NCBI RefSeq assembly: GCF_000186865.1
Contig: NW_008705563.1
Coordinates: 1,523,449 to 1,587,448, forward strand
Direction of reading: 5' to 3'
DNA length: 64,000 bases
Source: Aureococcus anophagefferens
Taxonomy: Eukaryota > Sar > Pelagophyceae > Pelagomonadales > Pelagomonadaceae
Shown here piece after piece: positions 1 through 64,000 of this stretch; positions within the stretch are counted from its first letter, which is position 1; the number at the start of each line of letters is the position of its first letter. The notes below the pieces were generated by a model. The model saw only the letters and a list, made by a program, of their open reading frames with translations. It had not been told where the DNA came from and made no database searches. The translations under genes were made by a program, and so were the position numbers.

Positions 1-516
1 GTGGCCTACTACTACGCGGGCGGCACGAACTACGAGAACGAGCGCGTGCTCTACGCGTCCCTCGACGACCCGCCGACGATTTTGGCCGCAGGCGCGCTCT
101 GGGTGCTGTCCGTGCCGTTCTGCGTCGCGATCCATCGCGGCTACATGGAGCTCGTCGTCAAGGGCAAGCAGCGGTCCGTCTTCGCGCTGTCGCGGGCCCA
201 GATTGAGGACATCGAGGGCGACATCCTCGACGGCTTCCGCTCGACGCCCAAGGACGACATCCTCAACGGCTGGGACGCGACGTCTCCGCAGCCCGCGGAG
301 GAGGCCAAGGCCGCGGACGACGCCGGCGGCGCGGCGGCCGGCGCCGCCGCCGCGGACGACGCCGAGGCACCGGCCGACGACGCCGAGGCACGGGCCGACG
401 ACGCGGCGGCGGGCGACGCGGACGCGCCGGCCGCCGCGACGCCGACGGCCGCGGCGCCGCCGACCTTCGGCGACGGCACGCCGCACGGCGCCCAGCTTCC
501 GCCGATCATTCGATGA
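1..516 (+). CDS. C-terminal part of an unknown, probably membrane-associated protein (5' truncated)
   Basis: The reading frame is open from the first base of the window, so the gene starts upstream; the GTG at base 1 is not evidence of a start. The 171 visible residues begin with a Tyr-rich stretch. A hydrophobic segment follows at about residues 27-45 (ILAAGALWVLSVPFCVAI) and could be the last membrane span. Next comes a charged region of about 50 residues, then a long Ala/Asp/Glu-rich tail with an imperfect repeat of the unit ADDAEA. I recognise no family. The tail is low-complexity and probably disordered. The stop is TGA at 514-516, and the next gene starts 141 bases downstream on the same strand. 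Confidence 0.6.
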   Translation: MAYYYAGGTNYENERVLYASLDDPPTILAAGALWVLSVPFCVAIHRGYMELVVKGKQRSVFALSRAQIEDIEGDILDGFRSTPKDDILNGWDATSPQPAEEAKAADDAGGAAAGAAAADDAEAPADDAEARADDAAAGDADAPAAATPTAAAPPTFGDGTPHGAQLPPIIR

Positions 517-657
517 TGGAGGTTTGGGTTGGCTTGGTTGTACATTCTCTTGTTTTTCAATTTACTTGCCTTCATGTTGAAGTCGTCCCATTTATGTTGC
601 AGCAGAGCATGATTGATGGGCGCCCCGCGCGCTAGACTATGATCTAGCGCCCGAAGC

Positions 658-2187
658 ATGGGTCGCTTGAGCTTCTTGCTTGCAAGCGTCGCGCTGTCCG
701 TGCCCGACAAGCCGCACATCGTCATCATGCTCGCGGACAATGTTGGGTGGGCGGTCGTGGAGTGGCATCGGCCGCCGGCGCTCCCGGCGCGCGAAATCAG
801 CACGCCCAAGCTCGACGCGCTGCGGGCGTCGGGCCTGGAGCTGGACCGGCACTACACCTACAAATTCTGCTCGCCGTCGCGCTCGGCGCTCATGAGCGGC
901 CGGCTGCCGGCGCACGTCAACGTCTACAACGACGACCCGGCGATGGCCGGCGCGGGCGCGCCGGCGCACATGCGGCTCATGCCCGCCATGTTGCGCGACG
1001 CCGGCTACCGGACCCACTTCGTCGGCAAGTGGCACCTGGGCATGGCGTCGAGGTCGCTGCAGACGCCCGCCGCGCGCGGCTTCGACACGTCGCTCGGGTA
1101 TTTCCACAGCACCAACAACTACTACGACGGCACGCGCGCCGAGGGCTGCGGCGACGCGGCGCACGCGGACCTCTGGGACGGCGACGGGCCCTCCCACCTG
1201 AACGGGACGGCCTACGAGGAGCTCGTCTTCCGGGACCGCGTCGTCGACGTCGTCGAGGCGCACGACGCGGCGCGGCCCCTGTTCATTTACTACGCCCTTC
1301 ACACCTCCTGCGTGGGCTACGACCCGGACGGCACGGCGGGCGGCGAGCGCGACTCGCTCCAGCCCGACCGGGCGTACTACGACAAATTTTCGTTCATCGA
1401 CGACGACGACCGGAGGGCGAACGTGGCGATGGTGGCGCTGATGGACGACGTCGCGGGCGACGTCGTCGGCGCTCTGCGGACCGCGGGGTTGTGGGCCAAG
1501 ACGTTGCTTTTATGGTCGTCGGACAACGGCGGCGCGGTGCACCTCGGCGGCGGCTCGAATACGTGGCCGCTCCGCGGCGGCTACTACAACAACTTCGAGG
1601 GCGGCGTCCGCGCGCCGGCCTTCCTCGCCGGCGGCGCGCTCCCGGAGGTGGCGCGGGGGAAGCTCCTCACGGAGTGGATCTACATCGCGGACTGGTACGC
1701 GACGTTCGCCCGCTTGGCCGGCGCGTCGCCCGACGACGGCGCGGTCCCGGCCGTCGACTCGCTCGACGTCTGGGACGCCATCGCGGGCGACGGCGCGTCG
1801 CCGCGCGTCGAGTGGGTCCAGACGCCGCTGGGGGAGAACGCGACGCGCGCGACGCACGGCGGCGACGCGTGCTATTTTTCCAAGCCCTACAAGCTCCTCG
1901 TGGGCTCCGTGCGCCAGAACGGCTGGCCGGGGCAGGTCCATCCGAACGTGTCCGTCGCCTGGGACTCCTTCGCGGACGTCCTCGACTGCGCCGCGGGCTG
2001 CCTCTTCGACATCGTCGCCGACCCGGAGGAGCGGCGCGACCTCGCAGCCGCGATGCCGGACACGGTCGCGGAGCTTCGGGCCAAGCTCGAGCGCGCGGCC
2101 TTCTACGACCCGGACCGCGGCGACCCGGACCCGCGCGCGTGCGCCGTCGCCGCGGCGACGGGCTACTGGGGGCCGTTCTTGCCCTAA
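658..2187 (+). CDS. Arylsulfatase (type I, formylglycine-dependent), secretory pathway
   Basis: A 509-residue arylsulfatase B/I/J-like enzyme that would hydrolyse sulfate esters, probably of sulfated polysaccharides. The sulfatase signature CSPSR is at residues 71-75; Cys71 is the residue converted to formylglycine in this family. VGKWHLG and the C-terminal metal-site motif SSDNGG are present. The first metal-binding motif reads LADNVGW where LADDxGW is usual, so one Asp ligand is Asn. The N-terminus (MGRLSFLLASVALSV) looks like a short signal peptide, which supports the ATG at 658. The length is normal for the family and there is no intron. The substrate cannot be told from sequence. Confidence 0.93.
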   Translation: MGRLSFLLASVALSVPDKPHIVIMLADNVGWAVVEWHRPPALPAREISTPKLDALRASGLELDRHYTYKFCSPSRSALMSGRLPAHVNVYNDDPAMAGAGAPAHMRLMPAMLRDAGYRTHFVGKWHLGMASRSLQTPAARGFDTSLGYFHSTNNYYDGTRAEGCGDAAHADLWDGDGPSHLNGTAYEELVFRDRVVDVVEAHDAARPLFIYYALHTSCVGYDPDGTAGGERDSLQPDRAYYDKFSFIDDDDRRANVAMVALMDDVAGDVVGALRTAGLWAKTLLLWSSDNGGAVHLGGGSNTWPLRGGYYNNFEGGVRAPAFLAGGALPEVARGKLLTEWIYIADWYATFARLAGASPDDGAVPAVDSLDVWDAIAGDGASPRVEWVQTPLGENATRATHGGDACYFSKPYKLLVGSVRQNGWPGQVHPNVSVAWDSFADVLDCAAGCLFDIVADPEERRDLAAAMPDTVAELRAKLERAAFYDPDRGDPDPRACAVAAATGYWGPFLP

Positions 2188-2293
2188 CATGCCCTCGCGC
2201 CGCGGACCTTATAAACTTCACCTTGAGTTCATGCTGACCCATTGGCGATCCGCCAGAGGATAGGCCGGCCTCCGACGCCAGCCGCGCGTACAA

Positions 2294-2770
2294 ATGGCCG
2301 AGCTCGACAACAAGAAGAAGCGCAAGCGCGGCGACGCGGACGTCGCGCTGCAAAAGCTCGAGGAGACCGAGGAGGTCTCCGCCGAGGCCGCGCAGGCGGC
2401 CAAGGAGAAGGCGGAGGCCGCGGCGCAGGAGGCCAAGGACCGCAAGCGCGTGCAGGCGCTCGAGTACCTGCAGACCTGGGAGAACCGCGCGACGCTGCCG
2501 TGGCGCTTCAACAAGAAGCTGCAGCAGTGGTGGGTCGACCACTGGGGCTCGACGGCGCTCGTGTCCAAGGGCGAGTTCGCGCGGTTTCTCGACTACGCGG
2601 CGACGATCGCCGGCGCCGTGCGCGGCCGCCTCGCGGACGACGCGGCGGCGGCGGCGGCCGTCGAGGCCGTCGAGGACACGGCGGACCCCGCCGTGCGGGC
2701 CGTGCAGAAGAAGCGCATCCGCGCGAAGAAGCTCGCGAAGGTCCTCGAGGCCGCCGCGCCGAGTCGATGA
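2294..2770 (+). CDS. WKF-domain protein (C7orf50-like), probably nucleolar
   Basis: A small basic protein of 158 residues. Residues 1-50 are a Lys/Glu/Ala-rich, coiled-coil-like segment starting with a KKKRKR nuclear-type basic patch. Residues of about 55-85 carry the WKF signature: ALEYLQTWE, then PWRFNKKLQQWWVDHW. The C-terminal half is helical and ends in a basic RAVQKKRIRAKKL stretch. The family is conserved in eukaryotes and associated with the nucleolus and ribosome assembly, but its biochemical role is poorly known. The start is the first ATG after the sulfatase stop, 106 bases downstream. No intron is evident. Confidence 0.75.
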   Translation: MAELDNKKKRKRGDADVALQKLEETEEVSAEAAQAAKEKAEAAAQEAKDRKRVQALEYLQTWENRATLPWRFNKKLQQWWVDHWGSTALVSKGEFARFLDYAATIAGAVRGRLADDAAAAAAVEAVEDTADPAVRAVQKKRIRAKKLAKVLEAAAPSR

Positions 2771-3091
2771 CGACGCGCGCCCGCGGCGTCCGATGCGCGC
2801 GGAGACCGCTCGAGTGATGCCCGCTCATGACAGAGCCATTCAGAATCGCTAACGGCATCGCGCGCCCGTGGTAACAGCGGGCCGCGAGATGGCCGAACTT
2901 CCTGAAACTTGACGAGAGAACCCGCCGCGTCGCCGGCTCCGAGCGGCGTTTTTGGCGGCCAATGACCTTCTTCCCGCGCAGGCGCCGCGCACGCTAGGTA
3001 GCTGGCGTCTTCTAAACCGCCGTCCGTTTCGTTGTGAGCCGATGTGGTCGTTGAAGCGGTTGTTGAAGGGCAACAAAAAGCGCGCGTGACG
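2771..3091. promoter_or_regulatory. Intergenic spacer upstream of the AFG1 gene
   Basis: A 321-base spacer with no supported gene. It presumably holds the 3' end of the WKF gene and the promoter of the AFG1-like gene. Two TTGAAG hexamers (3051-3056 and 3063-3068) lie just upstream of the AFG1 ATG; the same hexamer recurs in other promoter spacers here. I see no TATA box, RNA gene or repeat. Confidence 0.4.
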
Positions 3092-4375
3092 ATGCTTGTC
3101 GTCGCGCGGCGCCTCGCGCCGCAGCGCTTCGCTCCGGCCGCGCCAGCACTGCGGCGCGCATCGTTGCTGCCGAGCGCGCACTACCTCGCCCTCGTCGCCG
3201 ACGGCAAGATCACGCGCGACGAGCACCAGCTGACGGCGCTGGCGGCCCTCGACCGCGTCTACGCGGCCGTCGAGGGCTACGCGCCGCCGGCGCCGGCGCC
3301 GGCGCAGCCGTCCGGCGGCCTCGGCGGCGCCTTGGGCGCCTTCGCGCGGCACGTGGGCCTCGCGGACGCGCCCGCGGCGAAAGAGGCGCGCGGCTACGAC
3401 TCCAAAGCCCCGCGCGGCGCGTACGTCCACGGCGGCGTCGGCGCGGGCAAGACCTTCACCATGGACATGTTCTTCGACCTCGCGCCCACGGCCTCGAAGC
3501 AGCGCGTCCACTTCCACGCCTTCATGCTCAGCGTGCACCGGAGGCTCCACGACCTGCGGGGCGACGATCGGATCAAACTCGTCGCGGCGGACGTGCTCCG
3601 CGAGGGCGCGCTCGTCTGCTTCGACGAGTTCCAGGTCACGGACATCGCCGACGCGCTGATCATGAAGGCGCTCTTCGAGCATCTGTTCGAGGGCGGCGCC
3701 GTCGTCGTCGCGACGAGCAACCGGCGGCCGCGCGACCTCTACGCGAACGGCATCCAGCGCCAGCTCTTCCTGCCCTTCATCCCGCTGCTCGAGGCGCGCT
3801 GCGAGGTCGTGAGCGTCGAGGATTCCGTGACGGACTACCGGCTCTGCATCGGCGCCGACGGGTCCGCGGGCGTCTATTTCCTGGAGGGCGACGCGGACGG
3901 GTTTTTGGACGCGCGGCGGAGGCTCACGAAGGAGGCGGACGACGCGGTCGCCGCGATTTTAAAGACGGAGACGGGCCGCGAGGTGCGCGTGCCCCGGGCC
4001 TTGGTGCAATCGCGCGCGTGCTGCTACCACTTCGACGAGCTCTGCCGCGCGAACGTCGGCGCCGCGGACTATCTGGCCATCGCGCGGGCCTTCGACGTCG
4101 TCTTCCTGGACGGCGTGCCCCTGATGACGACGGGCACGCTCGACGTCGCGCGGCGCTTCATCACCCTCGTCGACGCGCTCTACGAGCACGGCGTCAAGAT
4201 CGTCGTCCGCGGCGCCGCGCCGCCGACGGGCCTCTTCGTCGGCGACAAGGGCGCGCGCGACGAGGCCTTCGCGTTCGACCGGACGGCGTCGCGCCTGATC
4301 GAGATGGGCTCCCTCGCCTACCTCACGAAGCAGCCGACGCGCGCGCCCGAGCCGCTCGTCGTGGCGAAGGACTAA
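3092..4375 (+). CDS. AFG1: AFG1/LACE1-type mitochondrial AAA-like ATPase
   Basis: A 427-residue P-loop ATPase of the AFG1 (eukaryote)/ZapE (bacteria) family, implicated in mitochondrial protein quality control. Walker A is GGVGAGKT (about residues 114-121). Walker B is LVCFDEF (about 172-178), followed by QVTDIADA. The sensor-like VVATSN and the family-specific RPRDLYANGIQRQLFLPFI follow in the right order. The first in-frame ATG is at 3092 and gives an Arg/Ala-rich N-terminus (MLVVARRLAPQRFAPAAPALRR) that looks like a mitochondrial presequence. The frame stays open upstream to 3044 but only with a GTG. It is intronless. Its stop lies in a short tandem duplication shared with the convergent gene. 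Confidence 0.93.
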   Translation: MLVVARRLAPQRFAPAAPALRRASLLPSAHYLALVADGKITRDEHQLTALAALDRVYAAVEGYAPPAPAPAQPSGGLGGALGAFARHVGLADAPAAKEARGYDSKAPRGAYVHGGVGAGKTFTMDMFFDLAPTASKQRVHFHAFMLSVHRRLHDLRGDDRIKLVAADVLREGALVCFDEFQVTDIADALIMKALFEHLFEGGAVVVATSNRRPRDLYANGIQRQLFLPFIPLLEARCEVVSVEDSVTDYRLCIGADGSAGVYFLEGDADGFLDARRRLTKEADDAVAAILKTETGREVRVPRALVQSRACCYHFDELCRANVGAADYLAIARAFDVVFLDGVPLMTTGTLDVARRFITLVDALYEHGVKIVVRGAAPPTGLFVGDKGARDEAFAFDRTASRLIEMGSLAYLTKQPTRAPEPLVVAKD

Positions 4376-4416
4376 TTTTTACCGTCGTGGCGAACTTGAA
4401 GGACTAATTTTTACCG
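4358..4416. repeat. Tandem duplication spanning two convergent stop codons
   Basis: A unit beginning GTCGTGGCGAA and ending GGACTAATTTTTACCG occurs twice: 4358-4384, and 4384-4416 with a 6-base CTTGAA insertion. The first copy holds the AFG1 stop. The second repeats that end and runs into the stop of the convergent gene, leaving under 40 bases between the two stop codons. Confidence 0.85.
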
Positions 4417-4950
4417 CGGCGTGAAGAGCCGGCGCGCGAAGTCGGCCGCGGGCATACAGGGCTCGCCGCGCGAGTCGAGGCCCTCCTTGCCCGCGCGGAC
4501 GGCGTCGTAGGACAGCGGCGTGCAGAGGCCGAGCGGGTCCTGGGCGATTCGCTTCGTCTCCGCGTCGGCCGTCGCGAGCGCGACGTTGAGCACGGCGAGG
4601 CCCGCGACGACGGCGATGCCCGCGTTGCGCGGGCCCGCGCGGCCTTCGGCGTACGCGACGGCTCGCGGCGGCGGCGTCGCTCGTTGCCGGACGAAAGCGG
4701 ACGCGGACGCGAGCAGCGAAAGCAGCGAGAGCAGCGCGGCCGCCCATCCGCGGCGGCCCATGCTCGTCGACGGCACCCAGGCTGCGAGCGCGATCGCGAT
4801 GCAGACGAAGATCTGCGGGAAGCGGTAGATGCGAGCTCCTTGCACGAACTATATGTTCCGGCCCCGTGCACGCAGCCAGAGGGTGGCCATGAAGCAGACG
4901 AGCAGGAAGAAGACGCAGATGACGATGAGGATGGTGAAGGACTCCGCCAT
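4411..4950 (-). CDS. Small unknown membrane protein; probable 51-base intron with in-frame stop
   Basis: An ATG in a good context (ACCATGG) at 4950 opens MAESFTILIVICVFFLL, a clear hydrophobic segment. The frame meets a TAG at about 4849. The same frame then continues without interruption to 4411 as RIYRFPQIFVCIAIALAAW and on to LFTPR, with two more hydrophobic segments. A 51-base GT...AG intron (starting GTCTGCTTCATGG and ending CATATAG) would remove the stop and keep the frame. Otherwise there are two genes: a 33-residue membrane peptide, and a downstream frame whose only start is a GTG. No family is recognised. The protein would have about three membrane spans and a soluble C-terminus with DPLGLCTPLSYDAVRAG. 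It is convergent with AFG1. Confidence 0.45.
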
Positions 4951-5213
4951 GGTTAGGCAGCGGCGGTGATGGGTAAGAGGGCGCGGCGGATGATGCCAAG
5001 CACGGCTGCGCCGGCGGTCAAGGTGCGGAGCAGGTGCCCAGCGGGGGCTGCCAGTTGCAAGCGTGCGGCGCGGATGGGCCAAATAATCCTTTGACTGCAA
5101 CATCATCAACATGCCGCAGCCACAAGCGATGGCCCGCCCCTACATCAGCTTGCAGCGGCCCTAAACGACTTCAAAACGCGTCACAGAGCCGCTGAAACAC
5201 GCCTTTAAAAACC

Positions 5214-6790
5214 ATGGGCGGCAAGTCGCGCGAGAGCGCGAGACAAGAGCGCCGCCGCAAGGCCTGGTGGGAGGTGCAGACGCGCACGACGCCCGTCGCG
5301 CCGCTCGACGAGGCGACGGCGCGCGAGCTCGTCGCGGCCATCGACAAGAATCGCTCGTCGTCCTTCGGCATCGAGAAGCTCTGCCGGTTCGACCTCGACG
5401 CGCCCGTGGGCCCCGTCGCGCCGTGGGTGAAGCGGTGCGCGACGGCGGGCGGCTCTCGCTCGTGCGCTACGCGGCGCTCCGCGGCCGGCTCCAGATCGTC
5501 GCCATGCTCCTGCGCGGCGGCGCGTCCGCGGCGTCCTTCGCCGCGGGGCTCGGCGGCGGCGAGGCCGGCGCCGTCGCCGCGGCGCGCGACCCGCTCGCCG
5601 CGCTCGCCGGCCGCGAGACCGCGGCGGTCTTCGTCGCCGCGGCGCGCATGGCCGAGGGCGCGAGGGCGCGCGGCGTCGCGGCCGACTTCGCCTGGCTCTG
5701 GGTCGTCGAGACGCGCATCCAGCCGGGGAACCACCGCCGCGTCGACTGGGCCGGCTGCGGCTGCGCCGTCGCGGACCCGCTGCTCGCGCTCTGCGCGCGG
5801 CGCCGCGAGGGCGAGTGCCTGCGCTGCCCGGCCTGCGGCGCGCTCGGCGGCCTCGCCGCGCCCGTCTTCGACGCGGCGCCCGAGGTCTTCGACGTCGCCG
5901 GCGCCGCGGCAGCGTCGCGGGCCCGCTGGCTCGCGCTCGACGACAAGCGGCGGAAGAAGCGGTCGGACACGCTCCACGGCGCCTGCAGGCGCGGCGACGC
6001 GCTCAAGGTCCGGCGCCTCGTCGTCGAGGGCTGCGACGTCGACGCGCCGGACGACTGCGGCCTGACGCCGGCGCTCGTCGCGGCGCTGCGCCGCGACGCG
6101 GCGACGGTCGCCGCGCTCCGCGAAGCCGGCGCGGACGTCGACGGCGCGGCGGCCGTGTCGACGCCCGACGGCCGCCGCGTGCGCCCGGGCGAGCTCCTCG
6201 CCGCCGGGGCCGACGACGCCGTCGGCCCGGCGCCGCCGGGCCTCGAGGTCGTCGCGCTCGCGGCCGCGGACGCGTACGTCGTCCGGCGCTGCGTCTCCGG
6301 CGCCGAGGTCGCGGCGCTGCGCGCGCTCTTCGCCGCGGCGCCCCCCGCGTCCGGCGGCGGCCGCCAGTGCGGCCTCGAGCGGCGCCACTTCGTCGACGCG
6401 CGCGGCTGGCTCCGGCAGCTCGTCCGCCGCGCGCTGCCCGCCGCGCTCGTCGCGCCGCGGTGCAAGTTCGTGCGCTACGTCGACGGCGGCGCCGAGATGG
6501 CGCCCCACGTGGACCTGTCGAAGCCGACCTGCGACATTCTCGACGCGCCGCCGGGGTCCTCGACCTCGACGACGCACACCTGGGTCCTCTACCTCGAGGA
6601 CTGCCCCAACGGCGGCGCGACGGCGACCCTCGCCGACGTCCGCGACCGGCTCTCGACGCTCGACGTCGTCTTCCCGGAGGTCGGCAAGCTCCTCGTCTTC
6701 CCGCACCGCCAGCCCCACGCGGGCCGACCGACGTCGCCGGAGGACCCGCCGAAGCTCATCGCGCGCGGCGAGCTGCTGATGGTGTCGTAA
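5214..6790 (+). CDS. Ankyrin-repeat protein with C-terminal 2OG-Fe(II) dioxygenase domain (one frameshift)
   Basis: The N-terminus starts at 5214 (MGGKSRESARQERRRKAWW) and reads in one frame to about 5440 (GPVAPWVKRC). The protein then continues one frame over from about 5442 (DGGRLSLVRYAALRGRL) to the stop at 6788-6790. No intron fits in the few bases between, so this is a one-base indel, either real or an assembly error. The second part has ankyrin-like units (about 5445-5550 and 5965-6150) and a C-terminal 2OG oxygenase core. The iron ligands are HVD (in EMAPHVDLSKP) and a distal His (PHRQPHAGRP), with a basic residue downstream in PPKLIARGEL. Substrate unknown. Domain order ankyrin then oxygenase suggests a protein hydroxylase recruited through ankyrin contacts. 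Confidence 0.7.
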
Positions 6791-6875
6791 CAGGGTCGTA
6801 TTTTCCAAGAGGACGGCGTCGACGTCGCGATCCCCGGGGACGCCCTGCCAGTTCGCGAGCTCACGAGGAGTCCCA

Positions 6876-6943
6876 GGACGGGACGTCCTGCCGGTTCATG
6901 AACGAGCTCACGACTCGGAGGCCTCCCAGAAGTCCTCCGAGTC
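6876..6943. terminator. Two hairpins between convergent genes
   Basis: Between the stops at 6790 and 6977 there is a perfect 10-bp stem (GACTCGGAGG at 6912-6921, CCTCCGAGTC at 6934-6943) with a 12-base loop. A smaller CAGGAC/GTCCTG hairpin lies at about 6876-6892. GAGTCCCAGGACG is also present twice. They sit where both transcripts must end, so a 3'-end role is possible but not shown. Confidence 0.4.
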
Positions 6944-6976
6944 GGAGTCCCAGGACGAACCCTTATCCCGCGCCCT

Positions 6977-8398
6977 CTAGCCGACGTGCTCGAGGCGCTG
7001 CTGCTTGATGAAGTCCTCCCAGCTCCGCTCGGCGTCCTCGTCGGCGCGCTTCGCCGGCGCGGCGGGCGCGGCGGGCGCGGCGGCGGCCGTCGCCGCGCGC
7101 GGTCGCGGCGGCGCGGGCCTCGGCGGCGGCGGCTTCGCGCCCGGCGGCCGCCGCGCGAAGGACAGGTGCAGGGGCCGCGCGGCGGCCTTGATGATCTTCA
7201 GCAGCGAGTCGAAGTCGCTGTTGCGCAGGGGCGAGGGCACCGTCGCGCCGTTGACCGTCGCGAGCTCGTCGCCCTGGCGGAGCGTCGCGAGGTGCTCGCA
7301 CGTCTCCCGGACCTTGGACACGATGGCGCGGCCGTGGGCCGGATCGTTGCTGAGCACGAATCCCAACCGGTCGCTCTCGAAGGTCAGGGCCAGGGGCGTC
7401 GGCGCCGCGGGCGGCGCCGGCTTCGGCGGCGCCGGCGCCGGCGCCGGGGGCGCCGCGGCCGGGGCCCGCGCGGGGGGCGGCGGCGCGCCGCCGCCGTTCT
7501 TCGCCGGGAGGGACCGCGCGAGCGCATCCATCTGGCGCTTGTTCGGCGGCGGCGGGTCCGGCCGCCGCGAGAAGCCGAGGCGGATGGGCCGCGGCGCCGC
7601 GGCGAGCCGCTGGAGCATGGGCTGGAAGGCCCGGTCGCTGAGCTTCGCGGGGACGGCGGCGCCGTTGACGCTCACGAGCTCGAAGCCCGTCGTCAGGGCG
7701 AAGGCGTGCTCGCAGGAGTCGCGCACCGCCGTGACGACGAGGCGCGCGTCGTCGCGAGCGTCGCGGCGGAGCTCCAAGCTGAAGCCGAGCTTCGGCGTCG
7801 AGAACTTGAGCTCGACGGGCTTCTCCGGCGCGTCCTTGTCGTCCGATGCGATGCTCACGGAGTTGGCGCGCCGCGGGGGCTCGCGGCGGGCGCCGCTCGC
7901 CGTCGACGACGGGCTGCGCGCGGCCGACGACGACGCGACGCTGAGCGACGAGCTCTCGAGCGACGGGCTCTCGAGCGAGAACCGGCCGCTCCCCGCGTCG
8001 TCGGCGCGCGGCGAGAGCGCCTGGGCCAGCCGCATCTGGCGCCGCGCGCTCTGGGCGCGCAGGAGCATGGAGTCGTCCGCGGCGCCGCCGGGCCCGCCGC
8101 CGCGGCGCGACGCCGCCGTCTCGCGCGAGCTCTGGGAGCTCGCGTCGTCGTCGCCCTCGTCGCGCCGCGGCGGCACGGAGTTGGACCGCCGCGGCGTCGT
8201 CCGCCGCCGCGCGAACTCGCGCCCGCCCCGCGGCGTCCCGACGTCGAGGTGCGTGCTCGACAGCACCGGGGCGGCGGCGGCGGCCCGCGGCGACGGGGCC
8301 TCGAACTTGGACCGCACGAGGTCCGCCGCGGCGCCGTGGCCGCTGACGCGCAGGAAGCTCACGACGGCGTCGAGCTCCACGAGGGACGACGCGCCCAT
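6977..8398 (-). CDS. Two-PDZ-domain scaffold protein with LisH-like N-terminus
   Basis: A 473-residue protein starting at the ATG at 8398. Residues 5-33 (SLVELDAVVSFLRVSG, then AAADLVRSKFE) resemble a LisH dimerisation helix pair. Residues of about 35-190 are Ser/Arg-rich and low-complexity. PDZ-like domain 1 is at about 193-278, with carboxylate loop KLGFSLEL and FELVSVNGAAV. PDZ-like domain 2 is at about 333-415, with RLGFVLS and GDELATVNGATV. A Pro/Ala-rich linker separates them. The C-terminus is WEDFIKQQRLEHVG. PDZ domains bind C-terminal peptides, so a cytoplasmic scaffold is likely; the partner is unknown. It is intronless and convergent with the ankyrin/oxygenase gene. Confidence 0.75.
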   Translation of the reverse strand: MGASSLVELDAVVSFLRVSGHGAAADLVRSKFEAPSPRAAAAAPVLSSTHLDVGTPRGGREFARRRTTPRRSNSVPPRRDEGDDDASSQSSRETAASRRGGGPGGAADDSMLLRAQSARRQMRLAQALSPRADDAGSGRFSLESPSLESSSLSVASSSAARSPSSTASGARREPPRRANSVSIASDDKDAPEKPVELKFSTPKLGFSLELRRDARDDARLVVTAVRDSCEHAFALTTGFELVSVNGAAVPAKLSDRAFQPMLQRLAAAPRPIRLGFSRRPDPPPPNKRQMDALARSLPAKNGGGAPPPPARAPAAAPPAPAPAPPKPAPPAAPTPLALTFESDRLGFVLSNDPAHGRAIVSKVRETCEHLATLRQGDELATVNGATVPSPLRNSDFDSLLKIIKAAARPLHLSFARRPPGAKPPPPRPAPPRPRAATAAAAPAAPAAPAKRADEDAERSWEDFIKQQRLEHVG

Positions 8399-8493
8399 GG
8401 GACGGAGGCTTACAGAAGCTTTCTCCTCATCGTCTGCTGTTTTGCGCGTGAAAAAATGGGCTGCGTTGGTTGAAGTCCTCAAGAATCCATTTT

Positions 8494-9855
8494 TTACCAG
8501 CGGCGCACGTCCTTCTCCGGGTAGGCCGGGTCGCAGCCGTGGGCCGCGACGGCGGCGGCCTCGGCGGCGACCTCGAGGGCGACGGCGTCCTCGCGCGCCT
8601 GCGCCGCCGCCGCGAGGAGGCGCTCGTAGGCCCGCCGCGCGTCCTCGGCGCGCTCCGCGGCCGCGGCCGCGGCGCCGCCCGCGGCCGCGGCGGCGTCCGC
8701 GGCCGCCGCGGCGCGCCGGCCCGCGCAGGTCACGTGGCAGAACTTGTCCATGAAGGCCGCGTTCTTGTCGCACTCGCCGCGCGCGGCCCAGTTCGGGCAC
8801 TCGCCCTGCCAGTCGACGCACTTGGAGCGGATCGTCACGACGAAGGGGTTCGCGTCCGTGTCGATGTGCTGCCAGGCGAGCACGCTCTCGCGCGTCAGCG
8901 CGCCGCCGGCGCGGAGGTCCCGCGTCGCGAAGAGGTGGGACACGAAGGCCGTGCGCTCCGTCGTCTGGCCCGGCGCGAGGTCCTGCGGGTCGTAGCTCTC
9001 GGTCCCCCGGATCCACCAGGTGCGCACGGCGTGGTCGTGCTCGTTCCGGAAGACGACGGCCGTCTCGAGCTTGGGCCACATCCACGCTTCGAAGGCCGCG
9101 AGCGTCGGCCGCCGGAGGAGCTCGAAGTCGTCCCAGAGGCGCGTGCCGTTCCGCGCGAAGACGACGAAGGGGCAGCCCGCGGCGGCCGCCGCCGCGTCGA
9201 TGCCGAACTTCTTCGCGATGCGGCTCGGCGACCCGTCGGGGTCGCTGAGCCTCGCCTTGGCCGTCTGCAGGACGGCCTCCCACCAGATGCCGTGCGGGTC
9301 CAGCTTGTCCGCGAAGGGGTAGGGGAAGCGCGTCTCGTAGCGCAAAAAGTCGCCGCACTCGCCCTCGTCGTAGAGGGCCAGGACGAAGTGGCGGTCCACG
9401 CGGCCGTCGTCGCCGAGCGCCGTGTCCTCGAGGTGCTTCCGGCTCCGCACGTTAATCGCGCGCGCGGCGGCCCGCTCCTGGCCCTCCGTGAGCGCCCGCG
9501 GCCGCCGGGGCCGCTGCCGCGGCGGCGGCGGCGGCGGCGGCTCGGGCCGCCGCTGCCGGCCCGTCGCGTCGTAGTGGCGCCGGTCGTCCTCGTCGCTCAG
9601 CAGCTCGAACGCCGCGACGACCTCGAGGAACCGGCGGTGCATCTCGTCGCCCTTGCCCGGGTGCTTGTCCGGGTGCGTCTCCCGCGCCTTGGCGCGGTAG
9701 GCGTTGCGCACCTGGCTCAGCGTCGCGCGCGCGCTGATGCCCAGGATCTCGTAGGGCGACCGGCTCAGCTCGACGGACTGGGGCTTGCGCGGCGGCGCCG
9801 CGCGACCGATGATGAGCGCGCAGCAAAAGGCGGCGACGGCGGCGGACCGCGCCAT
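8494..9855 (-). CDS. Secretory-pathway DnaJ (J-domain) protein with C-terminal ShK-like domain
   Basis: A 453-residue protein. The ATG at 9855 gives a signal peptide (MARSAAVAAFCCALIIGRAA); upstream ATGs only add Arg/Ala-rich sequence. The J domain follows at about residues 30-95, with the HPD tripeptide at 61-63, required for stimulating Hsp70. A Pro-rich linker (about 107-125) leads to a middle region including CPFVVFARNGTRLWDDFELL. Near the C-terminus a six-Cys ShK-like module (about 340-381) contains CVDWQGECPNWAARGECD and FCHVTC, then a long Ala-rich helix. The combination points to an ER-lumen or secreted co-chaperone. No retention tetrapeptide is present; the protein ends in KDVRRW. 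No intron seen. Confidence 0.85.
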   Translation of the reverse strand: MARSAAVAAFCCALIIGRAAPPRKPQSVELSRSPYEILGISARATLSQVRNAYRAKARETHPDKHPGKGDEMHRRFLEVVAAFELLSDEDDRRHYDATGRQRRPEPPPPPPPRQRPRRPRALTEGQERAAARAINVRSRKHLEDTALGDDGRVDRHFVLALYDEGECGDFLRYETRFPYPFADKLDPHGIWWEAVLQTAKARLSDPDGSPSRIAKKFGIDAAAAAAGCPFVVFARNGTRLWDDFELLRRPTLAAFEAWMWPKLETAVVFRNEHDHAVRTWWIRGTESYDPQDLAPGQTTERTAFVSHLFATRDLRAGGALTRESVLAWQHIDTDANPFVVTIRSKCVDWQGECPNWAARGECDKNAAFMDKFCHVTCAGRRAAAAADAAAAAGGAAAAAAERAEDARRAYERLLAAAAQAREDAVALEVAAEAAAVAAHGCDPAYPEKDVRRW

Positions 9856-10080
9856 CGACGCGGCGACGACGCGTACGCGGCGCGCGCGCACGGCCGACGC
9901 GGCCTGTCGTTGCGGGGCGTTTGTGTGTGTTGGGCTGCCCGCCGCTCGACGCAATGTGGATAAGTTGCAGGTCAATATAGCAGTCCGGCGGCCTCAGCAC
10001 CAAGCTCGCCATCTCGAGCTCTGCCACAGCATCATCAGCCAGCGCATACAGCTGCGCTTAGCACGCGCCCGCGCGGGCGG

Positions 10081-10177
10081 GCTCGGCGCCTCGGGCGTCC
10101 GCGACCTCGAGGTCGGCGCGAACCGCGCGTCCTTCCTCAAGGTCGCGGCGGCCATGGACGACCTCGGCTGGATCTAG
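10081..10177 (+). pseudogene. Short remnant resembling the C-terminus of glutamate dehydrogenase
   Basis: In the 384-base spacer between the DnaJ gene and the YHYH gene, a + strand frame ends at a TAG (10175-10177) with EVGANRASFLKVAAAMDDLG then WI. This resembles the extreme C-terminus of hexameric NADP glutamate dehydrogenases, where GANIAGFxKVADAM is conserved. No dehydrogenase core lies upstream, where the sequence is AT-richer and non-coding in character. It could be a relic of a copy lost by rearrangement or a stray terminal exon. Only about 20 residues support it. Confidence 0.3.
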
Positions 10178-10239
10178 GCGCGCTCGGCCGTGTCGCCCGA
10201 GGCGCGCGCGACCGTCGCTCCCGAGCCGCGCCTCCTCTT

Positions 10240-12617
10240 CTATGTAACGCGCCCTTCGACCTCGACACAGCTCAGAGGCTGGCCCTGTGAGCAAAATTCC
10301 GCGGCGCCCGGCGGGAGCGGGCAGGTCCAGGCGTTGCCCTCGACGCCGCAGCCGACGTACTGGTGGAACGGGAGCGCGGGCAGCGCGCCGCCGAGGCCCG
10401 GCCGCGAGCGGACGAGGTGGTTGCCCTCGATCTGGAGGACCGCGAGGTAGGCCATGTCCGCGAGCGACGCCGGGATCGTGCCCACGAGGCCGTTGTACTC
10501 GAGGTCGACGGCGACGACGCGTTTCCGGCCGCCGCGGTCCGCGCACGCGATCTCGCCGCCGAACGTCAAACACGAGCACGGGTCGTCGCGGTACTCCCCG
10601 CAGTAGGTCCAGGACGCGTTGCCGCCGGAGGCGTCGTAGAGGTCGCGCCAGGCCGCGCAGTCCGCGGCGTCGAGGCCCGCGGACTCGCCGACGCAGCCGT
10701 CCGCGGCCGCGCGCGCCGCCTCGTCCGCGCCCCAGGCCGCGTGGCGCGCGAAGACCCAGGCCGGCGTCGCCGGCGGCGGCGCGTCGCCGCGCAGGGTCGC
10801 GTGGTAATTCCGGTTGTCGTGGTCCACGGGCGCGTAGGGCCGCGCGTCCGCGGCCCAGGCCGGCGCCTCCGCGCCGGGCGAGTCGTCGCCGCAGCAGGGC
10901 AGGAGCAGGAACTCGTCGTCGCGGTCCCGCCTACGAAACGCGGCGTCTTCCCGCGCGACGCCGCGAAAGGACGCCGATACCCGCGAGTTGTCGAAGGCCC
11001 ACTGGTGGTCCCCCGGCTGGCCGCCGCGCTCGTAGTGGAGCCCGCTCACGTCGCCGTGCCAGCAGGCGATGGTGTAGGGGAACTTCGACGACACGTGGTA
11101 GTGGCTGCGTTTGGGGGGAAAAGACGCTCGAGCGCAGGGCGAAGGAACGAAAGACGCGGGAGGACGCGCTAGCTGCGGTTCGACTCGGGCGTCGCCCCGA
11201 AGTGCCCCATGCAGCGGTCCAGGTCGTCCGGCTCCCGCCGGTCCGCGTCGTACTTGCCGTACAACCCGAAGCCGTCGGCGGCCCAGCCGATGAGCTTCGA
11301 GTGGCCGCTTGTCGTGTCGTCGTACATGCAGACGGGGTCGCCGTGGTAGTGGATGTCGAAGCCGCGGCCGCTGTGCTCGTTGCAGGAGTCCATCTGCCCG
11401 TCGAGCATCATGTTCTTCGCGCGGTCCCTGCCGTCCGTGGTCTCGTTGGCCTTGTCGACGCGGGGGATGTCGGGGAACATGATGGGATACATCGACAGCG
11501 CGTCGAGCGTCATCGCGAGCGCGCCGGCTCCCAGGTAGTCCGTCGCGTTCGCGCTGTACGTCGGGTCGAGGGGGATGCGGTAAGCCATTGATTGCGTGTT
11601 CCAGAGGCGCACCTGCGGGGTTCGGCGTCGCGGTCGTTGCTTCTCTCCGGGACGCGGCCGCCGCGCGCTCAGGTCGCCGCTCGGCGGGCCGCTGCCCGCG
11701 GGCTTCGGGACCTCTTCGAGGAAGACGTCGTGGTTCGGGACCGCGTCGGACCAGACGACGAGCGAGTCGTTGGTGCAGTACGCGCCTACGACGAGGCATA
11801 TCGATGACGATTTTTTCCCGGTCAAAAGCTCTCGAAAATCGTCACGGCCGCAAGGACGCTGGTAGGCACCGGAGATGTGGTCGCCGTGCCACAAGAGACT
11901 CTTCCCGACGTCGCACTGGGGATACGCGGCCTTGGACGCCGCGGCGCACGGCTGGCACGCGCGGCCTTCGACGGGCTTCGCCGGGCTTCCGGCGCCTCGC
12001 GCGCGCCCGTCCCCGCGGACGGCCGCGTCGACGCCCGCGCCGTGGCGCTCGCCCGTGGCCCAGTCCACGCACACGGCGTGGCAGTGCTCCGCGGCGCCCG
12101 GCGGCAGCGGGCAGTCGAACGCGTTCGTCCGCGGGTCGTCGCTCTGGTCGTAGGCGTTCATGACCGTCGACGACAGGAAGCAGCAGTCGTCGCGCGTGCC
12201 GTAGCCGCAGCCGCGGATCTTGGAGTAGTTGATGGCCGGCAGCGGGCCGCTGAAGTTGTTGTAGGCGACCATGAGGTAGCGCAAGTCGTCGAGGTCCCCG
12301 AGCGCCGCGGGCAGCGGGCCGGCGAGCCCGCGGCCGCCGACGTCGAAGCCGACGATGCGCGCGCCGTCGGCGCTGCAGTCGACGTACTTGGGCGTGGCGC
12401 AGGGGTCGAGGCGCGCCATGGAGCCGATCTCGATGTCGCGCGGCATGCCCGGCGCCGCCGACGCGTTCTTGGGCATGGGCGCGACGATGGCGTCGTAGAT
12501 GCGCAGCCAGGCCTCGCAGTCCTTGGGCGCGAGGCGCGCCGATTCGTTGACGCACGGCCCGCCGAGCCTCGCGGCGGCGGCGGGCAGGAGGGCCAGGAGG
12601 ATTGGGAGGCAGCCCAT
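10240..12617 (-). CDS. Secreted LRR-YHYH-LRR protein (four exons)
   Basis: Exons on the minus strand are 11870-12617, 11185-11785, 10985-11104 and 10240-10930, giving 719 residues in frame. A signal peptide (MGCLPILLALLPAAAA) is followed by a plant-type leucine-rich segment (GLAGPLPAALGDLDDLRYLMVAYNNFSGPLP) ending in DCPLPPGAAEHC. The middle is a YHYH domain: VRLWNTQSMAYRIPL, FDIHYHGDPVC, LIGWAADGFGLYGKYD, then HYHVSSKFPYTIACWHG. The C-terminal part is a second LRR block (YNGLVGTIPASLADMAYLAVLQ) that closes with a near copy of the first cap (TCPLPPGAAEFC). Exons 1/2 and 3/4 are joined across family C introners; 2/3 is an ordinary intron. A Pro/Arg-rich stretch near 11640-11700 before VRLWNTQ may hide a further in-frame intron. 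Function of YHYH proteins is unknown. Confidence 0.75.
10931..10984 (-). mobile_element. Family C mini-introner (54-bp intron)
   Basis: Read on the minus strand, the intron begins GCGGGTAT, then CGGCGTCC, and ends TTTCGTAG before GCGGGACC. Removing it joins NS to RDRDDEFLLLPCC in the YHYH gene. The flanking duplication is decayed (5 of 8). The donor is GC. The length is a multiple of three, so retention would not shift the frame. Confidence 0.65.
11105..11184 (-). other. Ordinary 80-bp spliceosomal intron in the YHYH gene
   Basis: The exon frame ends at a TAG just after GHFGATPE and resumes one frame over at HYHVSSKFPYTI. A GT...AG intron from GTCGAACC to AAACGCAG, with a pyrimidine-rich stretch before the acceptor, joins them. 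It lacks the duplication and terminal sequences of the introner families. The exact donor is the least certain part. Confidence 0.6.
11786..11869 (-). mobile_element. Family C introner (84-bp intron) in the YHYH gene
   Basis: Minus strand: GTGCCTAC, then CAGCGTCCT, an inverted repeat TGACGATTTTC...GAAAAAATCGTCA, ending GTCGTAG before GCGCGTAC (6 of 8 match to the left copy). Splicing gives HISG-AYCTNDSLVVWSD. The donor is GT and the length is a multiple of three. Confidence 0.75.
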
Positions 12618-12656
12618 TGCTCTCCCTCGCGAAGGTGTTCAACGCCGACCTCAATT

Positions 12657-13863
12657 TTACGACGCGACGCGCGACGACGCGAAGGTGTGCTCCCCGCGCG
12701 GCTCGCCGTCGGCCGGCGCGACGGCGCGCGCCGTGAAGGGGTCGCCGCCGAAGTCGTAGGGCGGCGGCTCGGCGACGTCGAGGCGCGCGAGGAGCCCCCG
12801 GGCGACCGCGTCGACGTCCGCGTCGATCTTGAGGGCCGCGAACTCCTCGTCCACCGCGGGCCCGCGGTTGACGATGGCCAACTTGCAGGGCGCCGGCCGG
12901 ACCTTGCCGCGCTTCACCGTCGTCGCGAGGCGGAGCGGGAGCTTGGCCCACTTCGACGACGGGCACCAGGGGTCGAAGTAGTTCGCGAGCACGCCCATGC
13001 CTACGTGGAGACGGTTCCGTTCCCCCGGGCCGAGCAGGGTGGGACGCCGGCCGCGCGCTCGACCCCCAGACGACGACGAGGTCCGCCTCGCGCATGTGGC
13101 GCTTCGCGGCGCCGACGTTGTGTACGGCGTTGTCGCCCCAGGGGAAGCCGCCGGGCGTCTCGCCGAAGTCGACGGTCGAGTCGACGAGCCAGCCCGCGCC
13201 CCGCCGCGGCAGGTCGTCGCCGCGCGGCCGGCAGTTGGGGCAGGCGCGGCGCGTCACGTGGCGGCCCGCGGCGTTCGTTGCAAGGTACGTGTCGCCGTGG
13301 TACGTCACGAAGTCGCGGACGACGACGGCGCCGCAGCCCCTGGGCCGCAGGCGCCGGTCGGCCTCCCGCGCCGCCGCCCGCCCGTCGTCGCTCTCCGAGT
13401 CCGTCTCGCCCATGTCGCCGTCGCTGTCGCCGTCTTCGAAGTTTCCGCAGACTTCGACGAACGCGTTCCCGTGGAGCTCGCTGAGCTTCGCCGGCGCGAG
13501 GCCGCTCCGCAGGTGGAGCGCGTCCTCGTTCTGCGTGATGACGTGGGCGACGGTGCCGCCGGCGACGAGGGCCGCGATGGCCCGGTGCGCGAGCGTCGGC
13601 GCCGCGCCCGGGAGCCGCCAGTACATCGACGCGTCCCAGGGCGGCGGCGCGGCGCCCTTCGTCGCGCCGGGCTCGCCGCTCGCGAGGCCCTTGGCGACGG
13701 CCTCGGTCCAGATGCCGTCGGGCCCGCGGTAGTCGCGGATCTGCGCGTTCGTCGAGATGCCGGCGCCCGTGACGAAGACGACGTGCGACGCGGCTTGGAT
13801 AAGAGCCGCCAGCGCGTCGAGCTCGGCCTCGAGGCCCTTGCGCCGCTTCGACGAGCGCGTCAT
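12657..13863 (-). CDS. Sirtuin (SIRT6/7-like NAD-dependent deacylase), two exons
   Basis: Exons 13059-13863 and 12657-13000 give 382 residues. NAD-binding VTGAGISTNAQIRDYRGP (about 31-48) is followed by GIWT. The QNEDALHLRSG segment precedes the catalytic His in ELHGN (His131). DSTVDFGET and VVWGSSMGVLANY follow, as in SIRT6/7. The zinc module is unusual. The first CxxC is reduced to one Cys (EVCGN, Cys139), an acidic insertion follows (about 143-160), Cys177 may substitute, and CPNC (208-211) is intact. Nuclear chromatin deacylase activity is inferred from family. The exons join across a 58-bp introner inside the VVWGSS-MGVLAN motif. It lies 39 bases from the start of the YHYH gene and is divergent from the permease gene. 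Confidence 0.88.
13001..13058 (-). mobile_element. Family C mini-introner (58-bp intron) in the sirtuin gene
   Basis: Minus strand: GCGCGCGG, then CCGGCGTCCCAC, CGGGGGAACG, ending CCACGTAG. Splicing turns TCGA/GCATGGGC into an uninterrupted VVWGSSMGVLANY. The length equals the 58-bp copy at 19997. The duplication is no longer clear (about 4 of 8). The donor is GC. Confidence 0.65.
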
Positions 13864-14025
13864 GGTGGCGGGTTTGCAAGCGGCACAACGCGACGGGCAG
13901 CACTGCGTCAGGGAGAAGAGAGAAGCGACGGAGCGAGGCGCTCACATCAGCCGAGCTCTGCCGCAAAACTTCAAGAATCGCTGGTGCACTGCTCTTGCTG
14001 CTGACTCGATAGCCTGAGCCCGGCG
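13864..14025. promoter_or_regulatory. Divergent promoter spacer (sirtuin / permease)
   Basis: 162 bases separate two divergent ATGs. The spacer contains CTTCAA at 13969-13974, the hexamer recurring in other spacers here. No TATA box or other clear site. Confidence 0.35.
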
Positions 14026-15411
14026 ATGGCAGCGTCATCGCGCCGTTGCGGCCTCCTTCTAGGCCTCGCTGCCACCACTCGTGCGCTGCAGGCACCAGCG
14101 CGGTCATCGCTTGCACCGCGCCACCAAAAACGCCACGCGTCGCCGGCGGACTGGCCCAGCGCCCTCGCCGAGGCCTGCGACGCGGACTACGAGGAGGAGA
14201 CCATGAGCGTCGGCTCCGCCGCGGCGCTCGTCGCCGGCACGACCGTCGGCGCCGGCGTGCTCGCGCTGCCGGCGGCGACGCGCGGCGCGGGCTTCGTCGC
14301 GTCGAGCGGCGTGCTCGTCGCGTCGTGGGCGTTCATGGCCGTCGCCGCGCTCCTCGTCGCGGAGACGTCCGTCGGCGTCGTCTGCGCGACGGGCCGCGTC
14401 GACCTGGGCTTCCTGGCGACGGTGCGGTCGCTCTGCGGGCCGCGCGTCGGGTCCGTGGCGGGCGCGGCCTACGCGTTCATCCACTACGCGCTCTTGGTCG
14501 CGTACGCGGCGCAGGGCGGCGCGCTGCTGGCGGGCGCCGTCGGCGCGGACCCGGCCCTCGGCGCCGTGGCCTTCTCCGGCGTGCTGGGGGGGACCGTGGC
14601 CTTCGGGTCCGGCGACGTCGTCGACGCGGTCAACAACGCGTTCGTCGTCGTCGTCGTCGCGTCCTTTTCGGCGCTCCTGTGCCTCGGCTCGGGCGAGTTC
14701 GACGCGGGCCGGCTCCTCGCGACGTCCGGCGACGCGGGTGCGGCCTTCGGCGCCGTGCCCATCTCCATCCTCGCGCTCGTGTACCACAACGTCGTGCCGC
14801 TCGTCGCGACGCGGCTCAAAGGCGACCGGCCGAAGATCGCGGCCGCGATCCTCGCCGGCTCGGCCGTGCCCCTGGTCATGTTCCTCCTCTGGAACGGCCT
14901 CATCCTGGGCTCCGTGGACGGCGACGCCGTCGCCGCGGCGGGCGGCGACCCCGTCGCCGCGCTCGTCGCCGCGGAGGGCGGCGCGGCCGCGCCCGCGCTC
15001 GGGCCTACGGTCGCGCTCTTCAGCCTCTCGGCCGTCGTCACGTCCTTCGTCGGCTTCTATTTCGGGCTGCGCACCTACCTGCGGGACCTCTTCCTCGGCG
15101 ACGGCGGCGGCGGCCCGCTCGCGGACGCCGCGGAGAGCGAGGTCCTGCTCGCGGCGCTCGTCCTCGCGCCGCCGACGCTCGTCGCCTGCGTCGACCCGAA
15201 GATCTTCCTCCCGGCGCTCGACGCCGCGGGCACCTTCGGCATCACGACGCTCTTCGGCATCATCCCGGCCGTCGCGGCCTACCGGCAGCGCGAAGGGGCC
15301 GCGGACGGCGAGGTCTACGTCCCCGGCGGCGCCGCGACGCTGGGGGCGATGGTCGCCATCTCCGCGGCCGTCCTCGGCGAGGGCGTGCTCGACGGCGTGG
15401 GGGTGCTGTAG
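14026..15411 (+). CDS. Aromatic amino-acid (tyrosine/tryptophan) permease family, probably plastid-targeted
   Basis: A 461-residue polytopic protein of the Trp/Tyr permease (ArAAP) family. Residues 1-45 are Arg/Ala/Ser-rich, resembling an organelle-targeting sequence. The conserved first helix reads AAALVAGTTVGAGVLALPAAT. About ten further hydrophobic helices follow to the C-terminus. Family motifs include YNNVVP-like YHNVVPLVATRLKGDRPKI after the middle of the protein, with the break expected in an APC-fold transporter. Plant and algal homologues are plastid proteins, so import or export of aromatic amino acids across a plastid membrane is likely. That is family inference. It is intronless. 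Confidence 0.85.
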   Translation: MAASSRRCGLLLGLAATTRALQAPARSSLAPRHQKRHASPADWPSALAEACDADYEEETMSVGSAAALVAGTTVGAGVLALPAATRGAGFVASSGVLVASWAFMAVAALLVAETSVGVVCATGRVDLGFLATVRSLCGPRVGSVAGAAYAFIHYALLVAYAAQGGALLAGAVGADPALGAVAFSGVLGGTVAFGSGDVVDAVNNAFVVVVVASFSALLCLGSGEFDAGRLLATSGDAGAAFGAVPISILALVYHNVVPLVATRLKGDRPKIAAAILAGSAVPLVMFLLWNGLILGSVDGDAVAAAGGDPVAALVAAEGGAAAPALGPTVALFSLSAVVTSFVGFYFGLRTYLRDLFLGDGGGGPLADAAESEVLLAALVLAPPTLVACVDPKIFLPALDAAGTFGITTLFGIIPAVAAYRQREGAADGEVYVPGGAATLGAMVAISAAVLGEGVLDGVGVL

Positions 15412-15431
15412 CTAACATCTTAGGGAAACGA

Positions 15432-16868
15432 TCAGCTCGCGCGCGGCCGCCGGCGCCGCCGCCGCGGCTTCGCGGCCTTGCCCGCCTTGGCGCCGCTCCG
15501 CTCGAGGAGCGCGAGGCACGCCTTGCCGCGGAGGCGCGTCCGCCCGATGTGCTCGAGGCACACGTCGAGCGCCGTCGCGCCGCGCTCGTCGCGCTCCGCC
15601 GCGGACGCGCCGGCCTCGAGGAGCGGCGCGACGAGGTCCGGCTCGCCCGCGCGCGCCGCGAGGTGCAGCGGCGTCTGGCCGTAGCGATTCGGCGCGTCGA
15701 GGACGGCCCCGCGCCCGACGGCGCCGAGCAGGAGCCGGAGCACGGCCGCGTGCCGCCCGACGATCGCCGCGTGGAGCGGCGTGAACCGGTCGCGGTCCGC
15801 GCGGTGCGCGACGACGGCCGACGGCGCCGCCGCCGGCGCCGCGGCGAGCTCGACGGCGAGGAGCCGCGCGACGACGTCGGCGCGGCCCTTGAGCGCCGCG
15901 ACGTAGAGCGGGTGCTCGTGGCGGTGGTTCGGCATGCCGAGCGACTCCCCTAAGAACGGCGACGGCGCCGAGAGCGCGGCGACGGCGGCGCCCGCGCCCT
16001 GCTCCGCGGCGCGCACGAGGGCCGTCGAGCCCGCGTGGTCGCGGTGGAGCGGGTCCGCACCGAACGCCACGAGCGCCGCGCAGGCCGCCGCGTCGTCGCG
16101 GAGCGCCGCGGCGTGGAGCGGCGCGTGCTTCCGGCCGTCGACGGCCTCGAGCGCGGCCGCGAGGACCTCCGGCGTCGCGGCGCAGCGCGCGCGGAGCGCG
16201 CCGAGCTCCGCGACGGACGCGACGGCGAGGTCGACGGTCTCGACCCCGACGACGTGCCTCGCGACGACGTCGGCCGCCGCGGCGCCGAGGAACGTCGTTT
16301 CGACGACGGCGATGGTCCGCGGCGCGGGCGGCGGGTCGCCGTCGCCGTCGACGAGGCAGCCGCCGAGGAAGAGGACCTCGAGGCTCGGCAGCGCGCCGCG
16401 CGCGACGGCCCCGAGCAGCGCCGACGACACCGTGCCGTTCGTGAGGCCGAGGAGGCGCAGGCCCCGCGCCGTGGGCGCGCGCGGCGCGAGCCAGAGCACG
16501 TCGCCGATGTGCAGCGCCTCGAGGCCCTGCTTCGCCAGCGCGTCGCGCGCGACCGCGTCGCCGAGGCAGAAGCACTTGGACGCGACGACGGCACGCGCCG
16601 CCGCCGCCGCGACGAGCAGCTCCTCGGAGCGCACGTTGCCGTGGCGGAACCGCGCGCAGCGCATCGCGCCGGCGAGGGGCAGGAAGCGGTCCAGCGCTAC
16701 GCGGCGGCCGGTGAAGTGGAAGCTCAGCTCCGTCGACCGCGCGAGCGCGAGGACGCCGCGGCTCGCGCCGCGCAGGTTGCCGAGGTCGCGCGGCGTCCGC
16801 GCGCTGAGGAAGAGGCAGCTGCGGACGAGCTCCTCGGGCAGCGTTGCCAGCGCGCCGAGCGACGACAT
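15432..16868 (-). CDS. F-box-like ankyrin-repeat protein
   Basis: A 478-residue protein starting at the ATG at 16868 (MSSLGALATLPEELVRSC); another in-frame ATG is three codons upstream. The N-terminal ATLPEELVRSCLFLSARTPRD resembles an F-box. The centre has degenerate leucine-rich stretches (SLEVLFLGGCLVDG). From about residue 245 there are five or so ankyrin units, including HAPLHAAALRDDAAACAALV and QTPLHLAARAGEPDLVAPLLEAGA. The C-terminus is basic ([11 protein letters not shown]). A role as substrate adaptor for an SCF ubiquitin ligase is plausible. Just upstream on the same strand (16987 to 16870) a second frame reads MAARFGSLINIDLIRFLDL and on; this may be an upstream exon or peptide, but no splice joining was found. 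Confidence 0.7.
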   Translation of the reverse strand: MSSLGALATLPEELVRSCLFLSARTPRDLGNLRGASRGVLALARSTELSFHFTGRRVALDRFLPLAGAMRCARFRHGNVRSEELLVAAAAARAVVASKCFCLGDAVARDALAKQGLEALHIGDVLWLAPRAPTARGLRLLGLTNGTVSSALLGAVARGALPSLEVLFLGGCLVDGDGDPPPAPRTIAVVETTFLGAAAADVVARHVVGVETVDLAVASVAELGALRARCAATPEVLAAALEAVDGRKHAPLHAAALRDDAAACAALVAFGADPLHRDHAGSTALVRAAEQGAGAAVAALSAPSPFLGESLGMPNHRHEHPLYVAALKGRADVVARLLAVELAAAPAAAPSAVVAHRADRDRFTPLHAAIVGRHAAVLRLLLGAVGRGAVLDAPNRYGQTPLHLAARAGEPDLVAPLLEAGASAAERDERGATALDVCLEHIGRTRLRGKACLALLERSGAKAGKAAKPRRRRRRPRAS

Positions 16869-17031
16869 TGCCAGCACTCGATGACGAGGAGGCTGTGGAG
16901 CTCCGGAGAGCGGTCCGGGAGGGCCTCCTTGAGGTCAAGAAACCTGATGAGGTCGATATTGATGAGGCTGCCGAAGCGAGCAGCCATGGGCTGCCCAATG
17001 GTGGAGGCGGTGCAGCACAGCTCGTGAGACC

Positions 17032-17271
17032 ATGCGGCGCCTCTCGGCGCTCCTCGTCGCCGCGGCGGCCCGGGCCTACGAGTTTTCCGCGCCGCACGTC
17101 GTCACCGCCGACGATTTGGTCCGCACCCTGTGCCTGGCCGACGTCGACGGCGACGGCGACGTCGACTTCCTCGCGGCCTTCGACGCGACCGTCGCGTGGT
17201 ACGCCAACGTCGCCCTGAGCTTCAGCGCGAACGTCATCGGCACCGCCGCGGACGACGCGCGCGGCGAACGC
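17032..17271 (+). pseudogene. Fragment of a secreted FG-GAP/VCBS-repeat protein
   Basis: An ATG at 17032 opens a signal peptide-like start (MRRLSALLVAAAARA) followed by a single VCBS/FG-GAP unit: CLADVDGDGDVDFLAAFDAT then VAWYANV. Multi-repeat proteins of this type use the unit ADVDGDGDVD many times. Here only one and a half are present before the sequence runs out of frame into the next gene's coding region. The frame stays open but is only the shadow of the downstream protein. It is best read as a truncated copy or a 5' exon cut off by rearrangement. Confidence 0.5.
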
Positions 17272-17272
17272 C

Positions 17273-17887
17273 ATGCCCTACCCCGAGGCCTGTCGAGCCG
17301 TCGACGTCCGCCTGACCAAGGCGCTCTACGCGTCGGCGCAGTTCGGCGCGACGGCCGCGTGCCTCTACGGCCCGGCGACGTGTGCCTTCGCGCCGCTGCT
17401 GGGCATCGAGATCGCCGCGTTCATGATGACCGCCGTGCGGAAGCGGTGGGTCACGTCGTCGGCGTACCACGGCGTCTACGCGTCGGCGCTCCTCGCGAAC
17501 TACGCGCTCGCCGCCGCGCTCAGCGTCCGCGCGCTCGCGGCCGGCCGCACCTGGCCCCTCTCATTCCTCCTCGCGACGAACCTCGCGCAGCGCCTCCGGG
17601 TCGGGCGCGGCGTGCCGCCCGCCTGGGCCTGGGTCGCCGCGGTGGGCGCGACGGAGGCCGCGCGCGCCGTCGCGCCCCCGCTCGCGCGTCGCGCGGGCGC
17701 GGACGCCTGGCTCGCCGTCGGCGCGCGGGCGCTCGCCGCCCCCCTCGCCCTCCGGCTTGCCTGGTGGATCCACGCGAACGCGAGGATGCTGGCCTGGACG
17801 CTGGGGTGGCCGACGCCCCGATCCACGCCCGCGCTCTTCGCGAGCCTCCACCCCATCTTCTCCAAATCCGGTCGTTATGCTATGTAG
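17273..17887 (+). CDS. Predicted integral membrane protein, family unknown
   Basis: 204 residues from the ATG at 17273. About five hydrophobic helices are visible: around ALYASAQFGATAACLYG, FAPLLGIEIAAFMM, SAYHGVYASALLANYALAAAL, AWAWVAAVGATEAARAV and the C-terminal region RLAWWIHANARMLAW. Charged residues lie between them. I do not recognise the family. The start is set by the first ATG of this frame. The preceding VCBS fragment overlaps almost to the ATG in another frame, so an intron or frameshift joining the two cannot be excluded. It ends only 14 bases from the convergent F-box-like gene. Confidence 0.55.
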   Translation: MPYPEACRAVDVRLTKALYASAQFGATAACLYGPATCAFAPLLGIEIAAFMMTAVRKRWVTSSAYHGVYASALLANYALAAALSVRALAAGRTWPLSFLLATNLAQRLRVGRGVPPAWAWVAAVGATEAARAVAPPLARRAGADAWLAVGARALAAPLALRLAWWIHANARMLAWTLGWPTPRSTPALFASLHPIFSKSGRYAM

Positions 17888-17901
17888 GCTGATACCACCT
17901 T

Positions 17902-18866
17902 TTAAGCCCAGCAGTCCAGTTCGACGCCGCCGCGCGTGTCCGCGACGGCGATGAGCGAGAGAAGGGCGCCGAATTGCCGGCCGTGGCGGTCGCCGACGCG
18001 GTGGAGCTCGCGCGTGCTCCGGCAGGCGAGGATCTCCGGGAGCAGGTCGGAACCGAACGTCTTGCGGCCGTCGAAGAAGAGGTCGCCGACGACCTACCGA
18101 ACGCGTCGGTGACGACTTTTCGTCGTTTTCCCGGCCAAAATCTCTCGAAAATTGTCAGGACGCCGCCGAGGACGCGACACTCGACCTGGTGGTACTCCGC
18201 GCAGAGTAATCGCAGCGCGGCGTGGTCCGCCGTGACGCGCTCGAGGAGGTCGACGAAGCGGCGCGCGGAGAAGACGGGCACGCGCGCGCGCCCGTCCGAG
18301 AGGTTGAAGAGGCAGACGAGCGACGCCGTCAGCGCGTCGGAGAACTCGAGGCCGTCGCGGTCCGTCGCGCCCGACGCTCTCACGACGAAGCAGTCCCGGA
18401 GCGGCGGGAGCGTCGCCGCGAGGACGAGGATCCACCGGATGTTCGTCGACGCCGCGGGCACGTCCTGCAGCCAGCGCAGGTACTTTTGGTACTTGCAGCC
18501 CGGCGACGGCGCGGCTCGCAGCGCGGCGGCGTGGCGCGCGAGCGCCGCGGCGACGCGCTCGCGGTCGCCGGCCGCGTCGCCGAGCGCCTCGCGGAGCGCG
18601 CCGCGGCGGAACGCGTCCGTCTTTCTAGCGCCGAGCCGCGACGACCACTTCCGGCCCAGGGACGGCGGCAGCGCCGCGGCGATGATGCAGCGGGCCCAGA
18701 CGTCGCGCGGCACGCTCGAATCTCGCCGGAGGGCTCGCACGGCGGCGATGGCCGAGAGCCCGTCGCAGGCGTACTCGATGATGAGCTGGACGAGCTCCTC
18801 CGGCAGCGGCTCCACGGGATCGTCGGCGGCGCGCGACGCGCCGAGCGCCGCGGCGCCGACGCCCAT
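17902..18866 (-). CDS. F-box-like protein of unknown target, two exons
   Basis: Exons 18174-18866 and 17902-18093 give 294 residues. The N-terminal PVEPLPEELVQLIIEYACDG is F-box-like. The rest is helical: WARCIIAAALPPSLGRKW, STNIRWILVLAATLPPLRDC, LTASLVCLFNLSDGRAR. Without the intron the last 70 residues are a Ser/Arg-rich out-of-frame read. With it they become VVGDLFFDGRKTFGSDLLPE and on to GVELDCWA, in better agreement with the rest of the protein. That is the evidence for the family C introner at 18094. A start 25 codons upstream (18941) is possible but would leave only 24 bases to the divergent gene. Confidence 0.65.
18094..18173 (-). mobile_element. Family C introner (80-bp intron)
   Basis: Minus strand: GTCCTCGG, CGGCGTCCTGACAATTTTC, GGCCGGGAAAACG, ending CGTTCGGTAG before GTCGTCGG (7 of 8 match to the left copy). 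The donor is GT. The length is not a multiple of three, and removal switches the downstream frame to the protein-like one. Confidence 0.8.
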
Positions 18867-18965
18867 GTCGAGGAACGCTGCGCAATGAGAGCAGCCCGCT
18901 CCACGAGCGCTCCGAGCCCGCTTCAGTTTTTGCGGCATCATTGACCTTTTGGCACAGCGAGAAGC

Positions 18966-20359
18966 ATGGCACTTAGCATGCGGACCGCATTGGCCCTCGC
19001 CCTCGCGACGGCGGCTGCCCAGCCGTCGAACTCGACCTATTACGGCATGTACAAGGCGACGTGGGCGACGTCGGACCCCATCCACACGACCTACCCCTTC
19101 CTCACGGAGCTTTTGGGCAACCTGCCCACGGACAACAACTGTCCCAATCTGACCTGCGCCTGCGGCACGCAGGGCCGCACGGAGCTCAACGGCACGCACG
19201 GGTTCGGGAGCGAGGACCACTTCGGCGTCCACACCGTCGAGGCCGCGGGCGTCAACGGGAGCCGGCTCCGCGCGTCAGGCGCGTATTCGCTCGAGGAGAT
19301 CGAGGCGATCTGGGGCGCGGCGCTCGGCGAGATGGACGCCTACGACACGTTCCTCGATAACCATCTCGCGCTCTGGGCCCCGGACCTGGCCCCCTACGTC
19401 GAGCGCTTCCAGGCCGCGGCCGTGCCGGCGCTCGGCCTCCGGTGGGCGTTCCGAGGCGAGCGCTACGCGAGCCTCCTGGTCCACGTGCCCAAGTCCCAGG
19501 TCGTCCTCGAGCTCATCTCGCAGACCGCGCCGCCGGGCGTCCGCCAGCGTCCTGCATCCGTGGCGGCTTTCGAGAAATTTTGACCGGCAAAACGATGAAA
19601 GATCTTTACCGACGCATGTGGTAGGCGTCCGCTGGGTCGCCGTCGACGAGGTCCGCCACCGCTTCGAGGACGGGCCGCCGGCCGTGGCCGCCGGGCGCCT
19701 CGAGCCGCTCCACGTGAGCCGCTTCGCGGCGGATCTCGACGTCATCGAGGTCTTCTACGACCGGGTCCTCGGCGAGAAGCCGAGCGCCGTCGACTTTCCG
19801 CTCGACGAGGCGGACCCGACGTCGAAGCGCCTCGTCTACGGCGGGCCGGGCTCGTTCACGCCCGACGTCGCGCTCGTCTTCGTGACGCGCGCCGAGCCCT
19901 CGAACCGCGCGCGCTCCGCGTCCTGGTTCCAGCGCTACGCCGTCGCCGTCGGCGAGCACTACATGCGCAACTACACGGACTGCTGGCCCGTCTGGGGCGA
20001 CGACCGGCGTCCCGCGACGATGTTCGACCGGGAACGCGACGGAACGTCCCGTAGGCGACAACCACGTCGCGGTCCAGATGAACCGCGTGACCCCGGGCGC
20101 GCCGACGCTCGACGACGTCGTCGCGAACCTCGACGCCATGGGCTGGCACCTGCACCACCCGTTCAAGGGCGCGTGCAAGGCGCCCGGCGACTGCGGGCCG
20201 AGCGACATCTACCTCATGGACCCGAGCGGCTGGACGACGCAGCTCGTGTCGCCCGTGGGCTTCAAGAATACGACGCTCCCGGGCGCGGACGTCGACAGCG
20301 GCGGCCTCTCGGGCTACTGCTTCGAGTTCTGCGAGCACTTACGCGCGCCGTGCGAGTAA
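18966..20359 (+). CDS. Secreted glyoxalase-fold (VOC-like) protein, three exons
   Basis: Exons 18966-19536, 19625-19996 and 20055-20359 give 415 residues. A signal peptide (MALSMRTALALALATAAA) is followed by a Cys-containing N-terminal segment (NLTCACGTQGRTELNGTHG) with possible N-glycosylation sites. Two VOC-like halves follow. One includes HVSRFAADLDVIEVFYDRVLG, resembling the start of a glyoxalase-fold module, and the last has MGWHLHHPF and LMDPSGWTTQLV, resembling its closing strands. The final residues (YCFEFCEHLRAPCE) are Cys-rich. Both introns are family C introners, and the protein only reads through when both are removed. Enzymatic activity is unknown; the usual metal-ligand pattern could not be assigned with confidence. 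Confidence 0.75.
19537..19624 (+). mobile_element. Family C introner (88-bp intron)
   Basis: Perfect 8-bp duplication GCGTCCGC at 19537-19544 and 19625-19632. The element starts CAGCGTCCTGC, contains GACCGGCAAAACGATGAAA, and ends ATGTGGTAG. Splicing gives APPG-VRWVAVDEV. The donor is GC. Confidence 0.88.
19997..20054 (+). mobile_element. Family C mini-introner (58-bp intron)
   Basis: Duplication GCGACGAC / GCGACAAC (7 of 8). The element starts CGGCGTCCCGCGACGATG, contains GACCGGGAACG, and ends CGTCCCGTAG. Splicing gives CWPVWG-DNHVAVQMNRV. The donor is GC. The length is not a multiple of three. Confidence 0.82.
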
Positions 20360-20436
20360 AAGGCGCGTTTAGACGACGGCGCTCTGCCGCCAGTACAAGT
20401 AAAAGGCGCGTTTAAACGACGGCGCTCTGCCGCCAG
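20355..20436. repeat. 43-bp tandem duplication across two convergent gene ends
   Basis: A 39-base unit starting AGTAAAAGGCGCGTTT and ending CTCTGCCGCCAG occurs at 20355-20393 and 20398-20436, differing at one base. The first copy starts at the stop codon of the VOC-like gene. The second contains the stop and last codons of the convergent C2H2 gene. Confidence 0.9.
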
Positions 20437-21212
20437 CGCGCGCCGTCGAGCGCGTCGTCCGGCGGCGCGGCGAGCGCGCCGGCCTTGGGCGGCGGCAGGC
20501 TCGACCGGCGCACGGTGCTCTTGCGGAGCGGCGGCGCGGCCCGGGCGCCCGGCGCCGCCGCGGCATCGACGGCCGGCGGCCGCACGGACAGCGACCGGCG
20601 GATCTTCCGGTAGGCCGCGCGCGCGGACGAGCCGAGCGAGCCCGTGGTCTCGACGACCTTCTCGAGGGGCGTCTGGTGCACGTCCTCCCAGTGGCGCTGG
20701 AGCACCTCGGCGCTCGGCGCGCGCATCCAGCACGTCGGGCAGATGAAGCCCGACGCGATGACCGCCGGGTGCTGCGGGCTCGGCGCCGCGGGCGGGCACG
20801 CGCGCGCGCCGGCCGCGGCCCGGTGCCGCGAGCCGAAGCGGCTCCGCGCGGGCGTCGCCGCCGCCGCGGGCGTCGCCGGCGCGTCCACGGCTTCCGCCTC
20901 GGGCGTCGGCGGGAGCGGCGCGCCCGGCGGCGGGAGCGCCGCGGGCGACAGCATCGCCATGAGCTCCGCGGACGTCGGCGCGGAGAGCAGGTCCGGGTCC
21001 GCGGGCTTGGGCGTCGCGGCGCCGGCGTCGCCGAGGGCCTCGGCCCTCGCCTCCTCGGCGCGCAGCCGCTCGCCGGCCTCCCGCGCCTCCTTGAGCTTCG
21101 CCCAGAGCGAGTCGCGCTCCTGCTCCTGCGCCTCCAGCTGATCGACGATGTTCGAGCCGCGGCGCTTGAAGCTCCCGAGGTCGAGCTTGTTCAAAGAGGA
21201 CGGCGAGTCCAT
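20412..21212 (-). CDS. Coiled-coil protein with a single C2H2-type zinc finger
   Basis: A 266-residue protein from the ATG at 21212. Residues of about 15-55 form a charged coiled coil (IVDQLEAQEQERDSLWAKLK). A Pro/Ala-rich linker follows. One zinc finger lies at about residues 152-175: ICPTCWMRAPSAEVLQRHWE then DVH, matching the C-x2-C-x12-H pattern of the isolated C2H2 fingers of endosomal Rab effectors (EEA1, rabenosyn-5). The tail is basic and Ser-rich (RKIRRSLSV, RRSSLPPP). No FYVE domain is present, so a membrane-trafficking role is only a suggestion. Its last codons lie inside the second copy of the tandem repeat. Confidence 0.6.
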   Translation of the reverse strand: MDSPSSLNKLDLGSFKRRGSNIVDQLEAQEQERDSLWAKLKEAREAGERLRAEEARAEALGDAGAATPKPADPDLLSAPTSAELMAMLSPAALPPPGAPLPPTPEAEAVDAPATPAAAATPARSRFGSRHRAAAGARACPPAAPSPQHPAVIASGFICPTCWMRAPSAEVLQRHWEDVHQTPLEKVVETTGSLGSSARAAYRKIRRSLSVRPPAVDAAAAPGARAAPPLRKSTVRRSSLPPPKAGALAAPPDDALDGARWRQSAVV

Positions 21213-21572
21213 GGTCGGGTGTTGGTGCGCTGCGGCTCGCGCGGAGAACGGGTCGGGCTCCTGCGGCGGCGGCGCGCGCGCAAGACGAGAACAGGCAAGC
21301 CGATGCTGATTGGGGCTTCCTTGAAAGTAAGGCCTTCGGCAAAAGTAGATGCTGAAGTCTCGGTGAACAGCAACAAGTTCAGGAATATAGCAATTCCTTT
21401 CGTTTCCAAGACGCGAAAGCCAGGCGCCTCGCACGTGGGCGCGCGCCGGCCGTGGCGTAGCCGCAGCCGCAGCCTCGCGCGACGCCGACGCGCGCGGCCC
21501 ACGCCACGGCGGTGACGGCGGTGGCTGCCCCCGCACACGTGGGCAGCCCGGATCCGCAATACGCGTAAACCC
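21213..21572. promoter_or_regulatory. 360-bp divergent spacer (C2H2 protein / bZIP)
   Basis: This spacer separates two divergent ATGs. The middle (about 21300-21410) is clearly AT-richer than its surroundings. It holds ACTTCA/TGAAGT-like sequence near 21352 but no TATA box. I see no gene or RNA in it. Confidence 0.35.
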
Positions 21573-22820
21573 ATGTCGGCGCGCTCCATGGACGCGGCCG
21601 ACGTCGCGCTCCTGCCGAGCGCGAGCCCGCGCGCCGCGAGGAGCCCGTCGACGAAGCGGCCGCGGAGCGACAGCCTCGACGCCCTCGAGGCGAGCCTCCG
21701 CGGCGGCCGCGCGGCGACGGGCGCCGAGGCGAGCCTCCGGCGCGGCGACGACGACGCGTCGAGCGCGACGAAGAAGCGGCGGGGCCGCAAGCCCATGAAC
21801 CTGAGCACGGAGGAGCGCGCGACGCTCACGCGCGCGCGGAACCGGCTCCACGCGCAGTCGACGCGGCGCCGCAAAAAAATCGTCGCCGAGTACGCGCGGC
21901 GGCGGTGCGACGAGATCTTGGCCGAGTACGCCGGGGCGGGCGACGCGCCGACGCGCGAGATGGTCGTCGCCATGCTCGAGCTCGACGGCGACGGCGTCAC
22001 GCGGCGGGCCATCCTCAACAAGTTTTTAGAACTTCTCTTCAACGGCGCGTCGCAGCCGAGCGGCTTCGCGGACCTCGCGGCCTGCGGCGACGCCTTCGAG
22101 CTGCGCCTGCCCGCGGCCATTCACCGCGCGTCGGCGGCGAGCCACGCGCCGCCGGGCCTCGACCCGGGCAAGGCGTCGCGCGCGGGGACCGCGGTCGCGC
22201 TCCGGGGCGTCGAGGCGCTCGCGTTCGAGGCCGCGTGCGTCCGGTCGTTCCTCGACGGCTTGCGGCGCGGGCCGTCCGGCGCGGGCCCCGTCTCGGCGAT
22301 CGACGTCGAGTGCGCCCTCGCCGAGGACGCGCACGCGTCGGCCGTGGGCGACGTCTTCGCGTCGGACTTCCGCTACGCGACGCGGGGCCTCGTGAACGCG
22401 GGCTTCCCGCGCGAGCTCGAGGTCCGCGGGGCGCTGCGGGCCCGCTTCAACGTGCGCGCTAGACTCAGCGACCTCGAGCTCTCCTACGACGCGGGCGCCG
22501 TCGCCGCGGCCGTCGCGGACCTCGGCGCGCCGCCGGGCCGCGCGCCCGACGCCGCGGCGCCCCGCGGCTCCGCGCCGCCGGCCGACGACGGTCTTCACGG
22601 CGCCGCGCCGGCGCCGGCGCCGGCCGCGGCCCTCGGCGCGCCCAAGCTCTTCCCCTTCTGCGGCGACGACCTCCCCTTCGCGATGCGCTGCGTCGAGGAC
22701 ATCTTCTCGTCCAACGGCCTCGCCGCCAACGGCGACGACGCGCCGCCGCGGCCCCCGGCGGCGGAGATCGCCCTCCTCCAGGCCCTCTGGGGCGGCGGCC
22801 TCCCGGCCGACGGCGGCTGA
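21573..22820 (+). CDS. bZIP-type transcription factor (stramenopile type)
   Basis: A 415-residue protein. A basic region at about residues 70-100 reads KKRRGRKPMNLSTEERATL then TRARNRLHAQSTRRRKK. It fits the bZIP contact pattern N-x3-A-x2-S-x2-R with a histidine as in other stramenopile bZIPs. The following IVAEYARRRCDEILAEY could begin the zipper but lacks a regular Leu heptad, so dimerisation may differ. The middle region has no domain I recognise. The C-terminus is Ala/Pro-rich with a hydrophobic LFPFCGDDLPFAMRCVEDIF patch that could be an activation or interaction segment. Nuclear DNA binding is inferred. It is intronless. Confidence 0.75.
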   Translation: MSARSMDAADVALLPSASPRAARSPSTKRPRSDSLDALEASLRGGRAATGAEASLRRGDDDASSATKKRRGRKPMNLSTEERATLTRARNRLHAQSTRRRKKIVAEYARRRCDEILAEYAGAGDAPTREMVVAMLELDGDGVTRRAILNKFLELLFNGASQPSGFADLAACGDAFELRLPAAIHRASAASHAPPGLDPGKASRAGTAVALRGVEALAFEAACVRSFLDGLRRGPSGAGPVSAIDVECALAEDAHASAVGDVFASDFRYATRGLVNAGFPRELEVRGALRARFNVRARLSDLELSYDAGAVAAAVADLGAPPGRAPDAAAPRGSAPPADDGLHGAAPAPAPAAALGAPKLFPFCGDDLPFAMRCVEDIFSSNGLAANGDDAPPRPPAAEIALLQALWGGGLPADGG

Positions 22821-23141
22821 AGGGCCCGCCGCGCTCTCTTCCACTCTGTTTTGTCCGTTGTACCCCGCTGTCCCCCCAACCCCGTCGCTCGCCCCGTGTG
22901 CGTGTGCAACCTGATAAACACTGTGTCGTTTCTAGAGTGGAGGGTGCTGCCGGGCTGGCGGGCTGGCGGAGCGTCGGAGCTGGTACAATTGGGCAAACTT
23001 GTCGCGATTGAAGCCGTCGGTGAAGTCGTGCCCGGTTCAGCCCGATGACGCGGCCAGCGGAGTCGATGATGTTCGTCGCCATTAATTAGCGCTGCACACC
23101 GCACCGTTACCGCTACACACCACACCGCTACCATTAATTAG
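22821..23141. other. Spacer upstream of the ADCK2-like gene, with possible unseen first exon
   Basis: About 320 bases follow the bZIP stop. The ADCK2-like protein is open upstream to 23142 without an ATG, so its first exon should lie here or its start is at 23375. An ATG at 22851 opens a 65-codon frame (MSVVPRCPPNPVARP) with no recognisable homology and no convincing donor. Two copies of a 23-base repeat occur near the 3' end. Confidence 0.4.
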
Positions 23142-23153
23142 CGCTGCACACCG
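23079..23153. repeat. Direct repeat carrying a duplicated acceptor-like sequence
   Basis: A 23-base unit, CCATTAATTAG followed by CGCTGCACACCG, occurs at 23079-23101 and 23131-23153 (period 52). Both contain TTAATTAG, which could serve as a 3' splice site. The ADCK2-like frame opens immediately after the second. Confidence 0.85.
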
Positions 23154-24580
23154 TTACTTCTCCGCCGCCGCGGCGCCGGGACACGCTCCCGCCGCCGGAC
23201 GCGCGGCGGAGGCGGCTCGAGACGACGCTCCGGCTGCTGCGGCGGAGCTGCGAGCTCGGGCTCTACGTCGCGCCCCTGGCCCTGAGCCGCGTCGCCGTCG
23301 AGGCCTGCAAGCTCGTCGGCATCGCCGGCGCCGAGGAGCGGTGGTGGGACTACGCGCTCTGGTCCGTCGAGGGCATGGGGCCGACGGCCGTCAAGCTCTG
23401 CCAGTGGGCGGCCGGGCGGCCGGACCTCTTCCCCGCCGCGGCGACGAAGCGCTTCTCCCGGCTGCACGACGCGGTCCGCCCCCACGCCTTCCACCACACG
23501 GACCGGGCCCTCGCCGCGGCGCTGGGGGCGGACTGGCGCGACACGCTCGAGCTCGACGAGCGCCGGTTGTTGGGCTCGGGCTGCATCGCGCAGGTCTACG
23601 CGGGCACGCACGACGGCCAGCGGGTCGCCGTCAAGGTCGTCCACCCGGGCGTGCGCGAGGCCGTGGAGACGGACATGGCGCTCCTCGCGTTCTGCGTCGG
23701 CTGCGGCGAGCGGTTCGCGCCCGGCGCGTTCCGCTACCTCGCCGTCGGCGGCTCCGTGCACCGCTTCGGGGCCATCATGCGGTCCCAGCTCGACCTGCGG
23801 ACCGAGGCGTCGAACCTGGAGCGGCTCCACGCCCACTTCGTGCGCGACGACTCCGTCGTCGTGCCGCGGCCCGTCGGCCGGCGGCGGTCGCCGGACGTGC
23901 TCGTCGAGGAGTTCGTCGCGGGCGTGCCCGTGCTCGACTTCGCCCGGGGCGACGAGGCGCGGGCGGCGAAGATCGCCGAGGCCGGCGCGCGCGCCGTGCT
24001 GAAGATGGTGCTCCACCACAACTTCGTCCACGGGGACCTGCACCCCGGCAACATGCTCGTCAACGACCGCGCGCAGCTCGTGCTCCTCGACGCGGGCATC
24101 TGCGTCGAGATCGGCGACCGGGCCCACGAGGACATGGTGTCGATCCTCAAGGCCATGCTCGAGGCGCGCGGCGCCGACGCGGGGCGCCTCATCCTGGGCG
24201 CGCACGCGAACCGCGGCGATTTCGGCGCGATAGACCGCGAGAGCGAGGCGCGCTTCGTCACGGGCATCGACGAGATGGTCGCGCGGTCGCGGGACCAGCC
24301 CATCTTCGAGTCCATGGCGGAGTACATGTCCACGATCTGCGGCCTCGCGGTGTCGCACCGCGTCGTCCTCGACGCGTCCTTCGTGTCCGTCGCGCTCGCC
24401 ATCAAGATCATGGAGGGGCTGTGCCTGGGCATCAGCCCGGACTTCCCCTTCCTCGAGATCGCCGCGCCCATGTTCCTGCAGGCCCAGATGACGCGGTCGT
24501 CCCAGCGCGAGCTCGGCCGCCTCTCGGCCTGGTCGCGCGGCGTCCTCGAGGACATCAAGGCCAAGGAGGGGCTGGCGTAA
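23142..24580 (+). CDS. ABC1/UbiB atypical kinase (ADCK2-like), 5' end uncertain
   Basis: The frame is open from 23142; the first in-frame ATG is at 23375. The coding-like stretch before it (SCELGLYVAPLALSRVAVEA and WWDYALWSVEG) matches the family region that precedes the KxGQ-type motif, here VKLCQWAAGRPDLFP. The ATG at 23375 is therefore probably internal and an upstream exon is missing. Further motifs: LGSGCIAQVYAG (Ala-rich P-loop replacement), VAVKVVHPGV (Lys), DLRTEASNLERL, NFVHGDLHPGNMLV (catalytic Asp and Asn), LLDAGICVEI (metal Asp). Family members act in coenzyme Q or plastid lipid metabolism as ATPase-like kinases. Mitochondrial location is inferred. It ends at 24580. Confidence 0.85.
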
Positions 24581-24712
24581 CTTAGCACATAGATGTGATG
24601 TTGACCAAGTTATTGAAGGGGATAGGCTGGGGATGCGCGCCCGACTGCCAGTGCCGTCCGGGGATGTTGCACATCATCATCCACTCAAAAGCTGGCCCGG
24701 GTCCGGCGCGCA

Positions 24713-25687
24713 ATGGACGAAGACGCTGCACGGAAATGCGTGCTTATAAAGACCATCATTCGCCGACGCGATGTCGGCTCCGACGAGCGCGCAGCTACTT
24801 ATGCCTTTCTACTGTGCGCGGCCCGGTCGGCGCGCTCGAGCCCTCCGAGTCAAAGGCGGAGTGCCAGGCGGCAGCGCTCGAAACTCCAGTTGTGTCGCCT
24901 CCCGCACGATGTGATCCAGCACATCGCGCGACTCGCCTACGCGTCCCCGTATGTGGCCGAATTTACCACGGACTGGAACAGACCCTGGACTTTCGATTAC
25001 CTGATGCGCAACCGTCTTATGGAGCTGGACTGCCGCATGTCGGAGCTCGCTGTTACGAGCGTTGCTTTTCGCGCTGATCACTCTCTCGATCACCTCGCGT
25101 TGGCCCGACCCATCATCAATTCTCTCGTCTACCTGGAGTTCACTCTCTCACTTGTTTGGTTCGGCACGTGCTTTTATTGTCAGTACGGTGGTTCGGCGAT
25201 GATGTTGCGATTCTTTATGGAAGAAGACGAACTGGGAAACGAACTCACAGGAGACCCGCAAGACGACGCTCGTGTGGGTTTGTTCGTGGATGATCAGTTC
25301 TATGGGGTTCCAGCCTTCGGTAATAATTGGTCTTACTACGAGGACCCTGTGACAGTCGGCCTTCTCGTTGACACGGTCCGCGGCTGCGTGACTTTCCACA
25401 TGAACGACATCGACGGTCCATGCCTGCCATTGGGCGGCTCAGACTGGAAGCAATCGGGCGTTTTTGTTTACGTCGCCGACTTTGTTGATTCGCCCAGTCT
25501 CGAAGAACCCCCCACGGAGGTTACCGTATCTACGCCGCCATGTCCGCCCTCACTACTGCGCGCGGCCGTTCCCAAGAGCGCCGATGAGCACACAGCTGAC
25601 GCTTCGCTTACGCACGTTCGAGGCGACCACCACGTCCATGACATCGCCCGACGCGACCTCGCAAGAGCGTTTGATAGTTTCATGTAA
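24713..25687 (+). CDS. SPRY-like protein with F-box-like N-terminus, lower-GC gene
   Basis: A 324-residue protein from the ATG at 24713. After a basic N-terminus, CRLPHDVIQHIARLAYAS resembles an F-box or related motif. The second half has a SPRY/B30.2-like pattern: DDARVGLFVDDQFYGV, DPVTVGLLVDTVRGCVTFHM, SGVFVYVADF, typical of the GVLLDxxxGxVTFxxNG strands. Base composition is strikingly different from neighbours: many AT-ending codons and GC near one half by eye, against roughly 70 percent around it. Such genes may be recently acquired or from a fast-evolving multigene family. No transposon is next to it. The ligand is unknown. Confidence 0.6.
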   Translation: MDEDAARKCVLIKTIIRRRDVGSDERAATYAFLLCAARSARSSPPSQRRSARRQRSKLQLCRLPHDVIQHIARLAYASPYVAEFTTDWNRPWTFDYLMRNRLMELDCRMSELAVTSVAFRADHSLDHLALARPIINSLVYLEFTLSLVWFGTCFYCQYGGSAMMLRFFMEEDELGNELTGDPQDDARVGLFVDDQFYGVPAFGNNWSYYEDPVTVGLLVDTVRGCVTFHMNDIDGPCLPLGGSDWKQSGVFVYVADFVDSPSLEEPPTEVTVSTPPCPPSLLRAAVPKSADEHTADASLTHVRGDHHVHDIARRDLARAFDSFM

Positions 25688-25753
25688 GAAAACTGTGAAT
25701 TTAGTACAAAACGCCCCTCGGGGGCCCTCAAGTGTTGAACGTTCGAACACGTG

Positions 25754-28700
25754 TTAGGCGGGCGGGGCGCCGGCGTCCTCCCCGGGCGGCGGGTTCGCCT
25801 CCGCGGCGGGCGCCTCGTCCCCCGCGGCGTCCTCGTCGTCGTCCGCGGGCGCCTCGTCGTCGTCGCCGTCCGCGGCGCGGTCGCCGTCGTCCGCGGCGCG
25901 GCCGCCGCCCGCGCGGACGACGCCGACGTCCCCCCCGCCGAGCTGGACGCCCGCGGCGACGCGGACGCCGTCGGCGACGACGACGACGGAGCTCGGCGAC
26001 ACGGGCGCGAGCTCGACGTCGCCCGGCGCGGCGCGGCGCGCGGCGCTCCTCGACGGCCGCCGGCTCCGGGACGGCGACCGCGCGCCCGGCGACGGCGGCC
26101 GCGGCGGCCGCGGGTGGACGCGGGGGATGGCGACCTGCTTGCACATGGGGCAGGAGTTGCGCCCCCGGAGCCAGGGGCCGATGCAGTCGCCGTGGAAGAG
26201 GTGGCCGCACCGCGGGAGCGCGACCTGGGCAGCACAAGAGAGATTCAACGTCGCTTCAACGTGAGTGTTTCGCGCGCGCGCGTTACGAAAAACACATCCA
26301 CGCTTCGAGACCGTTCCGAGAGATGATCGCTCGTCGAAAAATCAGCCGAAACGAGTGGAAAATGGCCGAGATCGGAGACTTTGAAGTTGGGAATTTCGCT
26401 CTCTTGTCCTGCCCTGAGCGCGACGGCGGGCTCCGCGTCGTCGCCCGCGAGGTCCGAGAGGCAGATGGCGCAGATGTCGTCGTCGCCCGCGGCGCCGGCG
26501 ACGCCCGCGTCGAGGCCCTCGCAGAGCGCGGCGACGGCGGCGTCGTAGGCCTCCGCGACGCGGCGCCGGACGTCGTCGCCGGGCGCGTCGCGGCGCGGCG
26601 GTGCGCCCGGCGCGTCGCGCCGCGGCGCGACGCGGCTCGCGACGCGCAGGTACAGGCGCCGCGCGGGGCCGAAGACGCGCGTCGCCGCCGTGGCCGTCAG
26701 CTGGGGCACGCGGCCCCGCCGCGGCGGGTCGCCGTCGCCCGCGGCGTCGCTCGCGTGCGCCTCGACGAGATCCTCCAAATCCGCGGCCGCGAGCCGGCTG
26801 AACGCCGTGGCCCCCCAGGGGTCGCCGCCGGCGAGGCCGCCGTCGCCGCCGCGGCCCCGAGGACCGCGGCGCCGCCGGCCGCCGCGCTGCGTCACGCAGA
26901 ACGCGAGGCAGAGCGAGCTCACGACGATCTCGACGACCACCAACACCGCGAGCCAGGGGTGGTTCCGCACAGACTTGCCCACGCCCACGCGCCGCTTCCG
27001 CGTCCGCCGCGTCACGACGACCGTGGCCCGCCCGTCGCCGCGGCCGTCGTCGTAGCGGTCGTCGTCCCAGACCGCGGGCCTGGGCAGGACAAGGGTGATT
27101 CAACGTCGCTTCAACGTGAGTGTTTCGCGCGCGCGCGTTCCGGAAAAAGCATCCACGCTTCGAGACCGTTCCGAGAGATGATCGCTCGTCCAAAAATCAG
27201 CCGAAACGAGTAGAAAATGGCTGAGATATGAGCCTTTGAAGTTGGGAATTTCGCTCTCTTGTCCTGCCCTGCCGCGGGCGCGCGCGGGCACGGCGCCGTC
27301 GCGTTGCCGAAGCAGACGCCGCACGCGTCCGCGGCCTCGCCCCGCCCCCCGCAGACGCCGCACCGATCCACCTTGGCCAGCCCGTTGCAGACGCCCAGGC
27401 AGTCCGCGTAGGCGCAGCACACCGTCGCGCCCGGCGCGCCGCTCTTCTCGAGCTCGCCGCGGTACGCGCCGCCGCCGCAGACGCCCAGGCAGTCCGCGTC
27501 GTCGAAGGCGCAGCAGACCTCGCCGTCGTCGTAGGCGGGCCGGCTCCCGTTCGCCGACGAGCACGCGCCCGCGCAGTCCGAAGAGGCCCAGAAGTCGTCC
27601 GCGCCGCAGCCGCCGGCTGTTGAACACCCGCACGCCCCGCACGCGCCGCACGCGGACGCGTTGGTCGTCATGTCGCCGGCCGCGCAGCCCCCCGAAGCTG
27701 TAGATCCCGCGGCGACGACCGCGACGGTCGGGAAGTCGGCGACCAGCGCCCGCTCGCCGTCCGTCTCCGTCGCCGCGCCGCCGTCGCCCGCGCCGCCGTC
27801 GACGTCGCCCGCGGGCGCCGCGTAGCGGAGCTCGACGGTGACGACATCGCCGGCGACGAGCGCCGCCGGCAGCGCGCAGGAGACCTCGACGGCGCCGCCG
27901 GGCTCGCCGGTCTCGGCGAACGCCGCGCGCGCGCCGCCGACCGACGCGCCGCCCTTGAGGAACGCGCAGCGAAACTCGAAGGCCGGCTCGCGCGCGCACC
28001 CGAAGAAGGCCGCGCGCAGCGTCGCGTTGCCGCCCTCGGGCGCGACGGCGTCGCCGCACCATTTCTCGGGCACGGGGCAGGCGACGACGCGCGCGTTCGA
28101 CCGCGGCGCCGCGCCCGCGTAGACGCCGGGCACCGTCGTCCCGAAGAGCTTCGCGCGGTCCGCCTGCGCGTCGCTCAGCGCGACGGCGTCCGACGCCGGG
28201 TCGAGGCGCAGCCCCACGAGCAGCGCCGCCGCGAGGTGGCCGTCCGCGCCGCGCAGCGCGCGGCTGTCGAGCACGCGCTCGTGCAGGATCTCGACGCGGC
28301 CGTCGCCGTGGAGCGTCGCGGCGAACCAGAGCCGCGCCTCCGGGTGGCCGAAGACGGACACGTTCTCGTAGCGCGCCGTCCAGGACCCGGGAGCCGCCGC
28401 GCCGTCGCCGCTCGCGACGCCCGGTTGGGCGGCGACGACGCGGCTCCGGCCGTCGTAGGACGGGTCCAGGTCCGTCACGAAGGCCGCGATCGCCGCGAAC
28501 CAGGACCCGTTCGTCGTGCAGAGCGGGAACATGGCGAAGAACGCGCCACACGGCGGCGTCGGGCCGACGAAGATCGCGCCGTTCGCGTTCGCGTAGGCCT
28601 CGTAGCGCCGCCGGTCGAGGAAGGGGAACCCGAAGTCGAGCGACCGCCGCGACATGGGCGAGTCGTCGACGTCCGACACGCGCAGCACGTCGCTGGCGTT

Positions 28701-28871
28701 GGCAAAGGCCGCCGCGAAGGGCGCGGGGTCCCAGGGCTCCGTTCGAAGCAGGTAGCGCACGCTTTGTTTGGTGTCGGCATTGATCGTCGACGGGGTCGCG
28801 CGCGGGACGTGCGCGAGGGCGAGGAGGACGAGGGAGCCTGTCAGGGCAGGGCGACGTGATGCTGAAGCCAT
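25754..28871 (-). CDS. Type I membrane RING-H2 protein with plexin-domain-like ectodomain (three exons)
   Basis: Exons 27280-28871, 26425-27079 and 25754-26224 encode 905 residues. A signal peptide (LTGSLVLLALAHVPRA) is followed by a PLXDC/nidogen-like domain: SLDFGFPFLDRRRYEAYANA, NGAIFVGP, FAAIAAFVTDLDP, LWFAATLHGDGRVEILHE. About residues 410-530 are Cys-rich with CGVCGG and DCLGVCNG units. One membrane helix is at about 573-593 (WLAVLVVVEIVVSSLCLAFCV). The cytosolic RING-H2 has ligands C734, C737, C755, H757, H760, C763, C774 and C777. The tail is Pro/Asp-rich. It is probably a membrane E3 ubiquitin ligase with a ligand-binding ectodomain. Both introns are family A introners; one splits the RING between C737 and C755. 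Confidence 0.85.
26225..26424 (-). mobile_element. Family A introner (200-bp intron) inside the RING-H2 domain
   Basis: Minus-strand duplication GTCGCGCT is perfect on both sides. The element starts CAGGGCAGGACAAGAG and ends CTTGTGCTGCCCAG. Splicing gives DAEPA-VALPRCGHLFHGDC, completing the eight zinc ligands. The donor is GT. Orientation is taken as forward (GCGAAATTCCCAACTTC end at the gene's 5' side). Confidence 0.95.
27080..27279 (-). mobile_element. Family A introner (200-bp intron) before the membrane helix
   Basis: Perfect duplication GCCCGCGG. Starts CAGGGCAGGACAAGAG, ends CTTGTCCTGCCCAG. Splicing gives APCPRAPA-VWDDDRYDD, joining the Cys-rich ectodomain to the transmembrane/RING part. 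The donor is GC and there is no GT nearby. Forward orientation. Confidence 0.93.
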
Positions 28872-29012
28872 AGAATATGCCGAGTTTTGGTGCCTTTTTG
28901 TTTGAAGAGATGATGAAGCTTGTGGCAAAATCGATCGGGCCCAGGGCCGAGGAACGCGGCCAAGCCTGCGCCTTGGACGAGCCCAGCGACCAGACCGCCC
29001 GCCGCCAACGCA
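28872..29012. promoter_or_regulatory. Divergent promoter spacer
   Basis: 141 bases lie between two divergent starts, AT-richer than coding DNA, with TTGAAG at 28902-28907. No other clear site. Confidence 0.35.
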
Positions 29013-29567
29013 ATGGCGCGCGGCGCGAGCGAGGTCATCGACCGGCGGTCGGCGACGGACGACGATGCCCCCGCTCCCGCGGACGAGGCGCCGTCCTGGC
29101 TGCCGAGCGCCGTCCTCTTCGCCGCGGGCGTCGCCATCCTGCTGCGGCCGCGGGACGCCGTCGCCGTCGTCGTGCTGCTGCTGAGCGCCGCGGCGTCGCC
29201 ACCGGGCGTCGCCGCGACGAGCCGGCTCGCCGGCGCCGTGCTCGGGCACGAGGGCTTCAGACGGGGCCACACGGCCGCGTTCGCGGACGTGCTGCGCGAC
29301 GCCCGCGTCGAGGCGGCGATGCGCGGCACGCTCCGCGGCGCGCTCGTCGACAGCGTCGTCGACGAGACGCTCCAGCGCAGCCTCGCGGTCATGATCCGCG
29401 AGGCCGTCGCGGACGCGATCAACGACGACAAGTTCATGGGCCTCTTCCGCAACGCGCTCAAGGACAGCCTCAAGGACCAGGACCTCCACCGCGCGGCCAT
29501 CGAGGGGAGCCTCTCCGCGCTCAACCCGTTCAAGCGGCGCGGCGCGGCGGAGGACGACGCGACGTAA
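29013..29567 (+). CDS. Small membrane protein with amphipathic C-terminal helices, unknown family
   Basis: 184 residues from the ATG at 29013 (MARGASEVIDRRSATDD). A hydrophobic region at about residues 28-60 (WLPSAVLFAAGVAILLRP then AVAVVVLLLSAAA) could be two short spans or one hairpin. The C-terminal half consists of repeated helical segments with similar rhythm (FADVLRDARVEAAMRGTLR, LVDSVVDETLQRSLAVMI, FMGLFRNALKDSLKDQDL), which suggests repeated amphipathic helices. It ends with NPFKRRGAAEDDAT. No family is recognised. A longer form from an ATG-less upstream frame is unlikely. Tail-to-tail with the RING-PDZ-PX gene, 17 bases between stops. Confidence 0.65.
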   Translation: MARGASEVIDRRSATDDDAPAPADEAPSWLPSAVLFAAGVAILLRPRDAVAVVVLLLSAAASPPGVAATSRLAGAVLGHEGFRRGHTAAFADVLRDARVEAAMRGTLRGALVDSVVDETLQRSLAVMIREAVADAINDDKFMGLFRNALKDSLKDQDLHRAAIEGSLSALNPFKRRGAAEDDAT

Positions 29568-29584
29568 GGCGCCCCGGGGAACGC

Positions 29585-30616
29585 CTAGCCCGGGTCGACC
29601 GCGGCCGCGTGCCGGCGGAGCCAGTGCGCGAGCCAGCCCTGGAGGTCCTCCGCGAGCCCGTCGAGCTCGTCGCGGCCGAGGTAGCTGCCCTCGACGCGCG
29701 CGAAGGCGCGCGCGGGGTCGAGGAGCGCCCGCGCGAAGCGCTCGAGGGCCGCGGACCGGCGGTCGAGGAAGCCCGGGATCGTCGCGGCGCCCGGCGGCGC
29801 GCGGCCCGGGAACGCGGCGCGCGCGACGTCCAACGCGGGCCACCGCTGTTCGACGAACGCCGCGGCCTCGCGCCACTTCGAGAAGCGGGCCTCGGCGACG
29901 AAGGCCCCCGCGGCGTCGGCGCAGGGCAGGCCGTGCACGACGACGCCGTCGCCGCGGCGGCGCCAGGCCATGGCGCCGGCGACGGCCGCGGCCGGCGGCC
30001 CGCCCGCGGCCTCGCGCTCGCGCGCCGCGCCGTCCGCGCCGTCCGCGCCGCCGTCCCCGCCGTCCGCGTCGCCGTCGCCGTCGCCGCGCGCGCGGGGCCT
30101 GGCCAGGAGGCAGACGACGACGCCCCGGTCGCGCGTCGCCGCGTTGACGAGCGCGATGGCGCGCTTCGGCGTCTCGCAGGGCAGGCCGTCGAGGCACGCG
30201 ATCGCGTCGCCGACGCGGAGGCCGCAGCGCCGGCCCGCGTCGCCGTCGGCGAGCGCGGCGACGCGCAGGCCCGGCCGCCGGTCCCGGGCCTTTAGCGTGA
30301 TCCCCGCGGGCGCGCCGTCGGAGAGGTCGAGGCGCACGGAGCGCTCCGCGAGCGCGCCGCTCCGCGCGGCGCCGACGGCCGCGTCGAACTCGGGGTCGAG
30401 CCGCAGGGACGTGACGGGCGCGCGGCACTTCGGGCAGCCGGGCCAGGCGCGCGCCCGCGCCTCGTCGGCGGCGGCCTCGCACCACCGCGCGAGGCAGAGG
30501 AAGCAGAAGTGGTGGTGGCAGGCGCCCGTCGCCGCCGCCTCGATGGGACTGCAGCAGATCGCGCACTCGAAGGTCGCGCCCTCGGAGGCGTCGGTCGCCG
30601 CGGTGTCATCCGCCAT
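29585..30616 (-). CDS. RING-PDZ-PX domain protein, probable ubiquitin ligase
   Basis: A 343-residue protein. The ATG at 30616 has a strong context (A at -3, G at +4); one at 30640 is also in frame. The RING finger lies at about residues 14-66: FECAICCSPIE, GACHHHFCFLCLARWC, GCPKCRAPV. Then a PDZ-like domain (about 90-165): GITLKARDRRPGLRVAAL, CGLRVGDAIACLDG. The C-terminal domain (about 215-330) is PX-like: ARFSKWREAAAFVEQRWP, FPGR, then FLDRRSAALERFARALLD. PX domains bind phosphoinositides, so this would be an E3 ligase tethered to endosomal or plasma membranes with a peptide-binding PDZ. The order is unusual to me. It is intronless. Confidence 0.75.
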   Translation of the reverse strand: MADDTAATDASEGATFECAICCSPIEAAATGACHHHFCFLCLARWCEAAADEARARAWPGCPKCRAPVTSLRLDPEFDAAVGAARSGALAERSVRLDLSDGAPAGITLKARDRRPGLRVAALADGDAGRRCGLRVGDAIACLDGLPCETPKRAIALVNAATRDRGVVVCLLARPRARGDGDGDADGGDGGADGADGAAREREAAGGPPAAAVAGAMAWRRRGDGVVVHGLPCADAAGAFVAEARFSKWREAAAFVEQRWPALDVARAAFPGRAPPGAATIPGFLDRRSAALERFARALLDPARAFARVEGSYLGRDELDGLAEDLQGWLAHWLRRHAAAVDPG

Positions 30617-30678
30617 GCTCCAGAAGCTGCCCCGACTCATGTTGCGGCAAACATGCACAAGATGCTGGCGTGCTTGGC

Positions 30679-32239
30679 ATGATGGAGCCCTTCGAGCCAT
30701 TCACGCCGCCCAAAGGAGACGCCGACGACGCGCTGCTTCAGCCGCCCACACCGCCCAATGGAGACGCCGACGACGCGCTGCCGCCGCCGCCCACGCCGCC
30801 CAAAGGAGACGACGACGACGAGCTGCCGCCGCTCCGGCCGGAGCGCGCCGTCGCGTCGGCGCGGCGCATCGGCAAGCCGGCGCGCGTCGAGGACGGCGCC
30901 GTCGCGTCGGTCGAGGACGACGCCGACGAGCCCAGCGGCCCGCCGGACCTCGACGACCGGGCGTCGCTCGCGTTCGACGGCGACGGCCGCGCCGTGCTCC
31001 CGCGGAAGCTCCGGGGCCGGCGGCTCCGGGGGCTGCTCGACGCCGCGGAGGCGAAGGCGCTCGAGGCCCGCGCGGCGGAGTCGGCCTTCGAGGACCGCGC
31101 GGACAGCGTCGACGACCGGCCGGCCTACGAGTGCGTGCTCTACGACCGGGGCTGCGTCTTGGAACCGGAGCTCTGGGGGCTCGCGGCGCTCGCCGCGCGC
31201 CGCGCGACGCCCGCGCTCCGCGCCGCGTTCGGCTACGACGCGCTCGAGCCGTCGCAGTGCCTCCTGCGGCGCTACCGCCCGGGCGAGCGCCGCGAGCACC
31301 AGGGCAGCAAAAGAGAGCGAAATTCCCAACTTCAAAGGCTCCGATCTCGGCCATTTCCCACTCGTTTCGGCTGATTTTTGGACGAGCGATCATCTCTCGG
31401 AACGGTCTCGAAGCGTGGATGCGTTTTCCGGAACGCGCGCGCGCGGAACACTCACGTTGAAGAGACGTTGAATCACCCTTTTCTGCCCAGGCGAGCACCC
31501 GGCGCACTTCGACGCGCACGCGGCGGTCACGCTCGTCGTCGCCGTGTCCGACGCGGCGGCCTACGACGGCGGCTACTACGCGCTCCCGGACCACGGCGCG
31601 CCGCGGCGCTTCGTGGATCTGGACCGGGGCTCGGGCTTCGCGCACGGCTGGGACCTGCGGCACGGCGTCTCCGTGACGCGGGGCTCGCGCGTCTCGCTCG
31701 TCTGCTGGTTCAAGCCCGCCGCGCGCGTCGGCGACGCCGACGGCCCGGGGCCCTGGCACGTCGAGGCGGCGACGCGCGGCGACGCGGACGCGCTCTACGC
31801 GCTCGCGTCCGCGGCCAAGCGCGCCGCGGACGCCGCGGCCGACGACGTCGACGCGGCCCGGTCGAGCTGGGCCGCGGAGCGCGCGCTCGCCGCGGCCGCG
31901 GACGCGGGCTCGGCGGAGGCGGCCGAGCTCCACGGCGCCGCGCTCGTCGCGGACGGCGACGCCGTCGCGGGCCTCGCGCGCTACGCCGAGGCCGCGGGCC
32001 GCGGCTACGCGCGCGCGATGCGCCACCTCGCGAGCGCGTTACTCGCCGGCGGCGGGGACGAGGGGCGGCGGGCCGCGCTCCGCTGGCTCCGCGCGGCCGC
32101 GCGCGGCCACGACGCCGACGCCATGTACGACCTCTGGGCCGCGGACCCCGGCGCGCCCTTCGCCGCCGCGTGGCTCGAGCGGGCGGCGCTCCTGGGCCAG
32201 CCGGACGCCGTGGCGCGGCGGCGCGAACGGGCGCCGTGA
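30679..32239 (+). CDS. 2OG-Fe(II) oxygenase (prolyl-4-hydroxylase type) with C-terminal Sel1-like repeats, two exons
   Basis: Exons 30679-31291 and 31491-32239 give 456 residues. The N-terminus has three copies of an acidic 15-residue Pro-rich repeat (TPPKGDADDALLQPP type). The oxygenase domain spans about residues 110-275: CLLRRYRPGERR, iron ligands HFD at His210 and Asp212, DGGYYALPD, then the distal histidine and 2OG-binding Arg in RHGVSVTRGSRVSLVCWF. The family A introner interrupts it just before the HFD motif, which exists only after splicing. Residues of about 290-450 are Sel1/TPR-like helical repeats (AAELHGAALVADGDAVAGLA, GYARAMRHLASALLAGG). Substrate unknown; a cytosolic protein hydroxylase with its own interaction repeats. 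Confidence 0.82.
30701..30832 (+). repeat. Three 45-bp tandem repeats in a coding N-terminus
   Basis: Three imperfect copies of a unit containing CCGCCCAAAGGAGACGCCGA encode an acidic Pro-rich 15-residue repeat at the N-terminus of the oxygenase/Sel1 protein. The period is a multiple of three, so the frame is kept. Confidence 0.85.
31292..31490 (+). mobile_element. Family A introner (199-bp intron) next to the oxygenase active site
   Basis: Perfect duplication GCGAGCAC at 31292-31299 and 31491-31498. Starts CAGGGCAGCAAAAGAG, ends CTTTTCTGCCCAG. Splicing gives RPGERREHPAHFDAH. The donor is GC. Forward orientation. It is the only family A copy here in a plus-strand gene. Confidence 0.95.
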
Positions 32240-32242
32240 GCC

Positions 32243-33025
32243 TCACGCGCCCGGGGCGAGACCGTAGAGCCTGGCCACCTCGTCGTCGCTCCGCGCGGCC
32301 GGTTCGCCCCCGCGGCGGCGGTACATGACGTCCGTCCGGAGGAGGTACTTGCGCCCCGAGCCGAGGGGCTCGCCGTCGTGGTAGAGGTAGCGCCCCGCCG
32401 ACGGCTGCGCGAAGACGACCGCGCGGCCCGCGGCGGGCGCGACGGCCAAATTGACCGGCCGGTCGCGGCCGCGCTCGCCGCCCTCGAAGCGCGTCCGTCC
32501 GCCGTCGACGACGTCGTTGAGATAGATGTTCACCGTGAACATGCTGCCGTCGCCGCGGCGGTAGTCCGCGTCGAGGTGCGACGCGAAGCGGTCGCCGGGG
32601 TGGTAGAGCGCGAGGCGAAGGCGCTCGTTGCAGCCGTAGGCGTCCCAGGTCGCGCCCTTGTGGGTGACGGTCGCCGGGACGAGCGGCCGCAGGCGTGCCC
32701 AGAGCGCGTCCGCGAGGGACGCGTCCGTCGTGATGAGGCGGAGGTTGCCGCGGTACTGGCGCGGGAAGCCGGTGGAGCCGAACGTTTCGGCTTCGGCGGC
32801 GGCGATCAGCGCGTCGCACTCGCCGCGCGCGAGCAGGCCGTCGATCAGGACGAGGTCCGCCGGGTCGTACTGCGCGGCGCCCGTCTCGTAGTGCGGCGCG
32901 ATCGCAACGGGCGCGTCTGCGTCCTCGAGCAGCCGCGCCCACGCCGTCGCGCACCCGACGCGCTCCGGCGCCGCGCGCCGCCTGTCGCCGCTCTTCTTCG
33001 TCGCCCGGCGCAGCAGCGCCGCCAT
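32243..33025 (-). CDS. 2OG-Fe(II) oxygenase, prolyl-4-hydroxylase type
   Basis: The first in-frame ATG is at 33025 (MAALLRRATKKSGDRRR), giving 260 residues. Catalytic motifs: YHPGDRFASHLDADYRR (HxD ligands), MFTVNIYLNDVVDGGRTRFE, then YLYHDGEPLGSGRKYLLRTD with the distal His and the 2OG-binding Lys. This is a classic P4H pattern. The coding-like frame continues upstream of the ATG through a hydrophobic stretch (GFAIVVIVVVTIL) that would be a perfect membrane anchor. That stretch has no ATG before a stop near 33145, so a non-ATG start, short upstream exon or sequence error is possible. It is tail-to-tail with the other oxygenase, with 3 bases between stops. Confidence 0.8.
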   Translation of the reverse strand: MAALLRRATKKSGDRRRAAPERVGCATAWARLLEDADAPVAIAPHYETGAAQYDPADLVLIDGLLARGECDALIAAAEAETFGSTGFPRQYRGNLRLITTDASLADALWARLRPLVPATVTHKGATWDAYGCNERLRLALYHPGDRFASHLDADYRRGDGSMFTVNIYLNDVVDGGRTRFEGGERGRDRPVNLAVAPAAGRAVVFAQPSAGRYLYHDGEPLGSGRKYLLRTDVMYRRRGGEPAARSDDEVARLYGLAPGA

Positions 33026-33162
33026 GAGGATGGTGACGACGACGATGACGACGATGGCAAAACCCGTGTGTGCTTGGGCAGCATCAGGAGCGCGCTCCCG
33101 CAAAGCTCCCTGCAAAGGTTCGGTTGTTTCACTTCAACCTTATTAAAGGGCGGCGCGCGCGA

Positions 33163-34782
33163 CTAGACCTTGCTGTTGATGGAGCCGCAGGTGTAGGCGG
33201 AGGAGCCGCCCGTGGACCAGGTCTTCGTCGAGAGCGACGTCGCCGTGGAGCCCGTGGAGACGTGGGTCTTGGAGACGGGGGGCGGCCGCTTGCAGCGGCC
33301 CGTGGCGCAGCCGGAGCAGTGGTGCGCGCGGAGGCCGAGGCGCTTCGGCGCGGCTTTAAGGGGCGGCGCCGCCGCCGCCGCGTCGCCCTCGCGGGGCTCG
33401 ACGACGATCTTCGTGTCCGCGACGGCCGGCGTCGGCTCGTAGTACGTCGTGCCGCCGCCGCCGCCCTCGCGCGCCGGGTCGTAGTAGAAGGTCCCCGCGG
33501 GCTCGTCCGCGTCGGCCCGGCCCGCGGGGGCGACGACGCAGTAGTCGCCGTCGCCGAGGCCCGAGGCCGCCGCGGAGTTGCTCGACGGCGGCGGCGGCGC
33601 CGCCGCGGCGGCCGGCGCCGCGCGCGGCGGGAGCGGGTGCTCGGACGCGGCGTCCTCCGGGATGTCCGCGAGCCCCGCGAACGGCGCGTTTTGCGCCGGC
33701 GCCGCGCCCCGGCCCTCGAGGTAGCGCTTCTGGAGCTTGTGGATGAGCCAGAGGGGCCGCGCGGCGCGGATCTCGAGCGGGAACGTGCCGCGCTGCGCGT
33801 CGACGGCGTCGCACTCGTTGCAGTACTGCGCGAGGCTCCGGTGCGCCGTGTTCGACGTCCAGCCGTGGCCGCACTCCTGGCACTCGAAGCGGCCCCGGCC
33901 GCACTCGTCCGCCACGGGCAGCGCCTCGAGCCGCGGCGCCGGGCCGCCCGCGGGCGCCGCGGCGCAGCGGCGGCACGTCGCGACGGGCTTCCGCGCGGGC
34001 ACCTTGCGCCAGAAGACGCCGTGGCGCGCGCAGTTGAACATGCGCCGCGCGGGCGCGGCCTCGAGGGCCCGCTCGTGCGCCGCGAGGGCCGACGCCGTCA
34101 GCGGCGCGTCCGCGTCGCCCGCGGTCGACGCGGACGCGTCGTCGGGCGCGTCGCCGGGGCTGTCGACGGCGGACTCGATGTTCGCGAGCCACGACCGCCA
34201 CTGCTTGTGGCCCACCTTGCGCAGGTCCACGCCCACGGACCGCAGGTAGCCCATGGCGTCGCCCTTGGTCGGCTCGACGCCCCGGGCGAGCTGCGCGGCG
34301 ACCCACGCGTCGAGGAACGCGCGCTTTTCCGCGCCGCCGCTCTTGTAGAGCGCCTTGGCCGCGCGCGGCAGCGCCTCGCCGGCCGCGCTGGCGTCGGAGA
34401 GCGCGTCGTCCGTCGCCTCGCTCGGGGCGGGCTCGAAGGCCTCGGAGACGGCGTCGTCCGGCGCCTCGGAGAGCGCGTCGTCCGTCGCCTCGGACGGCGG
34501 CGCGCGGAAGCTCGCCTCGCTCCCGGACGCCGACGGCCGCCGGCCCCGCGGCGCCTTGCGCGCCGTCCTCGCCGCGCGCGCCGCCGTGCCCGCCGAGGGC
34601 GCGAGCTCCGAGCCCACCGTCGACGACTTGTCGCCGTCGTTGACGACGGAGCCCGGCGTGCCGTCGGCCTTGTCCTTCTTCCGAGAGAAGGTGAAGACGC
34701 CGAGCAGGGACCCGTCGCGCTCCTTCTTCTTCTCGCGCTTCGGCAGCGGCTTGTGCGGGTCATCGGCCACCAGAGCGGCCAT
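33163..34782 (-). CDS. Zinc-ribbon protein with zf-3CxxC-like domain
   Basis: A 539-residue protein from the ATG at 34782. The first 200 residues are Lys/Ser/Ala-rich with an acidic repeat (PSEATDDALSEAPDDAVSEA). The only clear domain lies at about 245-345: MFNCARHGVFWRKVP, TCRRC, then RFECQECGHGWTSNTAHRSL and QYCNEC. This CxxC spacing matches 3CxxC-type zinc ribbons, also found in the Shiftless family. After that come low-complexity Pro/Ala and Gly-rich segments with YYDP/YYEP, and a Cys-containing C-terminus (HHCSGCATGRCKRPPP). RNA binding is a possible role but not shown. Intronless; the longer frame to 34860 starts only with GTG. Confidence 0.65.
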   Translation of the reverse strand: MAALVADDPHKPLPKREKKKERDGSLLGVFTFSRKKDKADGTPGSVVNDGDKSSTVGSELAPSAGTAARAARTARKAPRGRRPSASGSEASFRAPPSEATDDALSEAPDDAVSEAFEPAPSEATDDALSDASAAGEALPRAAKALYKSGGAEKRAFLDAWVAAQLARGVEPTKGDAMGYLRSVGVDLRKVGHKQWRSWLANIESAVDSPGDAPDDASASTAGDADAPLTASALAAHERALEAAPARRMFNCARHGVFWRKVPARKPVATCRRCAAAPAGGPAPRLEALPVADECGRGRFECQECGHGWTSNTAHRSLAQYCNECDAVDAQRGTFPLEIRAARPLWLIHKLQKRYLEGRGAAPAQNAPFAGLADIPEDAASEHPLPPRAAPAAAAAPPPPSSNSAAASGLGDGDYCVVAPAGRADADEPAGTFYYDPAREGGGGGTTYYEPTPAVADTKIVVEPREGDAAAAAPPLKAAPKRLGLRAHHCSGCATGRCKRPPPVSKTHVSTGSTATSLSTKTWSTGGSSAYTCGSINSKV

Positions 34783-34965
34783 GGGGACACTCGGTTCTTC
34801 TACACCATCAAGTGGCTTGGGTGGCTTGGGAAGGGGAGCCCCGTTTTTTAGAAAGTTCACATTGCATCAACGTTGAAGTTGCGTCGACCGACGCCAGCCG
34901 GAAGAGCGGAATCGTAATATAGAGGGGGGTCGGGCGGAAGGGGGGACGCGGCGGCGCCCCGTCGC

Positions 34966-35607
34966 TCACTTGCGGAGCGCGCGGCGGTCCGCGCGGGTCT
35001 GGGCGTGGAAGCCCGCGCGGATGGGCGCGACGGAGCGGCTCGAGCCGCAGTCCTGGCAGTGGAGGAAGAAGAGGCGGCTCACGGAGTCGCGCGTGAGGCT
35101 CGTCGACGGGCTGCGGCACATCTGGCACGTGACGTACTCGACGATGTACTTGCGGAGGAGCGACTCGATGTACTTGGGCACGTACTTGCCGCGGATGACG
35201 AGGCGCTGCGTGCCGTCGATGGAGCCCTCGGTGCCGAGCTCGGCCATGAAGAACTGGAAGACGTGCTCCGGGCTCCGGTGCATCATCTTGCAGATCTCCT
35301 GGAAGTTGACCCACAGCGTCTTCTTCGTGCCGACGCGCATGAGCTGCGGCGGCTTCATCGTGTGCCGCCGCTTCTCGCTGAGCTCCGGGTTGTTCGCCTG
35401 GAGGATGCCGACGACGCGGTCCAGCAGCTCCTTGTAGGAGTAGCACGCGTACTTGCCGTCGCCCTCGGCCGCGGCCGACGCCGCGGCGCCGCCCTCCGCG
35501 GGCGCGTCCGACTCCTCGACCTTCTTCTTCTTCTTCTTCTTCTTCATCTTCGACAGGTCGAACATGGCCGCGACCTCCTCGTCGGGCTTGGGCTCATCGT
35601 CGGCCAT
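34966..35607 (-). CDS. EIF2S2: Translation initiation factor eIF2 subunit beta
   Basis: A 213-residue eIF2-beta, short because the N-terminal part of animal and yeast homologues is reduced to one Lys block (MKKKKKKKK at about 20), of the type that binds eIF5 and eIF2B-epsilon. The core domain is standard: YKELLDRVVGILQANNPEL, the MKPPQLMRVGTKKTLWVNFQ segment, HRSPEHVFQFFMAELGT, and RLVIRGKYVPKYIESLLRKY. The C-terminal zinc ribbon has the pairs CQMC and CQDC. It acts in the ternary complex delivering initiator tRNA. The start at 35607 agrees with family length. Intronless. Confidence 0.96.
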   Translation of the reverse strand: MADDEPKPDEEVAAMFDLSKMKKKKKKKKVEESDAPAEGGAAASAAAEGDGKYACYSYKELLDRVVGILQANNPELSEKRRHTMKPPQLMRVGTKKTLWVNFQEICKMMHRSPEHVFQFFMAELGTEGSIDGTQRLVIRGKYVPKYIESLLRKYIVEYVTCQMCRSPSTSLTRDSVSRLFFLHCQDCGSSRSVAPIRAGFHAQTRADRRALRK

Positions 35608-35932
35608 GGTCCGGGCGCTCCACCCGCGGCGAGGTGCGTGTCTCGACCTACGAAATCGACCCGTCGACCGCGCCGCCCCCCGGAACGCCGCGCGCGCGGC
35701 CGCCGCGTCGGCGGCGCGTCGTCTCTCGCCTCTCGCTCCGCGAACCCCGCCCATCGCCGGACGCCGGCGCGCACGACGCGGCCTCGATGCACTTGGCGCT
35801 CGTTCAGCGACGGCCGCGGTCGATCGGGAGAGCGCCAGAGGCAGCGTCGACCGCCACCGGCGCTGCGCGCGTGCTCGAGCCCGCTCAAAGCCCGCCGCGC
35901 CGCTGGCGACCCCGCCGAAACACTAGGAACCG
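35608..35932. promoter_or_regulatory. 325-bp divergent spacer (eIF2-beta / MPP6)
   Basis: GC-rich spacer between two divergent housekeeping genes. No TATA box, repeat or RNA seen. A GTAG on the minus strand near 35650 superficially resembles the end of a family C introner, but there is no coding frame to test it. Confidence 0.3.
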
Positions 35933-36541
35933 ATGGCCAAGAAGCGCAAGTCGTCGGAGAAGAGCTCGACCAGCGCGCCGGCGGCGGCGGCGGCGAAGCC
36001 CGGCGCACAAAGCCCCAGCGAGCAGGACAGGCCCGCCTCGGGCAAGAAGAAGAAGCATAAGAAGGACCGGCGGACGGCGGCGACGCCGGACACGCAGGCG
36101 TCGTCGGCGCCGGCGCCGGCGAGCGACGGCATCGCGCTCGGCGCCGCGCCGCGGCGGCCGCCGACGCCGAAGAGCGGCGACGGCAAGAAGGCCGGCATGA
36201 GCAGCGCGCTCCTCAACATGAAGTTCATGCAGCGCAACAAGGCCGCGCCCACCGCCGCGCCCGCGGCCGCGGCGCCGGCGCCCGCGGCCGGCGCGGCGCC
36301 CGCGGCCGCCGCGGCGAGGCCCGAGCCGCGGCTCTTCGGGCGCCGGTCCTTCGGCGGCTTCAACCCGCACGTCGACGAGGCCGAGGCGGCGTTCTACCGG
36401 AGCTTCGGCGCGTACGTCGCGCCCCGGAAGCTCAACGACGACGACGAGGACATGGTCGCGCGCTTCGGCGAGTACGTCGGCGGCCGGAAGAAGGGCCGGA
36501 GCGCGGGGGGCGGCGAGGCGAAGAAGAAGCGCCGGTCGTAA
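35933..36541 (+). CDS. MPHOSPH6: MPP6-like nuclear exosome cofactor
   Basis: A 202-residue basic protein. Two family motifs stand in the right order: SSALLNMKFMQRN (about residues 86-98, matching the MPP6 LxMKFMQR helix that docks on the exosome) and RRSFGGFNPHVDEAE (about 138-152, matching RxSFxGFNPxVE). The N-terminus is Lys-rich (KKRKSSEKS, KKKKHKKDRR) and the C-terminus ends KKKRRS, consistent with nuclear location and RNA binding. The linker between the motifs is Ala/Pro-rich. It would assist the exosome in rRNA processing. It ends 8 bases from the convergent Yip1 gene. Intronless. Confidence 0.8.
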   Translation: MAKKRKSSEKSSTSAPAAAAAKPGAQSPSEQDRPASGKKKKHKKDRRTAATPDTQASSAPAPASDGIALGAAPRRPPTPKSGDGKKAGMSSALLNMKFMQRNKAAPTAAPAAAAPAPAAGAAPAAAAARPEPRLFGRRSFGGFNPHVDEAEAAFYRSFGAYVAPRKLNDDDEDMVARFGEYVGGRKKGRSAGGGEAKKKRRS

Positions 36542-36549
36542 GTTAAGTT

Positions 36550-37296
36550 TTAGAAGATCGTGATCAGCACGAAGACGGAGTAGATGAGCGCGAGGGGGTA
36601 GGCGATGAGGTAGCGCTGGTGGCGCATGTGGAGCTTCGCCTCGAAGAGCCGCGTGGACGTCCCCGTGGACGCGAGCACCGTGAGCGCCGAGAGGATGCTC
36701 CCCAGCGTCGACGTCATGGACACGGCCAACGCGGCGACGGCGAGGGCGATGACCGGCAGCAGGCAGTAGCCGAGGAAGGAGACGACGGCGCCGAACTCGA
36801 TGCCCGCGGAGCTCTCCGTCATCAGGTTCAGCAGCGCGTACGTCGCGACGCACGACGACATGCCGAAGCCGTAGACGTACCCGAAGTGGAGCTTGCCGTG
36901 GAGCATGAGCATGCCCCCCAGCGCGAAGACGAAGACGAGCGGGCCCGCGAGGTCCGCGTCCTCCACTAGGACGGGGTCGATCTCGCTCAGGCTCGGCTTC
37001 AGCACCAGCTTCGTCTTGCTCCAGATGTCGCCAAAGTCGATGCCCAGCTCCTCGAGGAGCGGCGGCTCGTCCTCGAGGCTCGGGTCGTAGCCGAAGGACG
37101 ACTGGCCGTTGTCGTAGCTCCCGTAGCCCGCGCCCGGGCCCTGGAAGCCCGGCGACGGCGCGTACATGCCGTCCAGGCTGTTCGCGCTCGAGTGGTTCGA
37201 CCCCATGTTGCCCTGCGGCTCCATCTGGAACCAGGGCTGCTGCTCGAACTGCGGCGCGCCGCCGGCTTGGCCGCCGTACTGGCCGAACTGCGCCAT
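36550..37296 (-). CDS. YIPF5: Yip1-family Golgi/ER membrane protein (YIPF5/7-like)
   Basis: A 248-residue protein. The cytosolic N-terminus is Gln/Gly/Tyr-rich. It leads into the family signature EPPLLEELGIDFGDIWSKTK, then DADLAGPLVFVFALGGML and LHFGYVYGFGM. Five membrane helices follow, ending in RYLIAYPLALIYSVFVLITIF. The internal motif SFLGYCLLPVIALAV is diagnostic. Family members bind Rab/Ypt GTPases and act in ER-Golgi vesicle transport. The start at 37296 fits the family, and no targeting extension is needed. Tail-to-tail with MPP6. Confidence 0.94.
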   Translation of the reverse strand: MAQFGQYGGQAGGAPQFEQQPWFQMEPQGNMGSNHSSANSLDGMYAPSPGFQGPGAGYGSYDNGQSSFGYDPSLEDEPPLLEELGIDFGDIWSKTKLVLKPSLSEIDPVLVEDADLAGPLVFVFALGGMLMLHGKLHFGYVYGFGMSSCVATYALLNLMTESSAGIEFGAVVSFLGYCLLPVIALAVAALAVSMTSTLGSILSALTVLASTGTSTRLFEAKLHMRHQRYLIAYPLALIYSVFVLITIF

Positions 37297-37682
37297 TTGG
37301 GTGTCGCGCGGGCGCGCGTCGCACGGCGCGGGAGGCGCGGTCTCTCTTACGGCGCGGGAGTTGTGTTTGTCGACGAGCGGTCTCACACGGCGCGCGGAGT
37401 CCGGGCTGTCGGAGGCGACGGCGCGAGGCGGCGTCGACGGTCTTGCCACAGGCGCGGAGCGCGACGGCGTGGCCGCGCGATCGCGGCAAAGCAGCGGCGC
37501 CACTCGCGGTGATTAATCATCTCGTCGCGCGCGCGCTGCTGAACCGCGCGCGGCGTGCCACCCTCGAGCTCCGTCGAGCGCCGTCGGCCCACGCGAGACA
37601 GCCTTCGGACCGCGGCGCCCCCGGAACGTCGACTCGGCGCTTTTCGACGGTTTCCACAAGCGCCACGCGGCGCTGACAAATC
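37297..37682. promoter_or_regulatory. 386-bp divergent spacer (Yip1 / Sec7 Arf-GEF)
   Basis: GC-rich spacer between two divergent membrane-traffic genes. A short AT-rich island (GATTAATCATC) lies at about 37511-37521. No gene, RNA or repeat supported. Confidence 0.35.
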
Positions 37683-40600
37683 ATGGAGACCTTCGTCTCG
37701 CGCACGCTCACGAAGATCACCAAGGCCGCCAAGGGCGTGGCCAAGTTCAAGGAGCTGCGCGCGGCGTGCGACGAGGCCCTGGAGAAGCTCGCCGCGGCCA
37801 AGGCCGCGGGCGAGAACGGCGAGGACGCCGAGGCGTACTTCGCGCCGCTGCGGCTCGCGTGCGAGTCGCAGCACGCGCCGGCCATGGAGGAGGCCCTGGA
37901 CTGCGTGCAGAAGCTCATCGCCTACGGCTACCTGCGGGGCACGGCGTCGGGCCCCGCGTCGCCGGCGGACGGCGGCGACGGCGACGACGCGGCGTCCGCC
38001 GCGAGCTCCGAGGCCGACGCCGCGCCCGGCGGGAGCACCATGGACGGCATCGTCGCGACGATCTGCGGCTGCGACGACTTCGACGACGACGGCGTGCAGC
38101 TCCAGGTCATCAAGGCGTTGCTCACGGCCGTGACGTCGAACACGTGCGCGATCCACGAGGGCTCGCTGCTCGTCGCCGTGCGGTCCTGCTACAACATCCA
38201 CCTCGTGACCCGCAACGCCGTGAACAAGACGACGGCCAAGGCGACGCTCACGCAGATGCTCTCCATCGTCTTCCAGCGCATGGAGGCGCACGACGCGCGC
38301 GGCGACGCGCCGCCCGAGGCGCCGCCGCCGGCCTTCGCCGTGGGCGACGGCTGCGCCGTGCCCGGCGTCGGCGACGGCGTGCTCGCGGCGCTGGGCGAGG
38401 ACGGCCTCGCCCACGTCGAGCTCAAGAAATGGGCGTCGGCCGACGGCGCGCGCGTCACGCTGCGGTGCGACGCCGCGGCGTTGCGCGACGAGGCCGGCGA
38501 CGAGGCGGAGCCCAGGGTGCTGGGCGTCGCGCCGACGCCGGAGCACTGCACGATCGAGGACGGCGCGCTCGTGCTGGCGAAGCGGTCGCACCTCGCCGCG
38601 GCGACGCCCTTCGGCTCCGCGCACCACAAGGACGCGTTCCTCCTCTTCCGCGCGCTGTGCAAGCTGTCCATGAAGGGCGGCGGCGACGGCGACGCGCCGG
38701 CGGCGCCGTCGGAGCCCATCTCCATGCAGTCCAAGGTGCTGAGCCTCGAGCTGCTGCTGAGCGTGCTCGAGCACGCGGGCCCGTCGTTCCGCGGCGGCGC
38801 GCGCTTCGTCGGCGCCGTGCGCCAGTATCTCTGCGTGTCCCTGCTGAAGAACTGCACGTCGAACGTGACGCACGTCGTCGCGCTGAGCCTGCGCATCTTC
38901 GTCGCGCTCATCTCCAAGTTCCGCGACCACCTCAAGGCGGAGATCGAGGTCTTCATCCACCACATCTTCCTGCGGATTTTAGATTCGGACAACTCGACGC
39001 ACGAGCACAAGATGCTCGTGCTCGAGGTCTTCCACAAGCTCTGCGGCGACACGGACTCGCTCGTCGAGATCTTCCTGAGCTACGACGCGGACTTCGAGTC
39101 CGTGGACGTCTTCAAGCACATCGTCGTCGCGCTGGCGCGCGTCGTCAAGGGGTCGGCGTCGGCGGCGGCGCTCGCCGCGGCCCAGGGCGGCCAGGGCGAC
39201 GCGGGCCGCCGCGCGGCCGCGAACGACGGCGCGCTCAAGCGCCTCGCGCTCTCGGGCCTCGTCGCGACCTTGGCGTCGCTGGCCAAGGGCTGCGACGTCG
39301 CGTTGGACGCGGGCGACGTCGCCTGGGCGGACCTGGAGACGGGCGGCGACGGCGCCGTCGAGCTCGACAAGGTCGCGGCGTCCGCGCCGCTCGCGTCGGC
39401 CGCCGTCGGCCACGGCGGCGACGGCGACGGCGGCGACGGCGGCGACGACTCGCCGGCGCCGCCCGACGCGCCGAAGCGCCACGACAGCGTCCAGGCCTTC
39501 GACCTCAAGCAGCGGCTCCAGGAGGACCTCAAGGACGGCATCCTCAAGTTCAACATGAAGCCGAAGCACGGCCTCAAGACGCTCCACGGCAAGGGCCACG
39601 TCGACGAGACGGACCCCAAGTCCGTCGCCGCCTTCCTCCACGCCCACGCCGCGGCGTTGGACAAGACCGTCGTCGGCGACTACCTCGGCAAGGAGGAGGC
39701 GTACCAGGACGGCTTCTGCGTCAAGGTGCTCCACGAGTACGTCGACGCGATGGACTTCACGGGTTTGGAGTTCGACGTCGCCATCCGCCACTTCCTCAGC
39801 GGCTTCCGCCTCCCGGGCGAGGCCCAGAAGATCGACCGCATGATGGAGAAGTACGCGGAGCGCTACTGCGCGTTGAACAAGGCCGTCTTCCCGTCGGCCG
39901 ACGTCGCGTTCGTCCTCGCGTTCTCGGTGATCATGCTCCAGACGGATTTGCACAACCCGGCGGTCAAGGAGGAGAAGAAGATGACCAAGGAGGGCTTCCG
40001 GCGCAACAACCGGGGCATCTGCAACGGCGCGGATTTGGACGGCGCGTTCCTCGACGAGATCTTCGACCGCATCAAGCTCGCGCCCATCACTTTAGCCGAG
40101 GACGACCGGCTCCGCGAGAAGGAGGCGGCGAAGGAGGGCACGGCGGCGAGCCAGCTCGCCCAGTCCATGGGCGGCGCCTTCGGCCTCGGCGGGCCGACGC
40201 CGCAGCGGCGCCGCGCGGAGGCGTTCGTCCGCGAGCGCGAGGACATGGTCCGCGCGTCCGTGACGCTCCTGCGCCAGTCGCGGCCGGCCTTCAGCGCCTT
40301 CCCCTCGGGCGACGCGTCGAAAGCCGGCGCGCCGAAGCGCGCGGGCAAAGCGACGGCGGCGCTGGTCGCGCCGAAGATGTTCGAGGTCGCGTGGGGGCCC
40401 GCGCTCTCCGCGTTCTCGCACGCGCTCGAGCGCATCTTCCGGGGCCCGCGGCCGACGGCGCTGGCGCTGCGCGGGCTGAAGATGTCGGCGACGATCGCGA
40501 GCTGCCTCGGGTTGGATGTGGCGTGCCTCTCGCTCGTGAACGCTTTAGCCGCGTTCACGACGCTCTACGGCCCGCCGAAGCCGCTGCTGCCGCGCCACGC

Positions 40601-43199
40601 GGCCTGCGCGGAGACGCTGCTGGGTTTGGCGTCCCACGACGAGTGCGCCGAGCACCTGGGGGCGTCCTGGCTGCCGCTGCTGCGGGTCGCGTCCAAGGTC
40701 GCGCACTTGAGGCTCGTCTCGACGGGCGCGCGGACCGACGACGCGTACTTTGGGGGGGAGGAGCAGGGCAAGGGCTCCGCGGCGTCGCGGAGCGCCGAGG
40801 CCGAGCGCAAGACGCGCGAGGAGGAGAACGCGCGGGCTTTGGCGGCCCACTCGGGCATCGACGACGCCGCGTTGGACGCTTTATTCGCGCGGTCGGCGAA
40901 GCTCTCGGCGGTGGGCGTCGAGGCGTTCATCACGCAGCTCTGCGCCGTCTCCGCCGCGGAGCTGTCCACGGGCGACGCCCTGGACCTCGGGGCGACCTTT
41001 GCTTTGAGCGAGGCGGACGTCCAGGCCGGCGGCGCCTACGACGACCAGGGCGGCGACAGCGCGGGCAGGCCGCTGCCGCCGCTCGGCGCGCCGCCGCGGC
41101 CGCGCGTCTACTCGCTGCAGCGCCTCGTGGACGTCGCCGACGGGAACATCGCCCACCGGCCGCGCCTCGCCTGGGACCGCATGTGGCGCGTGCTCGCGGC
41201 GCACTTTGCAAGGGCGGGCGCGCACGCGAACGCGGACGTCGCGCGCTACGCGGTGGACTCGCTGCGCCAGCTCAGCCTCAAGTTCCTGAGCAAGGAGGAG
41301 CTCAAGGCCTTCACGTTCCAGCGCGCCTTCCTCCGGCCCTTCGAGCGCGTCTTCCGCGCGAACCGCGACGAGGCGGGCCGGGCGTCGCGCGCGGACGTCC
41401 GCGAGTACGTCGTCGCGTGCGTCGACGTGCTCGTGCAGGCGCGCGCGGCGAATTTGAAGTCGGGCTGGCGGTCCATCCTCTCCGTGCTCGGCGCGGCCGC
41501 GGGCGACGGCGAGCCGCGCGTCGCCGCGCTCGCCTTCGCGTCGCTCGGCCAGGTCATCGACGGCCACCTCGAGGCCGTCGCCGTGGACTTCGTGGACTTG
41601 GTGAACTGCGCCGTCGCCTTCGCGTCGGCGCCGGGCCGCGACGAGGCGACGACGGCCATGGCGCGCGCGGCGCTCGCGAAGCTCGAGCGCTGCGGCCGCG
41701 CGCTCGCCGACGGCACGATCCGCGACGCCGTCGCGAACAGCGACGACGCCAAGGATCAGGCGGCCCCGGCGGGCGGCGACGGCGCCCAGCTGGAGCTGTG
41801 GTGGCCGCTGCTGCTGGGCCTCGCGCAGCGCGTCGCGGACCCGCGCGAGGTCGTGCGCAACGGCGCGCTGTCGACGCTCCGCCGCGTGCTCGAGCGCGAC
41901 TGCGGCGACTTCGGCGCCGAGACCTGGCGCCTCGTCTTCCGGGGCGTGCTCTTCCCGTCCCTCGAGAGCGCCTGGACCGACGACGCGCCGCGGCCCGGGT
42001 CCACGCGGCCGACGGACGCCGCGCCGCCGCCGAGCCGCGACGCGGCGTCGTGGCTCGACACGACGGCGCCCGCGGTCCTCGACGCCTGCGTCGCGCTCTA
42101 CGCGGCGCGCGGCGGCGGCGCGGAGAACGCGCCCTTGCTCGGGGAGATGCTCGCGTTGTTGGGGGACTGCGTCTGCCAGGACGCGGAGGCGCTGTCGCGC
42201 GTCGCCGTCGAGGCCTTGGCGCGGACGCTCGCGGCGATCCCGGCCATGGACCCGGCGGCGCCGCCGGACACCTGGGACGTCGCCGCCCACGGCGTCGCCC
42301 ACCTCGTGGACCGCGCCCTGCCGCCGGACCTCCGGGCCTATCTGTTGCCCGCGCCGGGCGACGAAAAGGGCGACGCGGGCGCCGTCGCCGCGGGCCTCGA
42401 CCGCGGCGCGACGATCGCGCGCCTGGTCGCGTCGCTCCAGCTCCTGCCGCTGGCGGGGGGGCTCCTCGTGAGCGCCGCGGAGGCGGGCGCGCTGAGCGAG
42501 GGCGGCGCGGACGCGCTGCTCCGGTCGATGGCGACGTCGCGCGCGTTCGGCGCCGCGTTCGACCGCGACGCGCGGCTCCGCGCGGAGTGCCTCAGCGAGC
42601 GGCTCATGGGCGCCGACGAGGCGCCGGACCTCGTGGCCATGACCGTGGCCGCCGGCGCCGAGGCCTTTGGCGCGCTCCGCGCGCTCGACGGCCTGGGGGC
42701 GGACTACGCGGCGTTGGCCGAGCCGCGGCTGCTCGGCCTCTGCCGCGACGTGCTCCGCGACTACGCGGCCGCGGAGCGCGCCGCGGCGCAGGGCAACGGC
42801 GGTCTGCCGCTGCCCCCGAAGCTGCTGGACGCGGCGACGCCGCTCGCGCTCGACGCGTTGGCGTTCGTCCGCGACCTGCCGCCGGACAAGTTCGCGAAGC
42901 ACTGCGCGTGGCTCGTGCCCGTGCTCAGCGAATTGATCGTCTGCCAGTCCGTCCAGCTCCGCACGACGGTCGCCGCCGTCTTCGCGACGCGGCTCCCGTC
43001 CGCGCTGCTGGGCAGGACGCAGGCGACGCGCGTGCAGACGCCGTCCGACGCCGCGCTCAAGCCCGAGCTCCCGCAGCCGCCGGCGACGCCCGCGGCGGGC
43101 GAAACCGGCGACGCCGACGAGACGCCCGCGGCGGGCGGGCCCTCGAGGCGCCACCCGGGGACGGTGGCCAAGCCCTACCGCCTCTTCGAGTCGCAGTGA
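37683..43199 (+). CDS. Large Sec7-domain Arf guanine nucleotide exchange factor (BIG/Sec7p type)
   Basis: An 1838-residue single-exon gene. The N-terminal DCB-like helices include HAPAMEEALDCVQKLIAYG. A HUS-like region follows (SVLEHAGPSFR through SNVTHVVALSLRIFVALIS). The Sec7 domain is at about residues 605-800, with the catalytic glutamic finger in FRLPGEAQKIDR (Glu at about 713) and the MLQTDLHNP motif. HDS-like helical repeats fill the C-terminal thousand residues (YAVDSLRQLSLKFLSKEEL, then AFTFQRAFLRPFE). It activates Arf GTPases at the trans-Golgi. An insertion of Gly/Asp repeats sits before Sec7 (about 575-600). No intron in 5.5 kb, unlike TOR next door with five introners. Confidence 0.95.
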   Translation: METFVSRTLTKITKAAKGVAKFKELRAACDEALEKLAAAKAAGENGEDAEAYFAPLRLACESQHAPAMEEALDCVQKLIAYGYLRGTASGPASPADGGDGDDAASAASSEADAAPGGSTMDGIVATICGCDDFDDDGVQLQVIKALLTAVTSNTCAIHEGSLLVAVRSCYNIHLVTRNAVNKTTAKATLTQMLSIVFQRMEAHDARGDAPPEAPPPAFAVGDGCAVPGVGDGVLAALGEDGLAHVELKKWASADGARVTLRCDAAALRDEAGDEAEPRVLGVAPTPEHCTIEDGALVLAKRSHLAAATPFGSAHHKDAFLLFRALCKLSMKGGGDGDAPAAPSEPISMQSKVLSLELLLSVLEHAGPSFRGGARFVGAVRQYLCVSLLKNCTSNVTHVVALSLRIFVALISKFRDHLKAEIEVFIHHIFLRILDSDNSTHEHKMLVLEVFHKLCGDTDSLVEIFLSYDADFESVDVFKHIVVALARVVKGSASAAALAAAQGGQGDAGRRAAANDGALKRLALSGLVATLASLAKGCDVALDAGDVAWADLETGGDGAVELDKVAASAPLASAAVGHGGDGDGGDGGDDSPAPPDAPKRHDSVQAFDLKQRLQEDLKDGILKFNMKPKHGLKTLHGKGHVDETDPKSVAAFLHAHAAALDKTVVGDYLGKEEAYQDGFCVKVLHEYVDAMDFTGLEFDVAIRHFLSGFRLPGEAQKIDRMMEKYAERYCALNKAVFPSADVAFVLAFSVIMLQTDLHNPAVKEEKKMTKEGFRRNNRGICNGADLDGAFLDEIFDRIKLAPITLAEDDRLREKEAAKEGTAASQLAQSMGGAFGLGGPTPQRRRAEAFVREREDMVRASVTLLRQSRPAFSAFPSGDASKAGAPKRAGKATAALVAPKMFEVAWGPALSAFSHALERIFRGPRPTALALRGLKMSATIASCLGLDVACLSLVNALAAFTTLYGPPKPLLPRHAACAETLLGLASHDECAEHLGASWLPLLRVASKVAHLRLVSTGARTDDAYFGGEEQGKGSAASRSAEAERKTREEENARALAAHSGIDDAALDALFARSAKLSAVGVEAFITQLCAVSAAELSTGDALDLGATFALSEADVQAGGAYDDQGGDSAGRPLPPLGAPPRPRVYSLQRLVDVADGNIAHRPRLAWDRMWRVLAAHFARAGAHANADVARYAVDSLRQLSLKFLSKEELKAFTFQRAFLRPFERVFRANRDEAGRASRADVREYVVACVDVLVQARAANLKSGWRSILSVLGAAAGDGEPRVAALAFASLGQVIDGHLEAVAVDFVDLVNCAVAFASAPGRDEATTAMARAALAKLERCGRALADGTIRDAVANSDDAKDQAAPAGGDGAQLELWWPLLLGLAQRVADPREVVRNGALSTLRRVLERDCGDFGAETWRLVFRGVLFPSLESAWTDDAPRPGSTRPTDAAPPPSRDAASWLDTTAPAVLDACVALYAARGGGAENAPLLGEMLALLGDCVCQDAEALSRVAVEALARTLAAIPAMDPAAPPDTWDVAAHGVAHLVDRALPPDLRAYLLPAPGDEKGDAGAVAAGLDRGATIARLVASLQLLPLAGGLLVSAAEAGALSEGGADALLRSMATSRAFGAAFDRDARLRAECLSERLMGADEAPDLVAMTVAAGAEAFGALRALDGLGADYAALAEPRLLGLCRDVLRDYAAAERAAAQGNGGLPLPPKLLDAATPLALDALAFVRDLPPDKFAKHCAWLVPVLSELIVCQSVQLRTTVAAVFATRLPSALLGRTQATRVQTPSDAALKPELPQPPATPAAGETGDADETPAAGGPSRRHPGTVAKPYRLFESQ

Positions 43200-43535
43200 C
43201 GCCTCGGCCGTAGACCCCGACGCGCGGCGCGTAACCACACCGAACCCCCGACGCTCCTGTCCTTTGTCGCTCGGCGGCGGCGGGGACGATGGCTGCCTGG
43301 GGTGGGCACCTGGTCCGGGCGGGCGCCGTCGCGGCTGAGCGGGCTTGAGAGCAACTGGCACGTGCCGGCGGCGTTCGTGGCACTCTGCGCGAAGAACGGT
43401 ACGGAGGGCGTTAGTTTCCCCTGGTTCGACTGGAACTCTTAGCCGCGACGTCGACGCGCACACCCTCGCCCCAAGAGAGGGACATCTACCCTACTCCCCC
43501 CACCCCTGATTCACATGTATACACCCTAGCGATTG
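43200..43535. other. 336-bp convergent spacer
   Basis: Between the 3' ends of the Sec7 gene and an unknown gene. Less GC-biased, with a pyrimidine-rich stretch (ACCCTACTCCCCCCACCCC) near 43490. No gene or RNA seen. Confidence 0.4.
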
Positions 43536-44255
43536 TTACACAGCGTCCCGATCGGCGGCGCGCTCGAGGTCGCCCAGGCCTGTGGCGTCGCCCGCGGGCC
43601 CGGCACCCCCGAGGCGCTGCCGCTTGGCCACGGGCTCGATCGTCATCCCCCCGATCGTGCGCGAGAGCACGTCGTCCGTGCGCCACGCCGTCGCCGTCGT
43701 GTCGTCGAAGGCGAGGGAGATGGCGCACGAATCCCTCCGCGCCCGGCGCCGGCCGACGAGCGGAAACGGCGCCGGCGTGTCGGGCAGGCGCGCGTTCTGC
43801 TCCATCGGGGACAAACCGTCGGCGGACGTCGGCGACGTCGGCGTCGTCGTCAGAGGCACCGCGTAGGTCGACGCCTCGGGCGACCAGGGGGCTCGCACCG
43901 CTCGCCCGAAGCTCGACGCCTCGGGCGACCAGGGGGCTCGCTCCGGCCGGCGCCGCGCCGGCGAACCCATCGTCGCCATCGACTCGTCGTCGTCGATCGT
44001 TCCGTCGTCGTGCTGCGAGTCCTGTTGAGAGTCGCAGGGGCGCATGGACCAGTCATCCTCTGGACTATCTGAAGAGTCCTCCGGCATCTCCTCGTCGGCC
44101 TCGGCCTTCAAAGCTTTCATCAGGCCAAACGGGTCGGCGCCGTTGTCCCGCCGTGAACATTCGACGACTGGCGACATGATGAGACTGCGATCACCGCTCA
44201 GCGTTATTTTCCGTGCGCCGAAGGGAGCCTGTCCCTGTCCGTACGGCGTCGACAT
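43536..44255 (-). CDS. Unknown low-complexity, acidic/Ser-rich protein
   Basis: 239 residues from the ATG at 44255. The N-terminus is MSTPYGQGQAPFGARKITLS. The next region has acidic stretches (KAEADEEMPEDSSDSPEDDW, then DDGTIDDDESMA). Two copies of PWSPEAS are encoded by a tandem DNA repeat. The C-terminus has a basic RRRARRD and KRQRLGG, which might act as nuclear signals. Several SP/TP sites suggest phosphorylation by proline-directed kinases. No domain or family is recognised. It lies downstream of TOR on the same strand, 190 bases from the TOR stop. Confidence 0.5.
   Translation of the reverse strand: MSTPYGQGQAPFGARKITLSGDRSLIMSPVVECSRRDNGADPFGLMKALKAEADEEMPEDSSDSPEDDWSMRPCDSQQDSQHDDGTIDDDESMATMGSPARRRPERAPWSPEASSFGRAVRAPWSPEASTYAVPLTTTPTSPTSADGLSPMEQNARLPDTPAPFPLVGRRRARRDSCAISLAFDDTTATAWRTDDVLSRTIGGMTIEPVAKRQRLGGAGPAGDATGLGDLERAADRDAV
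43868..43941. repeat. 45-bp tandem duplication in coding sequence
   Basis: A 29-base unit, TCGACGCCTCGGGCGACC then AGGGGGCTCGC, is at 43868-43896 and 43913-43941. It encodes RAPWSPEAS twice on the minus strand. The period is a multiple of three. Confidence 0.85.
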
Positions 44256-44444
44256 CTGATCTATGGTGTGTAGCCCACGATTTTGCGTTCGTCGTTGAGG
44301 CTCGAACGCGCGCGCCCTCGATCGAGCAACGTCGAGACTCGTCGAGCCCTGCCTGCGACGCCCGCCTAGGACTCCGCCTGCGCGGACGCCTCGCCGCGCG
44401 CCTCGGATGAGATCGAGAACACCCGGCCGGAGAACACACGGAGT

Positions 44445-47400
44445 TTACCAGAACGGGCACCAGCCGACGAAGGACTGGCACAGGTTCTGGACGTCCGTGC
44501 TCTGGGCGATGAGGCGGTCGACCTGGTCCGCGACGGCGAGGGGCCCCTGGTGGTCGCGGAAGTCGCAGCCGCTGAGCTTGTCCTGGACGCGCGCCATGAC
44601 GGCGAGGGCCTTCTCGTTGAGCGCCTCGATGGGCGCGTCGGCACCCTCCGCGCCGTGGGCCTTGACGAGGAGCGACTCGCGCGCGCTCCGGTGGTCCAGG
44701 CGGCTGTTCGCGACGGAACCGGCGCGGCCGCCGCGCTGCGACGCCGCGAGCGCGCTGTGGCGCGTCGAGTTGCCCGTGAGCGACGCGGCCATGCGCTGCA
44801 TGCGCACGTGCATCTGCTCGCGGCTCGCCGCGGACCGCGGCCCGCGCGCGGGCGCGGCCGCGGGCGACGCGGCCGCGCCGCGGTCGCGCGGCCGCGGCGC
44901 CGAGCCCGCGGCCGCGGGCGCCGCGCCGCCGTCGCCGTCGTCGCCGGCGCCGTCGCCGTCGTCGTCGTCGTCGTCGTCGTCGGACGACCGCGCGGACGTC
45001 GCGCGGCTCAGCGAGCCCTCGGACGCGGACCGGCGGCTCGTCCGCGAGCTCCGCGAGATCGAGTCGTCGTCGTCGTCGTCGTNNNNNNNNNNNNNNNNNN
45101 NNNNNNNNNNNNNNNNNNNNNNNNNNNNNNNNGTCGTCGGACCGCGCGCTCGTCGCGTCCGTGCGCTCCGTGCGCTCGGACCGCGCGTCCTCGCGGTCGT
45201 CCGCCGCGGCGGCCGCGGCCGCGGCGGCCGCGGCCGCGGGCTCGGCCGGCGGCGGCGGCGGCCGGTCCGCGGCGTCCTCGTCGGCGCCCTCGCGGTCCGC
45301 ACCCTCGCGGTCCGCAGCCTCGCGGTCCTCCGCGTCCTCCCGGTCCGCACTCTCCCGGTCCGCGCCCTCCGGGTCCGCGCCCTCCTCGTCGACGACCGGC
45401 GGCGGCGGCGACGACGGCGGCGGCCGCCGCGCGCGCCCGGGCGCGGGCGACGGCGACGCCGCGTCGGGCTCCGCCGCGGCCCCGAGCAGGCGCCAGGAGA
45501 TGAGCGGGTCGTGGATGAAGGCCTCGAGCATGGACAGCAGCGAGTCGCGGTTGTCGCCTATGTTGAATTCAACCGCTGGTTTGGGTGGTCCCGACCAAAC
45601 TTGAGAATTCTCTAGCTCGGTCACATCCAAGTCGATTCGGCTGATTTTTGGACGAATCGATTGCTCTCGTCGAGTCCTCGAAGCACGGCCGAAGATCTCG
45701 CGTCGAAACTGTCGCATACGCTCACATTGAAGTCGGGTTGAAGATTCGAATGCCACGCGGGTCGTCGCGGAGCACGCGCATGACGCGCTCGCACGTCGCG
45801 CGGTACGTGCCCTCGACGCCCGACACCTCCATCGCGTTGACGAGCATGCGCGTCAGCCGGAAGGGCACGCGCTCGGGGAACTTGTCGCGGTGCATGGCGA
45901 CCTCGAAGCAGTCGCCAAAGTCGATGTGCAGCACCTTGCCCGTGCGCCGGTCGAGCATCAGATTCGACGGGTGGCGGTCGCCGAGGCCCAAAATGTGGCC
46001 GACCATGGACATGGCCGCGAGCGACCGCGCGTAGTGGGTCCGCCGTTCCAGCCACTGCTCGCTGTGCGACGACTTGAGCCACAGCACCTTCGAGAGGTCG
46101 TGGCCCGCCGTGTTCGCGAGCGCGGCGTCGAAGACCTCGACCTTCTGGGGCAGGCTCAGCGCGTCGTAGTCCGGCGCCAACTGCAGCATGACCCGGTGCT
46201 CGACGTTGAGCACGATCTTCCTCGCGTCGCGGAAGTCGCGCACGAGCGCGTGGAGCGTGTCGCAGGCGGGCACCCAGCCGACGACGCCGCAGTTGTGGCT
46301 CAGCGGCGTCACGGCGTAGCGCTGGATCGACAGGTGGCCGTGCTCGCGCGTCCGCCGGTCCTTGGCCAGCAGCGCGTTCGCTAAACCAAACAACTGCATC
46401 GCGCGCTCGTCCTGCCGCAGGTCCTCGTGGCCCTTCAGGAGGAACCCGTACTCCCGGCCGTCCTCGCCCTTCATGGCCAGCCGCCGCGGCCGCTGCTTCG
46501 ACGTGATGACGTGGACCGACGGCGAGAACCGCGAGATCCGCGCGCCCGCGCCGTCGACGCGGTACGTGCCCGGCACCGCCAAGTCCAGCGACCGCGCCCC
46601 CAGGAGCGCCGGGCTGACGTATCGCAACTCCAGCGTCGTCAGCTGGGGCAGCTGCTTGTTCACGCGCCGGAAGACCGTGTAGTACCTGTGTGGAAATCAA
46701 ATCTTCAACCCGACTTCAATGTGAGCGTATGCGACCGTTTCGACGCGAGATTTTCTGCTGTGCTTCGAGAACTCGATGAGAGCAATCGATTCGTCCAAAA
46801 ACCAGCCGAATCGACTTCGATTTGACCGAGATAGAGAGTTCTGAAGTTTGGTGGGGACCCCCCCAAACCAGTGGTTGATTTCCACACCGTGTAGTACAAG
46901 TCCCAGGCCTGGTTGAGCGCCGCGTCCGCGTCCTCCCTCAGCCGCCGTCTCGCGTCGCCGTCGCCGCGGTCGCCGCCGCGGCCTAAACGGTCCTCGGCCC
47001 GCGCGTGGCGCTCGTAGTCGTCGAGGCACGCCGCGGCCTCGCCCAGATCCCGCCCGAAGGCCTGCTGGAACGCCGCCTCGCGAAGCGTCGTCGGACCCGC
47101 GGAGAGCTCCGCGTGGAGCGGCCGCAGGATCTGCAGCATGGCGTCGACGTCGCCGTCGCCGAAGTACAGGCGGCTCGCCTCCTCGAGCCCCTCGTGCCAC
47201 TTCTCGTGCCATAGGATCGCGACGCGGATGAGCTCCTCGGAGACGAGGAGCGCCTGGTCGACGAGCCGCGGCGCGACGGTCCGCGGCCCCTGCATGATGC
47301 CCTCGGCCGCGAGGCGCCGCTCGTCGCGCGGCGACTTCAATTGCAAACTCAGGGGGTAGACCAGCGCCTGCGGGTGGCGCGCGCCGAGCCGCGCCAAGAG

Positions 47401-50400
47401 GCGATGGAGCGCCGATTTCGGCGACGCGTCCGCGGCGCCGATGCGCGCGATGAGCTGCGGCAGCACGCCGAGCCAGGCGTCGAGGGGCGCGCCGCCGACG
47501 CCGCCCCGGTCGTCCTCGTCCGGCAGCAGCTGCGCCTCGACCTCGGGCTGGCGCGCGAAGCGGAACCACAGGTTCAGCAAATTCAGCAGATCCTGCTGCA
47601 CCGACGCCGCCCAGCGCCGCCGCCCGAGCGCGATGGCCCGCACGAAGCCGCCCGCCGCCGCCACCAACGCCCGCTTCACGGCCGGCGACCGCAGCGCGTC
47701 CACGGAGGCGTCGCGCTGGGGCCCCTTGACGGTGGATTTTCGGTCCGCGCGCGCGGACCGCGCGGCGCGCTGCACGGCCCGATAGTTCACGAGCGCCCAG
47801 GCGTGCCAGGCCTTGTAGGACGCGGCGTCCAGACGCGTCGCGAGCTCGTAGGGCCCCAGACACAACGCGTCGTCGTCGCCCGCCGGCGACCCCGGCGCGG
47901 GGCTCGCGCGGCCGTCCGGGCCCCGCGACCGCCAGTCGCCCAGTCGCAATAAACACCGCGCGCGGAGCCGGTCGAAGGCCAGGTTCGCCGGCGCGTCGCC
48001 CAGGGCGTCCGCGAGCTCCTCGACGCGCCGCAGGGCGTCGGTGCGCTTCCCCGCGGCGTGGCAGTGCTTCGCGTACGCGTAGCGGAGCCGGTGGTCCGGC
48101 AGGCCGTCGCTCGCGCGCGGCACGGACGCGGGGTCGAAGCCGAGCTGGCGCGTGAGCACGGACTCGGACAGCGCCGCGTTGCCGCTGTGGCGGCAGAGCG
48201 ACGCGTAGCGCAGCCACGAGTCCGGGTCGTCCTCGTACGAGAGCACGAGCGCCCGCACGTTCAACACGCGCTGCCAGACGGCGACGTCGTGCGGGCAGCC
48301 CGCGAGGCGCCGCCGCCAGCGCGCGACGAGCGCCGCGCGGTGGTCCGACACGGCGTCGGCGCCGCGCCGCGCGTCGCCGGACCGCCGCGACTCGCCGCGC
48401 GCCGCGAGCTCGACGCGCCGTAAGCCGACGATCTCCTCGAGCTCCGCAAGCTGCTGCACCGTGACCATGGTCCCGTAGGCGCGCTTGTAGGACTCGGCGA
48501 CGAGCGCCGCGAAGGACCCGTGGAGCAGGCGCCTCGCATCATCCACGAGGTCCACGGCCTCGTCGATGCGCGCGGGCTCGAGCCGCTCGCGCGACCGCAG
48601 CGCGAGGATCGCCCGATAAAACGGCTTCGACGCGTCGTCGTCCTCCATGGCCGCGACGAAGTTCGTCATCTCGCCCCAGCGCCCCAACGCCCAGGCGCTC
48701 CGCGCGCCGACGTTCGCCGCCTTCATGAGCAGCCGCGTCTCCCGGGGAGACGGGCCGCCGCGCGACTCCGTCGACGCCGCCAAGGCGTCGAGCGCGCCGC
48801 TCGACGCGGCCTTGGGCGCCGGCGACGCCGGCGGGTTCGACGCGGCCAGCGTCGCGAGGTTCATGGCCGACGCCGACGGCCGCGGCTCGACGTTGTCGCC
48901 GAGCGCGACCTGGAGCCGCGGCCACGACCGCACCAGCAACCCGCACGCCTCGTGCCACTCGCCGAGCGCGTCGAGGCACTTCATGGCCCCGAGGATGGCC
49001 TCGACGTCGCCGCCGTCGCCCTCGAGGCGCCGCCGGTACAGGGCCAGCGCCTCCTCGTAGGAGCCGAGCTTGCCGAGCCACGACTCGGACACGTCGCCCA
49101 GCGTCCGGGGCCCGTCGCGGCCCGCGCGCTTGCCGGGCGTCTCGCTCATGTAGACGCAGGACCCCGGCTCCGCCGGCGCCGCCGAGGCATCGTCCGCGTG
49201 GTCGTGGGACCCGCAGCGCACGGCCTCGCCGCGCCGCAGGGGCCCGACGCGGTGGTGCCGCGTCCGCCTCCGCCGCTCCGACCTTTTCCGCGTCGCGTGC
49301 AGGACGCCCAGCGCGGCCTCGGGCTGGGCGAGCTTGCGGTTGATGGCGATCAAAGCCTCGGCGGCGGCGTGGCGGTCCCGGGCGAGCTCCGGCGTGCGGT
49401 ACTCGAGCTCCTTGTAGTGGAGCGCCTTCGCGTAGGCGCGGCACTTCGTCGCGAGATCCGCCAAGACGCGGATGTCGATAGGTAAAGCATCAACATCACG
49501 CTCCATGAACTCGGCGAGCTCCAAGAGCAACTGGAGCGCGTCGGGCGCGACGGCCTGGAGCTCGTCGGACCGGAACGCGGTCTCCAGCGTCCGCACCAAA
49601 CTATCGCGGTACGCGTCGTCCAATTCCAACCAACAGGACACGAAGGCCGACTGGAAGAGCTGGCGGGATAGGCGAGGATAGGCGTGGGCCACCGTCGCGC
49701 AGGACCGTAGCGCCGCCGACGGCGACTCGCGCAGCAGCTCCAGCGATAATCGCCGGAGCCAGTCGTTCCAGTCGTCGGCCGTGAGCCGCTGCGACACGTC
49801 CCAGGCCCGCTGCAGGTTCGGCTGGTTCACGTGCAACCGTTGGCGGCTCGGGCCCTCCGCCGCCGCGCCGCCGCCGAGCCCCCGGCCGCCGGCGCCCACG
49901 GGCGACCCGAAGGCCGGCGCGCGGTGCGCGCGCGCGGACGCGGGCGCGTCGCGCGCGCCGCCCGCGCGCGCGGCGACCGCGGAGATCTCGTCGACGGCGT
50001 GGTCGATGGACGACGCGCGGTACTTCTCGCCGATGTGCTGGGACCGGCTCAGGAAGGCGTGGCCCTCGCCGCCGTCGCCGTCCGCCGCGCGGTCGTCGTC
50101 GTCGTCGCCGGCCCGCGTCCGCGCGTCGCGCTTCGCCCAGGCCAGCGCCGCGGGCGACGCCGCGCCCCTGGGGCCCAGGGACAGGCAGCGCGTCGCCAGG
50201 CCGACGAAGGGCGCGAAGAGCTCCTCGCCGAGCTGGTCGCGGACGACCTCGAGCGCGTCGCGCGCCGCGTCCCTCAAGGCCTCGCCGTGCGCGGCCTTCG
50301 CGGGCGCCGCGTCCGCGGCGACGACGTCGGACCGCTCCAGTAACCGGCAGAGCGACCGCGCGATGCGCGCGCCGAGGTCCCGCCGCCGCGCGAGCGCGCG

Positions 50401-53400
50401 CCGGCCGACGACGACGCGGAGGCACCGCACGACGCGCGCCTGCCACTGGGGCCCGAGCGCGGGCGTCGAGAAGGGCCGCTGCCCCTGGTCCGCGCTCGCC
50501 GCCGCGGTGCCGCCCGTCTCCGCCAGGTCGGCGAAGGAGACGTTGCCCGGCGCGACGACCTTCTTGTAGGACGCGGAGAAGTGGCCCACGGTTCTCGGCG
50601 AGTGGGCGTCGCCGCCGTCGTCGAAGTCGTGGCGGCCCGGCGACTCCGGGTGGTCCGCCCAGCTCAGCAACGATTGCGCCCGCGACTCCGCCGCGCCGGC
50701 GCCGCCCAAGGCGTCCGCGAGCTTGAGCAGGGCCGGCACCACGAGGAAGAGGTAGTCCGACAGCGCGCCCCGCAGCAGCATCGTCGCGCGGAGGATGAGC
50801 GCCAACCGCGTCTCGCTCAGCGCCGCGGGCGCCGTCAGGGCCTTGGCCTTCGTGAGCAACGGCGGCTCGTCGTCGAGGCCGCCGACGCCATACCCGTCGT
50901 CCTTGAGCGACACCGCGCGGCTCCGCGGCGGCTTCCCGGCGGGCGCCGACCCCTTCGCGTCGTCCTTCTTCTCGGCCCGCTTGCCGTCCCAGGGCGCGCG
51001 GCCGCCGCCCTCGAAGGGCGGTGCTAAAGAGGCCAGCAGCAGCGGCAGCGCCCGGGGTACCAAAGCCGCGAGGTGCTCGGACACGGACGTCGCGATCTCT
51101 TCCAATAACGGCACGACCTGCTCCAAGTGCTCCGCCCAGTAGTCCACCACCAACTCGAAGATGCGCGGCAGCCAGTCCCTCAGATGGTGGCGCACGATGG
51201 CCGCGAGCGCCGCGAGCTGCAATAACACGGACTCGCGCAGGCCCGGCTCGCAGGTCCGCGCGACGTCGAGGAGGTGCGGCACCTGGGCAGGACAAGAGTG
51301 CGAAATTCCCAACTTCAAAGGCTCTTCTCTCGGCCGGTTTCCACTCGTTTCGGCTGATTTTTGGACGAGCGATCATCTCTCGGAACGGTCTCGAAGCGTG
51401 GGTGCTTTTTCCGGAACGCGCGCGCGCGGAACACTCACGTTGAAGCGACGTTGAATCACCCTTGTCCTGCCCTGTGGGGCACGATGTTCCCCAGAAAGGG
51501 CACGCACCGCAGCCCCAGGCTCTGGAAGATGAACATCAGCGCCTGGGTCACGGCGGCGTGGTGCGCCGCGAGGGACCCGTCCCGCAACACGCGCACGAGC
51601 GCGTCGATGGCCACGCGCGCGTAGTAGTCCTCGCCCGCGGCGGGCGTCGCCGCGCGCGCCGCGCGGTCCTTGCCCTTGGCCCGCTTCTTGCCGTCCTTGC
51701 GGTGCGCGTCGCCGGCGAAGTCGTCGTCGTCGTCCCGGCGCGGCCCCACGTCCGCGCCGACGAGCCGCGCCTCGTAGTAGGCGCCGACGTCGTTCTTGCC
51801 CGCGCCGTCGACGCCGCGCTCGCCCGCGTGGATCAGGTCCGCCGGCGCGGGGTCGGAACCGCTCTCCCGGATCGCCGGCAGCGCCACGGCGCAGGACTGG
51901 GCGTACATGGCCGCCGCCGCCGGCTCGTCCTCGTCGTCCTCCAGCAACCCCGCGAGGTGCGGGCCCAGGAGCGGCGCCTCGACGTCCGCCTCGTCCTGTA
52001 CGGGGCTCGCGGGCACGTGCGACGAGAGGAGCTGGCGCTTGTCCTCGAGGTCGCGGCCGTCGACGCCCTCGGCGGCGTCGCCGTCGCGCTTCGGCGACGC
52101 GCCGGGGATCGCCATGGGCTCGGACTTGCCCGGGGCCTTGGGCTGGACCGCGCGCTCCGACCGCCGCCGCCGCGCCGCCGCGGCGAACGCGCGCGCCTTG
52201 GCCTTGGCCGTCGCCTCGCGCGACGCGCGCTGCACGAGCTCGAACTTGTAGGGGTCCAGGGCCCCCAGCAGGCCCAGGGCCCGCAGGGCTTCTCGACAGA
52301 GGGACCAGGGCGCGCCGCCGCGGTCGCCGGCCTCGCGGAGCGCCGCGGCCGCGCGCGGGTTGGCGCCCGGCGGCGCCGCGCCCGCGGACGAGCTCGCGAC
52401 CGCGCCGCCCGAGCTCTCGCACAACACCGCGAGCATGCGCGGCAGTAAGGGCGCGTGCTCGAGGTAGGGCGCGACGACGCAGCCCGCGGACGACGCGAGG
52501 CGCCCGAGCACGCGGAGCGCGAGCTCGCGCTTCCGCGACGACGACCGGTCGAGCAGCGCGTCGAAGAGCGGCGCGAGCACGCGCGGCTTGTAGACGACGA
52601 CGCGGCTCCGGGGCCCGAGCACGAGCACGCACTCGCCCAGCGCGTCCAGCGCCGCGCAGGCGAGGCGCGTCGGCACCTTCAGGCCGTCGTCGCGCGGCGC
52701 GGGCGCGATGTCGAGCGCCCGGGGCGCCGCGGCCTCGAGCGCCTTCACGGCCAGGTCGCGGTAGCCCAGCGGCAGCGCCGCGACGACCTCCGCGGCCAGG
52801 GGCCAGACGGCCTTGCGCGCGCGCGGGCTCTCGGCGCGCAGCGCGCCCGCCGCGAGCCGCGCGGCGCGCTCCTTCGCCGGCGCGTCCGACGCGGGGCACC
52901 GGAGCGTGTCCAACGCGCGCGCGAGCGCGGCGCGGACGCGGCTCAGCACGGCCGCCGGGTTCCGCGCCGCGAGGCGCCCCAGGAGCGCCAGCGCCGACAG
53001 CTGGAGCTCCGTGTCCTCGTCGTGGAGCAGCAGCGCGAGCGCGTCGACGTGCGCGCTCCGCGCCAAATGCCCGTCGAAGCGCGCGTCCGCCCGGAGCGCG
53101 CGGACGACCGCGCGCCGCGGCCCCGGGTCGTCGTCGGCGAGAGCCACCGCTAAGAGCCGCCGCAGCACATCATCAACAACCACGGCCGACGGCCCCGCGA
53201 AGTACCACGCGCCGAGCGGCGCGGCGCCCGGCTGCTTGGCCGTACGGCCCGCGCTCTCCGGCGCGGACCGCGCGCTCGACGCGAGCGACGCCTTGGGCGC
53301 CGGATCGCGCCGCGCGTCCTGGCTCGGCCGCCGGCCCCCGGACGCCGGGGGCTCCGACTCGGCGCCGGAGAAGCGCCGCTCCGGGTTCGACGCGGACGAC

Positions 53401-56213
53401 GCGCGCGGCCGGTCGTCGTCGTCGCCGTCGCGGCTGCCCCGGTCCGAGTCGCCGGAGTCGCCGCTGTCGTCGTCGTCGGCGTCGTCGTCGCTGTCGTCGG
53501 GCCGCCGGGGCCCGTCGGTTTCCGCCGGGAGCCGCGCGTTGAGCTCCGCGAGCGGCGGCAGGAGCAGCCGCGCCTGGGCGGGAAAAGAGAGATTCAACGT
53601 CGCTTCAACGTGAGTGTTCCGCGCGCGCGCGTTCCGGAAAAAGCATCCACGCTTCGAGACCGTTCCGAGAGATGATCGCTCGTCCAAAAATCAGCCGAAA
53701 CGAGCGGGAAACGGCCGAGAGAGGAGCCTTTGAAGTTGGGCATTTCGCTCTCTTGTGCTGCCCCGAGCCGCGCGCAGCTCGCGACCGCGGCGGACCGCAC
53801 CGCGGCGGACGACGCGTCGAGGTAGCGGCTCGCGCAGTCCCGCGCCAGCGGCAGGAGGCACACGCCCTCCATGGAGAAGGAGCCCAGGGTCCGCAGGGAC
53901 AGGAGGATCAAGTCCTCGTCGCGCGCGTCGACCTCGAGGCGCGTCCTCGGCGCCGAGTCCGCGCGGCGCCGCCGCGGCCGCGGCAGGGGCCGCGCCCAGC
54001 CCGGCGGCGCGTAGGGCGACGCGTCGAAATCCAGCACGGACGTCAACGCGTCGAGGAGCCGCGCGCGCACCGCGGGCCGCCGCGACGGCAGCGCCTTGGC
54101 GACGACGCCGAGCGCGCGGATCAGGGGGTCGCAGAGCCCGTTCGCGAACAGGGCGTCCAACAACGCGTCGGCGTGCGGCGGCGGGATCTTCTCCCCCAGC
54201 GCCTCGAAGACGTCGGCGACGCAGTCGACGACGACGCCGCGGCGCCGCTTCTCCTCGGGCGACGCCGGCGCCGCGACCTCGCGCCGCGCGCCCCGCGCGC
54301 GCGAGAACGCGCCCCGCGCGACGCCCCGCAGCTCCGGCGCGCCGCTCAGCAGCGCGTCGTCGAGCGGGTCCGACGCGTGGGGCGCGCCGGACCGCAGGAA
54401 GCCCAGCGAGCCCGACGCGTCGAGCGACGGGGAAGCCTCGTAGGGGCAGTTGAGCCCCGACTCGCAGAGCGTCGCGACGATCTCCGGCAGGGCCGGCACG
54501 AGGTGGTGCTTCACGGCCAGCGCGAGGCGGCCCATGGCCTCGTAGGCCGCGTCCCGCAGCTCGCCGGACGTCCGGTGCACGGCCATCGCGAGCAGGTGCT
54601 TCGTCGTGCCCTTCAAGTACGCGCGCGCGAACGCGTCGGGGCAGTACTGGGCCAACCTCGGTAGCAAATCCGTGACGGCCTTGCGGATGGCGCGGCTCCG
54701 GTGCTCCCGCAGCGCGATGGCCGCGTCGCAGGCCTCGCGGAACCTGTGTGGAAATCAACCAGTGAGCTGGGACGTCGGGGCCAAACTTGAGAATTCTCTA
54801 GCTCGGTCACATCGACGTCGATTCGGCTGATTTTTGGACGGATCGATCGCTCTCGTCGAGTTCTCGAAGCCCAGCCGAAGGGCTTGTGTCAAAACATTCG
54901 AATACGCGCACATTGAAGTCGGGTTGAAGATTTGATTTCCACGCAGCGCGGAACCGCGGCATCATGAACCCGCCCGCGTGGCGCAGGAGCGCGCCGACGG
55001 CCAGCAGCGCGCCGTGGCCCGTGGCCTCCGTCGCCGCCATGGCCGGCGCCGGCGAGCCCGGGGTCGCCGACGACCCCCGCCGCCGGCCGCCGGGCGACGC
55101 GCCGTCCGTCGACGGCGCGAGCGACGCGGACCGCGCGAAGCGGCGCGGCGTCCGGTCGCCCGCGGACGACGCGTCGGAGCCGCGGCGTCGAAACAGGCGC
55201 TTCAGGGACCAGGGCGTCTCCGGCGAGCCCGCGCTCTCCGGCGCCGGCGCCGCCGCGGGCGCGTCGCCCGCGACGTAGTCCGCCTGCAGCTCCTCCGGTA
55301 AAGACCGGCGCCGCTCCGCGGCCTTCTCCGGCGACTTGATGCGCAGGAACGCGTTCGCGGCCTCGTACTTGTCGACGTGGGGGGCCAGGGCCGCGTGGGC
55401 CTTGGCGTAGATGGCGCAGTAGAAGTGGCTGTGCTGCGCCGTCGGCCGCCGCGCGACGATCTCCAAAGCCGCGCCGAGCGCCGCGGCCGCGGCCTCGCGG
55501 ACGTCCGGCGACCGCGCGTCCATCAGCGCGGGCCAGACGCGCTCGAAGAAGTCGCGCACGCGCGCGTAGAAGAGCGTCGGCGCGTGCTTCGCGAGCTCGC
55601 GGAGCACCAAACACGCGGCGAGCCGCCGCTGCGCGCCGCCGGGCGCGTCCGCGGCGGCCTTGGCGCCGCCCAGATGGCCGTCGGCGCCCGCGGGCCGCTG
55701 GAGCCACTCCAGCGCCCGGCCGACCTCGAACTCGACGTGGTCGCTGCTGCTCGCGGGGCCCCGCCGCGCGAGTCTCCCGAGCGCGGCGGCCGTCCGCGTC
55801 ACGAACTGGCGCTGGCCCTCGGGCGACCCGAGGAACTGGCTACTCCCGCCGCGGCCGTCGCCGACGCAGCACTGCTTGAGCGCGTTCGACAGCACGTTGG
55901 CGAACTTGATGCCCTTGGTCTCGGGCTCCGCGCTCGGCGCGCCGACGAGCGCCTCGATCGCCGCGACGCCGCCCAGGCGCTCCTCGACGTCGCCGCCGTG
56001 GTGCACCATGCGGAACAGGGTGCTGTAGAGCTCGTCCTCGAAGCGGCCGAAGGTCTCGCCGCTCATCTCCCGCGCGGCGCGGGACACGAGGCGCCGCAGC
56101 TGGTACGCCGCGAGCGTGCGCTCGCTCTCGTGCGACGCCCGCAGCAGCGTGAGAAGCGCTTCTCGCTCGAAGGCGTCCATGACGCTGAACGACGGGTCCA
56201 GCGAGCGGGCCAT
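44445..56213 (-). CDS. TOR: Target of rapamycin (TOR) kinase, six exons, all five introns are introners
   Basis: Exons on the minus strand: 54955-56213, 53774-54743, 51483-53573, 46898-51282, 45769-46685 and 44445-45557. They encode about 3,578 codons including a 50-N gap, larger than animal mTOR. HEAT repeats fill the first half. The FAT region includes [20 protein letters not shown] then [14 protein letters not shown]. The FRB domain (about 46905-47240) has [20 protein letters not shown] then RLYFG and [10 protein letters not shown], keeping the Ser and aromatic residues of the rapamycin-FKBP12 interface. The kinase domain has [39 protein letters not shown] and [11 protein letters not shown]. 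The FATC end is [17 protein letters not shown] long acidic/Ser-rich insertion separates kinase and FATC, with the gap inside it. It is the catalytic subunit of TORC1/2 growth control. Confidence 0.96.
45083..45132. other. Assembly gap (50 N) in a GTC repeat inside TOR exon 6
   Basis: Fifty N flanked on both sides by (GTC)n that encodes poly-Asp on the minus strand. The flanking frames disagree as drawn. An intact gene needs the true gap to be 1 modulo 3 (for example 49 or 52), so the size is nominal and the frame break is probably an artefact. Confidence 0.95.
45558..45768 (-). mobile_element. Family B introner (211-bp intron), TOR intron 5
   Basis: Duplication GCGACGAC / GCGACAAC (7 of 8). 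Ends are diverged (CCGCGTGGCATTCGAATC ... GAATTCAACATAG). Splicing gives [21 protein letters not shown], as in TOR kinases. The donor is GC. The TTCAACCCGACTTCAATG end lies at the gene's 5' side. It looks the oldest of the four B copies. Confidence 0.88.
46686..46897 (-). mobile_element. Family B introner (212-bp intron), TOR intron 4 (FRB/kinase junction)
   Basis: Perfect duplication GTACTACA. Starts CGGTGTGGAAATCAACC, ends TTGATTTCCACACAG. Splicing gives [22 protein letters not shown]. The donor is GT. Orientation is opposite to the copies at 45558 and 54744. Confidence 0.95.
51283..51482 (-). mobile_element. Family A introner (200-bp intron), TOR intron 3, reversed orientation
   Basis: Duplication GTGCCCCA / GTGCCGCA (7 of 8). 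Starts CAGGGCAGGACAAGGGTG, ends CACTCTTGTCCTGCCCAG. Splicing gives [19 protein letters not shown]. The donor is GT. Relative to the gene this copy is flipped compared with the other four A copies, yet the acceptor CAG is still supplied by the terminus. Confidence 0.93.
53574..53773 (-). mobile_element. Family A introner (200-bp intron), TOR intron 2
   Basis: Perfect duplication GCGCGGCT. Starts CGGGGCAGCACAAGAG, ends CTTTTCCCGCCCAG. Splicing gives [19 protein letters not shown]. The donor is GC. Forward orientation. Confidence 0.94.
54744..54954 (-). mobile_element. Family B introner (211-bp intron), TOR intron 1
   Basis: Perfect duplication GTTCCGCG. Starts CTGCGTGGAAATCAAATC, ends GGTTGATTTCCACACAG. 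Splicing gives [18 protein letters not shown]. The donor is GT. Confidence 0.95.
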
Positions 56214-56412
56214 GGTGGCGGTGCCGCGCTGCCGCGCGCCGCCGCCGTGCCGCCGAACCAGACCTTGTGGCTGGAGCTTCTCCCGCTTCAGAGGGGGGCT
56301 CCTTGAGGTCGACGGCACCTCCCGCCGGGTCCACGCCGCGCTCCGCGCGAAGCGGGAGGCGGTCCTCTCCTGGGTGTCTTAGGCTTTCGCTCTATCCTAC
56401 GTTGTCTGCGAC

Positions 56413-57303
56413 TCAAGCGTAGTAGGGGCAGTCCCGGCTCGAGCGCCAGAAGCCGAAGATCAGCCAGAAGACTTCGTTCGGCACCCGGCCGCTCGCGCCG
56501 CCGCGCGTCGAGGACGTGCGCGTGCCGAACAGACGTTCGAGGATGATCGTTTCGGTGAGCGTCCGGAGCTTTGCGGACGCGGCACTCGGCGGCGTCGCGC
56601 GGCCGCGATCGCAAAGCAGTCGGAGCCGCACGAGCTCGACGCGCGGCGCTCGCGTGTAGCGCCGCCAGCCGCCCGCGGAGTCGACGGCCTCGAGCAAACG
56701 TGCGGCCTCCAAGCAGGCATCTCTTCGAGCATAATCTCCGTAGCAAATATATCCCTGTTTATCCATGCTGCTAGGATCAAAGTCATAAACTGGTGGTTCG
56801 CGAGCCGCGTCGTCAGCCGTATCGCGGAAGAACTGTGTTAGATCCCGTGGTGTTTGTGTCCAGGCCCCGCGACTCAAGAGGAGACGTGCAAGGGGCGGGT
56901 TGTCGTAGTTAAGTTCCAGCGGGCTCTCATCCCAAAAGTCGGCTTTGTCGCACGACGCGTTCACATCGGCGCCGTTGTCGAGGAGCACGGCGGCCTCTAC
57001 AGGATATCGCGCGAAATGGAGCGGAAAAAGTCCGTGAGCGTTTGAAGCATTCACGTCGAACTTGTGAGACGCCAAGAGACGACAGAGATCCGATCTTTCT
57101 ACCCGCGGGCCGCCCTCGCCCAGGAGAACAAGATGGAGTAGAGTGTTTCCTTCAGATGCGCACGAGTCCGGTTCCAGAGCCTTTCCAGAAAGTAAATATT
57201 GTCGGATGACCTCCGTGGCACCCCGTTTTGCGGCAAGAACGATTTGAAAATGGAGCATGGCGGGTCGCGCCTCCATTTGGAGCATGGCGGGTCGCGCCTC
57301 CAT
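56413..57303 (-). CDS. Ankyrin-repeat protein of lower GC, start codon inside a tandem repeat
   Basis: A 296-residue protein. The N-terminus MEARPAMLQMEARPAMLHF is a duplicated nine-residue unit, so translation could start at either copy. Ankyrin units follow: CASEGNTLLHLVLLGEGGP, FDVNASNAHGLFPLHFARYP, VEAAVLLDNGADVNASCDKA and ESPLELNYDNPPLARLLLSR (residues of about 45-150). The C-terminal half has no recognised domain. Codon use is markedly more AT-tolerant than in TOR or coronin on either side, like the SPRY-like gene near 25 kb. Lateral or recent origin is possible. It lies between TOR and coronin on the same strand. Intronless. Confidence 0.65.
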   Translation of the reverse strand: MEARPAMLQMEARPAMLHFQIVLAAKRGATEVIRQYLLSGKALEPDSCASEGNTLLHLVLLGEGGPRVERSDLCRLLASHKFDVNASNAHGLFPLHFARYPVEAAVLLDNGADVNASCDKADFWDESPLELNYDNPPLARLLLSRGAWTQTPRDLTQFFRDTADDAAREPPVYDFDPSSMDKQGYICYGDYARRDACLEAARLLEAVDSAGGWRRYTRAPRVELVRLRLLCDRGRATPPSAASAKLRTLTETIILERLFGTRTSSTRGGASGRVPNEVFWLIFGFWRSSRDCPYYA

Positions 57304-57304
57304 T
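57251..57304. repeat. Perfect 27-bp tandem duplication at the ankyrin gene start
   Basis: The unit TGGAGCATGGCGGGTCGCGC followed by CTCCATT occurs at 57251-57277 and 57278-57304. It encodes nine residues on the minus strand, each copy with its own in-frame ATG. Confidence 0.95.
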
Positions 57305-57429
57305 TGGCTTATTTTGATCGCAAAAAAATACCACAGCGCATCTCAGACATGCGAGACGACCTCTCTGCAGCGCCGACTTGTAAGGTGCTTGGTCTTATAC
57401 ATAGGTCTCGTCCGCGCGCGGCGCTATGT

Positions 57430-58971
57430 TCAGGAGGCGAGGCCGGCGGCGGCGAGCTTCGCCTCGAGGTCGGCGATCTTCTTGTGCGCGTCCGCGAGCT
57501 CGACCTCGAGCTGCGCGGCCGTCTTTTTGGCGACGAACGCGGCCGCCGACGGCGCGGCGACGAAGCCCGCGTCCGGGTTCAGGGGCCGGAGCTTCGGCGG
57601 CTCGTTGGCGCCGGCGAGCCAGGCGTCGGCGTCGCAGGACGGGAGCCCCGCGTAGCAGTCCGGGAAGATGTCGTCCTGGAACGCGTCCGACTTCCGGGGC
57701 ACGACGAAGGACAGGGGCTCGACGACGCCGTTGCCGTTCTGGGACGTGAGCTTGAGGCACCGCGCGGTCTCGCAGGACATGACGTCGAGGCACCGCTTCG
57801 GCAGGAAGCAGTAGCCCTTGCCCGCGGCCGTCGACCGATGCTCCGAGAGCGCGAAGCACGGCGTCTTCGCGGCCTTGTTGATCTCGTAGTAGCGGATGTT
57901 GCCGTCGCCCTTGCCGCAGAGGTAGAGCATCTTCGTGTCCGGGTCGAAGAAGGGCAGGAGCACGCCCGCGGCCTGGTCGAGCGACACGAGCGCGAGCTCC
58001 TTGGACGGGTCGCGCGCGTCCCAGATCTTGATCTGGCGCTGGCTCTGGCGCGTGAAGCCCACGGTCGCCAGCAGGCCGTCCTGGAGGAAGGCGAGCTTGA
58101 CGGACTTGGACCCCTCGTGGGCGGCCCGGAGCTCCGTCGCGACCGCGGAGCCGCGCGGGTCGAAGAGGCGGACGACCTTGTCCTTGCAGCTCGTGCCTGT
58201 GTGCAAATCAAATATTCAACCCGACTTCAATGTGCGCTTAATCGACGGTTTCGACGCGAGGCTTTCTGCCGTGCTTCGAGAATTCGACGAGAGCAATCGA
58301 TTCGTCCAAAAATCAGCCGAATCGACTTCGATTTGACCGAGCTAGAGAATTCTGAAGTTTGATGGGGACCCCCCACTAACCAGTGGTTGGTTTCCACACA
58401 GGCTCGTGCCCAGCAGGCTCCCGTCGGCGTTCCATTGCACGTCCTGGATGAGGGACGTGTGCGCGTCCGTGGACGCGACCTCGCCCTGCTTCTCGACGTC
58501 CCAGACCTTGCAGAGCATGTCCGCGGACACGGACGCGAGCACGTTGCTCGCCGTCGGGTGGAACCGGAGCAGCGTGACCTTGCGGCCGTGGCCCCGCAGA
58601 TCCACGAGCGGCTCCGTGAGCGTCTCCGTCAAACCGCCCGGCGGGATGCCCCAGAGCTTCACCGTCGAGTCGTCGCTGCAGGACGCGAGCAGCTGCTCGT
58701 TGAACGGGTGGAAGTCGAAGTCGAGCGCCGCGCCCTTGTGGCCCGCGAGCACGGGGCCGCCCGTCGGGAACGCGCCCGTGGCGGTGTGGTCGACGACGGC
58801 GATGGGGCCGCCGCCGCCCTGGAGCGCGACGGCGAAGTACTTCGTGTTCGCCTTGACGTACTGCTGTTCGCCCGTCGTCGTCGCTAAACGGAGATTGCGG
58901 AACGTGTCCTCCTGCTTCGGGGGCTCGACGTACACATGCCGGAACTTGCTGTTGCGGATGAATGCCGACAT
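57430..58971 (-). CDS. Coronin (actin-binding WD40 protein), two exons
   Basis: Exons 58410-58971 and 57430-58196 give 442 residues. The start at 58971 yields the classic coronin N-terminus MSAFIRNSKFRHVYVEPPKQ, so the longer upstream frame is not used. WD40 repeats follow: GHKGAALDFDFHPFNEQLLA, SDDSTVKLWGIP, GHGRKVTLLRFHPT, ADMLCKVWDVE, CKDKVVRLFDPRG. The C-terminal extension (SCETARCLKLTSQNG, VVPRKSDAFQDDIFPDCY) and the final coiled coil (AQLEVELADAHKKIADLEAK) are family features. It regulates actin turnover through Arp2/3 and cofilin. The single intron is a family B introner, placed inside the third or fourth blade. Confidence 0.96.
58197..58409 (-). mobile_element. Family B introner (213-bp intron) in coronin
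   Basis: Perfect duplication GCACGAGC. Starts CTGTGTGGAAACCAACC, ends TTTGATTTGCACACAG. Splicing gives WNADGSLLGTSCKDKVVRL. The donor is GC. Same orientation as the copy at 46686. Confidence 0.95.
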
Positions 58972-59520
58972 TGGTGCGCTTCCCGTCGACGCGGGGCGGA
59001 GCGGAGCGTCGGCCTCACACCCGTCGACGCGAGGCGGATGAACGTAGCCCGCGCGGTGACCTACGAGACCGCGAGTTCGTCGCCGAGCGCGCGCGCGATC
59101 CGAAACGCCCCGTGCCCCACGCGGTGGGGCAACGCACCAACCCCGGGCGCCGCGCCTCGGTCGTCCCACGGTACGCGCGACGACCGCGGCGATGGCGCGC
59201 GGTCCGATCGAGAGATGGTAGAAGGGCTGGGCTCGAGCGATCGGGTCGACGATTTTCACCGCCCAAATTCGCGACGAACGACCTCTCATGCCCGGAAAGA
59301 CGACGACGCCGGTACCCGACGTTTAGAAGGCGAGGCGATGTGACCTCGACGCGCCGCGTCCTCCTCGCCACACACTCGCCGCAGCAAACTGGCCAACCCG
59401 CCGTTTCTCCTCGCGCGGCCGACGACGTCGAACAGCCTCCCACAGGGCCTCCCAACGACCTCCCCCGCCCGACCCCACATTCGAGCGATAACACAGCGGC
59501 GCGGGGGCGGCCCCCCGCGC
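58972..59520. promoter_or_regulatory. 549-bp spacer upstream of coronin
   Basis: It contains the coronin promoter and the TOP6A 3' end, both on the minus strand. An in-frame upstream extension of coronin exists (ATG at 59289) but adds Arg-rich sequence unlike any coronin. No RNA gene or repeat seen. Confidence 0.4.
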
Positions 59521-60744
59521 TCAGATCCAGTCCCCCTGGCGGAGCTTGCGGGGGAGGTAGACCTGGGTGACGAACTGGAAGCCGAACGCGGAGAGCGCCT
59601 GGATCTCCGCCTTCTGCTTCGTGTGGAGCATGCGCTCGAGCTCCTTGACCCACTGCTTGTTCTTGAGGACGAAGTCCTCCTTGAGGAGCTGCTTGCCCAT
59701 CTCGATGTCCTTGGGCGTCATGGGCAGCCGGCACTGGTCCGGCAGGTTGTACGCGTCGAGGTCCGACGGCCGGAGGCCGAGCCACTTGATGTCCGGCGTC
59801 GTCAGCGAGTTGGCGTCGTAGGACATGGCCTTGGAGCCGCTCATGTAGACCGAGAGGATCTTCAGCCCGTAGGGGTCCGAGTCGACGAACGCGAGCACGG
59901 GAATCTTCAGCTCGGCCTTGAGCCGGCTCAGGAACATGCGCGTCGCGACGTCGGGCTGGCCCTTGCCCGTGATGAGGATGCAGGGGAACTGGTTGTAGAA
60001 GCGGTCCTCGGCGAGGCGGTTGTAGGCCGCGTCCTTCTCCACCAGCAGGATGAACTCCGCGTCGCTCCGGATGTTCGAGATCTTGTCGATGTACGCCGGG
60101 ATCGCCTTGCCCGTGACGCCCATGCGCGTGCAGTCGATGGGGTCGCCGTCCTCGTCGAACTGGACGCGGCCCACGACCAGACCCTTGTCCGCGGCGACGA
60201 CGTTCAAGCAAGACCGCGGGCAGCCGATCGTGCACGCGGCGTCGTCCAGCACCGCGTCCGACTCCTCCTGCTTCTTGAAGAGCTTCACGTCCGTGTAGAA
60301 GAGGTCGCGCTTCGTCACGTGGATGCCCTTGGTCACGACCTCGTGCACGAGGCTAAACACGCGCGTCATGATCGCCGTCTTCCGCACCTGGCCGACGTTC
60401 GCGAAGCTCCGCTCCGACGCGTTGTGCTTGAGCACGATGCGGTCGAGCTCGCGGACGTAGCGCTGGTTGGTCGCGGACCGCGACGGCACGTCGAACTTGA
60501 AGGACTCGCCCCGCATGATCGACTCGGCCGCGGCGACGAAGAGCGCCTCTATTGCGTACGCGACGTCGTCCGCGGGCATCGCGTCGACGACGCGCATGCC
60601 GCTCAGGTCGACCGTGCTCATGTCCACCGGCTTCTGCGTCGCCAGCAGCGCGCGGCACCGCCGCACCTCCTTGAGCACGACCTCGGGGTCGAGGATCTCC
60701 GCCTCCGGGGCCGCGGCCTTCTTCTGCTTCTTCTTCGGCGCCAT
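59521..60744 (-). CDS. TOP6A: DNA topoisomerase VI subunit A (SPO11-3 type)
   Basis: A 407-residue protein closely matching plant SPO11-3/TOP6A. The catalytic Tyr is Tyr150 in [15 protein letters not shown]. The Toprim domain has LLVEKDAAY (Glu236) and [13 protein letters not shown] (Asp288, Asp290). [27 protein letters not shown] and [15 protein letters not shown] are conserved. The C-terminus [14 protein letters not shown] through [11 protein letters not shown] fits TOP6A rather than the meiotic SPO11-1 branch. The N-terminus is Lys-rich ([10 protein letters not shown]), suggesting nuclear import. In plants it acts with TOP6B in endoreduplication; the B partner is not in this window. Intronless. 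Confidence 0.96.
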
Positions 60745-60925
60745 CGTGCGAGCGCGGCCGTGCGCGCGGTCGGGACGGCGTCTGCGGCGCGAGGCGAGCG
60801 TCGCTAAGCGTAGGGCGACGATACTTGGTCTACACGCGAGAGCGCGCGGAGATCATAAGCTCGCAGAGCGCTTCAAATGATGTTGTTGAATTAGGCAACA
60901 TTACACGCCAGTTGGCACCTGAACG
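60745..60925. promoter_or_regulatory. Divergent promoter spacer (TOP6A / GT15)
   Basis: 181 bases between divergent starts. The region 60860-60905 is AT-rich with CTTCAA at 60871-60876. No TATA box. Confidence 0.35.
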
Positions 60926-62755
60926 ATGGGGACCATGGCGGCGGCCGGCGCTTCGTGGCTGCCCCCGCCACACAAACCAAACATTTGGATCCCGGACAGC
61001 CGGTCGGCGTCGGACCCGGAGCGGCCGCGGACGAAGCAGCTGCTCTACGAGGCCTGGCTGGGCAACATGTCCCTGACGCAGGTCGAGGCCGTCAAGTCGC
61101 GGCCGCGGCGCAACGCCGTGCCCGCCGTGCCCGCCGTCGCCTGGCACGCGGGCCTCCGATGCGCCTTCACGACGCTCCTCATCACGCGGCCCGACGCCCG
61201 GCAGTACGCGTCGTTCTTAGAGGCCGCGACGCGCGCGCGCGAGGCGTTCGCGCTCGAGCGCGCCTACCCGCACGTCGCGTTCCACGAGGACGACCTGCCG
61301 GAGGCGCACAAGCGCCACATGCGGGCGCGGGTGCCGTCGCTGCGGTTCGAGGACGTGACGCCCCACTTCGGCGCACCGGACTGGCTGCCGGATCGCAACG
61401 CGTGGCGCGGCAACGACCGGTCCGTGGGCTACAAGAACATGTGCCGCTTCTACGGGCTGCGCGTCTTCGGCGTCATGCGCGACCTGGGCATCGACGCCTT
61501 CCTCCGGGTCGACGACGACGTGTTTTTTCTGGACCGCGTCGACTACGACCCGTTCCGCTACCTCTACGAGTCGGGCGCGGTCTACGTCTACGGCGTCGCG
61601 CACCCGGAGCAGCACGAGATGACGGCCGTGACGCTCCAGGGCTGGGGCCACGCCTACTGCGAGACCCTCGACCGGCGCGGCGACGAGGACTGCTGGGACG
61701 TGACGGCGCGGTCCTTCACGGAGATGTACTTCAACAACTTCTTCGGGACGCGGACGGACTTCTGGGCGACGGACGACGTGCTGCGGTTCCAGGCCGAGGT
61801 CGACGCGTCGTCGAACATCTACGTCTTCCGCTGGGGCGACGCGCCGATCCAGAGTTTGGCGGTGAACCTGTTCGCCGACCCCGGCTCCGTATCGCGGCTC
61901 CCGCGGCTCGCGTACGCGCACTACTCGGGGAAGCAGGTCGTCCGCCACGACAACGCCGTGACGGACTACCACGACCGGGCGACGGCGGACTTCATCAAGG
62001 GCCTGCCCTACCTCGGCGCCGACAACTCGACGGACGGCCCCGGCGATCTGGCGACCGCGGCGGCCGCCGCGCACGGGGCGACGTGGCTCGGCGACCTCGC
62101 CGCGCTGGGCTTCGACTTCGAATCGTACGTGGCCAGGCTCCGCGGCGAGGTCGACCGCGCGGACGCGCTGCTCTACGTCGCGCAGCTCCTCGGCGTCCAC
62201 TGCGTCGGGAGCAAGGGCGCGGACCTGCTCGTGCCGCGGTACTGCTGCTGCCACCTCGCGTCGGCGACCTTCCGCGATCCGGACCTGCTGCGGCGCGCCT
62301 TCGACCTCGGCGCGTCGAAGGCGCTCGAACGCCTCGACCTCGGGGCCGCCTTCGCGCGGACGGCGCCGCTGCCGCGCGTCGGCGGCTGGGCCGACTTCTA
62401 CGCGGCGCCCGCGGCCTGGGTCGCCCGCCTCTTCGCCTCCGACGACCGCCGCCGCACGCTCGCGGCGCGGCGCCGCAAGGCCGCGCGGCGCGCCGCGAGG
62501 CGCGCGGCCGCGCCGCCGCGGCGACCGCGGCGCCGCCGGGGCTTCTTCGACGCGCTCTTCGCACCCAAGGAGCCGCCGCCGCCGCCGCCGACGCCGCGGC
62601 CCACGCCGCGGCCGCGCGCCGAAACCCGGCGCTCCGACGCGGAGACGCGAGAGCGGCGCGCGGCGCTCGCGGAGCGGACGCGGACCGCGCTCGCGGAGCA
62701 CAACATCCGGGGCGCGCGGCCGCGGAGGCCCCGCGACACGGACGGGACGCCCTAG
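60926..62755 (+). CDS. GT15-family alpha-1,2-mannosyltransferase-like protein
   Basis: A 609-residue protein resembling the fungal KRE2/MNT1 family (GT15). Supporting segments: GYKNMCRFYGLRVFG, FLRVDDDVFF (nucleotide-sugar/metal Asp residues at about 195), YVYGVAHPEQHEMTAVTLQG, and FRWGDAPIQSLAVNLFADP, which matches the family's RWGDAPxHSLA. GT15 enzymes are Golgi proteins that extend O- and N-linked mannan. No signal anchor is seen at the ATG at 60926, so an upstream exon may be missing or targeting is unusual. The last 120 residues are Arg/Ala/Pro-rich and probably disordered. Intronless as drawn. Confidence 0.8.
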   Translation: MGTMAAAGASWLPPPHKPNIWIPDSRSASDPERPRTKQLLYEAWLGNMSLTQVEAVKSRPRRNAVPAVPAVAWHAGLRCAFTTLLITRPDARQYASFLEAATRAREAFALERAYPHVAFHEDDLPEAHKRHMRARVPSLRFEDVTPHFGAPDWLPDRNAWRGNDRSVGYKNMCRFYGLRVFGVMRDLGIDAFLRVDDDVFFLDRVDYDPFRYLYESGAVYVYGVAHPEQHEMTAVTLQGWGHAYCETLDRRGDEDCWDVTARSFTEMYFNNFFGTRTDFWATDDVLRFQAEVDASSNIYVFRWGDAPIQSLAVNLFADPGSVSRLPRLAYAHYSGKQVVRHDNAVTDYHDRATADFIKGLPYLGADNSTDGPGDLATAAAAAHGATWLGDLAALGFDFESYVARLRGEVDRADALLYVAQLLGVHCVGSKGADLLVPRYCCCHLASATFRDPDLLRRAFDLGASKALERLDLGAAFARTAPLPRVGGWADFYAAPAAWVARLFASDDRRRTLAARRRKAARRAARRAAAPPRRPRRRRGFFDALFAPKEPPPPPPTPRPTPRPRAETRRSDAETRERRAALAERTRTALAEHNIRGARPRRPRDTDGTP

Positions 62756-62992
62756 GGCTTTTGGGGGTGTCTCGCGTGGCCGTGGCATCGGTGGGCCCCG
62801 GGGCGGACGGCTCGATTTACGCCTCGGCCTCGATTTGCCGCCGGGGAGGTCGCTGAACGCAGGCTGAGACAGCGGCTCGAGTTCGGTCGATATCCATTTG
62901 TACGTCGAGACCGTCGGCCGGTCACGCGTTCATCAAGCTCGACGCTCCAGCGCAAGCGCAAGGCCTACGCGAACCCGGGCGACCCGAAGTCG

Positions 62993-64000
62993 ATGGTCGT
63001 AAATCGCGCCATGCGGCGCCGTTCGGCGTGGGTCGTCGTCGCCGCCGCGATGGTCTCGATCTGTCGCGCCTCGATGAGTGGCGTCGAGGAGTACGAGCGC
63101 GGCGTGAGCCTGCGCAAGAGGAAGCGCCCGAAGGAAGCGCGCGAGGCCTTCTTCCGCGCGTCGCAGCTCGAGTACCCCGGCGCCCTCGCCCAGTGCCTCG
63201 AGGCCTTCAAGGACACGGACGACCTCTACCTGTTCCACGCGCAGATCGGCCAGGTGTACCTCGACCACGACCTGAAGAGCGAGTCGTGCACGCACGTGCT
63301 CCGTTCGCTCGAGCTCGCGCGGTTCAAGCAGGCCACGGACGAGTACAAACGGACCATGCAGGCGACCCTGGACATGGCCGAGCGGGTCTGCCCCCAGCAC
63401 CTGGGCACGAAGACGGCCGCGCGCGTCGCGCGGAAGGCGGGCTACGAATTCCGCTCTTCGCAAACGCCGCAGTACCGGACGTGGTCCGCGGTCTGGCGCG
63501 GCGTCCTGTGGCCGTGACGATTTTCGAGAGATGTCGGCTGGGAAAACGATGAAACATCGTTACCGTCACGCTTGGTAGGTCTGGCGCGACGCCTACGACG
63601 CCGCGGTCTCGACGTTGTCGCCGGCGAGAATCCTCTACTACTTCTTCGCCGACCATCGCGTGGAGTTTCCGACGGCGGTCGCGCCGGTCGCGCCGCGGCA
63701 GGCCGTCCCGGACCTGCCGTCGCTCGGCGGCCGGGGGCCCAAGCGCTGGTCGCCCGGGGAGCTCGCGAAGGCGCGGGCCGTCCACGAGGACCGCATCGCG
63801 GACCCGGCCTTCGCCAAGGCCATGGAGAAGCGGCGCGAGCTCGACTACTGGGGCCGCGACGACCCGCCCCTCGCGAGCAGCCCGAGGCACCCCGAGAACG
63901 CGGACATCGTCGGCCGGGCCGAGGCCGCGTGCGCCGCGTCGAAGGGAGGGTGCGACCGGCGCACGGCGGCGGAGGTCGGCATCATCGTCTGCGGCGGCGA
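62993..64000 (+). CDS. Secreted or ER protein of unknown family (3' truncated), two exons visible
   Basis: Exons 62993-63490 and 63579 onward; the gene runs out of the window with an open frame. An N-terminal basic/hydrophobic stretch (RRRSAWVVVAAAMVSICRAS) is a probable signal peptide; ATGs at 62993 and 63011 both fit. A helical TPR-like region follows (KEAREAFFRASQLEYPGALA, LYLFHAQIGQVYLDHDL). After the intron: VWRDAYDAAVSTLSPARILY and RRELDYWGRDDPPLAS. Cysteines late in the visible part (AACAASKGGCDRR) could be paired. No family recognised. The exon junction is fixed by a perfect 8-bp duplication around a family C introner. Confidence 0.65.
63491..63578 (+). mobile_element. Family C introner (88-bp intron)
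   Basis: Perfect duplication GTCTGGCG at 63491-63498 and 63579-63586. Starts CGGCGTCCTGTGGCCGTGAC, contains GGGAAAACGATGAAAC, ends CGCTTGGTAG. Splicing gives RTWSAVWRDAYDAA. The donor is GT. Without splicing the frame ends at a TGA within the element. Confidence 0.9.

Follow-up and report, generated by a model that had tools for sequence, protein, structure and literature searches.

Transposons of the hAT superfamily generate 8-bp target duplications and have symmetric CAG...CTG termini, and hAT MITEs carry an inverted repeat. Introners of Aureococcus anophagefferens, reportedly described by Huff, Zilberman and Roy in 2016, are said to carry one splice site and to co-opt the other from the duplicated target. 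The co-option of a splice site from the duplicated target by introners is summarized in PMC10228655, and A. anophagefferens introners are given a length of about 210 bp (PMC9481584) and called canonical in their splicing motif (PMC7789003). Gozashti 2022 (PMC9860276) gives median lengths of introner families from 30 nt and reports an Aureococcus sp. family with 8-bp duplications and an example at 3289-3365.

The 64,000-nucleotide stretch of A. anophagefferens DNA analysed here (the window) contains copies of an 80-bp element that would follow the published introner mechanism. It is very probably a non-autonomous cut-and-paste DNA transposon (MITE) that makes introns by borrowing a GY donor, and each insertion probably becomes a removable intron. 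As read from the sequence, its copies display an end-to-end inverted repeat, 8-bp duplications, sense insertion in coding sequence and a reading frame that is restored on removal. The 2016 introners are likewise short non-autonomous DNA transposons with terminal inverted and direct repeats and with one carried and one co-opted splice site; as in that type, the duplication here would supply the donor and the element the acceptor. At about 210 bp, however, they resemble the two larger families of the window (F1 and F2; 191-205 bp, with other terminal repeats), and the 80-bp family differs from them in length, in sequence and in having 61% GC donors. The two larger families are also distinct in sequence from the 80-bp family, and they outnumber it, with 1812 and 1605 pattern matches. 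With hAT MITEs, the 80-bp element shares the 8-bp duplications, a CAG 5' end in most copies and the inverted repeat, but its termini, CRG at the 5' end and TAG at the 3' end, do not match CAG...CTG.

Throughout the 49-Mb genome, the 5' end of the element matches at least 309 places with up to three mismatches, the 3' end 250 with up to two and a core 31-mer 119 with up to three, in each case versus 0 in the control; a core 12-mer has 90 exact matches versus 2 in the reversed control. A first-pass annotation of the window had proposed a separate, very short, acceptor-carrying introner family and had named hundreds of copies with 8-bp duplications, along with spliced reads, as what would support it. 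The family and its hundreds of copies are borne out by these 119-309 matches, by the distinct sequence and by duplications that are perfect (8/8) in 98 of 162 copies and 7/8 in another 31, rates that are inflated, as are those of the ends, because ends were accepted only with a CRGCGTCC-like start and a TAG, and matching duplications were preferred. When duplication partners were shuffled, 8/8 occurred in 0.1%. Of 20 loci entered through the 3' end, with no start motif imposed, 13 have an 8/8 duplication at a CRGCGTCC start. The genes bearing the element are unrelated, encoding a kinase, a desaturase, UbiA, an M16 peptidase and an ion channel, among others.

At the level of the family, the element is an imperfect inverted repeat of 80 bp, CRGCGTCC...GGTAG, in which base i lies opposite base 81-i and positions 9-26 pair with 55-72; the outer ends, CRGCGTCC (5') and GGTAG (3'), are unlike each other. 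Element length is 79-81 bp in 94 of 142 copies.

The copies were collected from 89 of the 90 places of the core 12-mer, among which a tandem copy of the element was met once (its second half was left out), and from 100 of the 119 places counted for the 31-mer. Merging gave 130 loci, two of them in the window; the sequences of 120 of the other 128 were examined. One copy of a duplicated pair of loci, L067/L068, was dropped, and five of the 120 loci were omitted from the counts as having no ends under the rule: L022, whose acceptor reads GAG; L072 and L081, in which the ends are altered; and L065 and L071, 12-mer matches sitting in unrelated sequence that were rejected as family members. An additional 20 loci, chosen by eye so as to lie outside the core list, came from the 46 exact 5' ends for which no exact 3' partner was listed, and 20 more came from 56 3' ends lacking a partner. 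The scores for orientation and phase relied on codon statistics trained on eight open reading frames of the window; unequal-phase copies and mismatched left and right duplications were scored in sense frames only.

Table 1. Window copies of the element and the gene that holds two of them. E values are from a profile of 76 full-length copies.
Feature	Coordinates	Strand	Left duplication	Element	Right duplication	Duplication match	Profile E	Frame or product
Predicted 88-nt intron	63491..63578	+	GTCTGGCG, 63491-63498	80 bp, 63499-63578	GTCTGGCG, 63579-63586	8/8	1.2e-25 (in training set)	Phase continues
Predicted 88-nt intron	19537..19624	+	GCGTCCGC, 19537-19544	80 bp, 19545-19624	GCGTCCGC, 19625-19632	8/8	2.6e-20 (in training set)	Unspliced, the frame meets a stop inside the element
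Predicted 58-nt intron	19997..20054	+	GCGACGAC, 19997-20004	50 bp (shortened), 20005-20054	GCGACAAC, 20055-20062	7/8	0.003 (independent)	Removal restores WPVWGDNH, common to homologues
Predicted 80-nt intron	18094..18173	-	GTCCTCGG, 18166-18173	72 bp, 18094-18165	GTCGTCGG, 18086-18093	7/8	1.4e-19 (independent)	Phase continues
Predicted 84-nt intron	11786..11869	-	GTGCCTAC, 11862-11869	76 bp, 11786-11861	GCGCGTAC, 11778-11785	6/8	2.8e-15 (independent)	Phase continues
Doubtful 54-nt copy	10931..10984	-		46 bp, 10931-10976		5/8	No match up to 5	Phase continues
Doubtful 58-nt copy	13001..13058	-	8-base stretch upstream, plus one extra base	49 bp, 13001-13049		3/8	No match up to 5	In phase only if a further upstream base is included
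Gene holding two predicted introns	18966..20359	+						415-aa protein once 19537-19624 and 19997-20054 are removed; homologues found

All seven stretches singled out by the first-pass annotation were found as described, in sense orientation and ending in TAG, and the two perfect 8-bp duplications that it listed are present (Table 1). Its size range of 54-88 bp holds when the left duplication is counted; the elements alone span 46-80 bp, and as a natural range the figure gives way to the 79-81 bp of most copies in the genome. That each removal restores a protein stands for six of the seven, in which the phase continues, and requires for the copy at 13001 one more upstream base, which had been noted as an extra C. 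Membership of a single family is doubtful for two of the seven, 10931 and 13001; the 76-copy profile finds the other five, with the elements at 63499 and 19545 included in its training set. The copy at 10931 is detected only when it is itself among the training copies, and that at 13001 was also missed by an earlier profile built with 10931 and 20005 and without 13001. The description of the copies as hairpins is not confirmed: folded as single-stranded DNA, no copy among the seven beats its shuffled versions (z -0.79 to +1.79); the inverted repeat is visible at the level of the family, not as a stable hairpin of single window copies. Among nine folded sequences, only L007 was clearly better than its shuffles (z -2.82).

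Forms of 46-58 bp had been thought near the lower limit for a mobile intron. As minimal mobile elements they were rejected: perfect duplications are found in 1 of 8 copies of up to 60 bp, compared with 64 of the 94 copies that measure 79-81 bp (Fisher p 0.003), and these eight copies all differ from one another, as expected for decaying copies. Older copies would lose sequence, ending as introns of 43-58 bp.

Among 142 copies, 115 lie in sense orientation in one phase, 7 in sense orientation with unequal phases, 4 are mixed, 16 are weak and none is antisense. When the left duplication is taken out together with the element, a single coding frame runs on in 115 of the 122 copies that could be scored, and the intron length is not a multiple of three in 81 of 100 phase-consistent copies. 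In the zeta-carotene desaturase gene (L112), the junction falls within a block that is free of gaps in 120 of the 120 homologues listed, which together with the phase counts indicates that splicing would restore the coding sequence. Pfam matches span the junction in five of six further genes, although in L051 only a weaker AAA_21 match crosses it and the ABC match stops there; L016 has no Pfam match across the junction, and a Pfam search of two further translations gave 0 matches. Among 47 mismatched duplication pairs, the right member resembles coding sequence more closely than its partner in only 30 (p 0.086), a point against the introner reading. Copies that are intron-sized and sense-only could also have spread as RNA, by reverse splicing of the spliced intron and without DNA transposition. 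We consider this highly improbable, since 8-bp duplications in most copies and the end-to-end inverted repeat mark DNA transposition, and the left duplication, which would lie inside the intron if copies arose in this way, differs from copy to copy.

We propose instead that a transposase supplied in trans, hAT-like by analogy with the 8-bp duplications and CAG start, would move the element. Insertion would probably occur in both orientations; those persisting in genes would be the sense insertions whose duplication starts with GY, because the spliceosome could then join the borrowed donor to the terminal TAG of the element. The donor would be the dinucleotide that opens the duplicated host sequence, with GC serving more often than GT. 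Neither a transposase nor a longer relative was found; the family searches of the genome (PF05699 and PF14291 for a hAT transposase, and PF18758) gave 0 matches but had empty controls too, as did a U1 snRNA search of the genome. Scans of viral contigs with both ends of the element gave 0 and 0 matches.

The first two bases of the duplication are GC in 79, GT in 48 and GA in 2 of 129 copies, so that GY stands first in 127; the background frequency of GY is 19%. Coding background dinucleotides comprise 14.7% GC, 4.6% GT, 6.7% GA and 9.1% GG, and per available site GC stands first about half as often as GT. Insertion phases are distributed 44/34/31, in keeping with how often each codon position offers GY (p 0.37). 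Between +3 and +8 the predicted intron holds almost no information, a nearly invariant GCGTCC occupies +11 to +16, and the acceptor is the TAG brought by the element at its end.

Alternatively, both splice sites would belong to the element: the intron would run from the GT in CRGC|GTCC to TAG, and four codons (12 nt), made up of the left duplication and CRGC, would stay in the mRNA. This GT is kept in 161 of 162 copies, the A. anophagefferens gene model P0010 uses it as a donor at 20005 with four extra residues, DDRR, and Gozashti 2022 (PMC9860276) gives the added stretch as exactly 4 bp from the introner and 8 bp from the target duplication. Twelve added bases likewise keep the frame, and the phase test therefore cannot separate an internal from a borrowed donor. 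An internal donor, however, gives no reason for the GY that starts nearly every duplication, and it would place four residues in the gap-free motif of the desaturase. It would also leave a frameshift in eight copies with a lengthened left duplication: in eight of nine unequal-phase copies, a lengthening by 1-2 bases, read by eye, mends the phase and puts GY first, which fits the left duplication being intronic (the ninth, L163, is not explained in this way). Moreover, the RNA-seq check in PMC9860276 excluded genus-level TARA genomes, so the published example appears to rest on annotation. We thus regard an internal donor as the only donor as unlikely. Somewhat less unlikely is the use of both sites, borrowed GY mainly and internal GT as a back-up giving four extra residues; both sites are strongly conserved and either would keep the frame in most copies, but the arguments against the internal donor alone apply here in weaker form. 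P0011, in turn, is without the first intron of the 415-aa gene and reads through the second, a pattern that could reflect either a site that is empty or a transcript spliced only in part.

The element is perhaps the same as family 4 of Aureococcus sp. TARA_AOS_82_MAG_00129 in Gozashti 2022 (PMC9860276); hence the first-pass statement that no description was known is doubtful. Family 4 shares the genus, the 8-bp duplications and a similar size, and the 4 bp that it is stated to leave in the exon would correspond to the CRGC before the internal GT. It is said to carry both splice sites and to add 12 nt, whereas the donor of the 80-bp element appears borrowed: the internal GT is nearly invariant, while phase, GY and homologue evidence favor the borrowed site. 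The published donor that adds 12 nt may be an artefact of annotation.

A donor set that is mostly GC and shows hardly any consensus past GY would possibly be new. Because positions +3 to +8 are almost uninformative, recognition would have to rest on element-borne sequence plus TAG, and we tentatively suggest, as a possibility somewhat short of even, that a working donor in this alga is little more than GY, with GCGTCC possibly being the element-borne sequence concerned. If this is true, a majority-GC introner family exists, outside the reported 0-50% GC range, and the 12-nt-adding class published for Aureococcus is an artefact, produced by gene models with a preference for GT. With an acceptor as its only splice site, an 80-bp intron maker would offer a natural test of the donor requirements of the spliceosome: each copy borrows a host 8-mer, and surviving copies thereby act as a selection experiment on donors. 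It also suggests that, in algae of this kind, gene annotations can place a donor 12 nt off where the true one is GC, with consequences for protein models and for one published mechanism class.

An Rfam scan of the window gave 0 matches, as did a promoter and terminator scan, and a tRNA scan gave one odd match.

Hundreds of further copies of the 80-bp element emerged when the Aureococcus-type genome (assembly size 49.05 Mb in 86 contigs; window at 1523449-1587448 of contig C3, GC content 72.6%) was searched, an outcome that the first-pass annotation had named as support for a mobile family: core, 5'-end and 3'-end patterns gave 119, 309 and 250 matches, respectively, and the three reversed patterns, used as controls across the whole genome, gave none. 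We examined 162 copies: core-seeded loci (120) yielded 115, 5'-seeded loci (20) yielded 21, 3'-end seeds yielded 20 and the window 7, with one duplicate subtracted. The flanking duplications expected of such a family are indeed present: the two 8-mers match at all eight positions in 98 copies, at seven in 31, at six in 18 and at fewer in 15, compared with 0.1% perfect matches after shuffling of duplication partners. The start CRGCGTCC is exact in 150/162 copies, and element length has its mode at 80, with 79-81 bp in 94 of the first 142 copies. Three loci (L012, L025 and L119) hold 103-134 bp, with the core repeated within one pair of target duplications; another copy (L022:678-756) has an intact 8-bp duplication (GTGGCTCT) and GAG in place of the acceptor TAG.

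The claim that the seven window copies form one family holds for the five recovered by a profile built on 76 full-length copies, two of which are themselves window copies; the other two are marked in the table. Eight copies measure only 43-58 bp; the window holds three, of which two are doubtful. The short forms had been placed near the lower limit for a mobile intron; they look instead like old, shrinking introns: only one of the eight has a perfect duplication, versus 64/94 copies of 79-81 bp (p 0.003), and all eight differ from one another in sequence. Beyond the window, sampling relied on core words, and further short forms may therefore be missed. Three partial profile matches to the element (L105:65-110, 333-381 and 701-748, minus strand) lie at one locus within a span of <700 bases.

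Introner copies in the window, with element lengths and duplication matches
Family	Position	Strand	Length	Left vs right duplication	Remark
Short element	10931		46 bp	5/8	missed by 76-copy profile, doubtful
Short element	11786		76 bp	6/8	
Short element	13001		49 bp	3/8	missed by 76-copy profile, doubtful
Short element	18094		72 bp	7/8	
Short element	19545		80 bp	8/8	
Short element	20005		50 bp	7/8	
Short element	63499		80 bp	8/8	
F1	26220-26426	+	191-192 bp		
F1	27075-27281	+	191-192 bp		
F1	53569-53775	+	191-192 bp		
F1	31296-31483	-	191-192 bp		
F1	51279-51466	-	191-192 bp		
F2	45557-45758	+	about 203-205 bp		
F2	54743-54944	+	about 203-205 bp		
F2	46682-46863	-	about 203-205 bp		
F2	58193-58374	-	about 203-205 bp		

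Orientation and phase were scored in 142 copies by the codon statistics of eight window ORFs. In 115, sense coding sequence flanks the element on both sides and continues in a single phase once the left duplication and the element are removed; the remaining 27 were sense with unequal phase (7), mixed (4) or too weak (16). None of the 142 scored as antisense, which extends the sense orientation described for the window. In a zeta-carotene desaturase (L112), the junction DFDG/GMDM falls inside a gap-free block in 120/120 listed homologues (the best 120 of 4965); in a kinase (L104), it lies within the glycine loop, ungapped against solved kinases in both alignments shown. Pfam matches span the junction in 5/6 genes tested.

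Two donors would each preserve the reading frame: a GY (GC or GT) borrowed from the beginning of the left duplication, and the GT within CRGC/GTCC, which would leave 12 nt in the transcript. From sequence, we favor the borrowed GY, because it heads 127/129 good duplications, compared with a GY frequency of 19% in the coding sequence close by, and because intron phases (44/34/31) track GY availability (p 0.37). Moreover, lengthening the left duplication by one or two bases both mends the phase and puts GY first in eight of nine unequal-phase copies, as judged by eye and with the doubtful 13001 among the eight; L163, the remaining copy, is not explained in this way. The L112 homologues (120/120 listed) also lack the four-residue insertion that the internal GT would leave. 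That less favored donor is nevertheless kept in 161/162 copies, and Gozashti 2022 (PMC9860276) describe an Aureococcus sp. introner family with a donor of this type, leaving 12 nt behind. A comparison of right with left duplications, counted against the borrowed donor, was non-significant (30 vs 17, p 0.086). The A. anophagefferens gene model P0010 splices at the internal GT; we conjecture that this model, and perhaps the published family too, reflects a preference of gene finders for GT over a true GC donor. Both donors may also be used.

P0010 (JL722_3017) shares long identical stretches with the 415-aa protein of 18966-20359 (+), at 91% in the alignment; P0014, likewise from A. anophagefferens, reaches 87%. 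Precisely at the 12-nt remnant expected from the internal GT of intron 19997-20054, P0010 has four additional residues, DDRR, absent from other homologues; removal of the whole intron gives back WPVWGDNH, a motif common to several homologues. P0011, which comes from a close relative (98% over 76%), is without the first intron and reads through the second (window 19537-20054), as would follow from an empty site in another strain or from partial splicing of the transcript. A second window gene matches A. anophagefferens weakly (39% and 48% across short parts). ARAGORN reported a single tRNA-like stretch (16268-16354), its two-base anticodon undetermined.

Under the borrowed-GY reading, phase-consistent copies would use GC, GT, GA and CT in the ratio 66:43:1:1. 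Given background frequencies of 0.147 (GC), 0.046 (GT) and 0.067 (GA), use per available site is about twofold higher for GT than for GC and about 1/30 of GC for GA; donor positions 3-8 carry 0.01-0.11 bits. GC heads 79/129 good duplications (61%), which, if RNA confirms it, would lie beyond the 0-50% that Gozashti 2022 give across introner families.

In the 76 gap-free copies, base i of the inverted repeat lies opposite base 81-i. Pairs 9-26/55-72 are kept in 85.9% of cells, a share that falls to 33.8-57.7% if the columns are slid by 1-3; two-sided changes number 47, with pair 11-70 accounting for 30, although relatedness of the copies inflates counts of this kind. A DNA terminal repeat explains this pairing as well as an RNA stem does. 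The outermost eight bases of the two ends are mutually unlike, CRGCGTCC facing a stretch that finishes in TAG.

No long relative of the element appeared among 20 sampled loci with an exact 5' end and no matching core or 3' end, all of which hold short copies (69-83 bp). Genome searches for the transposase families PF05699, PF18758 and PF14291 gave no match, and their controls were likewise empty. Among the papers listed by literature searches, we recognized none that gives the element's sequence; the family may already be described, perhaps as that of Gozashti 2022. PMC9481584 puts the introners described from A. anophagefferens by Huff 2016 at ~210 bp. The element is separate from the two larger families, as first proposed, since these carry other terminal repeats. 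F2 (four window copies) has termini CTGTGTGG...CCACRCAG-like, 1605 genome pattern matches and duplications of 7-8 of 8 in 3/4 window copies, one of which, 46640, has ambiguous boundaries. F1 (five window copies) has termini CAGGGCAG...CTGCCCAG in reversed orientation, 1812 matches and duplications of 7-8 of 8 in 5/5; read gene-wise, these likewise start with GT or GC.
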